NCBI RefSeq assembly: GCF_032062135.1 | Contig: NC_092858.1 | Span: forward strand, 170,710,453-170,774,452 | Direction of reading: 5' to 3' | Source of the DNA: Pyxicephalus adspersus | Lineage: Eukaryota > Chordata > Amphibia > Anura > Pyxicephalidae | DNA length: 64,000 bases | In this document: positions 1 through 64,000 of the stretch, one piece after another | Position numbering within the stretch: position 1 is the stretch's first letter | Layout: the number at the start of each line of letters is the position of its first letter | Notes under the pieces: generated by a model | The model's input: only the letters and a program-made list of their open reading frames with translations | What the model was told of the DNA's origin: nothing | The model's database searches: none | Program-made: the position numbers and the translations under genes

Positions 1-64
1 AGCCAGGTGGTTACTGAAAAGTGTTGGGTGGTGCGACCCGATAAAAAGGGTTGGAGAGAACACT
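1..64 (-). repeat. Family D palindromic element, partial
   Basis: Minus-orientation end of a repeat seen ten times here. Its plus form begins near TGTTCTCCCCAGCCCC, contains GGGCGCACCACCCGGCAC and an internal inverted pair ACTTTTCAGTAACC...GGTTACTGAAAAGT, and ends near GAACATTG. This copy is cut by the window edge. Confidence 0.7.
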
Positions 65-728
65 AAAAAGGGAAAAAATGTCACCTAGGCATCAAGGCTT
101 AAAGAGATTATTTGAAAATCAAACTTCAATACCACTGTGTAGTGAAAATATAAAGCTTCTCACTTCCTTATTAACAGTTCGGTGCAGCTTTACAGCTGCA
201 TCGTCCCGCCTAAATTCAAAGTTGTGTTCTGTGATGCACAGAAGGTCCACTTTAAACAGAGCCATTTAGAAAGTAATTTACTGAATCCTTCAATCCACTC
301 CTGGGTTGCATCATATAAATAGTAAAATGTCGAGATAGATATATATATATATAATGGATATGCAGAGCAGATCTAACCCAGCTAGGCTGGAAATAAAAGG
401 CGTTCAGCTGAGTGTGTTCAGGGAATGACAGGAATTCACAGTAAGGAGGCCTGGTGAGACCACGACAGTGACGATTCCAAACAACACAGAGCTTCTCTGT
501 TCAGCTGTACGTGCAAAGCCTGAATACACAATGGACAGATGTATGATAATACCAGGTCTTATGGACCACGCATTCACTACAGACAGTTCCTTCCAACACA
601 CACAAGAGTATTATTACACTATACTGTACACATTTCCATTCTGCTATCATACCAAATTGTCTGTACACCTAGGGGCAGAGCAAATATATCCAAAAGTAGT
701 AAAAAAGTTTAGCTGGACATTTTTTTAC
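65..728. other. Intron, no recognised feature
   Basis: Unique AT-rich sequence. The only structure I see is a short (TA)n run near 339-353. Open frames here are short and have no recognisable domain. Confidence 0.5.
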
Positions 729-1055
729 CAGGGTTCAGTGGAACCCTAAGATTTCTCCAGAGGTTGGAAGGGTTGATGGTCTCAAGGTGGACCTACACGA
801 TATCGAGCAGGCAGATACCCAAATATTAGATACTCATTATCAGGGTTCTGTTCAACTCCAGGGTCCTTCCAAAGTTTACTAGGGGTTCCTTGAGCAATGT
901 GAGTCTTTCAGGTCAAATTAAATGACACTTTTTTGGTGACATTCTTACCACTGACCCCCATGCTAATATACTGTGAGATGTGGATATAGTAATTATAGCT
1001 GTGGTTTCCTGAAGACCTGACAGCTAATTTCAATGTTAAAAAGGTTGAGAAAGTC
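729..1055 (+). repeat. Family C hAT-like non-autonomous element
   Basis: Matches the family whose full form starts CAGTGTTTCTCAACC and ends GGTTGAGAAACACTG, the hAT-type terminal repeat style. The body includes 'ggttccttgagcaat', 'tgacattctt' and 'gagctgtggatatagtaattatag'. This copy appears as two pieces (about 729-775 and 850-1055). Confidence 0.6.
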
Positions 1056-1984
1056 GGATTGAAAGTGTAAGAATTTGAACTTTTGATTCTTCTAGTACAT
1101 TTGTGCTGACCTTACATTCTACACGGGGCTGACAATGCTGTAACACCATTGCTGACTTTCCAGAAGAGTTGTCACCCTTTTCTCTTACAAACCACTCTAT
1201 GAACTACAGTACCCTGTAGTTAACAGTAATGCAGCTGACATTACTTCTGATGTACAGACCATACAGCGCCTTCTCCCCTCTCATTATACCAACGAGTAGT
1301 GATTTAGATCTCCCAGCAAGGGCTTCTGGTAAATGTAGTCCGCAAAAAAAGGAAGAATGGTTCCCTCCCCCAGCTCCCTTCTGCATGAAAAGAATCAGAG
1401 ACCCCGAAATAATGCGACTTTCGGGAAAACTTAAAAATACGGTGTTGTCTGATGAATTTTGGAGAAATTGCTAAGAAATGCCAGTGTTCTGTAATCCATG
1501 CACTACATTGCCATGTACTTTAATGTAAAATATGGTTGTCTAAGCATTGACATCTGTAGAATTGTCTATGCATGTCTACAGATGTCAAAAAAAGTAGCTT
1601 TTTCAAAAGAAGGAGGACAGTGTGATTTTCTTTAACTTAAAAAATAGGTAAATGTTACAACAATCCAAAATCTGCCTTCACACAAATAAACTTCCCTGAA
1701 AGATGAGCCAACACAAATCATATTTTAGCGATCGTGGTTCATAAAAGGTTTTAGTTGCCTATACGACCAAAAAATCAAATCTATCACATTTAAACAAACG
1801 CTGGTGTCCTGTAACCACAAAAACCCAACAAGACCTCAATGTAGACAAATTATTGAAAGCACAGCTTTGATTGGGTGATGTGTGTGTTAGCTTTTAAAGT
1901 CAATTATAAATATGCAAAAAACTAACAAAGAAGGTACATCCACTTTGTATGAATACATTTTAAAAACCCATCACTCTCACACTT
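1056..1984. other. Intron, no recognised feature
   Basis: Unique AT-rich sequence downstream of exon 1L. A near-palindrome, TGTAGAATTGTCTATGCATGTCTACA-like, occurs around 1554-1580. Nothing else stands out. Confidence 0.4.
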
Positions 1985-2330
1985 CACTATTTAATTTTAG
2001 AACTCCGGGTCAGCTTCTAACTCCTTCAACCAATTCAACGATCTGGTGACAAACAGCACAGCAAACGGTACGATATGCCATTGGTCTCCTCAAGCTGGAA
2101 AAACTTCCACCAAGACGTCTTGTTTTTTTTTTACTGCTCCCCTTTCCCGGCCATACACTGCACCGGTTGAGATCAACAGCTGCGTCGGTGTCCGGCATCT
2201 GTCAATCAAGCCCTCCCACCATTGCCTATTTCTGCATTTTTGGAGAGCTGGCCAGGACTTTGATTCAACAAGTGGTGAAAATTGTGGTTCACATTGTTTG
2301 ACATTACGGTGTTAGACGATTTCAAGCCAC
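1985..2330. promoter_or_regulatory. Conserved-looking unique block just downstream of exon 1L
   Basis: Balanced composition, retained CpGs and no similarity to the repeat families of this window. It sits about 300 bp past the 1L donor and could be an intronic enhancer. The call rests on texture only. Confidence 0.25.
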
Positions 2331-2597
2331 CCTAAGAATTTCTTTCACACCAATAATATTACAATGTAAATAAATCCCACACCATGCACCAGACCACATA
2401 AAGGCACAGTGGCTTGCAAGCCTTGCCAACACAGCCTTCCTTCTCCAAGCCATGGCTGTTTAAGCCCCATGACGGAATCAATGAGCATTGAGCCAGGGAG
2501 GTCCAGCGTGCCGAGCCACCCTCGTACATATGCTATTAGTCTACCACACACCCCCTATTACCATATTAAACGGTTATGAAGCACAAGCAGTACCCAC

Positions 2598-2625
2598 CTA
2601 GTACGTAGTCGCTGCAGTCCAGCAT
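2598..2625 (-). CDS. POU2F1: POU2F1 (Oct-1) exon 1L, alternative first coding exon
   Basis: A nine-codon alternative first exon. The minus strand from 2625 reads M-L-D-C-S-D-Y-V-L plus one G, then a donor GTGGGTA (GT at 2597-2596). This is the N-terminus of the lymphoid-type Oct-1L isoform as I know it in mammals (MLDCSDYVL, then D-S-R-M-N-N from the common exon 2). The phase-1 junction is the same as in exon 1U at 60.8 kb, so both exons could splice to one shared exon to the left of this window. An in-frame TAG at 2688-2686 lies 60 nt upstream of the ATG, and the -3 base is A. The exon is too short to be found by an ORF search. The call rests on the exact nine-residue match, strand, order and phase together. 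Confidence 0.87.
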
Positions 2626-3290
2626 GATGATGCTACGCCGAGAGCCTTTGCTTGGATTCCTTAACAGGTGGAAAGTAGAATCTGCCTAATAATTCTTTAG
2701 GAGACGGACTAATTTACACCGGGAAAAGGGGGAGGGGGGTAAATAACGACAGATATTACACGGGGGAGACCATCACTGTGGCAAAACCGAAGACGAAAAA
2801 CTTGAAGAGTTTGCACTGCAGAGTTTTTTAGCTTCTCCTGCTAGCTCGTTCTGACATTGTCAAGGCAACTGAAGCGTGAAAAAGTTCCCCTTTTTGTAAT
2901 AAAATAGAAACAAAGATTGCAGCTGGCAGTTTCCATAATGAAGCTTAATCAGTATGCGGCTGATTAGGGCCTTATGCAAATCTTCCCTCGTTAGCGCAGC
3001 AGCCAGCACTTTGAAGTCCGTGAGCAATTCATTTGCAGAGAACACTGAAAGCGCTCCCTGCATAATTTAAATCATGGCATAAATATTTATCAGCTCATTT
3101 GCATATTAATTGGTTAGCGCAAACATTCCAAGCAGCACAGCAGCCGGGGAGGAAAAGAAAAAAAAGTGCACGAAAGGTGGGGAGGGGGGGAATTATCTGC
3201 GGAGTGCCAGCATAATAATTAACAGGAACAAAATGAAATTTCTTCCACTGGATTGGCTTTACTGACCTAAGCAGCAAGTTGTAAAGTGAT
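2626..3290 (-). promoter_or_regulatory. POU2F1: Candidate POU2F1 L promoter with two octamers
   Basis: Non-repetitive sequence directly upstream of exon 1L. It carries two perfect octamers in opposite orientations: ATGCAAAT at 2974-2981 and ATTTGCAT at 3097-3104. The second runs into ATTAAT (3105-3110), making a POU plus homeodomain composite. Several TAAT/ATTA cores and AT patches (TAAATATTTAT near 3080) lie between them. The texture, AT-rich but with many intact factor-like words and no transposon similarity, resembles conserved vertebrate promoters. The position fits a promoter for exon 1L; no TATA box or initiator is evident. Oct-1 binding to its own gene would follow from the motif but is inference. 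Confidence 0.6.
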
Positions 3291-3596
3291 AAGATGGGGG
3301 GGGGGGATGGCTAAAGGGGGGTTACTGGGAAAAAAGTTATGGATTAGAAGTAATGCTTTATATAGTTTTAAAGAAAACAGGGAACTTCCTCTCTTCTGAT
3401 CACCAATCACAGGCAAACCTACAAGACCGGTCAGATTTGATTAGTGGCAAAACTTTTTTAGACTTCACGTAGCTGACAAGCAGCACCAAACCTACAGAGG
3501 TATGTTTGAGAATTCCACTTCAACATTATAAACTGGCAAACCAAGAAGAAAAAAAAGTTTCCAAAAGATGCACAACAGTACACAGAAGACTACTAG
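3291..3596. other. Unique intron with poly-G run
   Basis: A G-run lies at about 3295-3306, followed by non-repetitive sequence with CACCAATCACAGG (CCAAT-like) near 3401. It may be part of the distal L promoter, but there is no firm support. Confidence 0.3.
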
Positions 3597-3599
3597 AGC

Positions 3600-4040
3600 T
3601 ATACCAGTGACCCGATTTCCTTTTAACGCTTCCTTTTGGATTATGTGTTTATATATATGTGTGTAAATAGTTCTTTTTATATCTTTATTTAGTTACCTAT
3701 AGCCTAACCGTCCTTAGCAATACCCCTGAAGAAGGCAGAAGGCAAAAGACGAAACGCGTCGGGCTAGGAGGGATCTAGCGTTTCTTTTTTAACGGTTATC
3801 GTTAATCATCAGCCATATGATTAGAGAATCTATGTATAGTTAATAGGTCAGGTGCATCTTGGTTTTTAATCAGGACAGGACTCAAATAACTTTTGAAAGC
3901 CATATTATGTATTGATGCATGTTCCTAAAAAGTTACATATATCAGAAACAGAATATTACAAACTTTATTGCCAAATCGAAACACCTCTACTTTTCTTTTT
4001 GTCCTTTTGGATTATGATTAACCTGTACATTTATACCAAA
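3600..4040 (+). repeat. Family I element with hammerhead-ribozyme-like motif
   Basis: Carries CTGAAGA (3726-3732), then CGAAACGCGTC (3750-3760), flanked by CCC (3723-3725) and GGG (3761-3763). These are the order and spacing of a type I hammerhead core with a minimal stem III. Stem II does not pair well, so this copy looks decayed. Such motifs are known in Penelope-like elements and related amphibian retroelements. The element limits are approximate. Confidence 0.45.
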
Positions 4041-4587
4041 AACAAAGAAGTCAGGCCAGACAATGTTGGAGATCGTTGAGACAGCAGGGGTATGCAAGGC
4101 CTCAGCAGAGACTCTTGCTTCCATACAAAGCGCAAAGATCCTTCCCTGTCACATGGGGCTGGGTTTCAACTATAACTATGGCTGCTTTGTAAGACTAACG
4201 TTTTCGTTTTGATGCCCCTGTAAGGCCATTTAACCAATATCAGCTGAGCTTTGTATGGTGTAAAGGAGATATATAGCATTAATTAGAACTTTTCTGGTTT
4301 TGGACTATTAAAAGGAAAGTTCCCAAAATCTTTTTTTCCCACAAAACATGAGATCAAATCTCCAACAGGGACAGATCTGATGCGGAGTTGTAGCATGCAC
4401 TCACTCGAAGAATAGTTTTCCTGTTGCCAGCCAGCAAAAAGTGGGAATACACTGCTATCTGGGACTGCGCTAGAGGTATTTTTACTTACTAACACTTGAA
4501 ATTTTACTATGATGATTCTTCTTACTGGAAAACTTTGGTTTACAGCTGCAAGAACTGTAAGTTTTTGCATCCTCCTTACCTCCTGCC
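4041..4587. other. Intron, no recognised feature
   Basis: Unique sequence between two repeat elements. It contains a 109-codon open frame on minus with no recognisable domain, which I do not call a gene. Confidence 0.4.
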
Positions 4588-4780
4588 TAGAGCTGGTCAA
4601 TGATATGTACAAAAATTGGACTTTTATGCAAATAATATGCTAATTACATGCAAATTGAACTGCTTTGAAACTGAGCCAATCAAACTCTATCTGAGTTTGA
4701 CTGGCTCAGTTTCAAGGCTTTGTAATTTGCATGAGATTTGAATAAAAGTTGGATTTTCTGCACCTCATTGACCAGCTCTA
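4588..4780. mobile_element. Family E octamer-bearing MITE, complete copy
   Basis: A 193-bp palindromic element bounded by TA on both sides. The termini are TAGAGCTGGTCAATGA (4588-4603) and TCATTGACCAGCTCTA (4765-4780), perfect inverted repeats. The centre is a hairpin, CTGAGCCAATCAAACTC...GAGTTTGACTGGCTCAG. TA flanks point to the Tc1/mariner superfamily (inference), and there is no coding capacity. It contains three perfect Oct-1 octamers: 4626-4633, 4648-4655 and 4725-4732. Confidence 0.8.
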
Positions 4781-5259
4781 CTCTTGCTTCGGCTTTGTCC
4801 TCTATGGGAAGATTCTTCAACTTTTCTCCGGCGTTTCTTTTTACTGCTAAATATCTTTGTGAAGAGTCAGGGTCACAGGAGTCAGGTCTCAGTAGGGGAT
4901 CAAATCCTACCCATGCCAACAAAACTAAAAAGTTTTTAGTAAAGTTGCACTATAGAAATATAACTATACATGAACTGTGCTACTCAGTCACTTCAGGAAA
5001 AATAAAAGCTTCTTGAAATGAGCCTTTGCATTCCAATCTCCGCTAATCCCTTCACAACAAGACCGTTAACAGGAGCGTTCTCTGTGCACGGTCTGTAACT
5101 GGAAAAAGGGAGAAAAGAACTTTAGAAGAAAGGTTAAAGCACTCAGCTGTAGATCTTTAGATGAAGAAGAACCAGCATGGCTTCTTGACAATGGCTTGGT
5201 TTGGAAAAAGTTTATCGTTAGGTGTGCACACCTAAACCATTTCCTTTTACATACATATA
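4781..5259. other. Intron, no recognised feature
   Basis: Unique AT-rich sequence with no repeat family or exon that I recognise. Confidence 0.4.
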
Positions 5260-5410
5260 GTGATCTCCCCGGCCTCTTTTAGCAGGGCACACGACCCGGC
5301 ACTTATCAGTAACCACCTAAAAAAGCCTGGGTGCGTCACGATATGAAGGCCACCACCCGCCTACAGATTCTTTACACCCGGCTTAAAAACAATTCTGGGT
5401 TGAACACTGG
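5260..5410 (+). repeat. Family D palindromic element
   Basis: Starts at GATCTCCCCGGCCTCTTTTAG, contains ACCCGGCACTTATCAGTAACC and the 'ccacccgcctacag' segment, and ends GTTGAACACTGG. Same family as nine other copies in the window. Confidence 0.7.
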
Positions 5411-5428
5411 CATAGATGAACCGAAGAA

Positions 5429-6215
5429 CAGGTTTAAGCAAAATATCCGAAACATTATGAAGGCTGCAATTTGTGAAAACACACAATATGTGGTGCGACA
5501 ACACTCTTCACAGTTTTGCAAACTCTCTGACATTGGGTTTGATTTAATAAAGCTCTCCAAGGCTGGTGTGGTTTTTGTATGCCAACGACGATGGAGGGTG
5601 CTGTTCCCTTATGGGTCAGCCCTGAAGTCTGGGAAGTGCTTTGGCCTTATGGTCGAGTGCTCTCCCTTACTGAGAATGTCTCTTCGGGAGAGCTCCCAAC
5701 CTAGTATCTGGTGGGTAGGTTTAGGCCAAGCCCACAAGAGAACGGGACCTATCTGATCTTGGTCAGACAGGCTAGTAGGCCCACTTGCCTTCGACTGTGT
5801 GGTCTTAGTATCCAGCCCCCATCAGGAGCATTGCGCCCTGGGGAATCTGGGTGGCCCTTCCTCTTTAGAGGAGGGAACACAAATAGCACCCCAGTACATG
5901 TTTTTTGTGGTGTGTTTTTGCAGATTCACTTTTTTCCCAGGCACCAGGGTTTTTGTGTAGAGGATCACGATTAATGAGATTTGATAAAAAAAATAAATAA
6001 AAAAAAACAGGTTAAAGCATGAAACACGAAACATAATATGAAGGCTGCGATTTGTGAAAGAATACACAATAGGAACCACAATCATGTCGTGCGACAACAC
6101 TTTTCACAGTTTTGCAAACTCTCTGACATTGGGTCTGATTTATTAAAGCTCTCCAAGGCTGGAGAGGATACACTTTCATCAGTGAAGCTAGGCGATCCAT
6201 CAAACCTGGTACAAC
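5429..6215 (+). repeat. Direct duplication flanking an unidentified 430-bp insert
   Basis: A segment of about 140 bp occurs at 5429-5570 and again at 6008-6163. Shared words include 'atgaaggctgc', 'gtgcgacaacac', 'cacagttttgcaaactctctgacattggg' and 'ttaaagctctccaaggctgg'. Its right part is family H (GATTTATTAAAGCTCTCCAAGGCTGG), extended to 6215 in the second copy. The insert 5571-6007 is unlike its surroundings: GC-richer, with the hairpin-like GGGAGAGC...GCTCTCCC, and ending in an A-rich tail (5982-6007). That would suit a retroposed sequence. I do not recognise its source. Confidence 0.55.
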
Positions 6216-6811
6216 GTTTTATTTAGTTTGGCTTGAAAAAGAGAGCTTTATTTTTAAGGTAATAATGCAGTTTAAGTGTACGTTAGGAAAATTACCTCTT
6301 ACTTGCCATTAGGCCAGAAGGGGCACAGACAAAAACACTTTAGAATGGTGCAGAATAGTTAGAACCTTTAATCATGTAATGAAGGTGTCCATAAACGATC
6401 CCCATACCCCCCTCTTAAGTGCTGCCCATGTCCGATAGTATTCTTTTAGTAATTTTTTTTTCGCTTCTAGAAACTGAACATGTGTATTGCAACCCTATTT
6501 ATTTTTATTGGTGATCTGTATTCATGGCACCCAGTGGTGGTCACTTGGAATTGAATTGGGCCACAATAAGAACTGGGCATGACTGTCATGGAGGAAAGAT
6601 CACTCGAGAAAAAAGAAAGTAAGTAAGCTAGGTAGGGTACACTCAGCATTGTCACTATAGAGGAGTAGGAGAACCACTATGCCTTATACCACAAAAGAAA
6701 ACTGTAATCTAGCCATGGGTCCAGGCTCACTATAGGACCCATCCAGCTTGCAGAATCAAAGTGCAAGCAAGCTGCAATCCTTAGATCAGTGATGGTTTAT
6801 TGCACCTTTTG
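6216..6811. other. Intron, no recognised feature
   Basis: Unique sequence. No family, RNA gene or exon recognised. Confidence 0.4.
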
Positions 6812-6995
6812 CTCACCTCTTTTAAACATGGAGGAACCCCTTGAAATAAGTTTTAGTACTTAACTACTGTAATTACAATGTCCACAGCTCTTTACATTGC
6901 TGGGCATATAGATAACCAAACAAGATTGGTGTTCACTGACCTGGAATCGCTCAAGAAACACCTAGCAACCATTGGATGAGCCCTCGGGTTCCACG
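6812..6995 (-). repeat. Family C hAT-like element, degraded
   Basis: Minus-orientation fragments: 'catggaggaaccccttgaaataa', 'taattacaatgtccacagctc', 'caagaaacacctagcaacc'. The copy is diverged. Confidence 0.45.
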
Positions 6996-7230
6996 ATTGG
7001 AAAAAACTTGTTTAATGTTTTTTCCTGAAGGATAATCCATGCCCTAGGTATGCCATCATGCACTTTGCTCCCTAGTTGGGCTTAATCATGGAGTCACTAA
7101 AGGCGAACTTGTCCTTTAAGATTTCAGGGGGTAAATGTAGATTAAGCCTACAGATTTCTTACCCTTTCTTTCCCTTCCATATAGAAAAGAATCATGCAGC
7201 AACACGCATGCAATATGGTTTCTCCTGCTG

Positions 7231-7520
7231 GTTATTATTATTATTACTACACAAAATTTATATAGCACCAACATAATATGCAGCACTGTACAAAGTCCAT
7301 AGTCATGTCACTAGCTGTCCATCAAAGAAGCTCACAATCTAATGTCCCTCCATAGTCATATGTCTTTATTACAGTCTAAGGTCAATTTTAGGGAGAAGCC
7401 AATTAACCTAACTGCATGTTTTTGGAATTTGGAGGGAAACCAGGGTACGCAGAGGAAACCCACGCATGGGGAGAACCTGCAACCCAGCACAGAGTGCTAA
7501 CCACTGAGCAACCATGCTGG
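7231..7520 (-). repeat. Family A tRNA-derived SINE, near full length
   Basis: Minus orientation. At the right end is the tRNA-like head (complement of TGGCTCAGTGGTTAGCACT, the A-box region). The body includes the complement of GGTTAATTGGCTTC...CCTTAGACTGT. At the left end is the tail 'tatatagcaccaacataatatgcagcactgtac' followed by (ATT)n. Copy A1 of the family. Confidence 0.8.
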
Positions 7521-7899
7521 ACGATAAGGTTGCCTATAGGGATATAGGGACTGGTGAATGGAACCACAACATTTAGAAGGGGATCAGATTTCTGACCTTC
7601 CTGGAAATGTTACCGAGTGCTGCCTTCTCACATTTGTACATAAAGATTTAGAAATGCATGTGTTTAAATGCAAAAAGCTGCATCTGAACTGCTTAGCCTG
7701 CAATGCATCCAAATCTCAAAAGAAGCTGCAGCATCATAAAAAAAAATAGGAATCTGATTTTAATGCAAGCTTTGCCATCTACACAACCCCTAAAAACAGG
7801 GATATTAGGCTGTAAGCTCAATATTTACTGAAAGGGCTTGAGAACACTGTCCACAATCACATATAAAAATTATCTCTCTCCAGCTATAAATGAACAAAT
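7521..7899. other. Intron, no recognised feature
   Basis: Unique sequence, nothing recognised. Confidence 0.35.
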
Positions 7900-8250
7900 T
7901 TGAGTGTGATTCACACGAGCGCCCCAAGTCTGGTGTACAGCAGCGGCAAGGTGAAAGATAAAGCTGAATTCATTTGTTAGGGGCCGTTGGTAAAGCCATT
8001 TAATCACACCCCAAGCTGCTGGGTTGGCCTCGGCCCCTGCTTTGTCTGTTTTGGAAGAGGTAAAGGTTAAGCAGATGTTCTAGACAGATGCCTGGCAATC
8101 TCCCTGCTCTGTATTCAAGCTGCTGCCAGCTCTCTGCAGGCACAAATAAATGAAATGATGGTGTGGAAGTAGCTGCCAATGCAAGGCACTCTGCAAATTG
8201 GAGTGCAAGGAGCGTGCGAAAAATCTGAGACTTCACACTGAAACTTGGGG
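7900..8250. promoter_or_regulatory. Conserved-looking intronic block
   Basis: Non-repetitive, balanced composition, with TAAT/ATTA words and CAGCTG E-box-like words. It is a candidate enhancer by texture only. A perfect octamer ATGCAAAT lies downstream at 8489-8496. Confidence 0.25.
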
Positions 8251-8747
8251 CTTCTACACACAGAGCTGCAAGAGCTCATCGGGTACAATATTTCTCAGAT
8301 ACAAAAATGACTAAACTATGAAGAGACCTGGAAACATCTGCAGAAAGAGAGAAGGTAAAACAAAAATAATTACAGTAAAAAGGTCCGGTCACTGCTTTAA
8401 CACTCCAATTATTGACCTGGAAAGAACTACCCCATTCTACATTTAATCCAAAATTTGTGTGATGGAGATGACCCCTATTTTGAAGGTAATGCAAATATAA
8501 ATGCCAATTGAATTACTTTGTATCAGAAACAATCTCCTATTTATCTCTTGTTCTCCTGTAGCCAATTTGTAGCCCCTTCGGCTCTACAGGACCCCCGCAA
8601 TGTCTTTATATTTTTTAGGGCAGGTTTCTCGTGTCCCCATAATGTGTGTTGAAAAGGCCAACTGCAGCCTCTCAGAAGCCCATGTGACAAAGCAAATGCA
8701 CAAATGGGAGATGGGGACAGAGTTCGGTCACCTTTTAACAAAGGGTG

Positions 8748-8921
8748 CAGTGTTCTCCACGGCCCCTTTTAGCTGGGCGCACCACCCAGCATTTTTCAGT
8801 AACTCCCAAGCTGTTTTTGGTTGTCTTTTGAAAAGTTGGGTCACCATACTGGAGGCTGCCACTCAACTTATAGCTTCTTCCCACCCAGATTAAAAAAAAA
8901 TTATGTGGAGAAGTGGAGAAT
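8748..8921 (+). repeat. Family D palindromic element
   Basis: Starts GTGTTCTCCACGGCCCC, contains GGGCGCACCACCCAGCA and the 'gaaaagttgggtcacc' arm. It lies directly before a family A SINE. Confidence 0.75.
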
Positions 8922-8925
8922 AAAT

Positions 8926-9246
8926 GGCAGCATGGTGGCTCAGTGGTTAACATTCTGGCCTTTGCAGCGTTAGGTCCTAGGTTCCAATCCCAGCCAGGAC
9001 ACTATCTGCATGGAGTTTACAGGTTCTCCCCGTGCGGGTTTCCTTCAAGTACTCCGGTTTCTTCCCACATCCCAAAAACACGCAACTAGGTTAATTGGTT
9101 CCCCCCCAAAATTGACCTTAGACTGTAATAATGACATATGACTATGGTAGGGACATTGTGAGCTCATTTGAGGGACAGCTAGTGACATGATTATGGACTT
9201 TGTACATCACTGCATATGTTGGTGCTATATAAATACTGTGTAATAT
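8926..9246 (+). repeat. Family A tRNA-derived SINE, full length
   Basis: The head has an A-box-like TGGCTCAGTGGT and a B-box-like GGTTCCAATCC, the internal pol III promoter of tRNA. The body has 'aggttaattggtt' and 'attgaccttagactg'. The tail is 'ttggtgctatataaatactgtg', shared with LINE family B. Copy A2. Confidence 0.85.
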
Positions 9247-9859
9247 TGGAGAGGTTGAACAAGGACCTGTAAAATAGCATTCTTGCCATGAAGTTAAACT
9301 CCAGAAAAGTGAAAAAAAACCTTGTGGTAGGGCTACTCCCACACTAAGGGTTCAATGTTCTTTTAGGACTGAGAAGCACTTTGTTTACCTTACCCGTGGC
9401 TTGCTGGTGCTTGGTGGCTGGCCAGGGCTTTTTCCATCCACTCCTGGCAATGTAGAGCACTTGGAAACTGCACTAGCTGGACTACTGGCCATTCATCTTA
9501 TACGGAGTGCAAGTACATGCAAAATGAAGCACCATTCAGTCCTGGAGTCGAGCTTGGGTGATGAGGTCTAGGGAGGGTAAGAACTATAAAGCGGCATGCG
9601 GTCCTGGACCAAGAAGCCTACAACATAAAAACTGAGGATTCACTTCAATAATTCCCAAGCCCTGCAAAGTAAAATCATCATCCAGGTGAACAGATTTATA
9701 AGTCAGAACCACAATGTGCTGCTCCAAGTCTCAGAGACCCATTGCCAGGGCAGACAATGGTTTGCAGGAGGTGTGGAAGCATTTGTGTTCTGACTTTCCA
9801 AAATTGCACATTTGCATATGAACTACTTTGCTGGAACCGGGAAGGTAACATCTTTGCTA

Positions 9860-10110
9860 ACAGGCTCTCTTTAACCAGGCATGGCCGGCCAAGTGCTCCG
9901 ACACTCGTCCAGAAATCGTATTCCTCTCTCACACCTGTTGTCTCCTTGCCTGAGGCACGGTTAGCGTGTGAGTGAGGGTCACCGCGGCTCTGATTTCCTA
10001 ATACAGACAGATAAGTCCTAGGCTCTGCCTCAGGCGGATATCAAATCCTAAAAACCAGCCTGCGGCTCTCTGGCTTTGTGAAGCGGAAGGACGCAGGGAA
10101 AAAGTGAAAG
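9860..10110. promoter_or_regulatory. Conserved-looking intronic block
   Basis: GC-balanced, CpG-containing non-repetitive sequence (GGCCGGCC, CACCGCGGC). A perfect octamer ATTTGCAT lies just before it at 9810-9817. Texture evidence only. Confidence 0.3.
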
Positions 10111-10191
10111 GATGTTACATTAAACTCCGACTTTGTTCAACTCTGAAACACTAAACGAGGACAAAAAGGTAGTCTGGCAAAGTCCATAAAC

Positions 10192-10207
10192 TTTTTTTTT
10201 TTTTTTT
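10192..10207. repeat. Poly-T run
   Basis: Sixteen T in a row; possibly the tail of a minus-strand retroposed copy, but no body is recognised. Confidence 0.7.
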
Positions 10208-10311
10208 GGACAGAGTTAGAACTGAGCACCTATCTTTATTCATAGACCAAGGATGGCCGCCATTGCTACACCAACACCCTGAATGCATTTATTAAACACA
10301 CAGTTCCTTTT

Positions 10312-10545
10312 TTATAAATCAAAGGTCATTATTGCAGAAAGGCACAGGCAATGTCCCTCCTGAAATAAATCTGTCTTACCCACCTGATTGCTAGGGGATC
10401 CTGGGGCCAATGCTGAGCTGCGCATGCAGAATGAACTCATATGCACATGCGCAGGAGTTATGTCTTCCTGGCAAAGCCAATCAAGATGCCGGAAGATCAT
10501 TCATGGGAGCAAGAAATAGTGGAATAAGGAGGGTGGCGTGGTTTT
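10312..10545 (-). repeat. Family G element
   Basis: Shares with copies at 15.3, 37.8 and 43.5 kb the segment (complement of) GATTGGCTGGGCCAGGATGATGTAACTCCTGC, plus GCATGCGCA words. The family termini are TTAAAGCGGAACTAAA and its complement. This copy lacks clear ends. Confidence 0.5.
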
Positions 10546-11974
10546 AGTTCTCCAGTTGAAAAAATAAGAGATCGGTTCCTTTACGCTTCGCCAGCTTTCC
10601 CTTCAGTCTCAGAGTTGTACATGCTCCTCTCCTGTATCAAAAATGCTTATTGGTTTACTGCACACACTGGGAGCCTCTTGCAACATAAGAAGCTGCAGCA
10701 AGCTCAACAGAGCCTGCTTCATTTCCTAGCTGGAGAATTATCTTGCCCTGTCCTCCCCAACCCTCTTTCTTTTATGTCACAATCCCACAAGACTCACATA
10801 AAGGACTTACCTACGATGGTCTGAATAGCAATGTTGCATTTACAACATCAACCAGCTTTCCTAAATACACAATGAAAATTGTGCCTGACTACTAGTTTTG
10901 CATGGCAGAACTGATGGGAAGATCTGATTGGCTGCTACAGGTTCTGAATAATTTCCATGTTGTGAAACCCAAACCTACCTAGTTGAAGCAAAAATATTAG
11001 AGCATCAGAACGGACGGAAAGGAAATAAGCCAATAGAAGTAACCAAATATATCCCGTACATTGCCTATTACAGCTGAACAGCTATGTGGATGCTCTTGGG
11101 TTCAAAAGATGCCAATAATTAGCGTTTCCAAACATCTGAGCCCCTCATTATAGCATATGTGCTGGAAAATCTCTATGAGCCCTGACTAATCCATGTTCTA
11201 TGGAGAGAAGTTCAGTCCTCTCACCACCAAAAAGCAGCATCCACACATCAGCCAAGTTGGCATAAAGAACGTGGCATGCCCCGGTGCTGCAGCCATGAGG
11301 ACAGGTGGAGTTGTTCACCATCTGTCTATCTCTAAGCGAGACATTCTCATGTGCGTGGAAAGGTGCCCATAGCCATTCGACGGCAGAAGGAAAATGGCTG
11401 GTCTTTGTAATGACCATGCCATAAAAATGTATCCTTGTTTTCAGAAGGGAGGTGGTTGTACTCCCATCATGCAATGCTATAGAGAACAAAACTTTACCTA
11501 GGAATGATTAACAAAAAATTACACATGCTAATGCTCATTCACAATTTTATTCAATGGGGTTACAGATATTTTGATTTTGTTAATAAATACAGAACTGGGT
11601 TTAAGCGTGGCGTGATGTGCACCTTGTTACACAAAGCATAATTTATAGACAGCATGATGACCATATGTCCTGGGGCTGACCAGGGATGCCCCCAAGCTGT
11701 TAAAGACACATAACTGGGTCATCCATTTTGCAAAACATAAATACATTTATCAGAATGAGCTGATGTTTAATGCCTTTTGGAGCCACCTTCTGTCTACTCC
11801 AGTAATGGTAGTATGGCATTTCTTTGATTGGATTTACAGATGGTGACAACATGGATATTTGCCTCCAAGAGGAGCCCATTGACAGGGTGGGGACCGAGGA
11901 GGACAACAACGATACAGAGTGTTGTCACCCTACAACAGACTGCTTAAAAAGTCCTTCATGGATCACCAGTTGTT
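10546..11974. other. Intron, no recognised feature
   Basis: Unique sequence. A 113-codon open frame on minus (11148-11489) has no recognisable domain, and I do not call it a gene. Confidence 0.4.
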
Positions 11975-12178
11975 ATTGGGAAGAAAATGACACCTTTAAT
12001 TTTTTTGGCTATCTGTAAGGGTGACATTCTTCCCATTGCCCAGCAATGTAAGAGGCATTCTTCCATGCTAATGTATAGCGAGCTGTGGATATTAATACTG
12101 TCAGGGGATCCCTGTAGACCTGAAAATTATTTAAAGTGTTCCCCCATGTTAAAAAATATGAGAATGTCTGGGATATGG
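11975..12178 (+). repeat. Family C hAT-like element
   Basis: Contains 'tttttttggctatctgtaagggtgacattcttccca', 'gagctgtggatat', 'gacctgaaaattattt' and 'ccccatgttaaaaa', all diagnostic of the family. The left end is diverged. Confidence 0.6.
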
Positions 12179-12314
12179 GTTTTTGAATTAATCACTCTCG
12201 TTCCATAATGATTGCCCAAATGCTGTCATATGCAGTCGGGAGAAAAGTGTTCTTTCTCGAAATGTGCACCTCTTAGAAGGATTTTTAAATTACTCTTGAC
12301 AGAAAACAAATGAT

Positions 12315-12640
12315 GGGCATCACGGTGGCATAGTGGTTAGCAATTTGCAGCACTAGGTTCCAGGTTTAAATCTCAGCCAGGACATTATCTGCAAGGAGTT
12401 TGCAGGTTCTCCCTATGTTTGCGTGGGTTTCCTCTGGGTACTCCGGTTTCCTCCAACATTCCAAAAACATGCAGTTAGGTTAATTGGTTTGCCCCCAAAA
12501 TTGACCTTAGACTGTTAAACACATACAACTATTGAAGGGACATTAGATTGTGAGCCCCTTTGAAGGACAGCTAGTGACTCTGGACTTTGTACATGCTGCA
12601 AAAACTTTTGGCGCTATATAAATAAGATATAATAATAATG
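12315..12640 (+). repeat. Family A tRNA-derived SINE, full length
   Basis: The head ACGGTGGCATAGTGGTTAGCA is followed by B-box-like GGTTTAAATC, the 'aacatgcagttaggttaattgg' body and the tail 'ttggcgctatataaataag' ending in (AAT)n. Copy A3. Confidence 0.85.
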
Positions 12641-13133
12641 AAAGGAAAGGTATCAGATGCTGCTTCAGCCCACGTCTCTTCCTCTCTATTTCAGTGCTGC
12701 AGCCTTTAGTTGTCATTTAAACATTCAACTCTTCCAGGAGAGTCGAAAAGCCTAAGCCCCGTCACACGCTTTGGTAACTTCCTCACACCCCTATGTCACT
12801 ATAGGACACAGCATTGATGTAATGGTAGATGGAAGGAACCATGACACGCTGCAGGGGGTCACAAGTATGGAAGGAGCTGTAGCCGTAGAAGGGGGTGAAG
12901 GAAGGATATTTAGGCCAACAGAAAGAAGAATAATTACGGTGTCTTCCCTTGCAGGGAACTCTTTTTGGAACTTGCTTGTAGCACAAAAGGTTAACCAATG
13001 GACCAATGTTCTTATATATTAGGAGAGTAGATTCCAACCCTGGAGACCGGAACATACATTTATGCCCTGTTTTGTATCCAAGCAGGAGTTATATAATGAC
13101 TTCCTGCTCTTATTCTAACACACATATTCTTAT

Positions 13134-13529
13134 TAGAGATAGTCAATGAGATGCAGATAATTCGACTTTTATACAAATAACATGCAAATACCATGCAAAT
13201 TGCACTGCCTTGAAACTGTCAGAGATGGTCAATGAGATGCAGAAAAGTTTATGCAAATCACATGCAAATTGCAGATTTGAAATTGAGCCAATCAAACTCT
13301 GCAAGAATAGTTTGATTGGCTCAGTTTCAAGTTAGTATAATTTGCATGACATTTGCATGTGATTTAAATAAAAGTTGAATTTTATGCCTAACATTGACCA
13401 TCTTTTAAAAACCAAGCCAGTCAAACTCTGCAAGTAGCTGAGCTTGATTGGCCAAGTTTCAAGTCAGTGTAATTTGCATGCAATTTGAAAAAAATTTGGA
13501 TTTTATTTGCATCTCATTGACAATCCCTA
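13134..13529. mobile_element. Nested pair of family E octamer MITEs
   Basis: The outer element runs from TAGAGATAGTCAATGA (13134-13149) to TCATTGACAATCCCTA (13514-13529). It is split by a second copy inserted at about 13221-13407 (CAGAGATGGTCAATGA ... ACATTGACCATCTTTTA). After the insert, the outer body resumes with 'agccagtcaaactctgcaag'. By eye there are eight perfect octamers: 13182, 13193, 13251, 13262, 13340, 13351, 13472 and 13505 (start positions). No coding capacity. Confidence 0.8.
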
Positions 13530-13690
13530 ATTCTGAAGCACCTTCACAACATAAACTTTAAGCAGTATAACGGTCTACGACAAATAACAGTTATATAATA
13601 TACAAGTCAGTGGGTAGGACAATGCCCTATGGAACCCAGGGGAAAGGATAGCAAAGTGAAAAAGTTAAAGTAAAAAAGTTAATAAATTAT

Positions 13691-13845
13691 GTCTTCTCCC
13701 CAGCCTCTTTTACCTGGGTGCACCACCAGGCACATTTGAGTAACCACAGTGCTGTTACTCAAAAGTTTGGTTTTAATACAGGGTCTGCCACCCACCTACA
13801 GCTTCTTCTCACCCAGCTTGAAAAAAGATCTGGGGAGAACATTGA
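13691..13845 (+). repeat. Family D palindromic element
   Basis: Starts GTCTTCTCCCCAGCCTC, contains GGGTGCACCACCAGGCAC, 'gagtaaccac' and 'ccacccacctacagcttcttc', and ends GAGAACATTG. Confidence 0.75.
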
Positions 13846-14618
13846 AATATAAGTAGAGAATACCAATCTCCCGCTGTAATTTGCAGGGCTACCTGTCAAT
13901 CTGACAGATTAGTGCTAGAGGATACAGCCGGCCAATGCAGAAGCAGGAGAAGGTCCTATTCTCAGTTGCAAACCCCAATAGCAAGTGATCACTGGTTTTC
14001 TGTTTTAAAGAGAACAAAACATTCTTTATAGAGCACAAAGTTTTGTGCTTTCTTTTAAATGTTCTTGTTCAAGTTTTTCAAAAAAGTTGCCTTCATTAAG
14101 AATAATTGACAGGTGCACTTTAATGCTGCATTGCAATAACATAGCACAGCTCTTTAAAGAGGCAGCAGATGTCTGGAAGAGAGGAACGGTCAAAAATCTA
14201 TAGTGAAAGTTGTTAATGGGAGTCAGCACATATTTTATGGTGGCTTTATTGCTGTTATTTGCAGAATATACTGGCTGTAGGGTCTTTGTAGTCTATTTTC
14301 ACATAATATTTCATGTGTTACTATATTACCAACATCTGCATGCTATCAATTTTACATACATTAAAAGGTATGACTCATATGAAATTCACATCCATGGCAT
14401 GCATTAAAGCCACCTGTGAAATACACGTCGGAACGCAACATGACTGCACTTCAGAGTTTGCAAGGGTCAGTCCATCCAAAATCGACATCTTTATCTGCTT
14501 CAGAACTTCAAGGTCCAGAATAAGCCAAAATGCAAAAAAGAGGTAACACTGGAACATGGCAGACAATGATGATGATGCCTAGAATGGTCCTGGAGTGGTA
14601 TGCCCGGTGTTTCTTCGT
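13846..14618. other. Intron, no recognised feature
   Basis: Unique AT-rich sequence. Open frames are short and have no recognisable domain. Confidence 0.4.
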
Positions 14619-14619
14619 C

Positions 14620-14904
14620 TTTTTCACATGGTGGGACCCTTGAAATAACTTTCAGGTCTCCAGGGAACCTCTCCTCTAATTAGTATATCCACAGCTTACA
14701 GCATGCATGGTGGTCAGTGGGAAGAATGTCTCTTAAATGGCTGGCCATTGGGAAGAATGTCGCCCTTACAGATAGCCAAAAAGATCATTGGAGTCAGTGG
14801 TATCTGACCTGGGAGGCACAAATTACTCATGGAACCCATAGTAACCTCTGGAAGAACCCAAGGGACAGAGCCCCTCCACAGAAGCCTGGTTGAGAAACAC
14901 TGGT
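14620..14904 (-). repeat. Family C hAT-like element, near complete
   Basis: Minus orientation. It begins at the complement of the family 3' end ('cccttgaaataactttcaggt') and ends at GGTTGAGAAACACTG, the hAT-type terminus. A small internal duplication of 'gtggtcagtgggaagaatgtc' is visible. Confidence 0.7.
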
Positions 14905-15281
14905 TGTTATACCAAAGAATGGTTTTCTTGGGACCCCCAGAGCCAACATATTTGCACTTCTCAGGGCTGCAAGGCTGCTGTAGCCATTATAAAAGTTTTA
15001 CTGACCAACATAAACTAGGGCACCCTACTTTGTTTGACCTCCTGAACCTATTCCTCCTACAAAAAGCAGTTTAGTGGTCAGGTCACACCCCCTGGAGGCT
15101 GGAAGCCCAAAAGATAGGAGGGTTCCATCTTTCACCTGCCACAAATCTTTTAAAGTGTATGTAATGAAAACATTTTTAGGGATATCGTGGGGAAAAATAT
15201 CCAACAAGGGTAAAAAAAATCCTCTCATTCTATATAAAACACAAGAAAATACCTTTGCAAACAGTTACATTTCTTTCTTGT

Positions 15282-15650
15282 AGTTAAAGCAGAACTAAAC
15301 CCACACTACTCACCTATCCCCCTTCCATGCAATGTGCTGCCATCTTCCTTCTTTTCTTTTTCCCTTACAATCTTTGGCCATGCCGGGATGATGTAACTCC
15401 TGCATTCGCACATAGGGGTTCATCCATTTCCAGCATGCGCAAGGGAAGCCAGGAATGCCGGGTCTCCCTTGCAACCAATTCTGGGCTGCACATGTGCAGC
15501 TTAACAGAATTTGACAGCTGGGCAGGGATCAGGCAGGTAGGAACAGTTATTGCACCTATGCATTTATGCAATGACCACCTGCCTGAATCCTGAAATAACC
15601 AAATTGCCTGAAATTTGCAAAGTGGGACTTTAGTTCCACTTTAGGACAAC
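15282..15650 (+). repeat. Family G element, complete
   Basis: Bounded by TTAAAGCAGAACTAAAC (15285-15301) and a near-complement, GTGGGACTTTAGTTCCACTTT (15624-15644). The body holds 'ggatgatgtaactcctgc' and 'cagcatgcgcaagggaagccagga'. It is a MITE-like, non-coding element. Confidence 0.65.
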
Positions 15651-15659
15651 CGCAATCCA

Positions 15660-16055
15660 TATTCTAGGCATCTGTGTTTGCCTCACCGCTTCTTCTTGGT
15701 GCCTGCACAGAGTTGAAAGTCAAATTAGTTGCATGACCTGCAGGATAAAGTTTCTTGTTTGGGTAAAATATTTTCAACAAAACTTGCCATAGTTGCAGCT
15801 TTCCTATTACTTTAACGCTAATCATGTGATCACAGAATAGGCAGACCTTAGGCACTAGAAAAGCCAAAAGCAAGCAGGTATCAATGAAGTTTGTCAACGC
15901 CCTTGCAATTTACGCATTTGGCAATGTAGATTCCGATGCAGCTCCTTGTTATAAAGGAAGGACACCAATTTAAACTTGCAAAAAAAACAAAAACTTGACA
16001 TTTAGTTCCCTGAATCAGTTTATTAGATGATACAGTTTCTTCTATTGATTAAAAT
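15660..16055. other. Intron, no recognised feature
   Basis: Unique sequence, nothing recognised. Confidence 0.35.
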
Positions 16056-16059
16056 CAAT

Positions 16060-16560
16060 GGAAGTATTAGTTGACATATCCGGTGTCACCGGGGATTGCA
16101 GCAAATTGCTGGTCGGTGCAGCAGCTAAACACTCTGACATTTGTTTGGTGCATCTCTGATTTCCTGAGCAGATGATTGCTCACTCATCTATTATACAGCG
16201 CACTCCCGTGTCCCTGGGCAAAGCGGCACTAATAGAATATTTGCATTAATTCGGAGCTGCCCCGGAGCCACTGCTTGTTTAAGTACAAAACTCTTCTCCG
16301 TATGACAAAAAAAAAGAAAACCATGGCTGCCGAGTTATTTGGAGAATGATTGATCCAGCCGTATCTAAATGCACTGCAGGAAGTGTCTTTAGTCATGCCG
16401 GCTTTTACATAACACAAGTCAATTTCAAGTGCACCTGTCACTCCGAATTAACATTATCGGGCTGGCCGCTGAATGCCTTTTATGGGTACAATACAGGGCA
16501 TACATTCCTGAAATTACTTATTAAAGAACCACCCCGCTAAGCGCCATTTGTACGTAAAAA
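16060..16560. promoter_or_regulatory. Candidate intronic enhancer with octamer-TAAT composite
   Basis: A long non-repetitive block with retained CpGs. It contains the perfect composite ATTTGCATTAAT at 16239-16250 (octamer 16239-16246 joined to TAAT), the same kind of POU-plus-homeodomain arrangement as in the L promoter. A GATTAAAATCAATGG inverted pair lies near 16047, and ATTTAAATGGGAC lies just outside the block, at 16610-16622. Conservation is not tested. Confidence 0.4.
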
Positions 16561-16830
16561 GGCCACAAATCCCAACTCCATTATCACTTTAGAAGCGTTA
16601 CAAGCTAACAATTTAAATGGGACACTTTGCTTTCCTTTTAACCTTCATTATTTAGTGAATAAATAGCATTTGGAGAAACAAAAAATGTTTTTAAAGGAAC
16701 ATTGCACTGAAAGATATACGTAGGCACTCTGTGCTGACCTACTTAAAAAATTGATAGATGTCTGGGTGTCGTTGCTGCTTTCAATACCTCTAGAGCCACT
16801 TAGCTTGAGTAAGTATGGGAATTATAGGGC

Positions 16831-17025
16831 TTAGGCTACCTACACACGTCTGAGGATTCTCGTTCGATAATCGCCCCAGGGCTGATATAGCATGAAAATC
16901 TGGCGTGTGTATAGTGTTCGTCGTTCATGGATCCGTCCAGGTGGATCCACGAACAATAAAGTACGAATGATCGTAATTCAAGTGAAGGGGAGAGAGCAGC
17001 AGGGTGCCGCTCCATTATCCCTCTC
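16831..17025 (+). repeat. Family F element, left half
   Basis: Begins TTAGGCTACCTACACACGTC and continues 'gattctcgttcgataatcgcc', 'gatcgtaattcaagtgaaggggagag'. The family terminus is TTAGGCTNCGTACACACGT. The right half is missing and replaced by the duplication that follows. Confidence 0.7.
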
Positions 17026-17030
17026 AATTT

Positions 17031-17564
17031 AGGATCTAAGGCATTTCTATCTTTAATTGCCAGTTTCAAGAGATTTGGTGAAGTTTGTTGTGTTCTCTTT
17101 TCTCTTTGCTGGAGGCTCTGACATAAGGAAGCAAACCCCTGCCTATACCAAGAAGGCCACCTCCATACAGATACAGAGTAAAGCATTGTAAGTCAGTAAT
17201 GGCAGAAAGCACAGCTGCAGAAATACCACAGCCAATACTTGTGGACAGTCAGGGGAGGGGACAGCTTACAGATTTCAGTTTAACAACACACTCTGCAAGT
17301 ATGCCTAAGCTCCTCTGGTGTCTTCAATGTTAGATCTAAGGCACTGCTGATTCTTATCGCCAGTTGCAAGAGATTTGCTTTGCTCACGATTTTTTGCTGA
17401 AAGCTCTGACACGAGGAAGCAAACCCCTGCCTATACCATGAAGATACTAAAGGCATTGTAAATGCCTAGAGCACAGTTGCAGAAAGACCACAGCCAATAC
17501 TGGTGGCCAGTCCTTTTTGGGGGGACAGCTTACAGATTTCAGTTCTTCAACAACACACTCTGCA
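17031..17564. repeat. Two-copy tandem duplication, 300-bp period
   Basis: Copy 1 is about 17031-17297 and copy 2 about 17331-17564. Shared words include 'agatctaaggca', 'gaggaagcaaacccctgcctatacca', 'ccacagccaatac', 'ggacagcttacagatttcagtt' and 'caacacactctgca'. Divergence is noticeable, so the duplication is old. It is not one of the transposon families above. Confidence 0.75.
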
Positions 17565-19003
17565 TTTTCATGCACCTCTATTTGAACAAAACCTGCATCC
17601 CACGCCAAATCCTTACAGCCCCTGTGCGGAGATTGAACACTGCCAGGATCTCTGTGCTGCTGAAATGATGAGTAGGAGAGACAGCGGCAATTCAAAGATG
17701 GCATACATCTTGTCACATGTCCATCTAACACTCAGGTGACAGGTACGCTGAAGCCGTATCACGGCTATACAGAGCCCCACCGAACTACTGAAATTCTGTG
17801 ACAGCAGTCTGGAGCAGCCTGTACAAGGAGATGGTTCTAAGCAAATGCTAAGGTAGTACGCTGCTAATTACCAGGAAAACACTGCTCTTGGCATCCCACC
17901 GGCACCCGCTGCAGGGAACGTGTGACTAAATTAAGATGCAGCCTGGAGGGGAAGAAAGAAAGTCAAATCTCGATTGCTTCTATCAGGGATGTGTGGGGAT
18001 TGAACACATCTACCTACCAAGCACAGGCGGTACACACAGAGTACAGCACATGTATATTTCCCTTTCCCCTGCACGGTGCACAGAGGCTGTGTCGCTGATT
18101 AAAGGGGGAAAAGTTGAGGAGTAACGTTTATCCAACAATAATTGTTGAAAAGATTCTTCATTCCCAAAAACATTTCTCTACTGCTAATATTGTATTACAT
18201 TTAAAGCTGAAGTGTATCCTTCAATAATTTTCTCTTCCCTGATTCCAACTTCATCAAAATGTTAATGAGAATTTTAAATCAAACCACTCAAAAAATGTTA
18301 TTGATTTATTGTTTAATATCCAGTAATTGGGTCTCCAAACCATGTAATACAAGCAGACATTGGGTGGTAGGAGAGGCATTACAAAACAGACAGCCCTAAT
18401 ACCTATTGAGACCCATGGATTACAGCAGGAAAGTCAAGCTGGGGAGGAGAGAGCTAGATGATGATAAATGTTCTGTATTTGCTCCAGCTTCTGATGTACA
18501 TTGTGAGCAAGTCAGGGTGCAGTGATATCAGAGTAAGCAATTTTAAGAATTTGCAAAAATTGTGCAGGTTGAGAAGTCAGATTTATAAAGTATGATCGGG
18601 ATATGGTGGAGAAGATGACCTAGGGGACAGAAGTGCTTGCAAACCTAGCCAGTAGTTTGACAGCCAAACCAGCAAGAGCAGTAGGTTTTGGAAGCTCAAA
18701 AAACACAATAAAGCATATTACTGGACACATATAAGTAAGTAGTTTGGAACTCCCATCCTTACAGCCTGTGTTATTACCAGAGACCTACAAAGAAAAAAAA
18801 ATCATTATTAAAGGAATATCTGCTGATGGAAGTCCTAGTTCAGACACTTTCTGTTATGGAGTGACATTGGTGCTCCTGCATGATTGCCCAAAACATAACA
18901 TTGCAAGATGGCATGCAAATGGTCTAACATTGTCACTATTGGAAAGATGATCCACAGAAATTTTTTTAGCTTCACCTCCCCTCTTACTTTCCTAAATAAT
19001 ATC
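17565..19003. other. Intron, no recognised feature
   Basis: Unique sequence. It contains one perfect octamer, ATGCAAAT, at 18913-18920. No exon or repeat family recognised. Confidence 0.4.
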
Positions 19004-19147
19004 AGTGTTCTCCCTAGCCTATTTTAGCACCCTAGCATTTTTCAGTAATCACCCGGCTGTTCAGGGGGGGTTACCGAAAAGTTGGGTCACAATAAAGGGG
19101 CCACAGCTTCTTACCCAGTTAAGAAGAAATCTGGGAAGAATACTGAA
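19004..19147 (+). repeat. Family D palindromic element
   Basis: Starts GTGTTCTCCCTAGCC and contains 'gcatttttcagtaatcacccggctgtt' and 'ggttaccgaaaagttgggtcac'. The GGGCGCACCACC segment is deleted. Confidence 0.7.
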
Positions 19148-19707
19148 TATTACATAATTACCTTGGACAATACTAGAGTTTAAATTGGATTGACAGTTGG
19201 GTGACTATTGGGGCTGCCAACATCACATTCAAGATGGCGGCACCCAACATCAGTCTCAGGGCTTTGGGATGTCAGCACAAAAATGACTTTTACAGGTAAA
19301 CATGCATAAATATTACTTTCACGTGCAAGCTTGCAAAAAGGTTGCTGTTGAAATACCAAACTGAGAGCACAGGGCACAAACCAACAGAATCCAGTCTATG
19401 GCTTCCCCCCAGCTTGTGGCTGGACAGTGAAGGTATAAATGCACAACATTTTGTAATTAAAAAAAAAAAATACATAATTAAATAAATGGAGTTTATATAT
19501 GCCTGGAGTTCAGCTGAGCCTAGAATTAAAGCTGTGAATTACTTAAAATGCAGATTTGCTTTAATAATGAATTCTCACCTTCTTACTAATTGGATAGGAC
19601 ACTTTCTTCTATCCATAAACTGACATGTTTGAATTTTGATATTTTTCTACCAATTCCTACTGTGCTGCAAAACATACAGAGCAGCCTCTGAAATATTAAT
19701 GTTATTT
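19148..19707. other. Intron, no recognised feature
   Basis: Unique sequence. 'gttgctgttgaaataccaaactgagagcacagggcacaaaccaacagaatcc' and its neighbours show no family resemblance. Confidence 0.35.
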
Positions 19708-19769
19708 GTACTCTGAGGGAAAAAAAAAAAAAAAAAAAGTACTCTGAGGGAAAAAAAAAAAAAAAAAAA
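19708..19769. repeat. Two exact 31-bp copies with poly-A
   Basis: GTACTCTGAGGG plus about nineteen A, twice in tandem, at 19708-19738 and 19739-19769. The second copy has no visible change. This is either a very recent slippage event or an assembly artefact at a homopolymer. Confidence 0.85.
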
Positions 19770-19779
19770 TGGTAGACGG

Positions 19780-19870
19780 CAAGCGACAGGCAAAAAAGGG
19801 CAGCGCCTAACGCGTTTCTAGCTGTGCCCCTCAAAAGCAAATTTTGTGGCTTGGAACTTTGCAACTGCCT
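19780..19870 (-). repeat. Family I fragment with hammerhead-like core
   Basis: The minus strand reads TTTTGAGGGGCACAGCTAGAAACGCGTTAGGC, resembling the CTGANGA ... GAAACGCGTC core at 3726-3760 but more decayed. Confidence 0.35.
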
Positions 19871-21329
19871 CATCACCGGCAAGACTTGTCTGCCAGAGCG
19901 CACTTTGATGTGAGAAGACAGTCTGCCCATGACAGCCCATGGGATCACATCACAAGTATTCATGTAGCTCGTCTGCCGACTGCGAGCGAGATGTGAGGAG
20001 ACTTTAAACCTCTGCTCGTTTAAGTGTCAGAGTACATAGTGTGTGCCCTCTACCGCTGTCACTGAATATGGGGCATGGAGATTCTGGGGCACAGGAGGTG
20101 GCACGAAAGGCAGCACATCCATGTTTGGACAATACAAAGCTATGGAAGGAATGTGGCACAGCGGATCAATAAGTGAACTTCAGCAAACACGAAAATGTCT
20201 CTGTACTTGGGAGGGCAGAATCTAACTGGCGAGAAGTTTATTGCACAGCATCTGCATGTCCAGGTCTAAGGAACTCACTTACAAAAAGGTAATTATAAGA
20301 CACAAGCAAGGCCAGGTATAGGCAACAAAACCAAAGCAAGGCCTGAAAGACAAAACATATCAAAAGGAACTTGATATGTACCTCCTAGAGTGAAAAGGTA
20401 AATCAGTGAAACTTTAAAAGTGCTTGTTCATATAGTTGACTTGCGGTGCAGTTACCACTTACCGGGCAACTAGTTTCAAGTGCGAAGCTATGCAAAGGCC
20501 TAGAGCCTCAACCTCCTGACCAGACATAGCCTATGGCTGAAGACCAAGAGAGTCACAAGTTGGAAAATTTTCAAAGAATACAACATTACAGGTTTTGGAA
20601 CACTTTGATAAGTAAGGGCTCCTGATGCTACTTCTGGAAACTCTTCAGTGAGTTGCTTTTGGGTCAATATAACCTATAAAAAAGTCATTCAAGTCAAAAA
20701 CGTGTTCATGGACTCATCAGAACTTTGATGAGGTTGGTGAACTTACATAAATTGGTGTGGAGCCCAAACACAAACCGATACCCCATAATTTTTTTCCTTT
20801 TTTTCGGCGGTGAAAGTATATTTAAGAAGTCTACAAGCCTGGTGCCAGCAATGTGAAACCACAAATTTCCCTGTTTTGTCTTACTGTTGAATGAAAGCAG
20901 AACTCCCATTTATGGAGCCTCCATCTTCTGTGTATTAGAGGTCCTTCTCCATGCAGGTTGTCCTAAAAATTTCCTCCCCCATAGTTCTCAGGATTATAGA
21001 GGTGGTCCAATGACATTGCCACTGCTGCCATTTACCAGTTAGGTGTCAGTAGGGTCCACTTCACAGGCCCCCACTCACCAAGCATAGATAGGTAAAATGA
21101 TAGACCGATCAGATGTTTTAAGGAATATAAACGATACTTGTTGGGGAAAAAAGTTATACACATAAAGCAGGGCAGGCTGAATAGGTTTGTAGGCTTTTCA
21201 TTTGTTTGATAACTTTTGCTTTATTTTGTAAGGATATCTAAAGCCAAAAACAAACAAACATTTCAGCCTACAAGTACTTGGAAGTGGTAGCTTCTTTAGG
21301 GTTTTTTCTTCTTTTATTTTCACCTGCTA
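19871..21329. other. Intron, no recognised feature
   Basis: Unique sequence without a repeat family or exon that I can name. Confidence 0.4.
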
Positions 21330-21660
21330 ATAACATTCCTGAACAGGCCTTGGCGAGCAAGCGAGGGGCCCCCTGGGGCTGCCAGACTCCCCCAATTGAC
21401 ATCCTCCTTTTCTCTAATAAAAGTAAACGTGCTTCTTGTTTTCTATGAACAGTTTTTAGTGCTTAATCTTTTAGGCCAAGGGGTCTCTGGAGTCACCGGG
21501 AAGACTTGACAGCTGTGCTTGTTACCAGGGAGAAAAAGAAACGGTTGATTTACCGGGGATTGGTTGGTTTTGTTTCGGCGGGAGGAATGGTCACCAATAA
21601 GCTGGTACCTGGTGTCTTATAAATATTCTTCACAGCAGTTCTCATCCTGTTTCTATAGAT
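21330..21660. promoter_or_regulatory. Conserved-looking intronic block
   Basis: Balanced composition with several factor-like words (CCAAT-complement ATTGG, GGCCCCCTGGGGCTGCC, TTATAAATATTC). It is unrelated to any repeat here. Texture evidence only. Confidence 0.3.
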
Positions 21661-22020
21661 CTAAAGCTGGGGAACTTCTCCACCTCCTCCTTCCCGTTTT
21701 TCCACCTTCGTAAACTCTATGTGGAGCGTTACGGGCTAGGAGATGATTTAGGACACTACCCATTTTTTTTGGTATTGGGGCTTGGACCTAAATGGTGGAA
21801 CCTAAGCTGTTGATGAGCCCTGTTTGCCCATTTTGGTTGACTTGAGCCTCCATGCTTGAGCTGGCCTTGATTTTTACTAATAAAGTTATTTTTTTTTATT
21901 AATTTATTTGGAAAATGTGCTAATTTTATAAACCCAATATAGTTTGAAGGAACAGATAAGCCATTCCAATAATTTAAATTGATTTGCCTTTATAAGGCTT
22001 TAATTGAGTCCCAGATAGTC

Positions 22021-22184
22021 CAGTGTTCAACTCAGACATTTTTTTAAACTGGGTAGGAAGAAATTATAGGCAGGTGGCAGCCCCTATATTGTGACCCAAC
22101 TCTTCATAAACCATCCAAAAACCAGCTAGGTGGTTACTGACAAGTGCCAGGTGGTGCACCCGGCTAAAAGACTGGGGGAATGCT
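22021..22184 (-). repeat. Family D palindromic element
   Basis: Begins CAGTGTTCAACTCAG and contains 'ggtggcagcccctatattgtgacccaact' and 'ggtggttactgacaagtgcc', then 'tggtgcacccggctaaaag'. Complete, minus orientation. Confidence 0.75.
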
Positions 22185-22879
22185 GTAGTCTATCGTTTCC
22201 AGTCTTGGGAAGTTTTTTCAAATCCTTCCCATTGTTTTAATAACTTATAGGCTCATGCAGTCCCATGTCTCTGTGGCCACATAAATGACTCCATTGTATC
22301 TATGGAAGGAGGAATGTTTGTCACAAAGATAGATCTTCAAACATGTCAATCTATTTCATTAATTGGTGGGGTTTGTAGTTTACTCAAGACAAATAAGAAT
22401 GTTTGCTGTTTCCAGCTTACAGGAAGTGACAAGAACACGACGGCATTTCTAGTAAATGCAACAGGTTTTCGTTGAACTGGTGAAAGTGTTCTTGGCCTAT
22501 AAAATTAAAACTAACTCAGTCACCTTATTTCAGTACTGTTATATATGCAACATATTTGATTTTTGTTTTTGGGTTCAGATCTGCATCAAAGTATTGGTAG
22601 CCCAAGATAGGTAGAATGCAAATAAACCCAAGATCTGTTTTGTTCCTTTTTCCTCCTCATTCCATAATGTCTGTTCTATCAATATCACCGATGGCAATTT
22701 CTTGATCACCTTGAATCTCCCGGTTTTTGGTAGTCTGGCACAGCCGGGGTCCTTTTCCTGTGCTCATACAGGGTATCAAGCATGCACACTCAGGGAAAAG
22801 GAAGGAGAGGGTACCTCGTACTGTGAACAACGACTAAATGACTGTACGCGTGAGATTAAAGAAAAAAAAAAAAAGCATG
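22185..22879. other. Intron, no recognised feature
   Basis: Unique sequence with one perfect octamer at 22616-22623. Confidence 0.4.
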
Positions 22880-23110
22880 GAAATTTCCTTGGCGATGTAA
22901 CGAGGGCCTACTGTATTCACCATATGTGCGGGGCATGCGGATAACAATGGCAGCCGTGTAGGGAGTGCCTTTGGTCAGAAGAGAACACGGCAGCCTAATA
23001 GGAATTCTTTGTTCTTCAAAAGGGTCTCCTCTCCCCTTTTGTGCTTCACTTAATTCATGGCATCTGAGCTGCTCTTGAACTTGACAGGCTTGGAGAAAAA
23101 GAATAGGGGG
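22880..23110. promoter_or_regulatory. Conserved-looking intronic block
   Basis: Non-repetitive block with GGCGATGTAACG, GGGGCATGCGG and CACTTAATTCATGG words. Texture evidence only. Confidence 0.25.
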
Positions 23111-23329
23111 GATGGGAGGCAAAGGGGAATAAAAGAAAAAAGCCTTCAAACGAATTTCCTTAGAAAAGACAGGGAGAGGGGAAAAAAATGATTACTCTTC
23201 AAGCACAATCTTGCTAAAGGCACTGGACTTTCCAGAGAGACAGAACCGACCTGAAACTTTAGCTACAACTTTTTTTTTTTTTTAATACAATCTCTAAGCC
23301 TTTTATATATTTTTAGCAAGAAATTGGGT

Positions 23330-23480
23330 ATTCATGAGGTGACCTCCAAGGCCTTAATTTAATAAAGCAAAGAGCAGGGTGCACCTGGAGTAAGCCAACT
23401 CATCTAATCAGAAATGGCCGTGATGGCAAAACCTGGTCGCGGAGGGTAATGGGATGGATTAGTATATATTTATTCATTAA
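23330..23480. promoter_or_regulatory. Conserved-looking intronic block with near-octamer
   Basis: Contains CATTAATGGCTTTGCATTAAC (one mismatch from the octamer plus TAA), CTAATCAG and GGTGCACC. Texture evidence only. Confidence 0.3.
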
Positions 23481-24009
23481 TGGCTTTGCATTAACTAAAA
23501 AAAAAAAAAACACAAAAAGAAACAAAAAGTCATAATGTAGACAAGAACCCATTTACTAAAATATCATAAAATTTGTCAAGGCAATGCAATTTTGTAAACA
23601 TTTTTAAATCTGCTGCTTTCAATAAAATAGTTCCTAGAAATAATGTCATTATTGTATTTCCTATTATAGGGGACAACTTCTTCTTGTTATTCTCTCACAT
23701 TTTCTCCCAAGGGAGGTTACAAGCAGTGGTGCCAAGGCACATCGTACAAGTATGGTCTACTGGTGCCACCATCAGGAAATTCACCCTGTGAAACGTCATG
23801 CAGCAATTGTAGAAGTACAAACAGACAGAAAGTGTAGGACATCAGCAGCATTGAGATGTAACAAAGGATGAAAGAAAGATAAAATCAATATGTTTAGTAA
23901 TTTATATTAACACATTATCTTCTTCGTTCATACACATTTGAATTATCAAGTGTTGCCTAGATGATTTTGCAAAAACAAGTTCATTTAATGAGAAAATGTA
24001 ATGTAAAGC

Positions 24010-24160
24010 AAACCTGGAGAGGATCTGGATAGAAAACATCTGTGGGGAAATCGCAAATGATTTAAAGAAATACATTCCAGGTTTGCTGGATACTCCAGGT
24101 TCTCCCACGATAGTTTATCTTCCTCAGTTTTGGAGATCTTTAATAAATGCGAGGCGCATT
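24010..24160 (-). repeat. Family H element
   Basis: Palindromic family whose arms read GATTTATTAAAGCTCTCCAAGGCTGGAGAGGAT. Here 'acctggagaggatctgg' and 'ccaggtttgctggat...agttttggagatctttaataaatgcg' form the two arms. Confidence 0.55.
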
Positions 24161-24398
24161 CCCAAATTTTATAGAGCATCAGAACAAGTGGTAAGGAGAA
24201 ATTGGCTAGTGGGCATACCTGGAATATCCCCAACTTTAAGGCCCCCTGTTCACACTTACAGTTGCAAAGCTCATGGCAGGTGTATTGTTAACTGCTGCTA
24301 TGCTCCCAGGAACAGCAAACCACGCTGTAGGTTAATAAGTTCCCTTTTGCAATTGGGGTTCGGTTCTTCCTCTAGAGGAAGGGAAGCAACCACACCAC

Positions 24399-24710
24399 AA
24401 AGGCCATGTACACACGTCAGATGATCCTTGTCCGATAATCACCTCTGGGCTGATATCGGATGAGAATCTGGCGTGTGTACAGCACTCGTCGTTTGTCCTG
24501 GCAGAACCATGGATAACGAACGAGGAACAATTGTGATGAAAGTGAAGGTGAGGGGGTGCCTCTTGTCTTTCTCCCCCTACCCTCTCCATAGAGCAGAATG
24601 GTGCTGTATGTACAGAGCTCGTTCGAGCATCGTTCAGTCTTTTGTCGTTGGAAAGGATTGTGAAAGTTCCTTTCCAACAACAATTACTGCACATGTATAC
24701 GCAGCCTAAT
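24399..24710 (+). repeat. Family F element, complete
   Basis: Left end AAGGCCATGTACACACGTCAG, right end GCACATGTATACGCAGCCT, imperfect inverted repeats. The middle contains 'gataatcacctctgggctgatatcgg' and 'ggaaaggattgtgaaagttcctttcc', an inverted pair. Open frames of up to 160 codons cross it but show no protein signature. Confidence 0.75.
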
Positions 24711-26699
24711 AGCAACACGTCAATGCCACAAACCATGTTGTGCCATGCCACATACATTTGTGCCATGAAAAGTAAAAACGAGCCTAAGAACAATTCACAA
24801 ACTTCCTGTTGCATATCTAAAGGGAGAGCAAAAGAAAATGCTGATTAAGTTACACAGACCACAAATAAACCTTCCATTCCCCAAAAAAAAAAAAGTTTTG
24901 GCTATGCCAAAACATTTCAAATTTGTATACATTTTGCAATTTTGCGAAATATATAGGATGAGGTTACTTGCAAATAAAGCAAAGTGTGACTTTGGAAGGA
25001 AATGTAAATATTCCTGTACAATTCTAATAAAATGTAAATATTCAGATTCTTGCATAAACCCAACTTTATTATCTATAAGCCAATTCAAAGGACTTCCATT
25101 GACGATTTTGGTAACCCATGTTCCTTTGAGTCAAGTCTTGCCTATGAATGTCTCATGATTGACTGGCACAGAATTAAAGTGCCCCAGGACTAGCGACTAA
25201 GTCAGAGAGTAACAAACAGGGGCAAAGTTCACGATCCCGGATAAATATACATAACAAGAGGAAGACCATTTTAAGGCGTTGACCCACACACAACATTTGT
25301 AAAGCAAACAGAGGGGAAATCTGGAGTGAATGCATGACCTTTTTATACTCCTTGGTGTCAGTGATCTCTTCACCCCCCTATCAAATAAAACAAAGTGCAA
25401 AGCACAAATTTCAATAATGTATTCTATGTAAATCTTGGGCCCCTTATATGCCTGCATCTATGGTATCTATCTGCAGGGCATGTCATCGTATTTTATGCTC
25501 AGGAAATGTGTTTTAGGGTAGAAATTTACATCATTTTTTTTGTGTTCTATTAAACGGATTAGACACACATGGACACAGACTTTTATTGTAATTATTTTTC
25601 TGGCTTAACGCTTGCATGCTGTTCCCTAGGATGTATGATAAGCGGGGTCAAACAGCAAAGAGAGGTCCATCAACAGGGACATAATGCTGTCACTTGGATG
25701 CAATGTCAACGCCAACATTCTAACCAACCAAGCAAGAGCAGGGTCATGCCGAGCAGACCCCCGTGACCCAGGGCCCCATCTTAGCCAATGACTTGCAGGA
25801 TGCATTAGGCCATCTGCTACAGGAAAATCCCAGTAGGGGTCAGGGCAACCACAAAGGCTTTGGGGGCAGGCTGATGTTCAGAACAAATTCTGTTTCTAAA
25901 AGGGGAGAAAATGGACATTGTGTGGCAAGCGTGTTACGAGTCAGTTTACAAAATGAGAGTTGCTTAGGCACAGAGAAAGCAGAGAAAGGCCGTATTGCAT
26001 GTGCATTGGGCAAAACCCAACCAAAACCAAGATTTTGTGATATCACACACGCATAATATACAAATTCAAACTGAATTAGATTTCCTTCACTAAGTTACTG
26101 TATCAACCACATTTTTTTGCATAGTCCTAGGACACCTTTCCTGATGCTGACAACACTGGGTGTCTGTGTAATGAGCCCTGGGCAATACTAGGCAGGCTGT
26201 GTGTAGGCTACCTTCAGTAAAGCCCATGTGTATTTTTGAGACTCCATGATTGAACTAAAATATAATGTGGAAAAAACAAGTAAAAGCTCTGACTTGCTTC
26301 ACATTCCGAGATGCACATTGCAAAAAGCTCCACGATCAGCAAGCTCAAGTGTGAGGAACAAAGCCCAAGGAGTGAGCCAGTCCGCACGCTGGCATGCCGA
26401 TAGTAGGAGAGAATAAAGCGACAGAAAAAGGAGCTCATAATTGTACCACTTCTTTTTTTGTAAGGTTTAAGCTAGGGGTAAGGTCCAGGACAAAAATCAG
26501 CCTAATGGAAGCTGAAAGATTGAAGGTTAAATATTCCTGGACATTAAGTTTCATTAATCTCCAAACTGAAGGTATATTTTGCAGCAAATGATAGTTTTTA
26601 TTTCTACAAAATGGTCACTAGGTCAGATGTTCTTTAAATGGTGGCTATAACCAGCCATGCCAACACACATCGTGTTGCCGTCCTCATGGGAAAGTCTGC
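24711..26699. other. Intron, no recognised feature
   Basis: About 2 kb of unique sequence. I see no exon, RNA gene or known repeat. Confidence 0.4.
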
Positions 26700-26866
26700 C
26701 CAGTCTTTTCACCAGACCTGTTTAGCCGAGAGCACCACCCGGCACTTTTCAATAACCTTTTTTGGGTGGTTACTGAAAAGTTGGGTCACAATACAGGGGC
26801 TGCCACCCACCTACAGATTCTTCCCACCCAGCTTAAAAAAAAAAAAACAATCTGTGTAGAATATTG
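26700..26866 (+). repeat. Family D palindromic element
   Basis: Contains 'agcaccacccggcacttttcaataacc' paired with 'ggtggttactgaaaagttgggtcac', followed by 'caggggctgccacccacctacag' and an A-run near the end. Confidence 0.75.
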
Positions 26867-28149
26867 CACCCGCTATACAGTGTGATTGCATGCAAAGAAA
26901 ACAAAGTGAACTGGAAAGGGTCTGAATGAGATCAGCAGCACAAAGATACAAAAAGAATAGAAAAAACAATAACATTTTTCAAAAAGAAACAAAAATCACC
27001 TAGCAGCTAGCTACACTTTATCATCGCTAAGAACAGCCCATGATTCGGAGATGCTATCCCTCTTTTAAGAAACCCCTCCATCCTTCTCATTCAGACGAAT
27101 AGAGAGCGCTATAGTATTTGAGCTTTTGAGCTTAGCCAAAGATTTTTTATCATGGTCCGTGTAAATGGGGGTGTAGTAAGGTTGTGTCCTTTACTCACAT
27201 TAAAAGTTGTCTCTTTGTTGAGAAATTCACTTGAGCTAATATGTTAAAGCTAAACTTTTTCCCGTACAGATTCAGCTCCACTTCAAATGTAAAAGAAAAC
27301 ATAAGTCCCCTTTTGCGCTACATGCACCTTTAATTAAACCATAACCCCCCTTTTTCTCTGGTCCCCCTATACCGCAAAGGTCCAACTAATGCAGTTGAAA
27401 CTTCTGTAAAAACATTGTTTTTGGATGGCATTTAACTGCTATTCTTTTTCAGCAGATCATATTTTTAGCACACCAAATGTCTGGCGATGGGCCAGTGCAC
27501 TTGTTGTGGTAACTGCTCCTACAAAAGAATGCCAGAAAACGAGAGAATTAAGAAGCTGTATGCAGATCTGCAAAAATCTACTGAAAACTGGCTCTTTGTC
27601 AGTTACCATAGATACTGGGACCAGGGTGCTTCTTTGTAACTTTTCTACATGGAGTCTGGTAATCCTGTTACAATGATGGGATGCCGCTTCCACTGGTTGG
27701 GGATGAGGGGGGGTTAGAGAACCTTTACTTCCCAGGTTCATATTGCAACCCGAATTGTGTCCGGAAAATGCAAACACTGTTTCAACAGGTTTCGGCAAGT
27801 AACCTTTTTAGATGAACTCCTTCTGAATTGTTTCTTGGTGCCTTCTGTGCACTTAAAGTCAACAAGTAAAATCGGTTGGTTACCTTACAATGCAATCCAG
27901 AAAACAATGTGACTGTGATGAAAAAGATAAGCCTTTGGAATACAAAGATCTCTGAATCCGAGCCAGGCAGCCATGTGCTACTTTGCTAACAGTAAATAAG
28001 GTGCAGCAATGCCAATGTGCCATGTGGCCTCTATGAAGTGTCTCCTGCAACCCCCTGCTCTCATAAAGATAGCTAGTGGGTAAATTAGCCTAATGTGGTC
28101 TGCCTCTGGTTTACATATAGAGATTAAGAAGCAGCAAGACAACAAACAG
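26867..28149. other. Intron, no recognised feature
   Basis: Unique sequence. A 113-codon minus frame (27457-27798) has no recognisable domain. Confidence 0.4.
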
Positions 28150-28880
28150 GTAAATGCTTGGAAATTATATATTTACAAGACCACCAGTGACATCACTGAG
28201 AATACACCTTATCCATTCATGAGAAAACAGTCACATTCCCGCGAATGCAGCCTATCCAATCACTGGAGACCAGTGACATCACAGAGAATGAAGCCTATCT
28301 ATTCGCTAGATACCGGTGACATCACTCTATTCGCTGGAGACCAGTGACATCACTTAGAATACAGCCTATCCATTCTTTAGAGAGCAGTGACATCACTGAC
28401 AATGCAGCCTATCCATTCTCTAGATACCTGTGACATCACAGAGAATGAAGCCTATCCATTCGCTAGATACCGGTGACATCACTCTATTCGCTGGAGACCA
28501 GTGACATCACTTAGAATGCAGCCTATACATTCACTAGAGAGCAGTGACATCACTAAGAATGCAGCCTAATTATCTTCTAGATATCGGTGACATCACTGAG
28601 AATGCAGCCTATCCATTCACTAGAGACCAGTGACATCACTGAGAATGCAGCCTATCCATTCACTAGAGACCAGTGACATCACTGAGAATGCAGCCTATCC
28701 ATTCTCTAGATACCGGTGACATCACTAAGAATGCAGCCTATCCATTCTCTAGAAATCAGAGGCATTACTGAGAATGCAGCCAATCCATATACTAGAGAAT
28801 GCTGAAATCATGGAGAATGTAAGATATCCATTCTTTAGAAACTGGTGACATCACTACAAATGCAGCCTACCTAATCATTG
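28150..28880. repeat. Minisatellite, 43-bp unit with TGACATCAC
   Basis: About 17 units of a 43-bp sequence: GACATCACTGAGAATGCAGC then CTATCCATTCACTAGAGACCAGT. A truncated unit lacking about 15 bp recurs, and a four-unit block repeats with a 157-bp period (starts 28274 and 28431). The right-hand units decay. Each unit carries TGACATCAC, a CRE/ATF-like word. Confidence 0.9.
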
Positions 28881-29399
28881 AAGACCATTGATAGTAAGAA
28901 TATATATAAGACTTATTATGAAAGGTGTCATAACTAATGCAGCGTATAAACTAATTTTTTAGCATAGCTGTAGTAAGAACATTTTTTACCTATTTACTTA
29001 TTGTGTGGAATCAGTCATTTTTTGAAAAAATACTATCTTCAGTGTTGTAGTTATAGCACAGACTTCATGCTAAAAAATCTGCAGGACTGCACACAATCTC
29101 CAAAATCTTCCTTTGATGCTGTAGTTTGAATGATGAGGAGTGTTAGCACAGCATTATGTGAGAAGCAATCATTAATCACAAATAGCAGCCAGAGCAGATG
29201 TTACAATAGGGAACACGTGACACTACAAATGAGAAGAGATCCCTCAAACTGGGCACCGAAGCAGAACAGGAAGTAGGGTACCGAACAATACTTCTATGGA
29301 TGAGGAAAGCAAATAGCACCAAGAATGAATGACTGTGCATGTGCAACTAGCCATGCACTGCAGAATACACACTACTATACAACAGTACAAAGACACGAG
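28881..29399. other. Spacer between two minisatellites
   Basis: Unique sequence with no recognised element. Confidence 0.4.
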
Positions 29400-30460
29400 A
29401 AACAATGTAGGACTAGGCTCAGGGCACCCATGAAGAAGGAAGGGACACAATGCAGGACTAGGCCGGGGCACACATATAGAGAGAAGAGTCACAATACAGG
29501 ATTAAGTCAGGGTACCCACATGAAGTGAGGAGCCACAATACAGGACTAAGCCGGGGTACCCATATAGGGAGTGGAGCAATAATACAAAAGTAAGACAGGG
29601 TACCACTATAGAGAGAAGAGACACAATAAAGGACCAAGATGGGACTCCCATATAGAAAGATGAGCCACAATACATAACTAAGCCTGGGTACCACTATAGA
29701 GAGAAGAGACACAATACAGGACCAAGATGGGGCTCCCATATAGAAAGGAGAACCACAATAGATAACTAGACTGTGGTACCCCTATAGAGAGAAGAGACAA
29801 TATAGGGGTGCCCAAGCTTGGTCCTGTATTGTGGCTCTTTTCTCTCTATGGGTGCCCAAGCTTGGTCCTGTGGAGACAAGAGCCACAATACATAACTAAG
29901 CATAGGTACCCTATAGAGAAGAGACAATACAGGACCAAGTTGGGGCATCCATATAAAGAGAAGAGCCACAATATTAAACTGAGCTTGGGTACCCTATAGA
30001 GGGAAGAGATACAATACAGAACTAAGCCTGGGTACCCCTAGAGAGGGAAAAGCGGCAATAACTTACTAAAAGTCTGGGTACCCCTATAGAAAGAAATGAC
30101 ACAGTACAGAACTAACTTGGGGCACCTCTATAGAGAGAAGAGGCAAAATACAGGGCTAGGCCAGGAAACGCATAGAGAAGAGAAACAATACATAACTAAT
30201 CCAGGGTAATCCTATAAAAAGAAACACCACAATACTGAATCAAGCCAGGGCACTCATATAGAGAGAACAGCCACAAAACAGGACTGCACTAAGGCCACCA
30301 TATAGAGAAGAACAAAAATACATAGCTAAGCCAGGCTACCACCAAAGGAAAAAGAGGCATAATACAAGACTAGGCCAGGGCACACATATACAGAGAAGAA
30401 CCACATTACAGGACTAGGGTGGGTCACCCATATAAAGAGAAGAACCACAATAGTGGCCTT
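29400..30460. repeat. Minisatellite, about 45-bp unit, with internal inversion
   Basis: Degenerate tandem units around ACAATACAGGACTAAGCC then TGGGTACCCCTATAGAGAGAAGAGCC. A segment at about 29809-29873 is in the opposite orientation ('gtgcccaagcttggtcctgtattgtggctc'). The array is more than 1 kb long. Confidence 0.9.
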
Positions 30461-30599
30461 TAGTGGATGGACCTGCTGGGTCCCTCTAACAGCTTTGCTA
30501 TTTGCAGAACAGCGTTGACCACGGCTACAATTACAAGGTGATACACCCAAAGTTGATTTATCTCCACTGTGGCTCTCCAAATATTTTCACAGGTAATAC

Positions 30600-30900
30600 A
30601 ACTCACACGTTCCACTCTGCATTTTGCAGTTGTTCCAGAGTTCATTTGAAATGCAATTAGTTCACGTTTGACTGCAGCATACCTATAAATTCATACTGTG
30701 AGAAAGCCCAGGCTCTGTTTTGAAGTCTGGCCAAAGATAATTTGATTTGGCAAGGTTACAAATCTTTGCTTGTGCAGGAATGGAGGTCTTTTTTAGTCGG
30801 GTATAATTATGGAAAACATGCGATAAATGCCGAGGGATTTCACAAAGCTAGACGGCGTGCTATTATTTTTAGTCAGGACCGGACCATGCTGTACATTTGA
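30600..30900. promoter_or_regulatory. Conserved-looking intronic block
   Basis: Non-repetitive, with ATGCAATTAG, CCAAAGATAATTTGATTTGG and TTTTTAGTCGGG words, unlike the flanking minisatellite. Texture evidence only. Confidence 0.3.
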
Positions 30901-31169
30901 TGCTTATATATGATGAAGTGGATTAAATGCTATAGAAGTAACACACAGCAACCCCCCTTCCTCCAATAGAAACTCAACACTGCCGTGCCAATAATCCAAT
31001 TTCTCATTGGCTGCTGTGGACTAATGTGAATCTTTCTTCTTTCCACCATGGACATACTCGCTTTAGGTAGTCACATACCAGTCTAGCCTGGGCCAATCCA
31101 GGCAATAATACCTTGACAATTAGATCATGCAGAACTCCTCCAGGTACACGAAAGCCCACCTCCCATCAT

Positions 31170-31605
31170 CTAAACCAGTGTTTCTAAGCCAGGATTTCTC
31201 CAGAGGTTCCTTGGTTCCCAAGTTGTGCCTCTCTGGTCAGTTTAACCGACACCAATGATAGTTTTGGATATGTGCAAGGGTGACATTCTTCCCGATGGTC
31301 AGCAGTGTGAGACATTCTTAGCAATGACCACCATCCCTGTCCTCCCCAGCCCCTTTTAGCACCACCCGGAACTTTTCGGTAACCCCCTGGCTGTTTTTGT
31401 AAGGTTACTGAAGAGTTGGGTCACAATACAGGGACTGCCAATCGTCCACAGTTACTTTCCACTCAGCTTAAAATAATTTCTTGGTTAAACATTGCACCAT
31501 TTTTATATTGTGTAAGCTGTGGATATAGTATATATAGCGGGGGTTCCCCAAGACCTGAAAGTTATTTCAAGGGCTCCCTCAAGGTCGAAAAAGGCTGGTT
31601 TAAAC
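31170..31605 (+). repeat. Family C element split by a family D insertion
   Basis: The left part (31170-31335) starts CCAGTGTTTCTAAGCCAGGATTTCTCC. The right part (31497-31605) resumes with 'gtgtaagctgtggatatagtatatatagc' and ends 'aaaaaggctgg'. The interruption is a family D copy. Confidence 0.75.
31336..31496 (+). repeat. Family D palindromic element inside family C
   Basis: TCCTCCCCAGCCCCTTTTAGCACCACCCGG...GGTTAAACATTGCACC, inserted within the family C copy, so family D moved after family C at this site. Confidence 0.75.
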
Positions 31606-31669
31606 CATCTGATTATCAAACCATAATTGGATAAATTGATAAAATATCTAATCCTTCACTTACCATGAA

Positions 31670-31986
31670 ATCACGACACTCCAACTAGACCACAGTCTCT
31701 TTCACAATCCTTTCCAACAACAAGAGACCGCACGATGTATGAATGAGTGCTGTACAAAGAGCACCGTTCTGCACTATGGAGAGGGGAGGGGGAGAATGGT
31801 GTAGCAACACCCCACTGCGCTCTCTCCTCTTCAGTTTTATTACGATCCTTCATAGCGCATCATTCGTGGATACGCCAGAACAGTTCCATGAACGATGAGT
31901 GTTGTACACACACCAGATTCTCATCCATAAACAGCCTTAAGGCAATTATTGGACGAGAATCATCTGACATGTGTATGTAGCCTTAC
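31670..31986 (-). repeat. Family F element, near complete
   Basis: Minus orientation: 'tttcacaatcctttccaacaac' at left, 'gaacgatgagtgttgtacacacaccagattctcatcc' in the middle, ending GACATGTGTATGTAGCCTTA. Confidence 0.75.
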
Positions 31987-32748
31987 AGTCTTCATGCACG
32001 CATTCCAAGGTTAACTGCATATCAATACTTTGAATCAGCTGCCTAAAAACAGTGAACCATGCTTGTGCTGTGTTGGTCTTTTGAACCCTTCACCATGTTA
32101 TGGAGTTAATGTACAAGAGCACAGTTTGAAACTTGACAGAGTATTGTCACCTCATATCCTTTATTATCCTTTATAGAAGCATTCTGGGGTATCCTTTAAA
32201 TATGCAGCTTAGAAAAGAAAATACCGAAAGCCGCCACTGAAATGACAAGTATAAATTAGGTTTGGACCCAACACTATTACAATTAATTGTTTTGGGCAAC
32301 AAAATTCTAGTATGTGCATGGACCATTACTACCATGATGAGTAACATCAACAGTGGCCACCCAACGGTTGAAGAAAGAAGATTCCAGACCCAGAGGAAGA
32401 CTAAAGGGGCAGTGATTGAGTGAAGTAGAGGAACCTTGGAGCATGGAAGGAAAACAAGCTAGAAGTCAAGTATTTCATAATGTGCAAATATACCATGCAT
32501 TCATATACATTATGGGAAATACTCCAGGGAGAAGAAGCAGGGATTTAGTTCTGCTTTAATATATAACAGCTTATATGATATTAGGTTTAGAGCTACTTTA
32601 ATATTGAAATCAAAGTAATTTTATATCACCTTTTTACTTAGACTGTAATTGAAGGCAGTGATGGATGTGAAAAGCTCTTTATTACGATATTAAAAACAAG
32701 CTAAATATTCCTATAGACAACAAAAGCCAGGGATTTTTTTTACTTGTA
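31987..32748. other. Intron, no recognised feature
   Basis: Unique sequence, nothing recognised. Confidence 0.35.

Positions 32749-32783
<35 letters not shown>
32749..32783. repeat. (AT)n(AC)n microsatellite
   Basis: An alternating AT run followed by a short AC run; simple sequence. Confidence 0.9.
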
Positions 32784-34499
32784 TATTATATGCACATACA
32801 CACATACTATAAACGTCTTACTTATAACTCCCGTTTGAAGTTGTTTGGAGTCCTGGTATCATCTGGTAAAGGTGATTTGAGTCCAGCAGCTGAAGATTAC
32901 TGCATTAGTGGGTTTTATAGAAGAAATGATGGTTTCTTGCTGCAAGGGAATAATACTAGTTCCTGTCACTCTATTCTATCCATTCTACAACATCTTGCTT
33001 TGTTAGGGGACCGGATGCTACCAGTATTGTGGAACCTCATTACCACCTATATATATATATTTCAGCATGTAACTGATCAAGTTCTCTAAAGCACAGTTGA
33101 GCTGCAATTTGTTGCACTTATTTCCGTATAGTCTAACTTAACTGTTTTAGCAATTTCTATAGATTGCTTTAGGAAAAAGATAGATGATTTCTAGAAGCAC
33201 AGAATATAACTGGGAAATAAAGCTTTAAAGTAAAGATAACAAAGACTGTTGATCCAGGGAACATCCGATTGCCTCATGGAATCAGGAAATGTTTTTTTTC
33301 CTCTGTTGTACCAGGTTTTTTTTTGCCTTCCTCTGGATCAACTATGTACATAGGGTTTTATATCTGGGATTTGTTTATTTCTCTAGTGGTTGCACTTGTG
33401 TATTTTTTAAACCAAACAGACTATGTGAGTAAAAAAAGGTAAATCAGTCAGTTATAAAAACATAATTTAGGTGTACAACTTTAAAATGAAATGAAATATA
33501 ATAGAATGTAAATCAAACTGCATGAATGTGTATATACATCAGAGTCTTGCAACATGGCAGCATTTTGAAAGACTGAGGAGGCTCAACTGGTTGCTAATCA
33601 GGCTTTGCACATGTGCATCACCAAATGTGTACATAGGCCAAAACATACCATATATATTGTGTGCAATATATGTGCAAACCAAAGGCAGAATTCAGATTCC
33701 AAATTTTTCTTGTAGCCAGACTATCCAATTTTGTTTTAGGATTTTAGAATTTTTTTTTTTTTGAGGAACACTTATAGAAAATTTTAGGACCTCAGGTGCA
33801 GACTACATGATGGGCATCATACTACAGATTGTAGATATATAATTCATTACTAGGAACCATGCAGGAAGATTTGCAGGTTTAACAGCTCCAGTACTAAATT
33901 TATAAAAGGAAAAACATGGGAAAGGATAGATTGCTCCCTTTCTCTCCGATGCTCAGCCAAATGGTCTTGCCTCTGCCCCTCATTGTGACATTACACTGGG
34001 ATGTTTCGGAACCCCTACGATCCCCTAGGACCCTGTGATGGGCAGTCAATGAGCAGCATGGGTACTGCAGACCTGACTCGCTCACAATGCAGAGCAGAAG
34101 ACCTAGAACCTCCAGGAAGCTCTGCAGAAATTGTATGATCGTCAATGGTGCCAAGGACATCAAAATTTAAGCTCCTCTGAGGCAGGAATGGCTGTTAATG
34201 GTCCTCTTGTGTTCTCTGTAAAGTGCTGGGTTGACTTTCAATAAAAAATGCCTTAATAAATGAGCTCCATAGTGTTTTGCAGTCGCCAAGTTCCTACCAA
34301 ACTGATAAGCTGAATAAATCAGCCACACAGAGGCAGCTCTACTGTCACGGTGCATCCACAACGTACACAACATAACGACACTTACAGACAAATTGGGAGT
34401 CTGCAGTTCCTCACGTTAAGCTTATTTGCCTTTAATGTAAGACACAAGAAGCTCTCGCCATGCACACTGCCACTTCTCATCACATCGCAGTAATAAGAT
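32784..34499. other. Intron, no recognised feature
   Basis: Unique AT-rich sequence with short homopolymers. No exon or repeat family recognised. Confidence 0.4.
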
Positions 34500-34905
34500 A
34501 ATGCGTAACAGCTTGAACTGTGAATTCAGCTCCGAGATGCTGCATCATCAGACAGGACTAGCCAGGATTCCAGGATTGGCTGCTTCTGGCAAAGCAAAAG
34601 CGTGTTCCTATTTCTATTCCATGCGTTTTGCAAAGCTTTTTGCATTATATCCACAAAACCACATTTCACTGGACCACGTCACAATTCATGCACTTTGAAA
34701 GCACTGTGATTTTTTTTAAAGATACTATGAACCTAGGCCCATGTTGCAGCAGCAGCCTAGGCCAATCGAAAGGGAAAATCTCCAACAAAAACACGGCAGC
34801 AATAAAAGGAAAGGCCGACAGGGCTTCTAGCTTTGCCGTTTTTATTTTGCCTGTCATGCTGTGGATGCCTTCATCTCTGACTGTTGCCATCAGTGAGGAG
34901 AAATG
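34500..34905. promoter_or_regulatory. Conserved-looking intronic block
   Basis: Non-repetitive. Contains TGCTGCATCATCAGAC, TTTTGCAAAGCTTTTTGCATTAT (octamer-like, one mismatch), CCTAGGCCCATGTTGCAGCAGCAGCCTAGG (an inverted pair CCTAGG at each side) and GGCCAATCG. Texture evidence only. Confidence 0.35.
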
Positions 34906-34989
34906 AAACTAAGCACCAAATAGTATTAAATATCCAACATATTTTTGGGTGTTTCTTAGGGTTCCTTCACATGGACTTTAAACCTCTAA

Positions 34990-35250
34990 GCCGCTGATTC
35001 TCAACCAGGGTTCCTCCAGAGCCTGCAATGGGTTCCTTGAGCAATTTGTGCCTTTCAGGACCATTCAAATGACACCAATGATCTATTTGGCCATCTGTAA
35101 AGGTGGCTTTCTCCAATCTGGTAAGCGACGTAAGACATTCTCTCCAATGACCACCATGGTAATTTACCGGGAGCTGTGTATATAGTAATTATAGCAGGCA
35201 TTCTGTAAAGTCCTGGAAGTTATTTCAAGGGTTCCCCTACAGTAAAAAGG
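34990..35250 (+). repeat. Family C hAT-like element
   Basis: GATTCTCAACCAGGGTTCCTCC at the left, 'gacaccaatgatctatttggccatctgtaa' in the middle, 'cccctacagtaaaaaggttgata' at the right. It abuts a short tandem array. Confidence 0.75.
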
Positions 35251-35253
35251 TTG

Positions 35254-35575
35254 ATAGACCTTGATATGGTCTACTAGGTAGTTACTACGTAAAGCTTATA
35301 TGAGAGGTTCCTAGACCTTGATATGGTCTACTATGTAGTTACTACATAAAGCTTACATGAGAGGTTCCTAGACCTTGATATGGTCTACTAAGTACTCAAT
35401 ACGGAAAGCTTACATGGGAGGTTCCTAGACCTTGATATAGTCTAAGTAAGTCACAACTTAAGCTTACATGAGAGGTTCCTAGACCTTGATATGGTCTACT
35501 ATGTAGTTACTACATAAAGCTTACATCAGAGGTTCTTAGACCTTGGTATGGTCCAAGTATCCCACTACATGAACA
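35254..35575. repeat. Short minisatellite, 57-60-bp unit
   Basis: Five to six units of CCTAGACCTTGATATGGTCT then 'actatgtagttactacataaagcttacatgagaggtt'. GTAGTTACTAC is palindromic, so each unit can fold. It begins at the end of the family C copy, whose last word 'gttgatagacc' resembles the unit start. Confidence 0.9.
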
Positions 35576-35669
35576 CCAAAAAGGTCTTCCTTGTCTTTTC
35601 TAAAATCTAACTTCATGGTTGGGGACATCTCTACCACCCAATCTGGGTCCCATCACCCCATTTTTTTTT

Positions 35670-35806
35670 TGGAAAGTGGGGGGAAACCCACACAAACACA
35701 GGGAGAACCTGCAAACTCCATGCAGATAGTGTCCTGGCCGAGATTTGAACTTGGGACCTAGTGCTGCAAAGACCAGAGTCCTAACCACTGAGCCACAATG
35801 CTGCCC
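35670..35806 (-). repeat. Family A tRNA-derived SINE, 5' half
   Basis: Minus orientation. The head (complement of GGCAGCATTGTGGCTCAGTGG) and B-box region are present. The copy stops at the 'gggtttcccc' region; the LINE-like tail is absent. Confidence 0.8.
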
Positions 35807-37787
35807 ATAGAAGCCAAGTAAAGGCCCAAACATCCAATATAAAGTGATCATGTCACCCAGATAGAGATAGACAAAGGAGGACGGCACTTCCTGTTCTTGT
35901 AAAAATGGAGAAGACTCACCACCCAACTGTTATGTGACGAATTAGCCAGGGGACAGGGTTCAGAATTTTATATGAAGTTCATTTTCCCCCTACTATGGTA
36001 ATGATACACAACTCTTTCTCTTTTTGAAAACTCTGTATCCTGTTTGGAAATTATTTTCCTAACTAATGCTGCATCCAAACATGCTTAGCTACAAAACTGA
36101 CCTGTTAGGAGCAGACTACACAAATACTGGCTTTACTAAAAAGTTAGCGCATGGGGTGACTCCTAAAAGTTTGCTGAAGCCAACTCGACTATAGGACAAG
36201 GTTAGGATGCTCTGCAGCTTCAGCTATTCTGCAGTTTGTATACTGTTTGGGTTTTTGTGATTCTTACTGTGCCCTCCAATACACAATTCAATCATTCATT
36301 ACCCCTTCTGCAATTCTTACCTGCCTGATCACAACCCAGTTGTTAAATCTTCCTAAATTGCACATGCATTTGATGGCAGGGAAAACTGGGAATCGCAGCT
36401 TCCTTTGCTCATGCTAGGAATGAACGAATGCATCATCCCCACCAATCAAGATGGGCAAAAACCGTTTTCAAGAAAAAGGGCAACCAAAACAGAGGCGCTG
36501 GAACAGGGACCGTTGAGCATTATGTGTTTAGTTGTACTTTAAACACGTGTTGTGAAGAAGTACAATTAATACGTTTCCGCTTTCCATACACCTATAGTTC
36601 TTGTGCATACAACCATAAGTGCTGGAAAACGGTTGCCTATATCAGAGTTCAGGAGGTAAAACAACCCTGGTAGGCTGTAATCGCACCGGAAATTGACCTT
36701 TGTGACCAAGCCCAATGCGATTGGCTTTACATATACATTAATGTTACAACTCAAAGTGTGTACTTCAAACACACTTCAGTTTCCCCTCAATACAAATTAT
36801 CTCAAATGAACAAAACCGGGCCTATTAAGCTGTACTTAGTACATTTGTGGTCATCAAAGTCCCCATGAATACAGAGGACGGCACACTGTGGCCGCTAATG
36901 AGAGTGGGAACTCAGTGTGTCGCCTCCAAATCTCCTGTCTACCGAGCGACAGTGTTGCTAAAATAATCAGTTTTGATGTTTGGGATGGGTGGGGGTCTCT
37001 CGGCCTGTTAAATACATGTTTGAATAAAGACTCACACTGTTCACGGATCCTTGGAAGAGATTCCTATCGACATGAAGATCTGCAAACATATTTAAAGGGC
37101 CACTAGAAGCAAGAGATATTGTTATCCTAAACCAGTGAATGGCAAAACATGTGTGAAACGCGATGTAATACGATTGGTGCAGAAAAGAAGAACACTAGGA
37201 GTGAAGCCATTGAAAATAGTAAATGGAAATGCTTTGTAGTGAATTTTAATTAATGATTCCTCTACCTTTTATGAATTTCTCTTTTAGAAAAGTCAATTTA
37301 TTGATGCACCCAATGTATACATTAAGCAAAAGTTAATCCAGGGTGCATTGTAAAGAGACAAACGTGATGGGGTCCCAATTGAGCTAAGTGACAGAACCTC
37401 TTGAAAATATAGCTAAAGGGAAAACGGTCCATATATTTGGATAAAGCAATTGCTTTGTCCCCGTTCATAAAACTGGGGTTGGTTTACTGAAGGAAGATGA
37501 TCTTCATCACATTGCAAAATGAATTATGCCTTTTCAAGGTATATATCACATGGTTTAGTAATCGAGATGAGGCTCGGATGACTTCAAACATCCAATCACG
37601 TGCAAGGAAAAAATCAGGTATTTTTGCAACATTTTGAACCATCACCACATTCACCAAGCCAAGCCAATTATCTACTGCACTGTTATAGTTGAAACCCTTA
37701 CATTGCTTTAGTAAATGAACTCCATTGACTCCCAACCGTGATGATCACTACTGTCCCGGGAAATAAATGTGGGGGTAAAGCCTAAGT
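35807..37787. other. Intron, no recognised feature
   Basis: About 2 kb of unique sequence with no exon or element that I can name. Confidence 0.4.
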
Positions 37788-38048
37788 TTTAAAGCGGAAC
37801 TAAAACTGCAATACTCCCCTACCCGGTTCCCTCATTAGGCGCTGCAATGTTTCTTTTTTTTCTTCCCGTTTTGATTGGCTGGGCCAGGATGATGCAACTC
37901 TTGCTCAGGACCTTGGGCGTTCATTCATTCATCGCATGCGCAAGGGAAGCCATGATTGCTGGGTTTCCATGCCAAGCGTATGCATCAGGGAGGTACCTTT
38001 GTACAATAACCACAGTCTTTAATTTTAATTTAATTTGCAAAGAAAATT
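37788..38048 (+). repeat. Family G element
   Basis: Starts TTTTAAAGCGGAACTAAAAC (37787-37806) and contains 'gattggctgggccaggatgatgcaactc' and 'cgcatgcgcaagggaagcca'. The right end is diverged. Confidence 0.7.
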
Positions 38049-38869
38049 TGGTAAATCTCCCAATGGGGAGACTGCTGTAATAACCCTTTACAGAAGGGAT
38101 TACCCTTAAATATACATCGGAGGGTGGAAAAGGCAAAGTAAGAAGTCAGAGTTGCTTGATTCCCATAGTTTAAAAAAGCTCATCATTTTAAAAAGTACAA
38201 ATAAATTATTTTGTGTTCAATACATCAAATAGCAGCTAGGCAAAATACAGGAGAGAAGCCATTAAAAAATATAAATAGATTGTAGTATAAAAACTTTGGC
38301 AATGGAAAATTTCTGTCAGCAGAAGACACAACATTCAACATTAACTCAAACAATGTTCTTCAACGATGGATCAAGAACAGCATTAAACTTTCACCTTTGC
38401 ATTCCTAACCATTTTATAAAAACATTATTCGAGATGAATAAAAAAAGACTTGCGGGAAAAAATAAAAGTGTATTTTCACCTAACACACAGTTATTGTTGA
38501 ATTGTTTAAAGCAATTTTTGATCGACCTTCACATTGTTATAAATTTGCTTTTCCCATGTTTGTTATTGCATTTAATGTAGAGCTCAGTAGATTAGCCATT
38601 AAAGGAGCTCCCTGGAGGTGTCTGTAACATGCAAAATGATTTGACATTGCTGGAAAACCGGTCTAAGTCGTGGAAAGTTCAAGGATTCCTAATGCGACTA
38701 AATACACTTAGGGAAAAGGAATCCTCTGAGCAATCCATTAGAGGTATGGGTGCTGGTTTGAACAGGAAAATTGGGGTACTTGATTCAGATGACTTTTACA
38801 ATGAGCAAATTACATTTCAGGGTGTATTAGGGGAGTCACCAGGAAGAGAAAGGAAGTCCTTATTCTCCT
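38049..38869. other. Intron, no recognised feature
   Basis: Unique AT-rich sequence leading into the minisatellite. Confidence 0.35.
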
Positions 38870-40240
38870 ATTAAAGAATTGTGGGGGGTATCAATTAAAT
38901 AATTCATGGCAGGTGGAAGGAGGTCCTTGATTCCTCTATATAGAATTGTGGGGTCACCATCACTAGAGGGGTCACCAGCGGGAGGGAGGAGGTCCTGATT
39001 TTCTGCAATAGAATTGTGGGGGGAATCGCTAGAAGAATCAGTAGGAAGAGGTTACAATCCCTCTTTATAGATAAAATTGTGGGGTATCACCAGCAGGAGG
39101 AAGAAAGTCCTGACCCCTCTGTATAGATAGAATTATGGGGGGTAGCATTAAAGGGGTCACCACCAGGAGGAAGTTGTGATTCCGCTTTATAGATTTTTGG
39201 GGAGGTATCACTAGAAAATTCAGTAGTTGGTGGTTACGATCCCACCTGAATTCTCTATATAGCAAGCATTGTTGGGTGTTTTACTAGAGGGGGTACCACC
39301 ATGAAAGAAAGTCCTGATTCCCTTCTATAGAATTGTTGGGGGTATCACAAGAAGAATCAATGGCAGGAGCAAGGAGGTCCTGATTCTTCTTTATAGATAG
39401 AACCGCAGGGGGTATCACCAGGAGGTCCCGATCTCCATTATCAAGACAGAATTATGGATTGTACCACTAGAAAAACCACCAGCAGAGGGAAAGAACCTGA
39501 TTCTTCTTTATAGATTGAACTGTGAGGAGCATCCACTGGAGGGAATACCAGCAGAAGGTACTGGTTCCCTATATAAATCAAATTGTGGGGTGTAACACTA
39601 CAGGGGGCGCTAGCAGGAGGAAGTCCTGATTCTCCTCTTATAAATTGTAAGAGGAATCAGTAGGAGGGAAGAGATTTGGATTCCTTCTTTAAAGGAGAAA
39701 AATGTGGGGGTATCACTAGATGAAACACCAGCAGAAGAAGAGAGATCAAAATTACTCTATATAGAAAAAAAAATGTGAGTTGTAACACTGGCGGGGTCAC
39801 TAGCAGGAGGAAGGAAGTCCTGATTCCCTCTAATTAATTGTGGGGTGTATTACTAGAAGAATAGGTAGGACGAGGGAGGATACCCCTTTAAAGAAAGAAA
39901 TGTGGGGGTATCACTAGCAGAAGGAAAGAGATCAAAGTTACCCTATACAGAGATAATTGTGGGGTGGAACACTAGAGGGGTCACTAGCAAGAGGAAGGAA
40001 GTTCTGATTCTCCTATATTGAATTGTGGGGTGTATCACTAGAAAAATAAGTTGTAGGAGGGAGGAATCTTCTTTTAAAGAGAGAATTATGGGGGGTATCA
40101 CTAACAGAAGGAAAGAGGTCCTAGTAACCCTATATAGAATTGTGAGCTTAATCACTGAAGCGGTGAACAGCAAGAGAAAGGTCCTGATTCCCCAATATAG
40201 GTAAAATTGTGGGGTGTAACAAAAGAGGAATTCCTAAAAA
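38870..40240. repeat. Minisatellite block 1, degenerate about 70-bp unit
   Basis: Irregular units containing 'ggaagtcctgattc', 'ctatatagaattgtggggtgtatcac' and 'agaggggtcaccagcaggagg'. About twenty copies with strong unit-to-unit divergence. Confidence 0.85.
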
Positions 40241-41399
40241 GAGGAGTGTTAGTAGAACATAAAAATATGCAAAAATTTTAAGAGCCCATCAGAACAGAAG
40301 ACACCTGAAGTTGAAATAGCCGATGCGATCAACCAACACACTTCCCCCCTCCAGTGATCCCACACAAGCAAAACAACCAACTGTCACTTCAAAACTCCCA
40401 AATGGGCAAAAAAACAAAAACAGGCTGCACCACAACATGACAACTTTTCTCTGCCTTTACAACTCTTTTCTTATATATTTAAATGTATGTACATACTGGT
40501 CACCATAATTAGCACACACAAGTAAAAACAGCTTTCTGAATTCAGGATAAAAGTGGAAGTTATATTGCTCGTCACTCAGAAACCCACCAATGACGAGCAG
40601 TGCATATGGTACTGCTACAAATTGCGCCTCAAAACATATCAAAGAAAGTGGAAAAACAACAGATCTGTTAGAATGATCAACAGATTATGAAAAACAAAAA
40701 CTTCTGTGCTAATGGTACCAACAGACCACAACATTTTTTTGATTTTGCTCACTTTTCTACTTTATCAGGCACTGAAACTATGGTTTCTGTCGCCCCATTA
40801 AAGTAGAAGAATGGTGGGAATTACAATGTATGGGGGTATGGCCAAATAAACCCTACAACCAAGTCACAACAGCATGCAGGTTCAAGCACAGAAGTGTGAA
40901 TGGCATCATTGTATCGGCCAGATGAGTTATTATTTAGAACAATGCCTGAAATACAAAGACCACCATTATTTTAGGATAATGGGTGAAGGTACACAACGCA
41001 CACCTGTTAGCCCCTACAAGCAACTGTACACCCAGAATTGGTGGTTTTATAATACAGATGCAGAATGCACCCACAATGGCTGTACTGTCTCTCCGGTCTT
41101 TAAGTCCGAGTACATAAAAGTTGTAGATTTTCTATCCTGCACTGATAAGTGCTTACAAGCTAAACACATAATTATACAAGATGGATACGTGGCTGATGAG
41201 ACAATAGTCATACTATGGCCACACTAGAAGACCAGACGTTCATGATATACAGTTGACCACTAGGGCATTAAGAATTTATTTGCTTTGTTCTTCCGACTAA
41301 TCCGTTTGGTATATGGGTTCACCATGAAACCAATTACACGTCTAGTCCTTCTACCATGGTGGACAAGACTTACGTCAAAATGCAAAGATAGAAAGACAC
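40241..41399. other. Spacer between the two minisatellite blocks
   Basis: Begins with a flank segment (about 40216-40380) that recurs after block 2 at 42315-42480. The rest is unique. A 117-codon cysteine-containing frame (40874-41227, plus) has no recognisable domain, and I do not call it. Confidence 0.5.
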
Positions 41400-42340
41400 C
41401 CAAATCTTCCAGAGGAGGAGCCAATTCCTCTTTATAGTGGGGGGTATCAATAAAGGGGTCACTACCAGGAGGAACGAGGTCCTGATTTCTCTTTATAGAT
41501 AGAATTGTTGGGGGTATCACTAGATACATGGATAGATGGATCACAGATGGAGGGCCTAGATTGTCAAAATAGATAGAATTGCAGGGGGAAGGGGGGATTA
41601 ATGGCAAGAGGTCCTGACTCACGATCTATAGATAGAATTGTGGGGTGTATCCTTAAAGGAGGTCACTGGTCCTGATTCCTCTCTAAAGAACTTTGTGTAT
41701 GGGGGGGGGTGTCATTCCTAGAATCAAGCACAAAAGGAAGTAGGGTCTTGGTTCCCCTATATAGATAAAATTGTGGGGACATTATTGGAGGGCACCCATA
41801 GGAAGTCCTGGTTCACCTATATGGAGAGTTGTGGGACCATTTCTAGAGGGATTACCCATGCGTTGTCCTAGTTCCCCTATATAACTAGGGGGATCACCCA
41901 TGGGGTGTCCTGGTTTCCCTATATAGATGGACTTGTGGGGCCATTACTAGAGGGATCACCTATAGAATGTCCTGTTCCTTTATGTAGATAGAATTGTGGA
42001 GGTATTACTGGAGGAATTACCAGTAGGGGATCCTGTTATATGGATAGAATTGTGGGGACATTACTAGATTACTACAAATCACACATAGGATGTGCTTGTT
42101 CACCTATATAGTTTACTAGAAGGATCAGCTATAGGATGTCCTGATTCCCCTATATAAATTACTAGCGGGATCACCCATAGGACATCCTGGTTCCCCTATA
42201 TAGGTAGAATTGTGGGGACATTACTAGACGAATCACCAGTAGGGGATCCTGTTTCTCTATTATGGATAGAATTGTGGGGGTTTCACTATAAGGATCAATA
42301 GAAGGTCCTGGTTTCTGACATGGGGTGCATCACCTGCACC
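41400..42340. repeat. Minisatellite block 2, same family as block 1
   Basis: Units again contain 'agatagaattgtggggacattactaga' and 'aggatgtcctggttcccctatata'. Closely related to the units at 38870-40240. Confidence 0.85.
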
Positions 42341-43466
42341 AATTAGAAGGTTTAGTAGAAACATAAAAAATAAACAAATATTTTAATAAAACAGATATCC
42401 AAAATGAAGTTAAAATAGCTAAGAAGATTAACTAACTCACTTTCCCTCCAGTGATCCCACACAAGCAGCACAATCTCCAACAAAATTCTACAACAGGGGG
42501 GCCCAATTTCAAATTAAACTCTACCGTGCACAGGAGTTATTAAATACAAGTTTTTATTGTTGGTAGATCATTTTGATTTGGTCATTTTAAAAGTAGCTTG
42601 CAAGCCAAAAAAGTGTGGGCACGCCGTTCTACAACATACGACACCTCCCACGGTGTCGAATGACTGGTGTTCCACATTATGGTTCATATGGCCGACCACT
42701 TATGAGTCCCATATTGATGTAGGGGTGCATGGGTTTGGAAGGAACCAATGCTCGTTGTGTCTGCAGAAACTCAACATCCTAGAAGTGTAGGTACTGTTTG
42801 AAGGCCAGAGTTCATACAAGGTAGGGAGCTTTACTTTTTTACATTTTTATTGGTAGGGATGAGTGACAGTCGCTAGATTTGCAATCCTGGCATACATCCG
42901 TAACGGAACAGACTTACAGAAAACACAAGCAGAAAGCAGCCGCAGCATTTCAAGGGTTTTTTCATATGAATAAATTTGTGTGTTTCACCAGGTTAACACA
43001 ACAGTGCCACCAGCAATTTTCTCCTACATGGAAATTCCCTCTTCCATCCTTTGAAGCTGTAACAATAACCTGTTTGTAATAGAAATTCCACCAAGAATAC
43101 TTCAACACCTACATCCCATTTACAATGCTGGAAAGGATTTCAAAAAGGCGTGAAACCAACAACGTAACGTGTTGAAAATGCATACAATCAAACCAACAGT
43201 ATACATTACCCTATTATCAGCGCAACAAAAGTGAAAGTGCCGGGTTTTCTTTTATTGAGAACCAAGCAATATACGATGCAAAAACCACTGATCAGTCAAG
43301 TAACTCACCATAAAATAACCATTCATATTGAAAATGAGTATCTGTGATATTCAGAAAGTACATCTGAAGGGTACTTGAAGCTGAAAGGAACTTTAAAGCT
43401 GAACACTAGGCAAACAGATAAATACAAAGATAAAGTATGCATATGGGAGCCATTGCACCTCAATTC
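42341..43466. other. Intron, partly duplicated flank
   Basis: The first 140 bp copies the flank at 40.2-40.4 kb: CCAGTGATCCCACACAAGCA occurs at both 40351-40370 and 42448-42467. The remainder is unique. Confidence 0.5.
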
Positions 43467-43800
43467 AGTCCTAAAGCGTAACTAAACTCAAATTTTTATT
43501 TTACATAAAAAGGTAAACACCCTTTTATTTAAAGTAAAAGTTTTATTTATTTTTTCCCAAAAAAAAGGGGTATAGCACCTTCCCTTTCTGTCTTGATCGT
43601 GGCGTCCCGAGATGCATGACTTAGGTATCCCTGGAGGCTCTTCTGCTTCTTCTGCACATCCCCTGATCTCTTGCGCCTCGGCAGGAGTTACGTCAATTTG
43701 GCTCAGCCAATCAAAAAAAGCGGAGGATAGTCTCGAGAAAGGGAAGAAGCAGGAAGATGTCAGTGCTCTGTGGCGGAACCGAGCTTTAACATTTTCCCCT
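43467..43800 (-). repeat. Family G element
   Basis: Starts TAAAGCGTAACTAAACTC. The inner segment 'ggcaggagttacgtcaatttggctcagccaatca' is the complement of the family core. One perfect octamer lies just beyond the end (43826-43833). Confidence 0.6.
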
Positions 43801-44469
43801 ACTAACACCAAAGACGGTGATGGATATTTGCATCCAATAACTATCATAATCCAAATTCAGGTACCAAAAATATTTGAAACTAATTCCTGTACATCACAGC
43901 TTTTTTTTTTTGCCTAATCTTTGCTCACTGTTGATGTTTTTGTGGTCAATTTAAAAGATATTTTTGATGTAATCTATCCAATTAAGGAAACCATAAAGTG
44001 AACATTTAATGAAATGATTTTAAGGAATTTTAATTATCATTAAAAAAAAAACCTCACAAAAGATGAGTGCTGCCATTTTATTTCAGATAGTAAAAAAAAA
44101 AAAAAAACCCCACAAAAAAGCAGTATCAGAACAAAATTGTATAGATAATATAATAGTATAAAAGAACACTCTGCAAAGGTGCAATAAATAGGTTGGGTGG
44201 TGGACGGATTGCGAGTTAAAAAATATTTTGGAGTCTTTCAACAATGACAAAAAGAAAGTCATCAATTACTTCATCCTTATGAAGACTTCCGAACAATGGG
44301 GAAGGAACACACATGACACTCCCCAATTATAGTTGTGACACCGTGCCTTTTAGAAAAGGGTAACCACAAAAAAATAGATTTCAAACCAAGCCAGGCAAAG
44401 GGTTAGGATAAAACAACAATAGCCACTGGTTAGAGGGTGGCAGAACCTTTTAACACTCCCCGATCGAAA

Positions 44470-44745
44470 TAAAGAAGGCTGAGCAAGCAGCAAAAAAAGT
44501 CCAGCGGTAATTACTGCTTTGCTCGGATTCTTTTCCGCTGCATTAACAGGGTGGGCTTCATGGAACAAAAGTGGCCCCAACCTCGGCAAACTCATTCCAG
44601 GGTGACTAGTTGCAGGAGCGAAACAAAAGTCAAAGAAACCGGCCCGGCAAAGAGCCATGTAGCCATGAGCTTGGAGATATTAAAGACGTGCCTATTGTAT
44701 TTCACTATTCACCCAGCGACCATTGTACAACACGTGCCATGTTAA
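44470..44745. promoter_or_regulatory. Conserved-looking intronic block
   Basis: Non-repetitive. Contains GCGGTAATTACTGCTTTGCTCGG and CTTTTCCGCTGCATTAACAGG words with retained CpG. Texture evidence only. Confidence 0.3.
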
Positions 44746-45287
44746 AAGCCATGGGTGGTAGCTTGAAGGCAGTATCAAAGTAGGTCAAATCAACACCCCC
44801 CCAATCTACTACTCCAATGAAGAATTTCTATACAAATTGATTTGGGGTATGTATGCAGATGTGCGACAAGGAGCCCTTCCATTAAGAGGAAAAAAAAACA
44901 AAGTGGGCAGAGCGGTGACCTGGACAAAAATGTTTTACATGTGTACACAGCTTAAATCTCTTTTTTTATTTTTGAAAAAAGTTTTATTTTAATCTTCAGT
45001 ACATTTTAAAATACCCTCCTGCCTCACAAACGTTTACTACAACTCGATTACTTTTTTTTTTAGAATCGCCTCTAAATTTAGAAACCAAATAATAAATAAA
45101 AATACTGCGGTGGCAGAAATTGTGTTGATTTAACCAGGGACGGCAAATTACTACGAAACCTCTCCAAGGCCAAAACGCCTCCGGCAACAAAACTTTTATT
45201 GAGCGCGAGTGTCCAAAATATTCATAAGTAATGCCACATGCCGACCGACGGCAAGCGAGATCATCTCTGCACAATGCGGGCCAACCC

Positions 45288-45960
45288 NNNNNNNNNNNNN
45301 NNNNNNNNNNNNNNNNNNNNNNNNNNNNNNNNNNNNNNNNNNNNNNNNNNNNNNNNNNNNNNNNNNNNNNNNNNNNNNNNNNNNNNNNNNNNNNNNNNNN
45401 NNNNNNNNNNNNNNNNNNNNNNNNNNNNNNNNNNNNNNNNNNNNNNNNNNNNNNNNNNNNNNNNNNNNNNNNNNNNNNNNNNNNNNNNNNNNNNNNNNNN
45501 NNNNNNNNNNNNNNNNNNNNNNNNNNNNNNNNNNNNNNNNNNNNNNNNNNNNNNNNNNNNNNNNNNNNNNNNNNNNNNNNNNNNNNNNNNNNNNNNNNNN
45601 NNNNNNNNNNNNNNNNNNNNNNNNNNNNNNNNNNNNNNNNNNNNNNNNNNNNNNNNNNNNNNNNNNNNNNNNNNNNNNNNNNNNNNNNNNNNNNNNNNNN
45701 NNNNNNNNNNNNNNNNNNNNNNNNNNNNNNNNNNNNNNNNNNNNNNNNNNNNNNNNNNNNNNNNNNNNNNNNNNNNNNNNNNNNNNNNNNNNNNNNNNNN
45801 NNNNNNNNNNNNNNNNNNNNNNNNNNNNNNNNNNNNNNNNNNNNNNNNNNNNNNNNNNNNNNNNNNNNNNNNNNNNNNNNNNNNNNNNNNNNNNNNNNNN
45901 NNNNNNNNNNNNNNNNNNNNNNNNNNNNNNNNNNNNNNNNNNNNNNNNNNNNNNNNNNNN
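45288..45960. other. Assembly gap (673 N)
   Basis: A run of N. The left flank (45120-45287) is CpG-containing and non-repetitive. Frames that appear open across the gap are artefacts. Confidence 0.99.
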
Positions 45961-46439
45961 TTAGGTGTTTTGGGAAAGGGCTGTAAAAGAGAAGCTTCAA
46001 TTTCTATGGAATGTCCACAATAAAGTTATTCACTCCATGTCTTGGTGACCATTGTCTCTTGGAACAATTCTAAAATACTGAGCAGCCATCATTAATGCAT
46101 TGAAAGTCAGTTGTTTTGTGACGACAGAGGAAATTCCCTTATTTTGGAGAGATGTTTTATTGTGAAAAAAGACAAGAAATAAAGGCAACTCTGACATGAT
46201 CCAAAAAAAAAAAAAAAATGCATGCTCCAATTCACTAATCCTTATTAGAAAACAACCTGTCAAGTTCTGGTAAGTGAATAAACCATCTAATCAGCCAGCT
46301 TCCTGTACGCTATAATAAAGCCTGATTGGTTTACACCATTTCGTCCTACTTTTTCCAGTCTGCTGTATAAAGAACAAGAAGCTAACAAAGACAAACCGAG
46401 GAACTAAAATACAAAATATTCTCAATGAATACAAAACCA

Positions 46440-46900
46440 TAATTTACATCGCAGTTTTTGCTTGCATCTGGTTGACGAGGGTAATGGAAACTTTCCTTGT
46501 CTAGGGTTGGTGGCTCCATGAATGATCAGCGCCAGTCTCCAAATATTTGATCTACTAATGGTATCTCATTATGATGTGTTACCAGGATGACAAAGCCGTA
46601 CACACAATGGGCGATGTTCGCCATAAATCACAGGATGTACAGACAGCAAGAATACAGCCGAAGAAATATGCCGGCTTCGAGTTGCATTTTTTTCTTTCCT
46701 CTCCTTAAAAATCGATAGGCTTAACACTAAAAAGCAGTGAAGGGAGGCTTGCAAGGGAGAAATAAAAACGTAAAGGCCGGTCTCAGCATGACTCAGTGAA
46801 TGTTCCCCGTCTTGTGTCAGGCTACCTTGCTGCTCCCAGCAGTCTTCTGATAAGGGACCTGGGATTAAAAGATGCATGCCTGATCTTTTTACAAGCTTCA
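46440..46900. promoter_or_regulatory. Conserved-looking intronic block
   Basis: Non-repetitive, CpG-retaining sequence with CAGCGCCAGTCTCC and GATGTTCGCCATAAATCAC words. Texture evidence only. Confidence 0.3.
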
Positions 46901-47314
46901 TTTTGGGTTCTTATGAACCATTTGAGACCAGAAAATTGCTGGAAAGGTTTCCGAGCTGATAAATTCTGAAGTTGCACGATCGTTTATGGACGTGCTAGAA
47001 AAAAAAAAAAAACAAGAAAAAAAACGCCAACGCAGGACTTTAGGCTGAAAGGTTTAGTAACAAATAGAGCACAGTGCTACAGTATTCACGTAATGTTATT
47101 TGCAGCTTCCCGTAATAATTCTTTATATGCAGCGTGTGTAAAGGAGTACGTTTGGTTGTAGAAGGTTAGCAAAAATTTAGCACTGTGTCCCACAATGCAA
47201 TATGGGTTATTCAACAACCTATTGAGAGATGTTTGCATTGCATTTGCAAATGATAAAGATGCATGCGAGTCGCCCAGAGCAAGCCGACAGTGCTGGCTGT
47301 TGGACACAGTGGGA

Positions 47315-47410
47315 CTGTGCAAACTCCTCCAGGTTTGCTGGATAACCCAGGTTCTTCACAATGACCACCCATGATAGTCTATCCTCTCCAGTTTTGGAAA
47401 GCTTTGATAA
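47315..47410 (-). repeat. Family H element, partial
   Basis: 'ctcctccaggtttgctggataacccaggttc...ctatcctctccagttttggaaagctttgataa' is one arm of the family. It lies directly before a family D copy. Confidence 0.55.
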
Positions 47411-47417
47411 CTGTATG

Positions 47418-47583
47418 CAATGTTCAACCCAGAAATTTTTTTTAAGCTGGGTGGGAAGAACTTGTAGGCGGGTGGCAGCCCCTGTATTGTGACCAAACTC
47501 TTCAGTAACCAACCAAAACAGCTGGGTGGTTATTGAAAAGTGCCGGGTGGTGCTCCCAGCTAAAGGGGTTGGGGAGAACATTG
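47418..47583 (-). repeat. Family D element, best complete copy
   Basis: Ends are CAATGTTC (47418-47425) and GAACATTG (47576-47583), a perfect 8-bp terminal inverted repeat. Inside are 'ggtggcagcccctgtattgtgacc' and 'ggtggttattgaaaagtgccgggtggtgc'. No obvious target-site duplication. Confidence 0.8.
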
Positions 47584-48779
47584 GTAGGTATCCAATATGT
47601 CCAAGGTATGTAGCAAAGGTAGATGAGATTTTGAGTTGGGATTTGTGTCCATCGGACAGTCAGCAACTTCTAATCCTGTGCAGACCTGCTTAAGGATATT
47701 TAGCTTGCAAACCCACTGTGTAATTAACTATTTTCTTTTTTATTAACGCCTTTCCATAATTTCCATTTTTTTGTTGCTCAATGATGTTGACTTCCTACAG
47801 CTTCTTTGCAGCCATATCTGGTTTCCCCAAACAATCAGAACAAATTCTAGGACTTCAGTTCACATGCAGCATTAGTTCATGTGATCCATAGCAATTTTGG
47901 GTTGAGTTTTTGCTCTTTGTGAAAAGTAATTTTGCAGGTGTGGAACAGACTGACCCAGCAGAATTCAGGAAGTGCCTAGATGAGGAAAGCCATAGGACTA
48001 CCTAACAAACAGATATGGACCGGTAAGCTCATGTGGTGCCTGGCACTCTCACTACTTTTAAGTAAACGAAAACTATGTGCTTGTGTCACTTTTTAATGTT
48101 CATGAGAACATTTGGAGCTTTTTTACACCAAAATGCATCATGTGACATGGGATTGTAAAGATTTCCCTTTCAACTGACGTGAGCAGCAAAAAGAAGGTCA
48201 AGGTGTCCAAAAAACTTTATACTAATGCACTGTAACTTTGCGCCGATGCACAGAAGGAATAATAAGACCTCCTAATGCACAAAACACATCCAGTATGAAG
48301 GAACCTCAGAACTTAAATTTGGATCCCTTATTAGAAGGTCTGCTTTCAATGGAGAGAACCACCAGCTCCCCCCTGCCAAATCCCCAACTAGATGTAGGTA
48401 AAGAGCCTACCGGTCCATAATAAAGTTAAATTATACCTCCTGTCCTCTTGGTTCCCCCGAATGCAAATCAGACGAAAGCTAACAATAAGACCCCTTTGCA
48501 ATGGCCTGGAGCATCTCCACATGGTATTTGGTCTGCTCTCCACAGGCTTAAAAGGGTGGGGATGTCACAGCAAGCATCAGACTTATACAGGAACGCTTTT
48601 CAATCTGGGAAGGGCCCAGTCAGCATAGGTGGATCGTTTACCCTATAGGAATGTTATTTTTAATATAATAAGACCAAAGAAACCAACAGAAACAGATGCA
48701 ATTTTTATGGTTTGATTTGGCAATTTAGAAAACAATTTACCAAAATCTAGGGTGTATCTCTGGAAGCCAGGGAACACTG
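47584..48779. other. Intron, no recognised feature
   Basis: Unique sequence with one perfect octamer at 48461-48468. Confidence 0.4.
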
Positions 48780-50060
48780 GAAGATTTGAGAGAAAGGCCA
48801 AATTGAGCCAGGGTAGGCATGGCGGACAACAAGCAAGCTTGAGTAAGAATAGGTCTGGTTAGGAGGATAAAAGACTCACCTGAATCAGTACAAGTCTTGC
48901 AAGAGAAACATTCTTAGTAAAAGTATGCCTAGATAGAGAAGGGGTTATAGTCTGATTAACAGTAGACCTTGCCAGGTGATAGGAGGGGTATCCCAATTTA
49001 AAATAAACCTTGTTAAGTGGATAAGAGACTTGCCTGAGTGAGGGTAGGCCTAACTAGGGGGATGGGGTGAAAAATATGAGTCAGTACAGGCCTTAATGAA
49101 AGGTTATCCCGAGTCAGAAAAAACTTTGCAAGGAGAATGTGAGTGAGGGTAGACATTGCAAGGATGTGAGGCTTTCCCGAGTTAGAATAGGCCTTGTTAG
49201 GTGCATAGGAATTAAGCTAGGTGGAAGAGAGGATAACCTGAGCAAAAGTAGGCCTGGCTCCATCAATAAAATGGCAGCCCGAATGATACTGGGCATTACT
49301 AGGTGAATGGAAGGTTTGCTTGAGTATGTGTAGTCTAGGGAGATGAGAGGCTAGCTTGGAAGAATAGTCCCTGCTAGGTGGATGAAGAGGTAGCATGAGA
49401 GAGCAGACCTGGCTGGGTGGAGGAGGGCAGTCTGAGCAAAGGTAGGCCTGGCTTCATAAATTAAAGGGCAGTCTGAGTGAGACTAAACTTTGCTAGGTGG
49501 ATGGAAGGTTTGCTTGAGTATGTGTAGACCTTTCCAGGTGGATGAGAGGCTAGCCAGAGCGCGACTAGGCCTTGCTAGCTCAATAAGAAAAAAAGCTTGA
49601 TTAGGAGCAGGCTTTGCTAGGTGGAAGAAGGGGTAGCATGAGAGAGCAGGCCTTGCTGATTGGATGAAGGCTAAGCAAAAGAAAACAAACCTGACTAGGT
49701 GGAGAAGGGCAACCTGAGCAAAGGTAGGCCTGGCTACATAAATGAAAGGGGAGATCAGATGAGAATAAACCTTGCTGGGTGGGTGAAAGGTATGCTTCGG
49801 TACGTGCAGGCTTTTCTAGGTGGATGGAAGGCTAGCCCCAGAGAGAGTAGGCCTAGCTAGGTCAATATGAAAGCTTGATTAGAAGCAGGCCTTGCTAGGT
49901 GGCGAAGAGAGCAGCCTTAGCAAAGGTAAGCCTGTCTACCTACGAGTGAGACTAGACCTTGCTAGGTGGGTGGAAGTTTTGCTAGAGTAAGTTTAGGCCT
50001 TGCTAGGTGAAAGAAAAGCTAGCCTGAGTAGGCCCGGCTGGGTGGATGAAAGGGCCGCCT
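48780..50060. repeat. Minisatellite, about 46-bp unit with higher-order structure
   Basis: Degenerate units of 'taggccttgctaggtggatga' plus 'aaggctagcctgagtgagag'. A larger block marked by 'aaggtttgcttgagtatgtgtag' recurs at 49311, 49505 and, diverged, 49787, spacings of 194 and 282 bp. Confidence 0.9.
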
Positions 50061-50813
50061 GTATTGGAGCTGCACTATGCAACAGAGAAGCACATGGGCT
50101 GCAGCACAGATATAAACAGGCCTGAGAGGAGGAGGCTGGATAATTACTAAACATGAGAGGCTGGGGGAGCGGCACCATTACAATAATGTCCTCCTCCTCC
50201 TCCACAGTGAAATGTTTATTCAAATCAGGCCGCACCATCCACAGCAAGCACTCCGGCCTCATTAACCCCTGACTGCCGGGGCCCATTGAAGGGCCACAGA
50301 GCAACCACCCACAGCAATGCTGCCAGCATAAACCCTGAGCTTGCTACAGCTCCGAAACCGCCAGCTCAGTTCCCAGAAATAACCCTCTGTCTGCCAATAG
50401 TAACACCATGAGGCTACGACTGCCCACCAATAACTCAAATCTAATGTCTGTGTATTTTAACTCCATCAAAACCACAGCAACTATTTAAGTCTTGCGATTT
50501 TTGTCACAGGTTAGGTAAATACCCCTTGGATGCCAGCTTGCCACAACCACAAGCATGCAACTTCTACCTCAACAGCCACAAACAACGACTACTAAAACTT
50601 GAGGAGCCCCAAAAACTTTACATTTACAGGCCCGTTGTTTGCATTCATCTAACCCCCTGGCAGCCACAGGCCAGTATACCACTCTGTTGACCCTTCTGAC
50701 CACCTCACTGTCTTTTGCCACCCTTAGCTGGTGCAGGTCTGTCAATATAACCTTTGAATGCATGGATACAGAAGGTGGATAAAATAGACAATACAAGTAC
50801 ATGAGATTTTATT
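50061..50813. other. Intron, no recognised feature
   Basis: Unique sequence. 'ggagcggcaccattacaataatgtcctcctcctcctccacag' resembles an acceptor-like tract on plus, but the gene runs on minus. No exon is called. Confidence 0.35.
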
Positions 50814-50864
50814 ACACACATATATATGTATATATATATATTATATATATATATATATATATAT
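50814..50864. repeat. (TA)n microsatellite
   Basis: Alternating TA with a few interruptions. Confidence 0.95.
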
Positions 50865-50999
50865 GCGAACTACTTCTATTGCCACAATATTGTCACTACA
50901 GAAAATGAGCCTCTACCCCACGTGTACCAACCAGCTATATACATTCAGCAGTTTTGTGGGAGTCAGGCTAATAAAAGGCAATTTGCAAGTGGCGGGTTA

Positions 51000-51236
51000 C
51001 TGTAATGAGCAGCATTTTCCCCAGCTCGTGGGAGAGGGGAGAACTGCGGAGCAGGAACCCTGCCGCGCTCCGTCTCCCCTTCACTTTCATTATGATGGAC
51101 GTTCGTCGTCCATCAATTCACCAGGACGGTCATCAACAAGAAGAACAACGAGCACTGTACACACATTGGATTCTCATCCGATATCAGCCCCGAGGCAACT
51201 ATCTGCCGAGAATCATGTGACGTGTGTACGTAGCCT
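51000..51236 (-). repeat. Family F element, right-truncated
   Basis: 'ccccttcactttcattatgatgg' and 'attctcatccgatatcagccccgaggcaactatctgccgagaatcatg' with end GACGTGTGTACGTAGCCTTTG. Minus orientation. Confidence 0.7.
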
Positions 51237-51297
51237 TTGTCTGTGCTTCTGCAGCCCACCACTGTTTCACCAACAGAATAAATTGTCCATGTTCTAC

Positions 51298-51412
51298 ACC
51301 AGGCTTTCTCGACCTGATAACAAGAAGGACCCTTCCTCATTGCTCACGGAACCCTTAGCAACCTCTGGAGAAACAATGGGGTTCCATAAATCCTGGTTGA
51401 GAAACACCGATC
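51298..51412 (-). repeat. Family C fragment
   Basis: 'ttgctcacggaacccttagcaacctctggag' and 'tcctggttgagaaacaccg' are the complement of the family 5' end. Confidence 0.65.
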
Positions 51413-51572
51413 TAGACCTTCTGCAAGGTCACATGGAACGCCAACAAAATATCAAAACTAGAAAGTCAGAACATTGTGACGGCTTGTAAGTATTCATTTG
51501 GGCTTCTGAAACCCATAGATACAACCCAGTGAATAATTTACCATATGAAAAAATGATCTCAAATATTCCATT

Positions 51573-51627
51573 AAAAAAAAAAAAAAAAAAAAAAACCCCA
51601 CAAAAAAAAAAAAAAAAAAAAAAAAAA
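51573..51627. repeat. Interrupted poly-A tract
   Basis: Two A-runs (51573-51595 and 51602-51627) separated by CCCCAC. Slippage-prone; the long minus-strand phenylalanine runs across it are not protein. Confidence 0.95.
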
Positions 51628-51712
51628 TCACTCTCCAATGCCAAAGATCTGAAGATTTCAGGTACAGAAAACACACATCGCTGCACTCCAGATGCATCTT
51701 TCGAGAAATAAT

Positions 51713-52149
51713 TTTATCAGTCTAATTGTTCGGGTTTTCTTTAGCTTTAAAGGACCCAATCACCTTATAAAACTCTGCAGCCCCTGATCCATCTGGTCTT
51801 ATTTTTGTGTTTGCACTAAAGAAATGCATGCATAATCCAGCAGAAAATGGCTAATGTGCCACCATGTCCTTTTCCTGTCTTTGCCCTATTTTCATCAAAT
51901 GAAGCCTTTGATATCTGGTTTGGTTTATAAAACTGGAAAACAGCTACTTTATTCTGAATATATTGATAGTGGGGGAAATGTATGGCCAGTTGGGTGACCA
52001 AATTTCATGTACAAGCTTCAGTCCGCACCATTGGTAAACGGGACGGAGATGTTCTACTCATCACTGGCCCATGATACCAGCCAGTTTTGAACAACCCAAG
52101 AAGCTTTGGTAGACACTTTCATAAAATTCCCAAGTTAGAGCAATATTAA
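51713..52149. other. Intron, no recognised feature
   Basis: Unique sequence, nothing recognised. Confidence 0.35.
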
Positions 52150-52459
52150 TATTTTTACACAATATTTGTATAGCGCCAACATATTATGCAGTGCTGTACA
52201 AAGTCCATAGTCATGTCAGTAGCTGTCCCTCAAAGCAGGTAACATTCTAATCTCGATATTATAGTCATATGTCATTATTACAATCTGAGGTCAATTTTGG
52301 GGGGAAGCCAAAAAACCTAACTGCATTTTTAGGGGGAAACCCCCCAAAACACAGGGAGAACCTGCAAACTTCATGCAGATAGTGTCCTGGCTGAGATTAA
52401 AACCAGAGACCCAGCGCTGCAAAGGCTAGAGCGCTAACCACTGAGCCACCGTGCTGCCC
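52150..52459 (-). repeat. Family A tRNA-derived SINE, full length
   Basis: Minus orientation. Tail 'tatagcgccaacatattatgcagtgctgtac' at left, 'aggtcaattttggggggaagcc' body, tRNA-like head complement 'gctaaccactgagccaccgtgctgccc' at right. Confidence 0.85.
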
Positions 52460-52883
52460 TTGACGGGAGCCGTGCTCCTTACCTGCCTTAACATTTTTCG
52501 GGCTGACCTCCACCGGGAAAGTCTACAAATCCCAGCACTCCTAACTCAAAATATGGGATTTTGCCGAACGAGGCATCTCACTGGTCAACCCTCTCATCTA
52601 GCAAAGTGGCATCAGAACCATAATTCCTGGCAGCCAGCCGGATTCACCAGACCACAGTAAATGTCAGCCGATTTTTCTTGCTGTCTCCGTCCAGCAGATG
52701 CAATGCTTAAGACATGGCTGGACAGTATGGAGGCAGAACTGTGAAATATAAAGCACATGAAAAATCAATCTGGAGTTTTGCCTTAAATGCAAAACACTTT
52801 GCCTGCTGGATCTTCTTTTCTACAAAAGATACCGGGATCTACAACATTTGTGTACTAAACACCTTCACAGGACTCATTAACCC
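52460..52883. other. Intron, no recognised feature
   Basis: Unique sequence between a SINE and a family D copy. Confidence 0.35.
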
Positions 52884-53050
52884 CAATATTCTCCCCAGCC
52901 CCTTTTAGCTAGGCGCACCACTTGGCACTTTTCAGCCCCAAGCCCAATGTTTTTGGCTGGTTACTGATAAGTTGGGTCACAATACAGGGGCCACCACCCA
53001 CCTACAATTTCTTACCACCAGGCTAAAAAAAAAAACTGGACTGAGCACTG
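52884..53050 (+). repeat. Family D palindromic element
   Basis: Starts CAATATTCTCCCCAGCCCC, contains 'aggcgcaccacttggcacttttcag', 'ggttactgataagttgggtcac' and an A-run, and ends GAGCACTG. Confidence 0.75.
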
Positions 53051-53859
53051 AACCCCATCGGTTCTTCAGCATCCATGGATTAAAAAACTCCATGCTCGAG
53101 CCGGATTCTTTTTGCATAAAAACATCTTTTATCGACAAACCAGCTGGGGCAATCATTCATTTGCAGTTTATCTCCGAATTCCTAAATACAGGTCCAGCTT
53201 GTTGGTACAGAAATAATGGCTCCTTTAATTGTCTGCAAACCGTACTCAACTTCCAAAGAAAATTATAGTATTTTAGGTAAATACATAGGAGGGATTATAG
53301 CAGTTCACTGAACGTAGACTTCTACAATCGTCTATGCAGAGTTTTGTGAATTCTTCATCTGGTGGCTGCCTGCATAGAAGGGACGGTTTATTAGCATCGG
53401 TGCTGAATGACTGGAGCCAAAGGATCTTATTCTGACCAGACTGAACATTTGCACTTTGTAATAATGGAACACACAATATTGCAATTCAGTGTTCAATGCA
53501 TTTGGTGGCAATGGCACCTCCAACAAACTCTGCCAATGCACAACACCCATATATTAACAGGCCTATCAATCGAGTACTTTAATTTTTCGATTGAAGCGTC
53601 CTCACAGCCTTTTAAACCTTGGAACTGGTGCAATAATCCACACACCCAAGGGTGAAGGGGCCCTAAAGCTAGTTGTAAATGTGAGATGGTAGTCGGAGTA
53701 ACTTTCTATATGTACGACTGCATTAAATTGGAACTAACGTCCAACTATGAAAAATTGGCAACCAGGCTGGTGATTATGGCATAGGGGACAGGCAATGTCC
53801 CATAACCTAATAGCAGTCCAGCAGGATATGCATTAAAAAAAAAGACTAAAGATTGCTTT
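53051..53859. other. Intron, no recognised feature
   Basis: Unique sequence, nothing recognised. Confidence 0.35.
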
Positions 53860-54556
53860 TAAAGGGCACCGTGAATTAGCCTACAATAGCACAAACAGGA
53901 CGGCAAAGGCTGCCGAATGAAAAAGTGCTACAAAGTTTGAACAGCCGGGGCCGATATGCATTACCCTAAATTTGCCGCTCATATTCATCCCGCTGGTGGG
54001 CACAGCAGGGGCCCCGTTTTAATTACTGGTTGTCAGCCCGCACCAACAAAGCAAAAAGCCAACCTATTATTTTCTTAATAAAAAGCGTAAGCGGAGTTCC
54101 AAGGTCGCAGCAAATGACCAGTGTCACATCCATTGCTGTTTGAGGCAGACATACATTATTATAGGATACACACCACGGGGCAGAGTTTGTAGCCATTCAT
54201 AATGCAGGAGCAATTATCCCGAGGCCTCATCTGCTGGCCTACAGCACGTTGCCCCACCACCAATCGTTTGCTGACTCTGCGTACCTTGCAGGCCGGGCGG
54301 GCGCATTTCCTGGAAGCCCCGTAATCACCGTGTTTATGAACACAAGCAATAATTCTTTGTTCCTTCATGAAAAAAAAAAAAAAAGCACATCTGATTTTCT
54401 TAATGAATGACTTCCCGCCACAGGGACCCAATCTACGTGGATGAATCATGCTGGACTTCCAAATTACAATAAATGTAAACTTGAAGGGGATCGGACAGCA
54501 AACTTTATATTCATGCGTCATACAGCAGGCTCGCTCATCTAACATGTGGGCAATGC
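53860..54556. promoter_or_regulatory. Long conserved-looking intronic block
   Basis: About 700 bp free of the window's repeat families. It has balanced composition, retained CpGs and many homeodomain/POU-like words: GATATGCATTACC, TTTTAATTACTGG, CATTCATAATGCAGG, GAGCAATTATCCC, GGATGAATCATGC. This is the strongest enhancer-like texture in the intron. Conservation is not tested. Confidence 0.4.
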
Positions 54557-54589
54557 CAGAATATTCTAATATTGATGTATCCTGTATAA

Positions 54590-54722
54590 TTATTAAACTA
54601 TATTCCTAAATCGCCAACAAATTACGTGGCACTGTACATAGAGGTTGGTAATGACAGTCGGATACAAACAATGACACAGGAGGAGGAGAGGACCCTGCAC
54701 TGAAGAGCTTACAATCTAAAAG
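54590..54722 (-). repeat. LINE family B 3' tail
   Basis: Complement of 'ttttagattgtaagctcttcagtgcagggtcctctcctcctcctgtgtc' and 'gtacagtgccacgtaat', the 3' end of an L2-like LINE. Confidence 0.65.
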
Positions 54723-54889
54723 ACTGAATATGTAATGATTCTGGAACTTTGCAAGAATTAAAAGATTCATAAGGTCCTTTGTATAATTAAAATTTGTATT
54801 GAAATGTTTTCAATTGATTTGTAGGATGGTATAAGCTCATAGGAACCCAGAGGTAATACCCTATAGACATAGGTAAAGGTACGTGTGTA

Positions 54890-55420
54890 CATCTGTATGT
54901 TAATTCTTTTTAGGTAATTGGCTTCACCCAAATTGACCATAGACTGGATTGGTCTTCCTCGTCCTATTCGGCTTGCTCCTACTTTCTGCTCTTTTAAAAC
55001 AACACTTAAAACACAACGGTTCAACCTCACCTACCCGTCTTCTTCCGTCTCCTAAACCCTCATTGCTTCTCACCATTCCATATCCCCCTCCTATTGTGTG
55101 ATACTTCCCCCACCTCCTAGAGTGTAAGCTCTTCGGGGCAGGGTCCTCTCCTTCTCCTGTGTCACTGTCTGTATCTGTCTGTCATTTGCAACCCCTATTT
55201 AATGTACAGCTCTGTGTAATATGTTGGCGCTATATAAATCCTGTTTATTATAATTATTAATAAGTAATAATAACAATAATAATAGACTGTGCTAATGACT
55301 GTAGTATGGACAGTATATTGTGAGCCCCTTTAATGGACAGCCAGTGACAGGACTATGGACTTTGTACAGGGCTGCATAAAATGTTGGCGCTATATAAAGA
55401 CTGTATAATAGGAATAATAT
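54890..55420 (+). repeat. Family A SINE interrupted by a LINE
   Basis: Left piece about 54890-54947 ('taggtaattggcttcacccaaattgaccatagactg'). Right piece 55282-55420 ('atagactgtgctaatgactg...gttggcgctatataaagactg'). The break carries a duplicated ATAGACTG (54940-54947 and 55282-55289). Confidence 0.75.
54948..55281 (+). mobile_element. L2-like LINE, 5'-truncated, with ORF2 C-terminal tail
   Basis: Non-LTR retrotransposon 3' end. A frame at 54978-55055 ends a polypeptide with PTFCSFKTTLKT, then a serine-rich tail and TAA; this looks like the last residues of a LINE ORF2. It is followed by the 3'UTR: 'gtgtaagctcttcggggcagggtcctctcc', 'gtcatttgcaacccctatttaatgtacagc', 'tgttggcgctatataaatcctg' and an (AAT)-type tail. 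The 3'UTR resembles that of L2 elements. An 8-bp target-site duplication, ATAGACTG, flanks it. Confidence 0.75.
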
Positions 55421-55542
55421 ACATTAAAAAGATATAAATTTTTCTATGTCCTGTGGTGGACAATAGAAGCCTTCTGACCATGAAGGGGTTACCATCAACA
55501 AATAAGTCCAGACCAGAATTTAAAAACGGAGCACTGGATACT

Positions 55543-55733
55543 GTCACTGGATATTTCCCCCCTCCTATTGTGTGTTCTTTCCCCCACCTCTTAGATTGTA
55601 AGCTCTTGTGGGCAGGGTCCTCTCCTCCTCCTGTGTCACTGTCTGTGTCTGTCATTTGCAACCCCTATTTAATGTACAGCACTGCGTAATATGCTGGTGC
55701 TATATAAATCCTTAATAATAATAACTGTACTAA
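55543..55733 (+). repeat. LINE family B 3' tail
   Basis: 'cccctcctattgtgtg...ttagattgtaagctcttgtgggcagggtcctc...ctggtgctatataaatcc' with (AAT)n end; 5' truncated. Confidence 0.8.
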
Positions 55734-55902
55734 AGTTAAAAAAAAACAAAATCAATGGCTGGTTAAGAGAACCTGCCTACCAGGAATCCGTAATCAAATA
55801 TTTACCTTCACGTTAAAACTAACAGAATAACACTCAGAGAGAGAGAAAAGGGGAGCCCGACAAGACAAAAGGCTAGCACGGCCAAATCACTTAAAGAACA
55901 AA

Positions 55903-56033
55903 TTGTAAGCTCTTTGGGGCAGGATCCTCTCCTCCTCCTATGTCTGAATCTGTCTGTCATTTGCAACCCCTATTTAGAGTACAGCGCTGCGTAATATGTT
56001 GGCACTATATAAATCCTGTTAAACAATAATAAT
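55903..56033 (+). repeat. LINE family B 3' tail
   Basis: 'attgtaagctctttggggcaggatcctctcc...gtacagcgctgcgtaatatgttggcactatataaatcctg' with (AAT)n end. Confidence 0.8.
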
Positions 56034-56209
56034 AAATTGCTGGGTCATATAAAAATTTAACAAAACGTAACAAAATCAAAAGATGATTACGGCGATTACG
56101 AAGCGGAGTGGCGTGCTTTTTTTTTTTTTGCAGGATGCAAAGATAATCTAAAAAAAAAAAAAATGGTACAATTTGCCCTCTGACCCCGAGCCTTTTGCAG
56201 AAATACACT

Positions 56210-56420
56210 TCTTTGTCCCTGTGATTTCACACAACAATGAAGCACGTATTAATGACACCAGCTATTTAGGAAGGTAAGGAAAAGGGCCGGCGAGTGCACA
56301 CAGGCCCTGATATGTGATTTTTCTTTTTTCTTTTAGCTTTTGCAGGTTTGTACATGTTTTCCTTATGAATGTCATCCATGCGGTTAAGCTTTGTTGTACT
56401 CTTGCTTGCTGTAACTGGGG
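56210..56420. promoter_or_regulatory. Conserved-looking intronic block
   Basis: Non-repetitive. ATTAATGACACCAGC and CATCCATGCGGTTAAGC words and a pyrimidine tract near 56320. Texture evidence only. Confidence 0.3.
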
Positions 56421-56699
56421 AACGCCCCGAGGGGTGGAAGAGAGGGGCAGAACTGGGACACTATAGGTGATTTAAAAAAATACAAAAAAAAAAAGCAAGC
56501 AAAAGAAGCAAGGAATACATTTATCTACAACTGTTCTGAAATGCCTCAGCCGTTACAAAGTAAATCTTTTCAGGTTAGCCAAAATAAAAAGAAACAAAAA
56601 AAAATAAAGATTCAGGTCCCTTTAAAAAGTATGCTAAACCCAGAGCAAGGAAATGAATATGTAAAAGGAGAGGGGCAGGAAATCAGATCTCAAAACATG

Positions 56700-56960
56700 C
56701 GGAGGATTTAAAAAAAAAAAAGAAAACGATTTGCAACGCCAAAACGACATCAAAGGCTTCACCTTTGTATTTATTTTTGCATCATTTAGCTTTTTTGTTT
56801 ATTGAATATTCACCAAAGCCGTCCGCCTAATGCATATTAAAAAAAAACGCACACCGGTTACAAAATGACTTATCAGATATTAGCGTTGCACAGCAACCTC
56901 ATCAATCCAGCGCCAGCCCGAGCGTAACTAAACTACGGCAACACATGGCCAACCAAAATA
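56700..56960. promoter_or_regulatory. Conserved-looking intronic block with POU-like word
   Basis: Contains CCTAATGCATATTAAA (56827-56842), a dimer-like POU word, TTTTTGCATCATTTAGC, and CpG-retaining sequence CAGCGCCAGCCCGAGCG. Texture evidence only. Confidence 0.35.
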
Positions 56961-57106
56961 ATAATAAGTGAATGTGTTGAGTCTCCTTGCAAAAATATCA
57001 GACAACCTAAAAACAGGTCACGTGTAATAAAAACGAAAAAAAAAAAACAAACGGCCGCTGTGTATTTTATTAAAAAAATAAAAAACCTTCTCTCGGCAGA
57101 CTGCTA

Positions 57107-57800
57107 TTAAATTCTCTGCGTCCGCTCGCTATAGACGCGGAGCAGAGAGCAAAAGGTTAAAAATGCAGCCCCTTTGCTATCATTATTATTAATATTTGCA
57201 ACCCTTGAACTGAAGTTCACCGTCTGCATCAAAAAAAAAAAAATCGCCAACATAATAAAACACAAGCAAAATAATATAATAAAAAATAAAAAAATGACAC
57301 CCATGTACAAAAGGAGAACATTTTCGTTGGTGTTGTAGAGCCGCACCGTTCGCCGTCGGTCTGGTAAGGCTCGGAGACGGCGATAAGGCCAAGAGGTATC
57401 GCTAGTAAATAACGCAGCATAATAACAATACAAACAGGCAGCAAGGAGAAGAGAATGAGGGCTATTAATAAATAATGTCATATCAGGGGGGGCAGATGGA
57501 GGGGCACGGATCACATTAATAATAATGAGGGGCAGATAGATGATAGGAGGGTCAGTGATAATAATAATGTAGCCGGGGATTGGGAAGGGGTAATATATGA
57601 TGTAGTGAGGGGCCGCTAAACAAATATTGATGAAATAGAATAAATGGGGTGGATAAGTAGAGAAATGAGAATATAATTGAGGCGAAGTTAGAAGAGGCGA
57701 TAATAGAAGTAGCCGATTCTGACTCATAATCTAATGGCGGGGGGGCGGCCATGATAATGATGGGGGTAATAACAGAAAAAAACATAGAATAATAAGGAAG
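57107..57800. other. AT/AAT-rich intron
   Basis: A 206-codon minus frame (57107-57727) is compositionally biased (AAT and homopolymer derived) and shows no domain, so it is not called. A CpG-retaining stretch lies at 57340-57420. Confidence 0.5.
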
Positions 57801-57810
57801 ATTTAACCAT

Positions 57811-57952
57811 TCTCTTAGATTGTAAGCTCCCCTACCCCTACTGTGTCACTGTATCTGTCATTTGCAACCCCTATTTAATGTACAGCGCTACGTAATATGT
57901 TGGTGCTATATAAATGTTTATTATTATTATTAATAATAATAATAATTGTAAG
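57811..57952 (+). repeat. LINE family B 3' tail
   Basis: 'cttagattgtaagctcccctacccctactgtgtcactgtatctgtcatttgcaacccc...ttggtgctatataaatg' then (ATT)n(AAT)n. Confidence 0.8.
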
Positions 57953-58829
57953 GGAGTAAGAGGGGGCAGTTAGCTGCTCATCATACAAGGCGGGGGAACT
58001 CTTGCTGGGTGTGAGGATAAAATACGGCTGATAATAACGTGGGGTCAGAGCGGGGTAATACGGGGTCGTACGGGAACATCGCCATTTCACATTGACAACC
58101 AAACTTCCAATTGGTCAGCCGTTCCCCCCAAAGATGAATGGAATAATAATACATAAGGCGTGCAATGATATAAAATTGAGATCCCAATATGGCTAGAAAG
58201 GTTACTCCTAATAATCCCAAAATTGTAACACATGACGTCATGATAATAAATAAAAATGCACAATATATTATACATATATATATATATATATAAAAGATCC
58301 TCCATATATATAAAAGATCCGATACAACAACAGCAGGTGAGTATAATAATAACCACATTCATAATAATAAGCAGCTACACATAATACAACCAATAAGAAA
58401 TCAGCCAAAAAAGTGATAATAAAAAAGTAACAATAACAATACAAGGTCTGAGGTGTCACAACGTCTTATAAATAGGAACGTCGGGCACCGTAAAAATGAT
58501 GGATCTGGAGTTCTGAATAATTATGAGGATGAATTATAACAATGAAAATATACACTCAGTAGGGAGTAATTCCTAATGAGATTCCCTACAGGTCGTCAAT
58601 GAGCATATAAAAGGTATAATAAAGGGCCAGCAGAGATTAGTAATAGTTAGGAGGGCAATAAAGGGGATATTAATAATCAATGTGGTGCTAAATATCGGGT
58701 CGTTGGCTATGGATAATAATGGGTGAGAAGAGAAAAATAATATCCTCAGAGATGAGAAGGATACAGGGAAAACACAATAATAATGTAAAAGAAAAAAAGG
58801 TTAAAAAAAATATGGGGTCCGATGATTTT
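57953..58829. repeat. AAT/TA simple-sequence-rich intron
   Basis: Many short (AAT)n and (ATA)n runs and a (TA)n run near 58272-58292, with a duplicated 'tataaaagatcc' (58291-58302 and 58309-58320). No exon recognised. Confidence 0.6.
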
Positions 58830-58965
58830 TAGGCGAGGGGACGTCGGAGTCCGATTACCAGGCGAGGGGGGCGTCGGGGTTCGATTATCAGACGAGGGGC
58901 CCGATTATCAGACTAGGGGACGTTGGGGCCCGATTAACAGACCAGGGGACGTCGGGGTATGAATA
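58830..58965. repeat. Short minisatellite, about 30-bp GC-rich unit
   Basis: Four to five units of GGCGAGGGGACGTCGG plus 'ggtccgattatcag'. Each unit carries ACGT/GACGTC-like words. Confidence 0.85.
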
Positions 58966-59740
58966 GTAATAGATAAGCTGGGCACAGGGTGACATTATCA
59001 ATAATGAGTGAGCAGGGCACAGGATGGCATTAGTAGTAATGGGAGAGCTGGGCACAGACTGGTATGGGTAATATTCAGGGTAAACTTATTAGTAATGGGT
59101 GAACTGGGCACAGGATGGCATTAATAATATTTGTTGAACTTGACACCAAGATAAAAAAAACTTGGGTCAGCTGGGCACAGGAATACCAGGTAAGGTAAAT
59201 AGTAATAGGTGAGCTGGGCACAAGATGGCATTAATAATTGCTAAACTGGACACCATGATGAAATACTTGGCAAGCTTGGCACAGAGTTAACAGGTGGCAT
59301 TAAAAGTAATAGGGGAGCCAGGCACAGGGTGTCATGATCAATAGGTTTACCTGGCACAGGGTGACATTACAAATGATAGATGAGCCGGGCAAATTATGCC
59401 ATTAAAAGTACCAGAAGAGCTGGGCATAGACTGAGCTGGGCACAGGATGGCATGAATAGAAATTGATGAACTTAGTACCGTAATAAAATACTCTGCCAGC
59501 TGGGCACCGTGTTGACAGGTGGTGCTAATAGTAACAGGCGTCCCAGGCCATAATCAATAATGGGTGAGCCAAACACCAGGTGAAATAAATCAATTACAAG
59601 TGAGCTGGGAACAAGGTGACACCAATCAATAATGGGTGAGATGGGTACACGGGTTGGCAAACATTAATACGACATAGGTAGGTGAAGGGGGATAAAAAGT
59701 AAGAATGTGAAAATGTAATAATAATAATAATAGAAGTTAA
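58966..59740. repeat. Degenerate minisatellite, GAGCTGGGCACAG units
   Basis: Irregular units of 'gagctgggcacaggatggcattaatagtaatgggt'. It merges into the 31-bp array to the right. Confidence 0.8.
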
Positions 59741-60085
59741 GGGACAGCTGGGCAGTGAATGGTATTGATAAGTGGCAAGCTGGGCACAGACTGGCATTAA
59801 TACATAGCAAGCAGGGCACAGACTAGCATTCATTATTAGGGGCATGCCAAGCAGAGACTTGTATTAATAAGGGGCATACCAGGCACAGGGTGGCATTACG
59901 AGGGGCATACGAGGCACAGGGTGGCATTACGAGGGGCATACCAGGCACAGGGTGGCATTACAAGGGGCATACCAGGCACAGGGTGGCATTACAAGGGGCA
60001 TACCAGGCACAGGGTGGCATTACAAGGGGCATACCAGGCACAGGGTGGCATTACGTGGGGCAAACATGGCACAGACTGTCATGAT
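59741..60085. repeat. 31-bp minisatellite next to exon 1U
   Basis: The regular part (59870-60060) repeats CCAGGCACAGGGTGGCATTA plus CAAGGGGCATA with exact 31-bp spacing (for example 59941 and 59972). Because 31 is not a multiple of three, the plus strand stays open in a 93-bp cycle and gives a repetitive false peptide. Confidence 0.92.
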
Positions 60086-60544
60086 GGCAAACTAGAATAA
60101 CACAGGACTGATCCAGAAATGATACAAATAGCAATAGATCAGCACAGAATAATAATAATACCGGATATTACCCGGGGGGGGGTAATATTGGGGATATAAT
60201 GAGGGCTTTGCAGAGATTTATAATATTACAGCACGGTCACATGACATAAAATATGGCAATATAACAGGCCCCCCCCAATAATTATTACAGGGGGGGTCCT
60301 ATAATAATAATCCCAGCAATGGTCATATAACAGGTAAGGGGGCACAGGGGGTATAAATAATATTAATAATATTATTATTATACCCCATGGAGGCATATTA
60401 TTACCCCCTGTCAGGGAGGGGGGTATATACCCCAATATTATATATTAGGTGTACAGGCCAGGTAATGATGGAGGTATGGGGGGGTAATAATAATAATATG
60501 GGGGGTAATATTAGGTAAGTACAGGTCAGTCCGAATAATAATAA
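60086..60544. repeat. AAT repeats and G-runs before the CpG island
   Basis: Alternating (AAT)n and runs of 7-9 G or C (60174-60182, 60268-60276, 60292-60297, 60478-60484, 60500-60505), with an AT palindrome near 60355-60390. It is compositionally extreme and may form unusual DNA structure. Confidence 0.6.
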
Positions 60545-60834
60545 TGATGGTGGGTGGGGGTGTCCGGGCTCAGGACCCCCCTTTCCTCCTCCTCTTATTG
60601 TTCAGTCACGGATTCCGGTGAGCCCCCCCTCACGTTGGCCCCTCAGCCCCCCCTCCGGTGAGGAGAGCGGGCTCGGTTAGTGCGCGCCGCCCGCACTGAA
60701 TCCCGGTGCCTTCCCCCCTCCTTTTCTCCCGCCCGCACGGCCGCCGTCATTAGAATAATCCGGACTACTAATAAATTATGCTAAGCCGCCGGTGTGCGGA
60801 TGAATATGAATATGTAAAACGCGGTAATGATTAC
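60545..60834 (-). promoter_or_regulatory. Intron-side part of the POU2F1 CpG island
   Basis: The GC-rich block continues into the start of intron 1, with C-rich runs and many CpGs around 60600-60750. Next to the donor it changes to a POU/homeodomain-like AT stretch at 60765-60830, with TAATAAATTATGCTAAG and a doubled ATGAATATGAATATG. Promoter-proximal intronic regulation is plausible but unproven. Confidence 0.45.
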
Positions 60835-60898
60835 CTGCTGCTGCTGCCTGCGCTGCCGCTGAACTCTCATCTTGACTCGCTGCTCCTCCGTCCGCCAT
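60835..60898 (-). CDS. POU2F1: POU2F1 (Oct-1) exon 1U, coding part
   Basis: First coding exon of the ubiquitous Oct-1 isoform, a POU-homeodomain nuclear transcription factor that binds ATGCAAAT. Reading leftwards from the ATG at 60898-60896 gives MADGGAASQDESS, then A-A-A-Q and four alanines: 21 codons plus one G, followed by a GT donor (CAG|GTAATC, GT at 60834-60833). The mammalian long isoform, as I know it, starts with the same 13 residues and an alanine run, then continues D-S-R-M-N-N from the next exon; the leftover G fits that Asp codon. Start context is strong (A at -3, G at +4), and an in-frame TAG at 60964-60962 lies upstream. The exon is inside a CpG-rich block. The alanine run is encoded by a GCA/CAG-type repeat interrupted by a glutamine codon. 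The POU domains lie outside the window. The 5'UTR start is not determined. Confidence 0.88.
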
Positions 60899-61200
60899 TT
60901 TGAATATTTTAACCAAAATCGCCCGGCCGATAATCCCTCCCCCGCGCCGGCCCCCCTCACGCTAATGTTTCTTTTTTTTTTTTTTTTTTTCCTTCCTCGC
61001 GATCAACGTGCTTTATTTAAACGCGGACAAAGGAGACAAATGAACTCGAAGCCCCGCCTTTTCTCTCCCCCCCTCCTTGTCAGGGCAGAGGCTGCAGGTG
61101 TCCGGGAAGGTGGGCGGGGCCGCGCGGGTTGATTGTTGTGTAGGGAGGTGAGGTCACCAGGAACGGTTGTTGCGCATGCGCGTTGGGGGAGGCAGGTGGT
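60899..61200 (-). promoter_or_regulatory. POU2F1: POU2F1 U promoter and 5'UTR (upstream part of CpG island)
   Basis: GC- and CpG-rich sequence immediately 5' of exon 1U. GC boxes of Sp1/KLF type are visible at 61112-61120 (GGGCGGGGC) and 61051-61058 (GCCCCGCC on plus). A perfect palindromic NRF1-type site GCGCATGCGC lies at 61172-61181. A YY1-like AAAATGGCGG overlaps the start codon (60892-60901). A 22-nt T run (60969-60990 approx.) and an AT patch TTTATTTAAA near 61012 interrupt the island. I see no clear TATA box at a fixed distance, so a dispersed CpG-island promoter is likely. The transcription start cannot be placed from sequence. Confidence 0.7.
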
Positions 61201-61540
61201 AGAATGGGCTGCTATTGTGCAACCTGTGGGTGAGGGCTGGGCAGGTGCTGTGCTTGGATGGTCAGGATTTCAAAGAGAACCTGTCATGAGTAATAAACAG
61301 ATCAAATGTGTAATATATGGAAAGGGCCTGAGCTTTTTTGGGGGGTAATTCTTATACCCTCTCAAATATTAAATGTGGAGGTCGACATAGCAACCCAAAT
61401 ACTAAATAGTTTCACTGATTCAGTGCCCTCCATTACATAAACAATGTATTATCTGAGAACATTTTTGCACTTTAATTGCCCTAGAATGCACACAAAACAA
61501 AAAAAAGTCCGCCAATGTGTGTTCAGGTGACATTGTATGC
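61201..61540. other. 5' flank, no recognised feature
   Basis: Unique sequence upstream of the U promoter. No divergent exon recognised. Confidence 0.4.
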
Positions 61541-61544
61541 AGAA

Positions 61545-61736
61545 CAATGGTACACACATGCGCAGCCAGTAGATGTATGCTGGGCGGGTGAAAGTGGCGC
61601 GATGTAAACAAACTTTCCGTGATGGCATCCACAGTCAGCGGAGCATTGTAGCTGGACACCGCTTGTCCTTCTTTCCTCGTTCATTGAGAATCTTTCGTTA
61701 TAAAAGACGATTATCAGGTGTGCATACGCAGCTTTA
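61545..61736 (-). repeat. Degenerate family F-like element
   Basis: 'ttcattgagaatctttcgttataaaagacgattatcaggtgtgcatacgcagcttta' resembles the family F end (complement of TTAGGCTGCGTACACACGT...). Strongly diverged. Confidence 0.4.
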
Positions 61737-61834
61737 ATCGTGACTGAAAGCTCATAGTTTACAGCTGAAACCATCACTGTTTTTTGGAAACAAGTATTTC
61801 AATTTCAGTGTTTTAGTTTTGTGAATTGATCCTG

Positions 61835-62035
61835 TTTGTCTCTTTTGAAAGAAAAGCTTCCGATTGGCTGGATGTACACAGAAATGCACATGTGCATGTT
61901 ACCTGTGCACATATGCGGGAGGGACAGCGGCCTGGCCAATCACAGTGGCGGAAGATAGCGTACCTGAAGGAAAACCTGAGGAAGATGTGGTCACCAGATG
62001 TGAGGCGGACGCTATAAAGCTGGATGAGAAGTAAA
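61835..62035. repeat. Possible family G-like element
   Basis: GATTGGCTGG ... CCTGGCCAATCA inverted pair with ACATGTGCATGTTACCTGTGCACAT inside, similar in layout to family G. No clear termini. Confidence 0.3.
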
Positions 62036-62939
62036 TATAAAAGACTTTTCTCCCTCTTTGAGTTGTCACATTTAACATATGGTCCCACTGGTATAAGGAT
62101 GCATTGATTTGGTACTGGTCTGTTGCTTAGTAATCCCCAGATCAGTGAGAGACCCACACTTCCAGGGGTGATGATTGCCTTGGCTCCCCCGTAACATCAA
62201 TGGTTCCTCCCAATGACCTCCATGCCATTATTGTAATATGCAATGATTGAAGGTCAGCAGGAGGAACCAACGAGGGTTGCAGGGAAGCCCAGGAAATCGT
62301 TATTTTGGAAGGTCTTTAATTCACACATGACAGGACTGAAATATATTTACAGTTTAATTTTTTTTTTCATCTTCAGTTCCCCACACTGCTTTGGATGGAA
62401 GCTGCATTCTTTTTAAATTACCCAGGACAGCTTGAAACCATTTTTGCATTTAAGTTGTCACACTGTGACAATATACTGGGGGCTCTAATGCTCTTTTCAC
62501 CTTCAGAGCCACAGATTGAGATAGAAAAAGCACCCATAATGATTGCACCGGTTTATCTCGGCCGGTGACAACACCAGGGGAGAGCCTAAACCTGCACTGA
62601 CCGGCATAGAGGAGGGTTGTCAGCAATGATTGCACTGAATCCCCTCCTCGGCCTGCTGCAAACTCAACAGGTTGACAACACAACAGAGCAATTTTACTGA
62701 AGACGATTTTTTCGTTGTCACCCTGGTGATACAAGTGCTTTCAGAGCTGTTAGATTTTGAAAGATTAACCAAAGTTTTGTAATAAATAATAAAAAAAATA
62801 AAAAAAGAGAGAACAATAAAATTAAAAGAACTGATTTTAAATGATATTTCCAAATTATAGAGGGTCTTAAGTGCAGACTCTGACACTATTGGGGAGCTGT
62901 ACAGTGGCAGTGGGTTGTTGTCACCAAGTCATCATTGAC
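62036..62939. other. 5' flank, no recognised feature
   Basis: Unique sequence. No exon, RNA gene or repeat family recognised. Confidence 0.4.
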
Positions 62940-63860
62940 CATAATATTAAACCCCAGTATTGACGTTGGTGACCCCAAAAATAACCCCCAGATTTGGTGC
63001 TTTAGAATGCAATATTAGCCCCCCTTGGTTAGATTAATTGACCTCAATAAAAACCCTTGCAGTGGTAATAGTGACCGGAATATTATGCCCCTATGGGGTC
63101 TGTGAGTATAACCCTCGGCATTGGTGTCCACAGTATCAGTACCAGTGACCAAAATAATAATCCCTAACATTGGTATCAGTGACCGCAAGAATAACCCTAA
63201 CATTGGTATCAGTGACCACAATAATAATTCATACTATTGGTATCGGTGACCACAATAATAATTCATACTATTGGTATCGGTGACCACAATAATAATCCAT
63301 ACTATTGGTATCAGTGACCACAATAATAACTCTAACATTGGTATCAGTGACCCCAATAATAATCCCTAACATTGATATCAGTGACCACAATAATAATCCC
63401 TAACATTGATATCAGTGACCACAATAATAATCCCTAACATNNNNNNNNACAATAATAATCCCTAACATTGGTATCAGTGACCGCAATAATAATCCCAACT
63501 ATTGGCATTAGTGACCAGAATAATAATCCCCAATATTGGTATCAGTGACCCACAATATTAATCCCTAACATTGGTATCAGTGACAACAATATTAATCCCT
63601 ACTATTGGTATCGGTGACCACAATAATAATCCCTAACATTGGTATCAGTGACCACAATAATAATCCCTAACATTGTTATCAGTGACAACAATAATTACCC
63701 CCAACATTGGTATCAGTAACCACAATAACCCCGAACATCAGTATCAGTGACCTCATTATTAACCCCCATCATTGGTGTCTGCAATAGTCCCCTGATTTGG
63801 TATCAGTGACTGCAATATTAGCCCTCATTTTTGGTGTCAATGACCACAATAGCAATCCCC
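62940..63860. repeat. 33-bp minisatellite with 8-N gap
   Basis: About 25 units of ATTGGTATCAGTGACCACAA plus 'taataatccctaac'. The core (63140-63720) has near-exact 33-bp spacing; the ends are degenerate. An 8-N run at 63441-63448 sits inside a unit. Confidence 0.93.
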
Positions 63861-64000
63861 AGGGTCAGTATTACACCCTATCTTTATGGCAGTGCAGTAA
63901 ATCCCTGCCTCTCCCAGCACTGGTGTTCATTGAAAGTGATGTTTAACCCCCCACACCACCCCTTCAATGGTGGTCAGTAGCAGAGTTTGTTCCCCCTCCC
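63861..64000. other. 5' flank, no recognised feature
   Basis: Short unique tail of the window. Nothing recognised. Confidence 0.4.

Follow-up and report, generated by a model that had tools for sequence, protein, structure and literature searches.

Whether the POU2F1 gene of a frog starts in two alternative ways, as it does in mammals, is the question raised by the 64,000-nucleotide stretch of Pyxicephalus adspersus DNA analyzed here (the window). In mammals the U and L promoters and their respective isoforms, Oct-1A and Oct-1L, are established, as far as the available text of the relevant papers goes (PMC6057458, PMC8458439, PMC9090699, PMC7946658). According to the available part of one of these, Oct-1L is found mainly in B cells and brain, and the legend of a figure in the same paper uses the words "in vertebrates" for the 5' end of the locus (PMC8458439). 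A survey of 279 craniate species is described, in the portion available, for another isoform (PMC9090674). No report of an amphibian L exon or of a conserved L promoter was found in open-license literature searched by titles, by the starts of abstracts, and by exact peptides. We conclude, with a probability of roughly 0.93, that the 5' part of POU2F1, the gene of the gene-control protein Oct-1, lies in the window, with a pair of alternative first coding exons separated by 58 kb. Each of them likely has its own promoter, and both are predicted to join, in phase 1, a shared exon 2 outside the window. Promoter U would be broadly active; promoter L would be regulated and likely fed back via two octamers.

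Exons U and L both lie on the minus strand, U upstream of L, with 58,209 bases between their coding segments. The coding part of exon U (60835..60898) consists of an ATG at 60898, 20 further codons, and one G (64 nt, phase 1), and encodes MADGGAASQDESSAAAQAAAA. Its last coding base, 60835, is followed by GTAATC, and the GT at 60833..60834 (minus strand, CAG/GTAATC) is the predicted splice donor, in the context GCAGCAG/GTAATC. The coding part of exon L (2598..2625) has an ATG at 2625, eight further codons, and one G (28 nt), which give MLDCSDYVL and again end in phase 1. Here the last coding base is 2598, GTGGGT follows, and the predicted donor GT is at 2596..2597 (minus strand, TAG/GTGGGT; context GTACTAG/GTGGGT). 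Both donors were called from sequence only. The initial annotation had put the U peptide at 60.9 kb and MLDCSDYVL at 2.6 kb of the minus strand and had argued that order, strand, GT donors, and phase 1 agree; the coordinates given here bear this out in full. The U peptide carries MADGGAASQDESS and the alanine-rich run, matching at 13/13 residues and at 21/21 against ranoid-type frogs, and the L nonapeptide matches at 9/9. The best partial matches in 20 dinucleotide-preserving shuffles per peptide reached 6/13 for U and 6/9 for L, which excludes chance.

When the U peptide of the window was used as a query, 1015 proteins matched, and all of the best 120 listed have a U-type start. Within those 120, all 21 residues are identical in six models, which come from Pyxicephalus, Mantella, and Gastrophryne. 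The Q at position 17 was otherwise seen, among the 230 models fetched, only in Hyperolius. These four genera belong to Ranoidea or Microhyloidea (NCBI), and models of Leptodactylus, Engystomops, Phyllobates, Hyla, Xenopus, Pelodytes, Pseudophryne, Mixophyes, and Discoglossus are without Q17. By this pattern the window most likely comes from a frog of the ranoid and microhyloid group. The start region of exon U (60887..60906, minus strand) contains AAAATGGCGG, which we take to be a YY1-type word. This region is identical at 20/20 bases to the published human Oct-1A forward primer (available text of PMC7946658), so that human U has the same start region as the window over the primer bases. Further upstream, translation of the ten codons that precede the U ATG gives GRAILVKIFK, and a model of the lizard Rhineura (P0209) has GRPILIKIFK there, a likeness indicating that the U leader is conserved too. 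Coding and a YY1-type site would likely both contribute to the exact conservation around the U ATG.

With an E limit of 10, the L N-terminus placed ahead of the POU2F1 body matched 315 proteins. A script sorted the best 120, which were listed, into 94 L-type, 13 U, 11 starting MNNPSE, and 2 of some other kind; the L-type count takes in models that carry the L peptide behind an extension. Exact MLDCSDYVL is present in 61 of the 94 L-type rows, and the mouse peptide is MLDCSDCVL. The human L peptide is absent from the 120 of 315 matches listed, where gibbon (P0043) and other mammals are present. Taxa with an L-type start among the matches listed are marsupials, placentals, birds, turtles, lizards, four frogs, and one caecilian. 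The amphibian models are those of Discoglossus (P0085), Ascaphus (P0087), Leptobrachium (P0090), Ranitomeya (P0117), and the caecilian Microcaecilia (P0058), and in all five an L-type nonapeptide like that of the window comes directly before D-[SA]-R-M. The nine residues of the window recur unchanged only in P0085 and P0058; the other three read MLDCSDYIL, MLDCSDYLI, and MLDCSEYAL, and P0090 differs further in a 145-residue extension. Both isoforms are annotated in Discoglossus pictus, as L model P0085 and U models P0193 and P0195, and the contigs that carry them have the same listed length.

These alignments with amphibian and mammalian POU2F1 uphold the proposals that the two peptides are the alternative Oct-1 N-termini of mammals and that frogs and mammals have the U/L layout in common. 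The window shares with human and mouse both first exons, both N-termini, and the phase into exon 2. Since the two starts are present in frogs as in human and mouse, they likely date to the common ancestor of tetrapods. Mammals have a third promoter as well, X (Oct-1X). The U peptide of the window differs in its Q at position 17. The suggestion that the 28-nt exon would probably escape automated annotation fails as a general claim because amphibian models carry it: NCBI models do so in Discoglossus, Ascaphus, Ranitomeya, and Microcaecilia, and a UniRef model does in Leptobrachium. As orthology, the exon pair is what one would expect, and public annotation already contains its parts. Exact coordinates are now given for the frog counterparts of starts that have so far been studied in human and mouse blood cells.

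What is new in this analysis is a block of DNA above the L ATG that is nearly unchanged in one distant frog. The block (2850..3063, minus strand) lies 225–438 bp upstream of the L ATG and is conserved with Leptobrachium leishanense (tblastn E 8e-33), a member of Pelobatoidea, outside Neobatrachia. Model P0090 of that frog begins 145 residues before the L ATG, and its extension covers the block. Between 3063 and 2890, 54 of 58 codons match the first 58 residues of P0090; between 2891 and 2850, the next 14 residues match at 14/14 with the frame moved by 2 nt; past 2850, the match drops to background. For comparison, the L peptides of the two frogs agree at 7/9 residues. Because conservation survives the frame change, the constraint on the block is best understood as one on DNA, likely a promoter or leader. 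On sequence grounds the block is thus likely to be conserved promoter or leader DNA and not protein. The comparison is one of two frogs, since the block lies out of reach of any model that begins at the L ATG. A block-type start was seen in P0090 only, among the 230 models fetched.

Conservation of the block at the DNA level would also be expected if exon L were a silent relic beside a conserved enhancer, with no L mRNA made in the lineage of this frog. It would fit such a relic that no L model from Ranoidea or Microhyloidea appears among the matches listed (120 of 315 for the L query and 120 of 1015 for the U query). However, a relic would hardly keep 9/9 residues together with a clean start codon, donor, and phase, and four other frogs and a caecilian have L models. 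We regard this explanation as improbable, although it survives better than the others.

The annotation of P0090 offers a different reading, in which the frog L transcript encodes a longer N-terminus that runs from MQGALSV through the block into MLDCSDYVL. The match of 54/58 first codons speaks for it. An open frame of 67 codons (MQGALSV...) plus a stop extends over the block (2860..3063, minus strand). The frame does not remain open to the L ATG, since the window has three in-frame stops (2862, 2775, and 2688) and the 2-nt frame change, across which conservation continues. Moreover, the four other amphibian models begin at the L ATG, and a search with the N-terminal sequence of P0090 returned P0090 alone out of 398 candidates. 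A long N-terminus is therefore very unlikely, and for the window it does not hold. For the MQGALSV frame to count as an upstream ORF, transcription would have to begin above 3063.

The start of exon 2 (DSRMN, SRMNN, or MNNPSE) is absent from all six frames of the window. A DSRM at 648 was considered and rejected as a chance match, as it is followed by EMCTV and then a stop. The published human reverse primer (available text of PMC7946658), read as exon 2, begins ACTCAAGAATG; placed after the final G of either exon, it gives D-S-R-M. Pou, Homeodomain, and POU2F1_C domains were found by Pfam in all three models scanned (P0122, P0085, and P0090). The position of exon 2 outside the window leaves the link to the rest of POU2F1 out of sight, as it would be in a duplicated or displaced fragment, but the two segments share a strand, have intact donors and conserved DNA above them, and neither is fused to exon 2 as in a processed copy, so that such a fragment is most improbable. 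In a working locus, the U and L transcripts would have exon 2 in common, each joined to it by way of its own phase-1 donor, and the choice of promoter would swap 21 N-terminal residues for nine while the rest of the protein is shared. Splicing, promoter activity, and tissue use of U and L in the frog are inferred. No Rfam family was detected in the window at gathering thresholds. Among the models fetched, two further N-termini were METFVYLSSKPHV (P0089) and MN (P0102), neither of which could be linked to promoter X.

The DNA above exon L holds two perfect Oct-binding octamers, both on the minus strand. The first, ATTTGCAT (2974..2981), falls within the block, 349 bp upstream of the L ATG. At this position, 2981–2974, Leptobrachium has H-L-H-K, which is compatible with the same bases and does not prove them. 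The second, ATGCAAAT (3097..3104), is 472 bp above the ATG and above the start of the Leptobrachium model; a CCAAT word at 3113–3109 is near it. Octamers are frequent in the window (20 perfect copies against 3.5 expected from base composition, with eight of them between 13182 and 13512), and the pair above L may thus be due to chance. A hand Poisson estimate at the density of the window puts two or more octamers within 520 bp at ~1% by chance, and at more if octamers are clustered. TCF/LEF-like words occur at 3015 and 2915 and FOX-like words at 3125, 3090, 3085, and 2745; as consensus words these are weak evidence. For human L, the available text of PMC7946658 reports potential TCF and FOXO sites in the promoter.

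Judged from sequence, the block and the two octamers would fit an autoregulated L promoter, which is suggestive and falls short of proof. Pankratova is said to have described, in 2006, autoregulation of Oct-1 via two octa-sites in the alternative promoter. The window resembles that system in likewise having two perfect octamers upstream of the L ATG, and the correspondence of their positions to the mammalian octa-sites is putative. Under the two-promoter reading, U would be the general, broadly active promoter and L the regulated one, where Oct proteins would likely bind both upstream octamers (472 and 349 bp from the ATG). POU2F1 would in this way feed back on its own short-headed isoform. 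More tentatively, and at somewhat less than even odds, it may be the L promoter, more than the nine codons, that has been retained since frogs and mammals had a common ancestor. It would act as a paired-octamer switch, lying in a block of >200 bp shared nearly unchanged by two distant frog lineages, through which Oct-1 (or Oct-2) would control short-headed Oct-1 across tetrapods. As the DNA above L is conserved between two frog lineages and carries octamers, Oct-1 autoregulation becomes testable in a laboratory frog.

Some features of the sequence count against the main reading. Nothing in the window comes close to the forward primer for human L, whose site is in the L leader (best 15/21 bases, in unrelated places), and there is no TATAWA word within 700 bp above L. 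In the gibbon (P0043) and songbird (P0048) models, the match to the window at the L locus is confined to the nine L codons. In its available text, PMC9090699 reports the human L promoter to be without CpG islands. In the frog, the CpG observed/expected ratio is 1.18–1.27 across 400 bp around the U ATG; above the L ATG it is 0.80 in the first 200 bp and 0.63 in the second 200 bp. With a value of 0.80 just above the L ATG, the contrast between U and L is one of degree.

The ten codons directly above the ATG of exon U, the upstream first coding exon of POU2F1, read GRAILVKIFK (window 60928-60899, minus strand). This leader is identical at 8 of 10 residues to that of two lizard models (P0209 and P0228), and the stretch is thus conserved at the DNA level. 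Within exon U itself, the alanine run differs in length between frogs (P0193, P0195, and P0211 versus P0121-P0129), ranging from AA in Discoglossus and Mixophyes to AAAQAAAA in the ranoid-type frogs.

The frame of exon L (MLDCSDYVL) is extended upstream in eight songbird models (P0014, P0030, P0037, P0038, P0040-P0042, and P0048) and one from gibbon (P0043), with leaders that differ (e.g., MFSQSSSVDLIEIAILPFLGLSEPVEDTTA). When the gibbon P0043 and songbird P0048 models were compared with the window, no match was found outside the nine L codons. The Tasmanian devil model (P0089) carries neither U nor L; its N terminus, METFVYLSSKPHV, precedes DSRMNN, the start of exon 2, and is perhaps encoded by another first exon.

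Perfect octamers, the Oct-binding word, are numerous within a short repeat family with inverted copies (4612-4686, 13309-13383, and 13182-13512). Eight of the 20 in the window lie at 13182-13512 and three at 4626-4732, and this family is a possible source of scattered Oct sites.

Tandem arrays with units of ∼30 to 157 bp are abundant in the first intron and upstream flank (28183-28869, 29402-30452, 35248-35559, 58831-60074, and 63139-63776). Runs of N at 45288-45960 and 63441-63448 are either assembly gaps or masked sequence.
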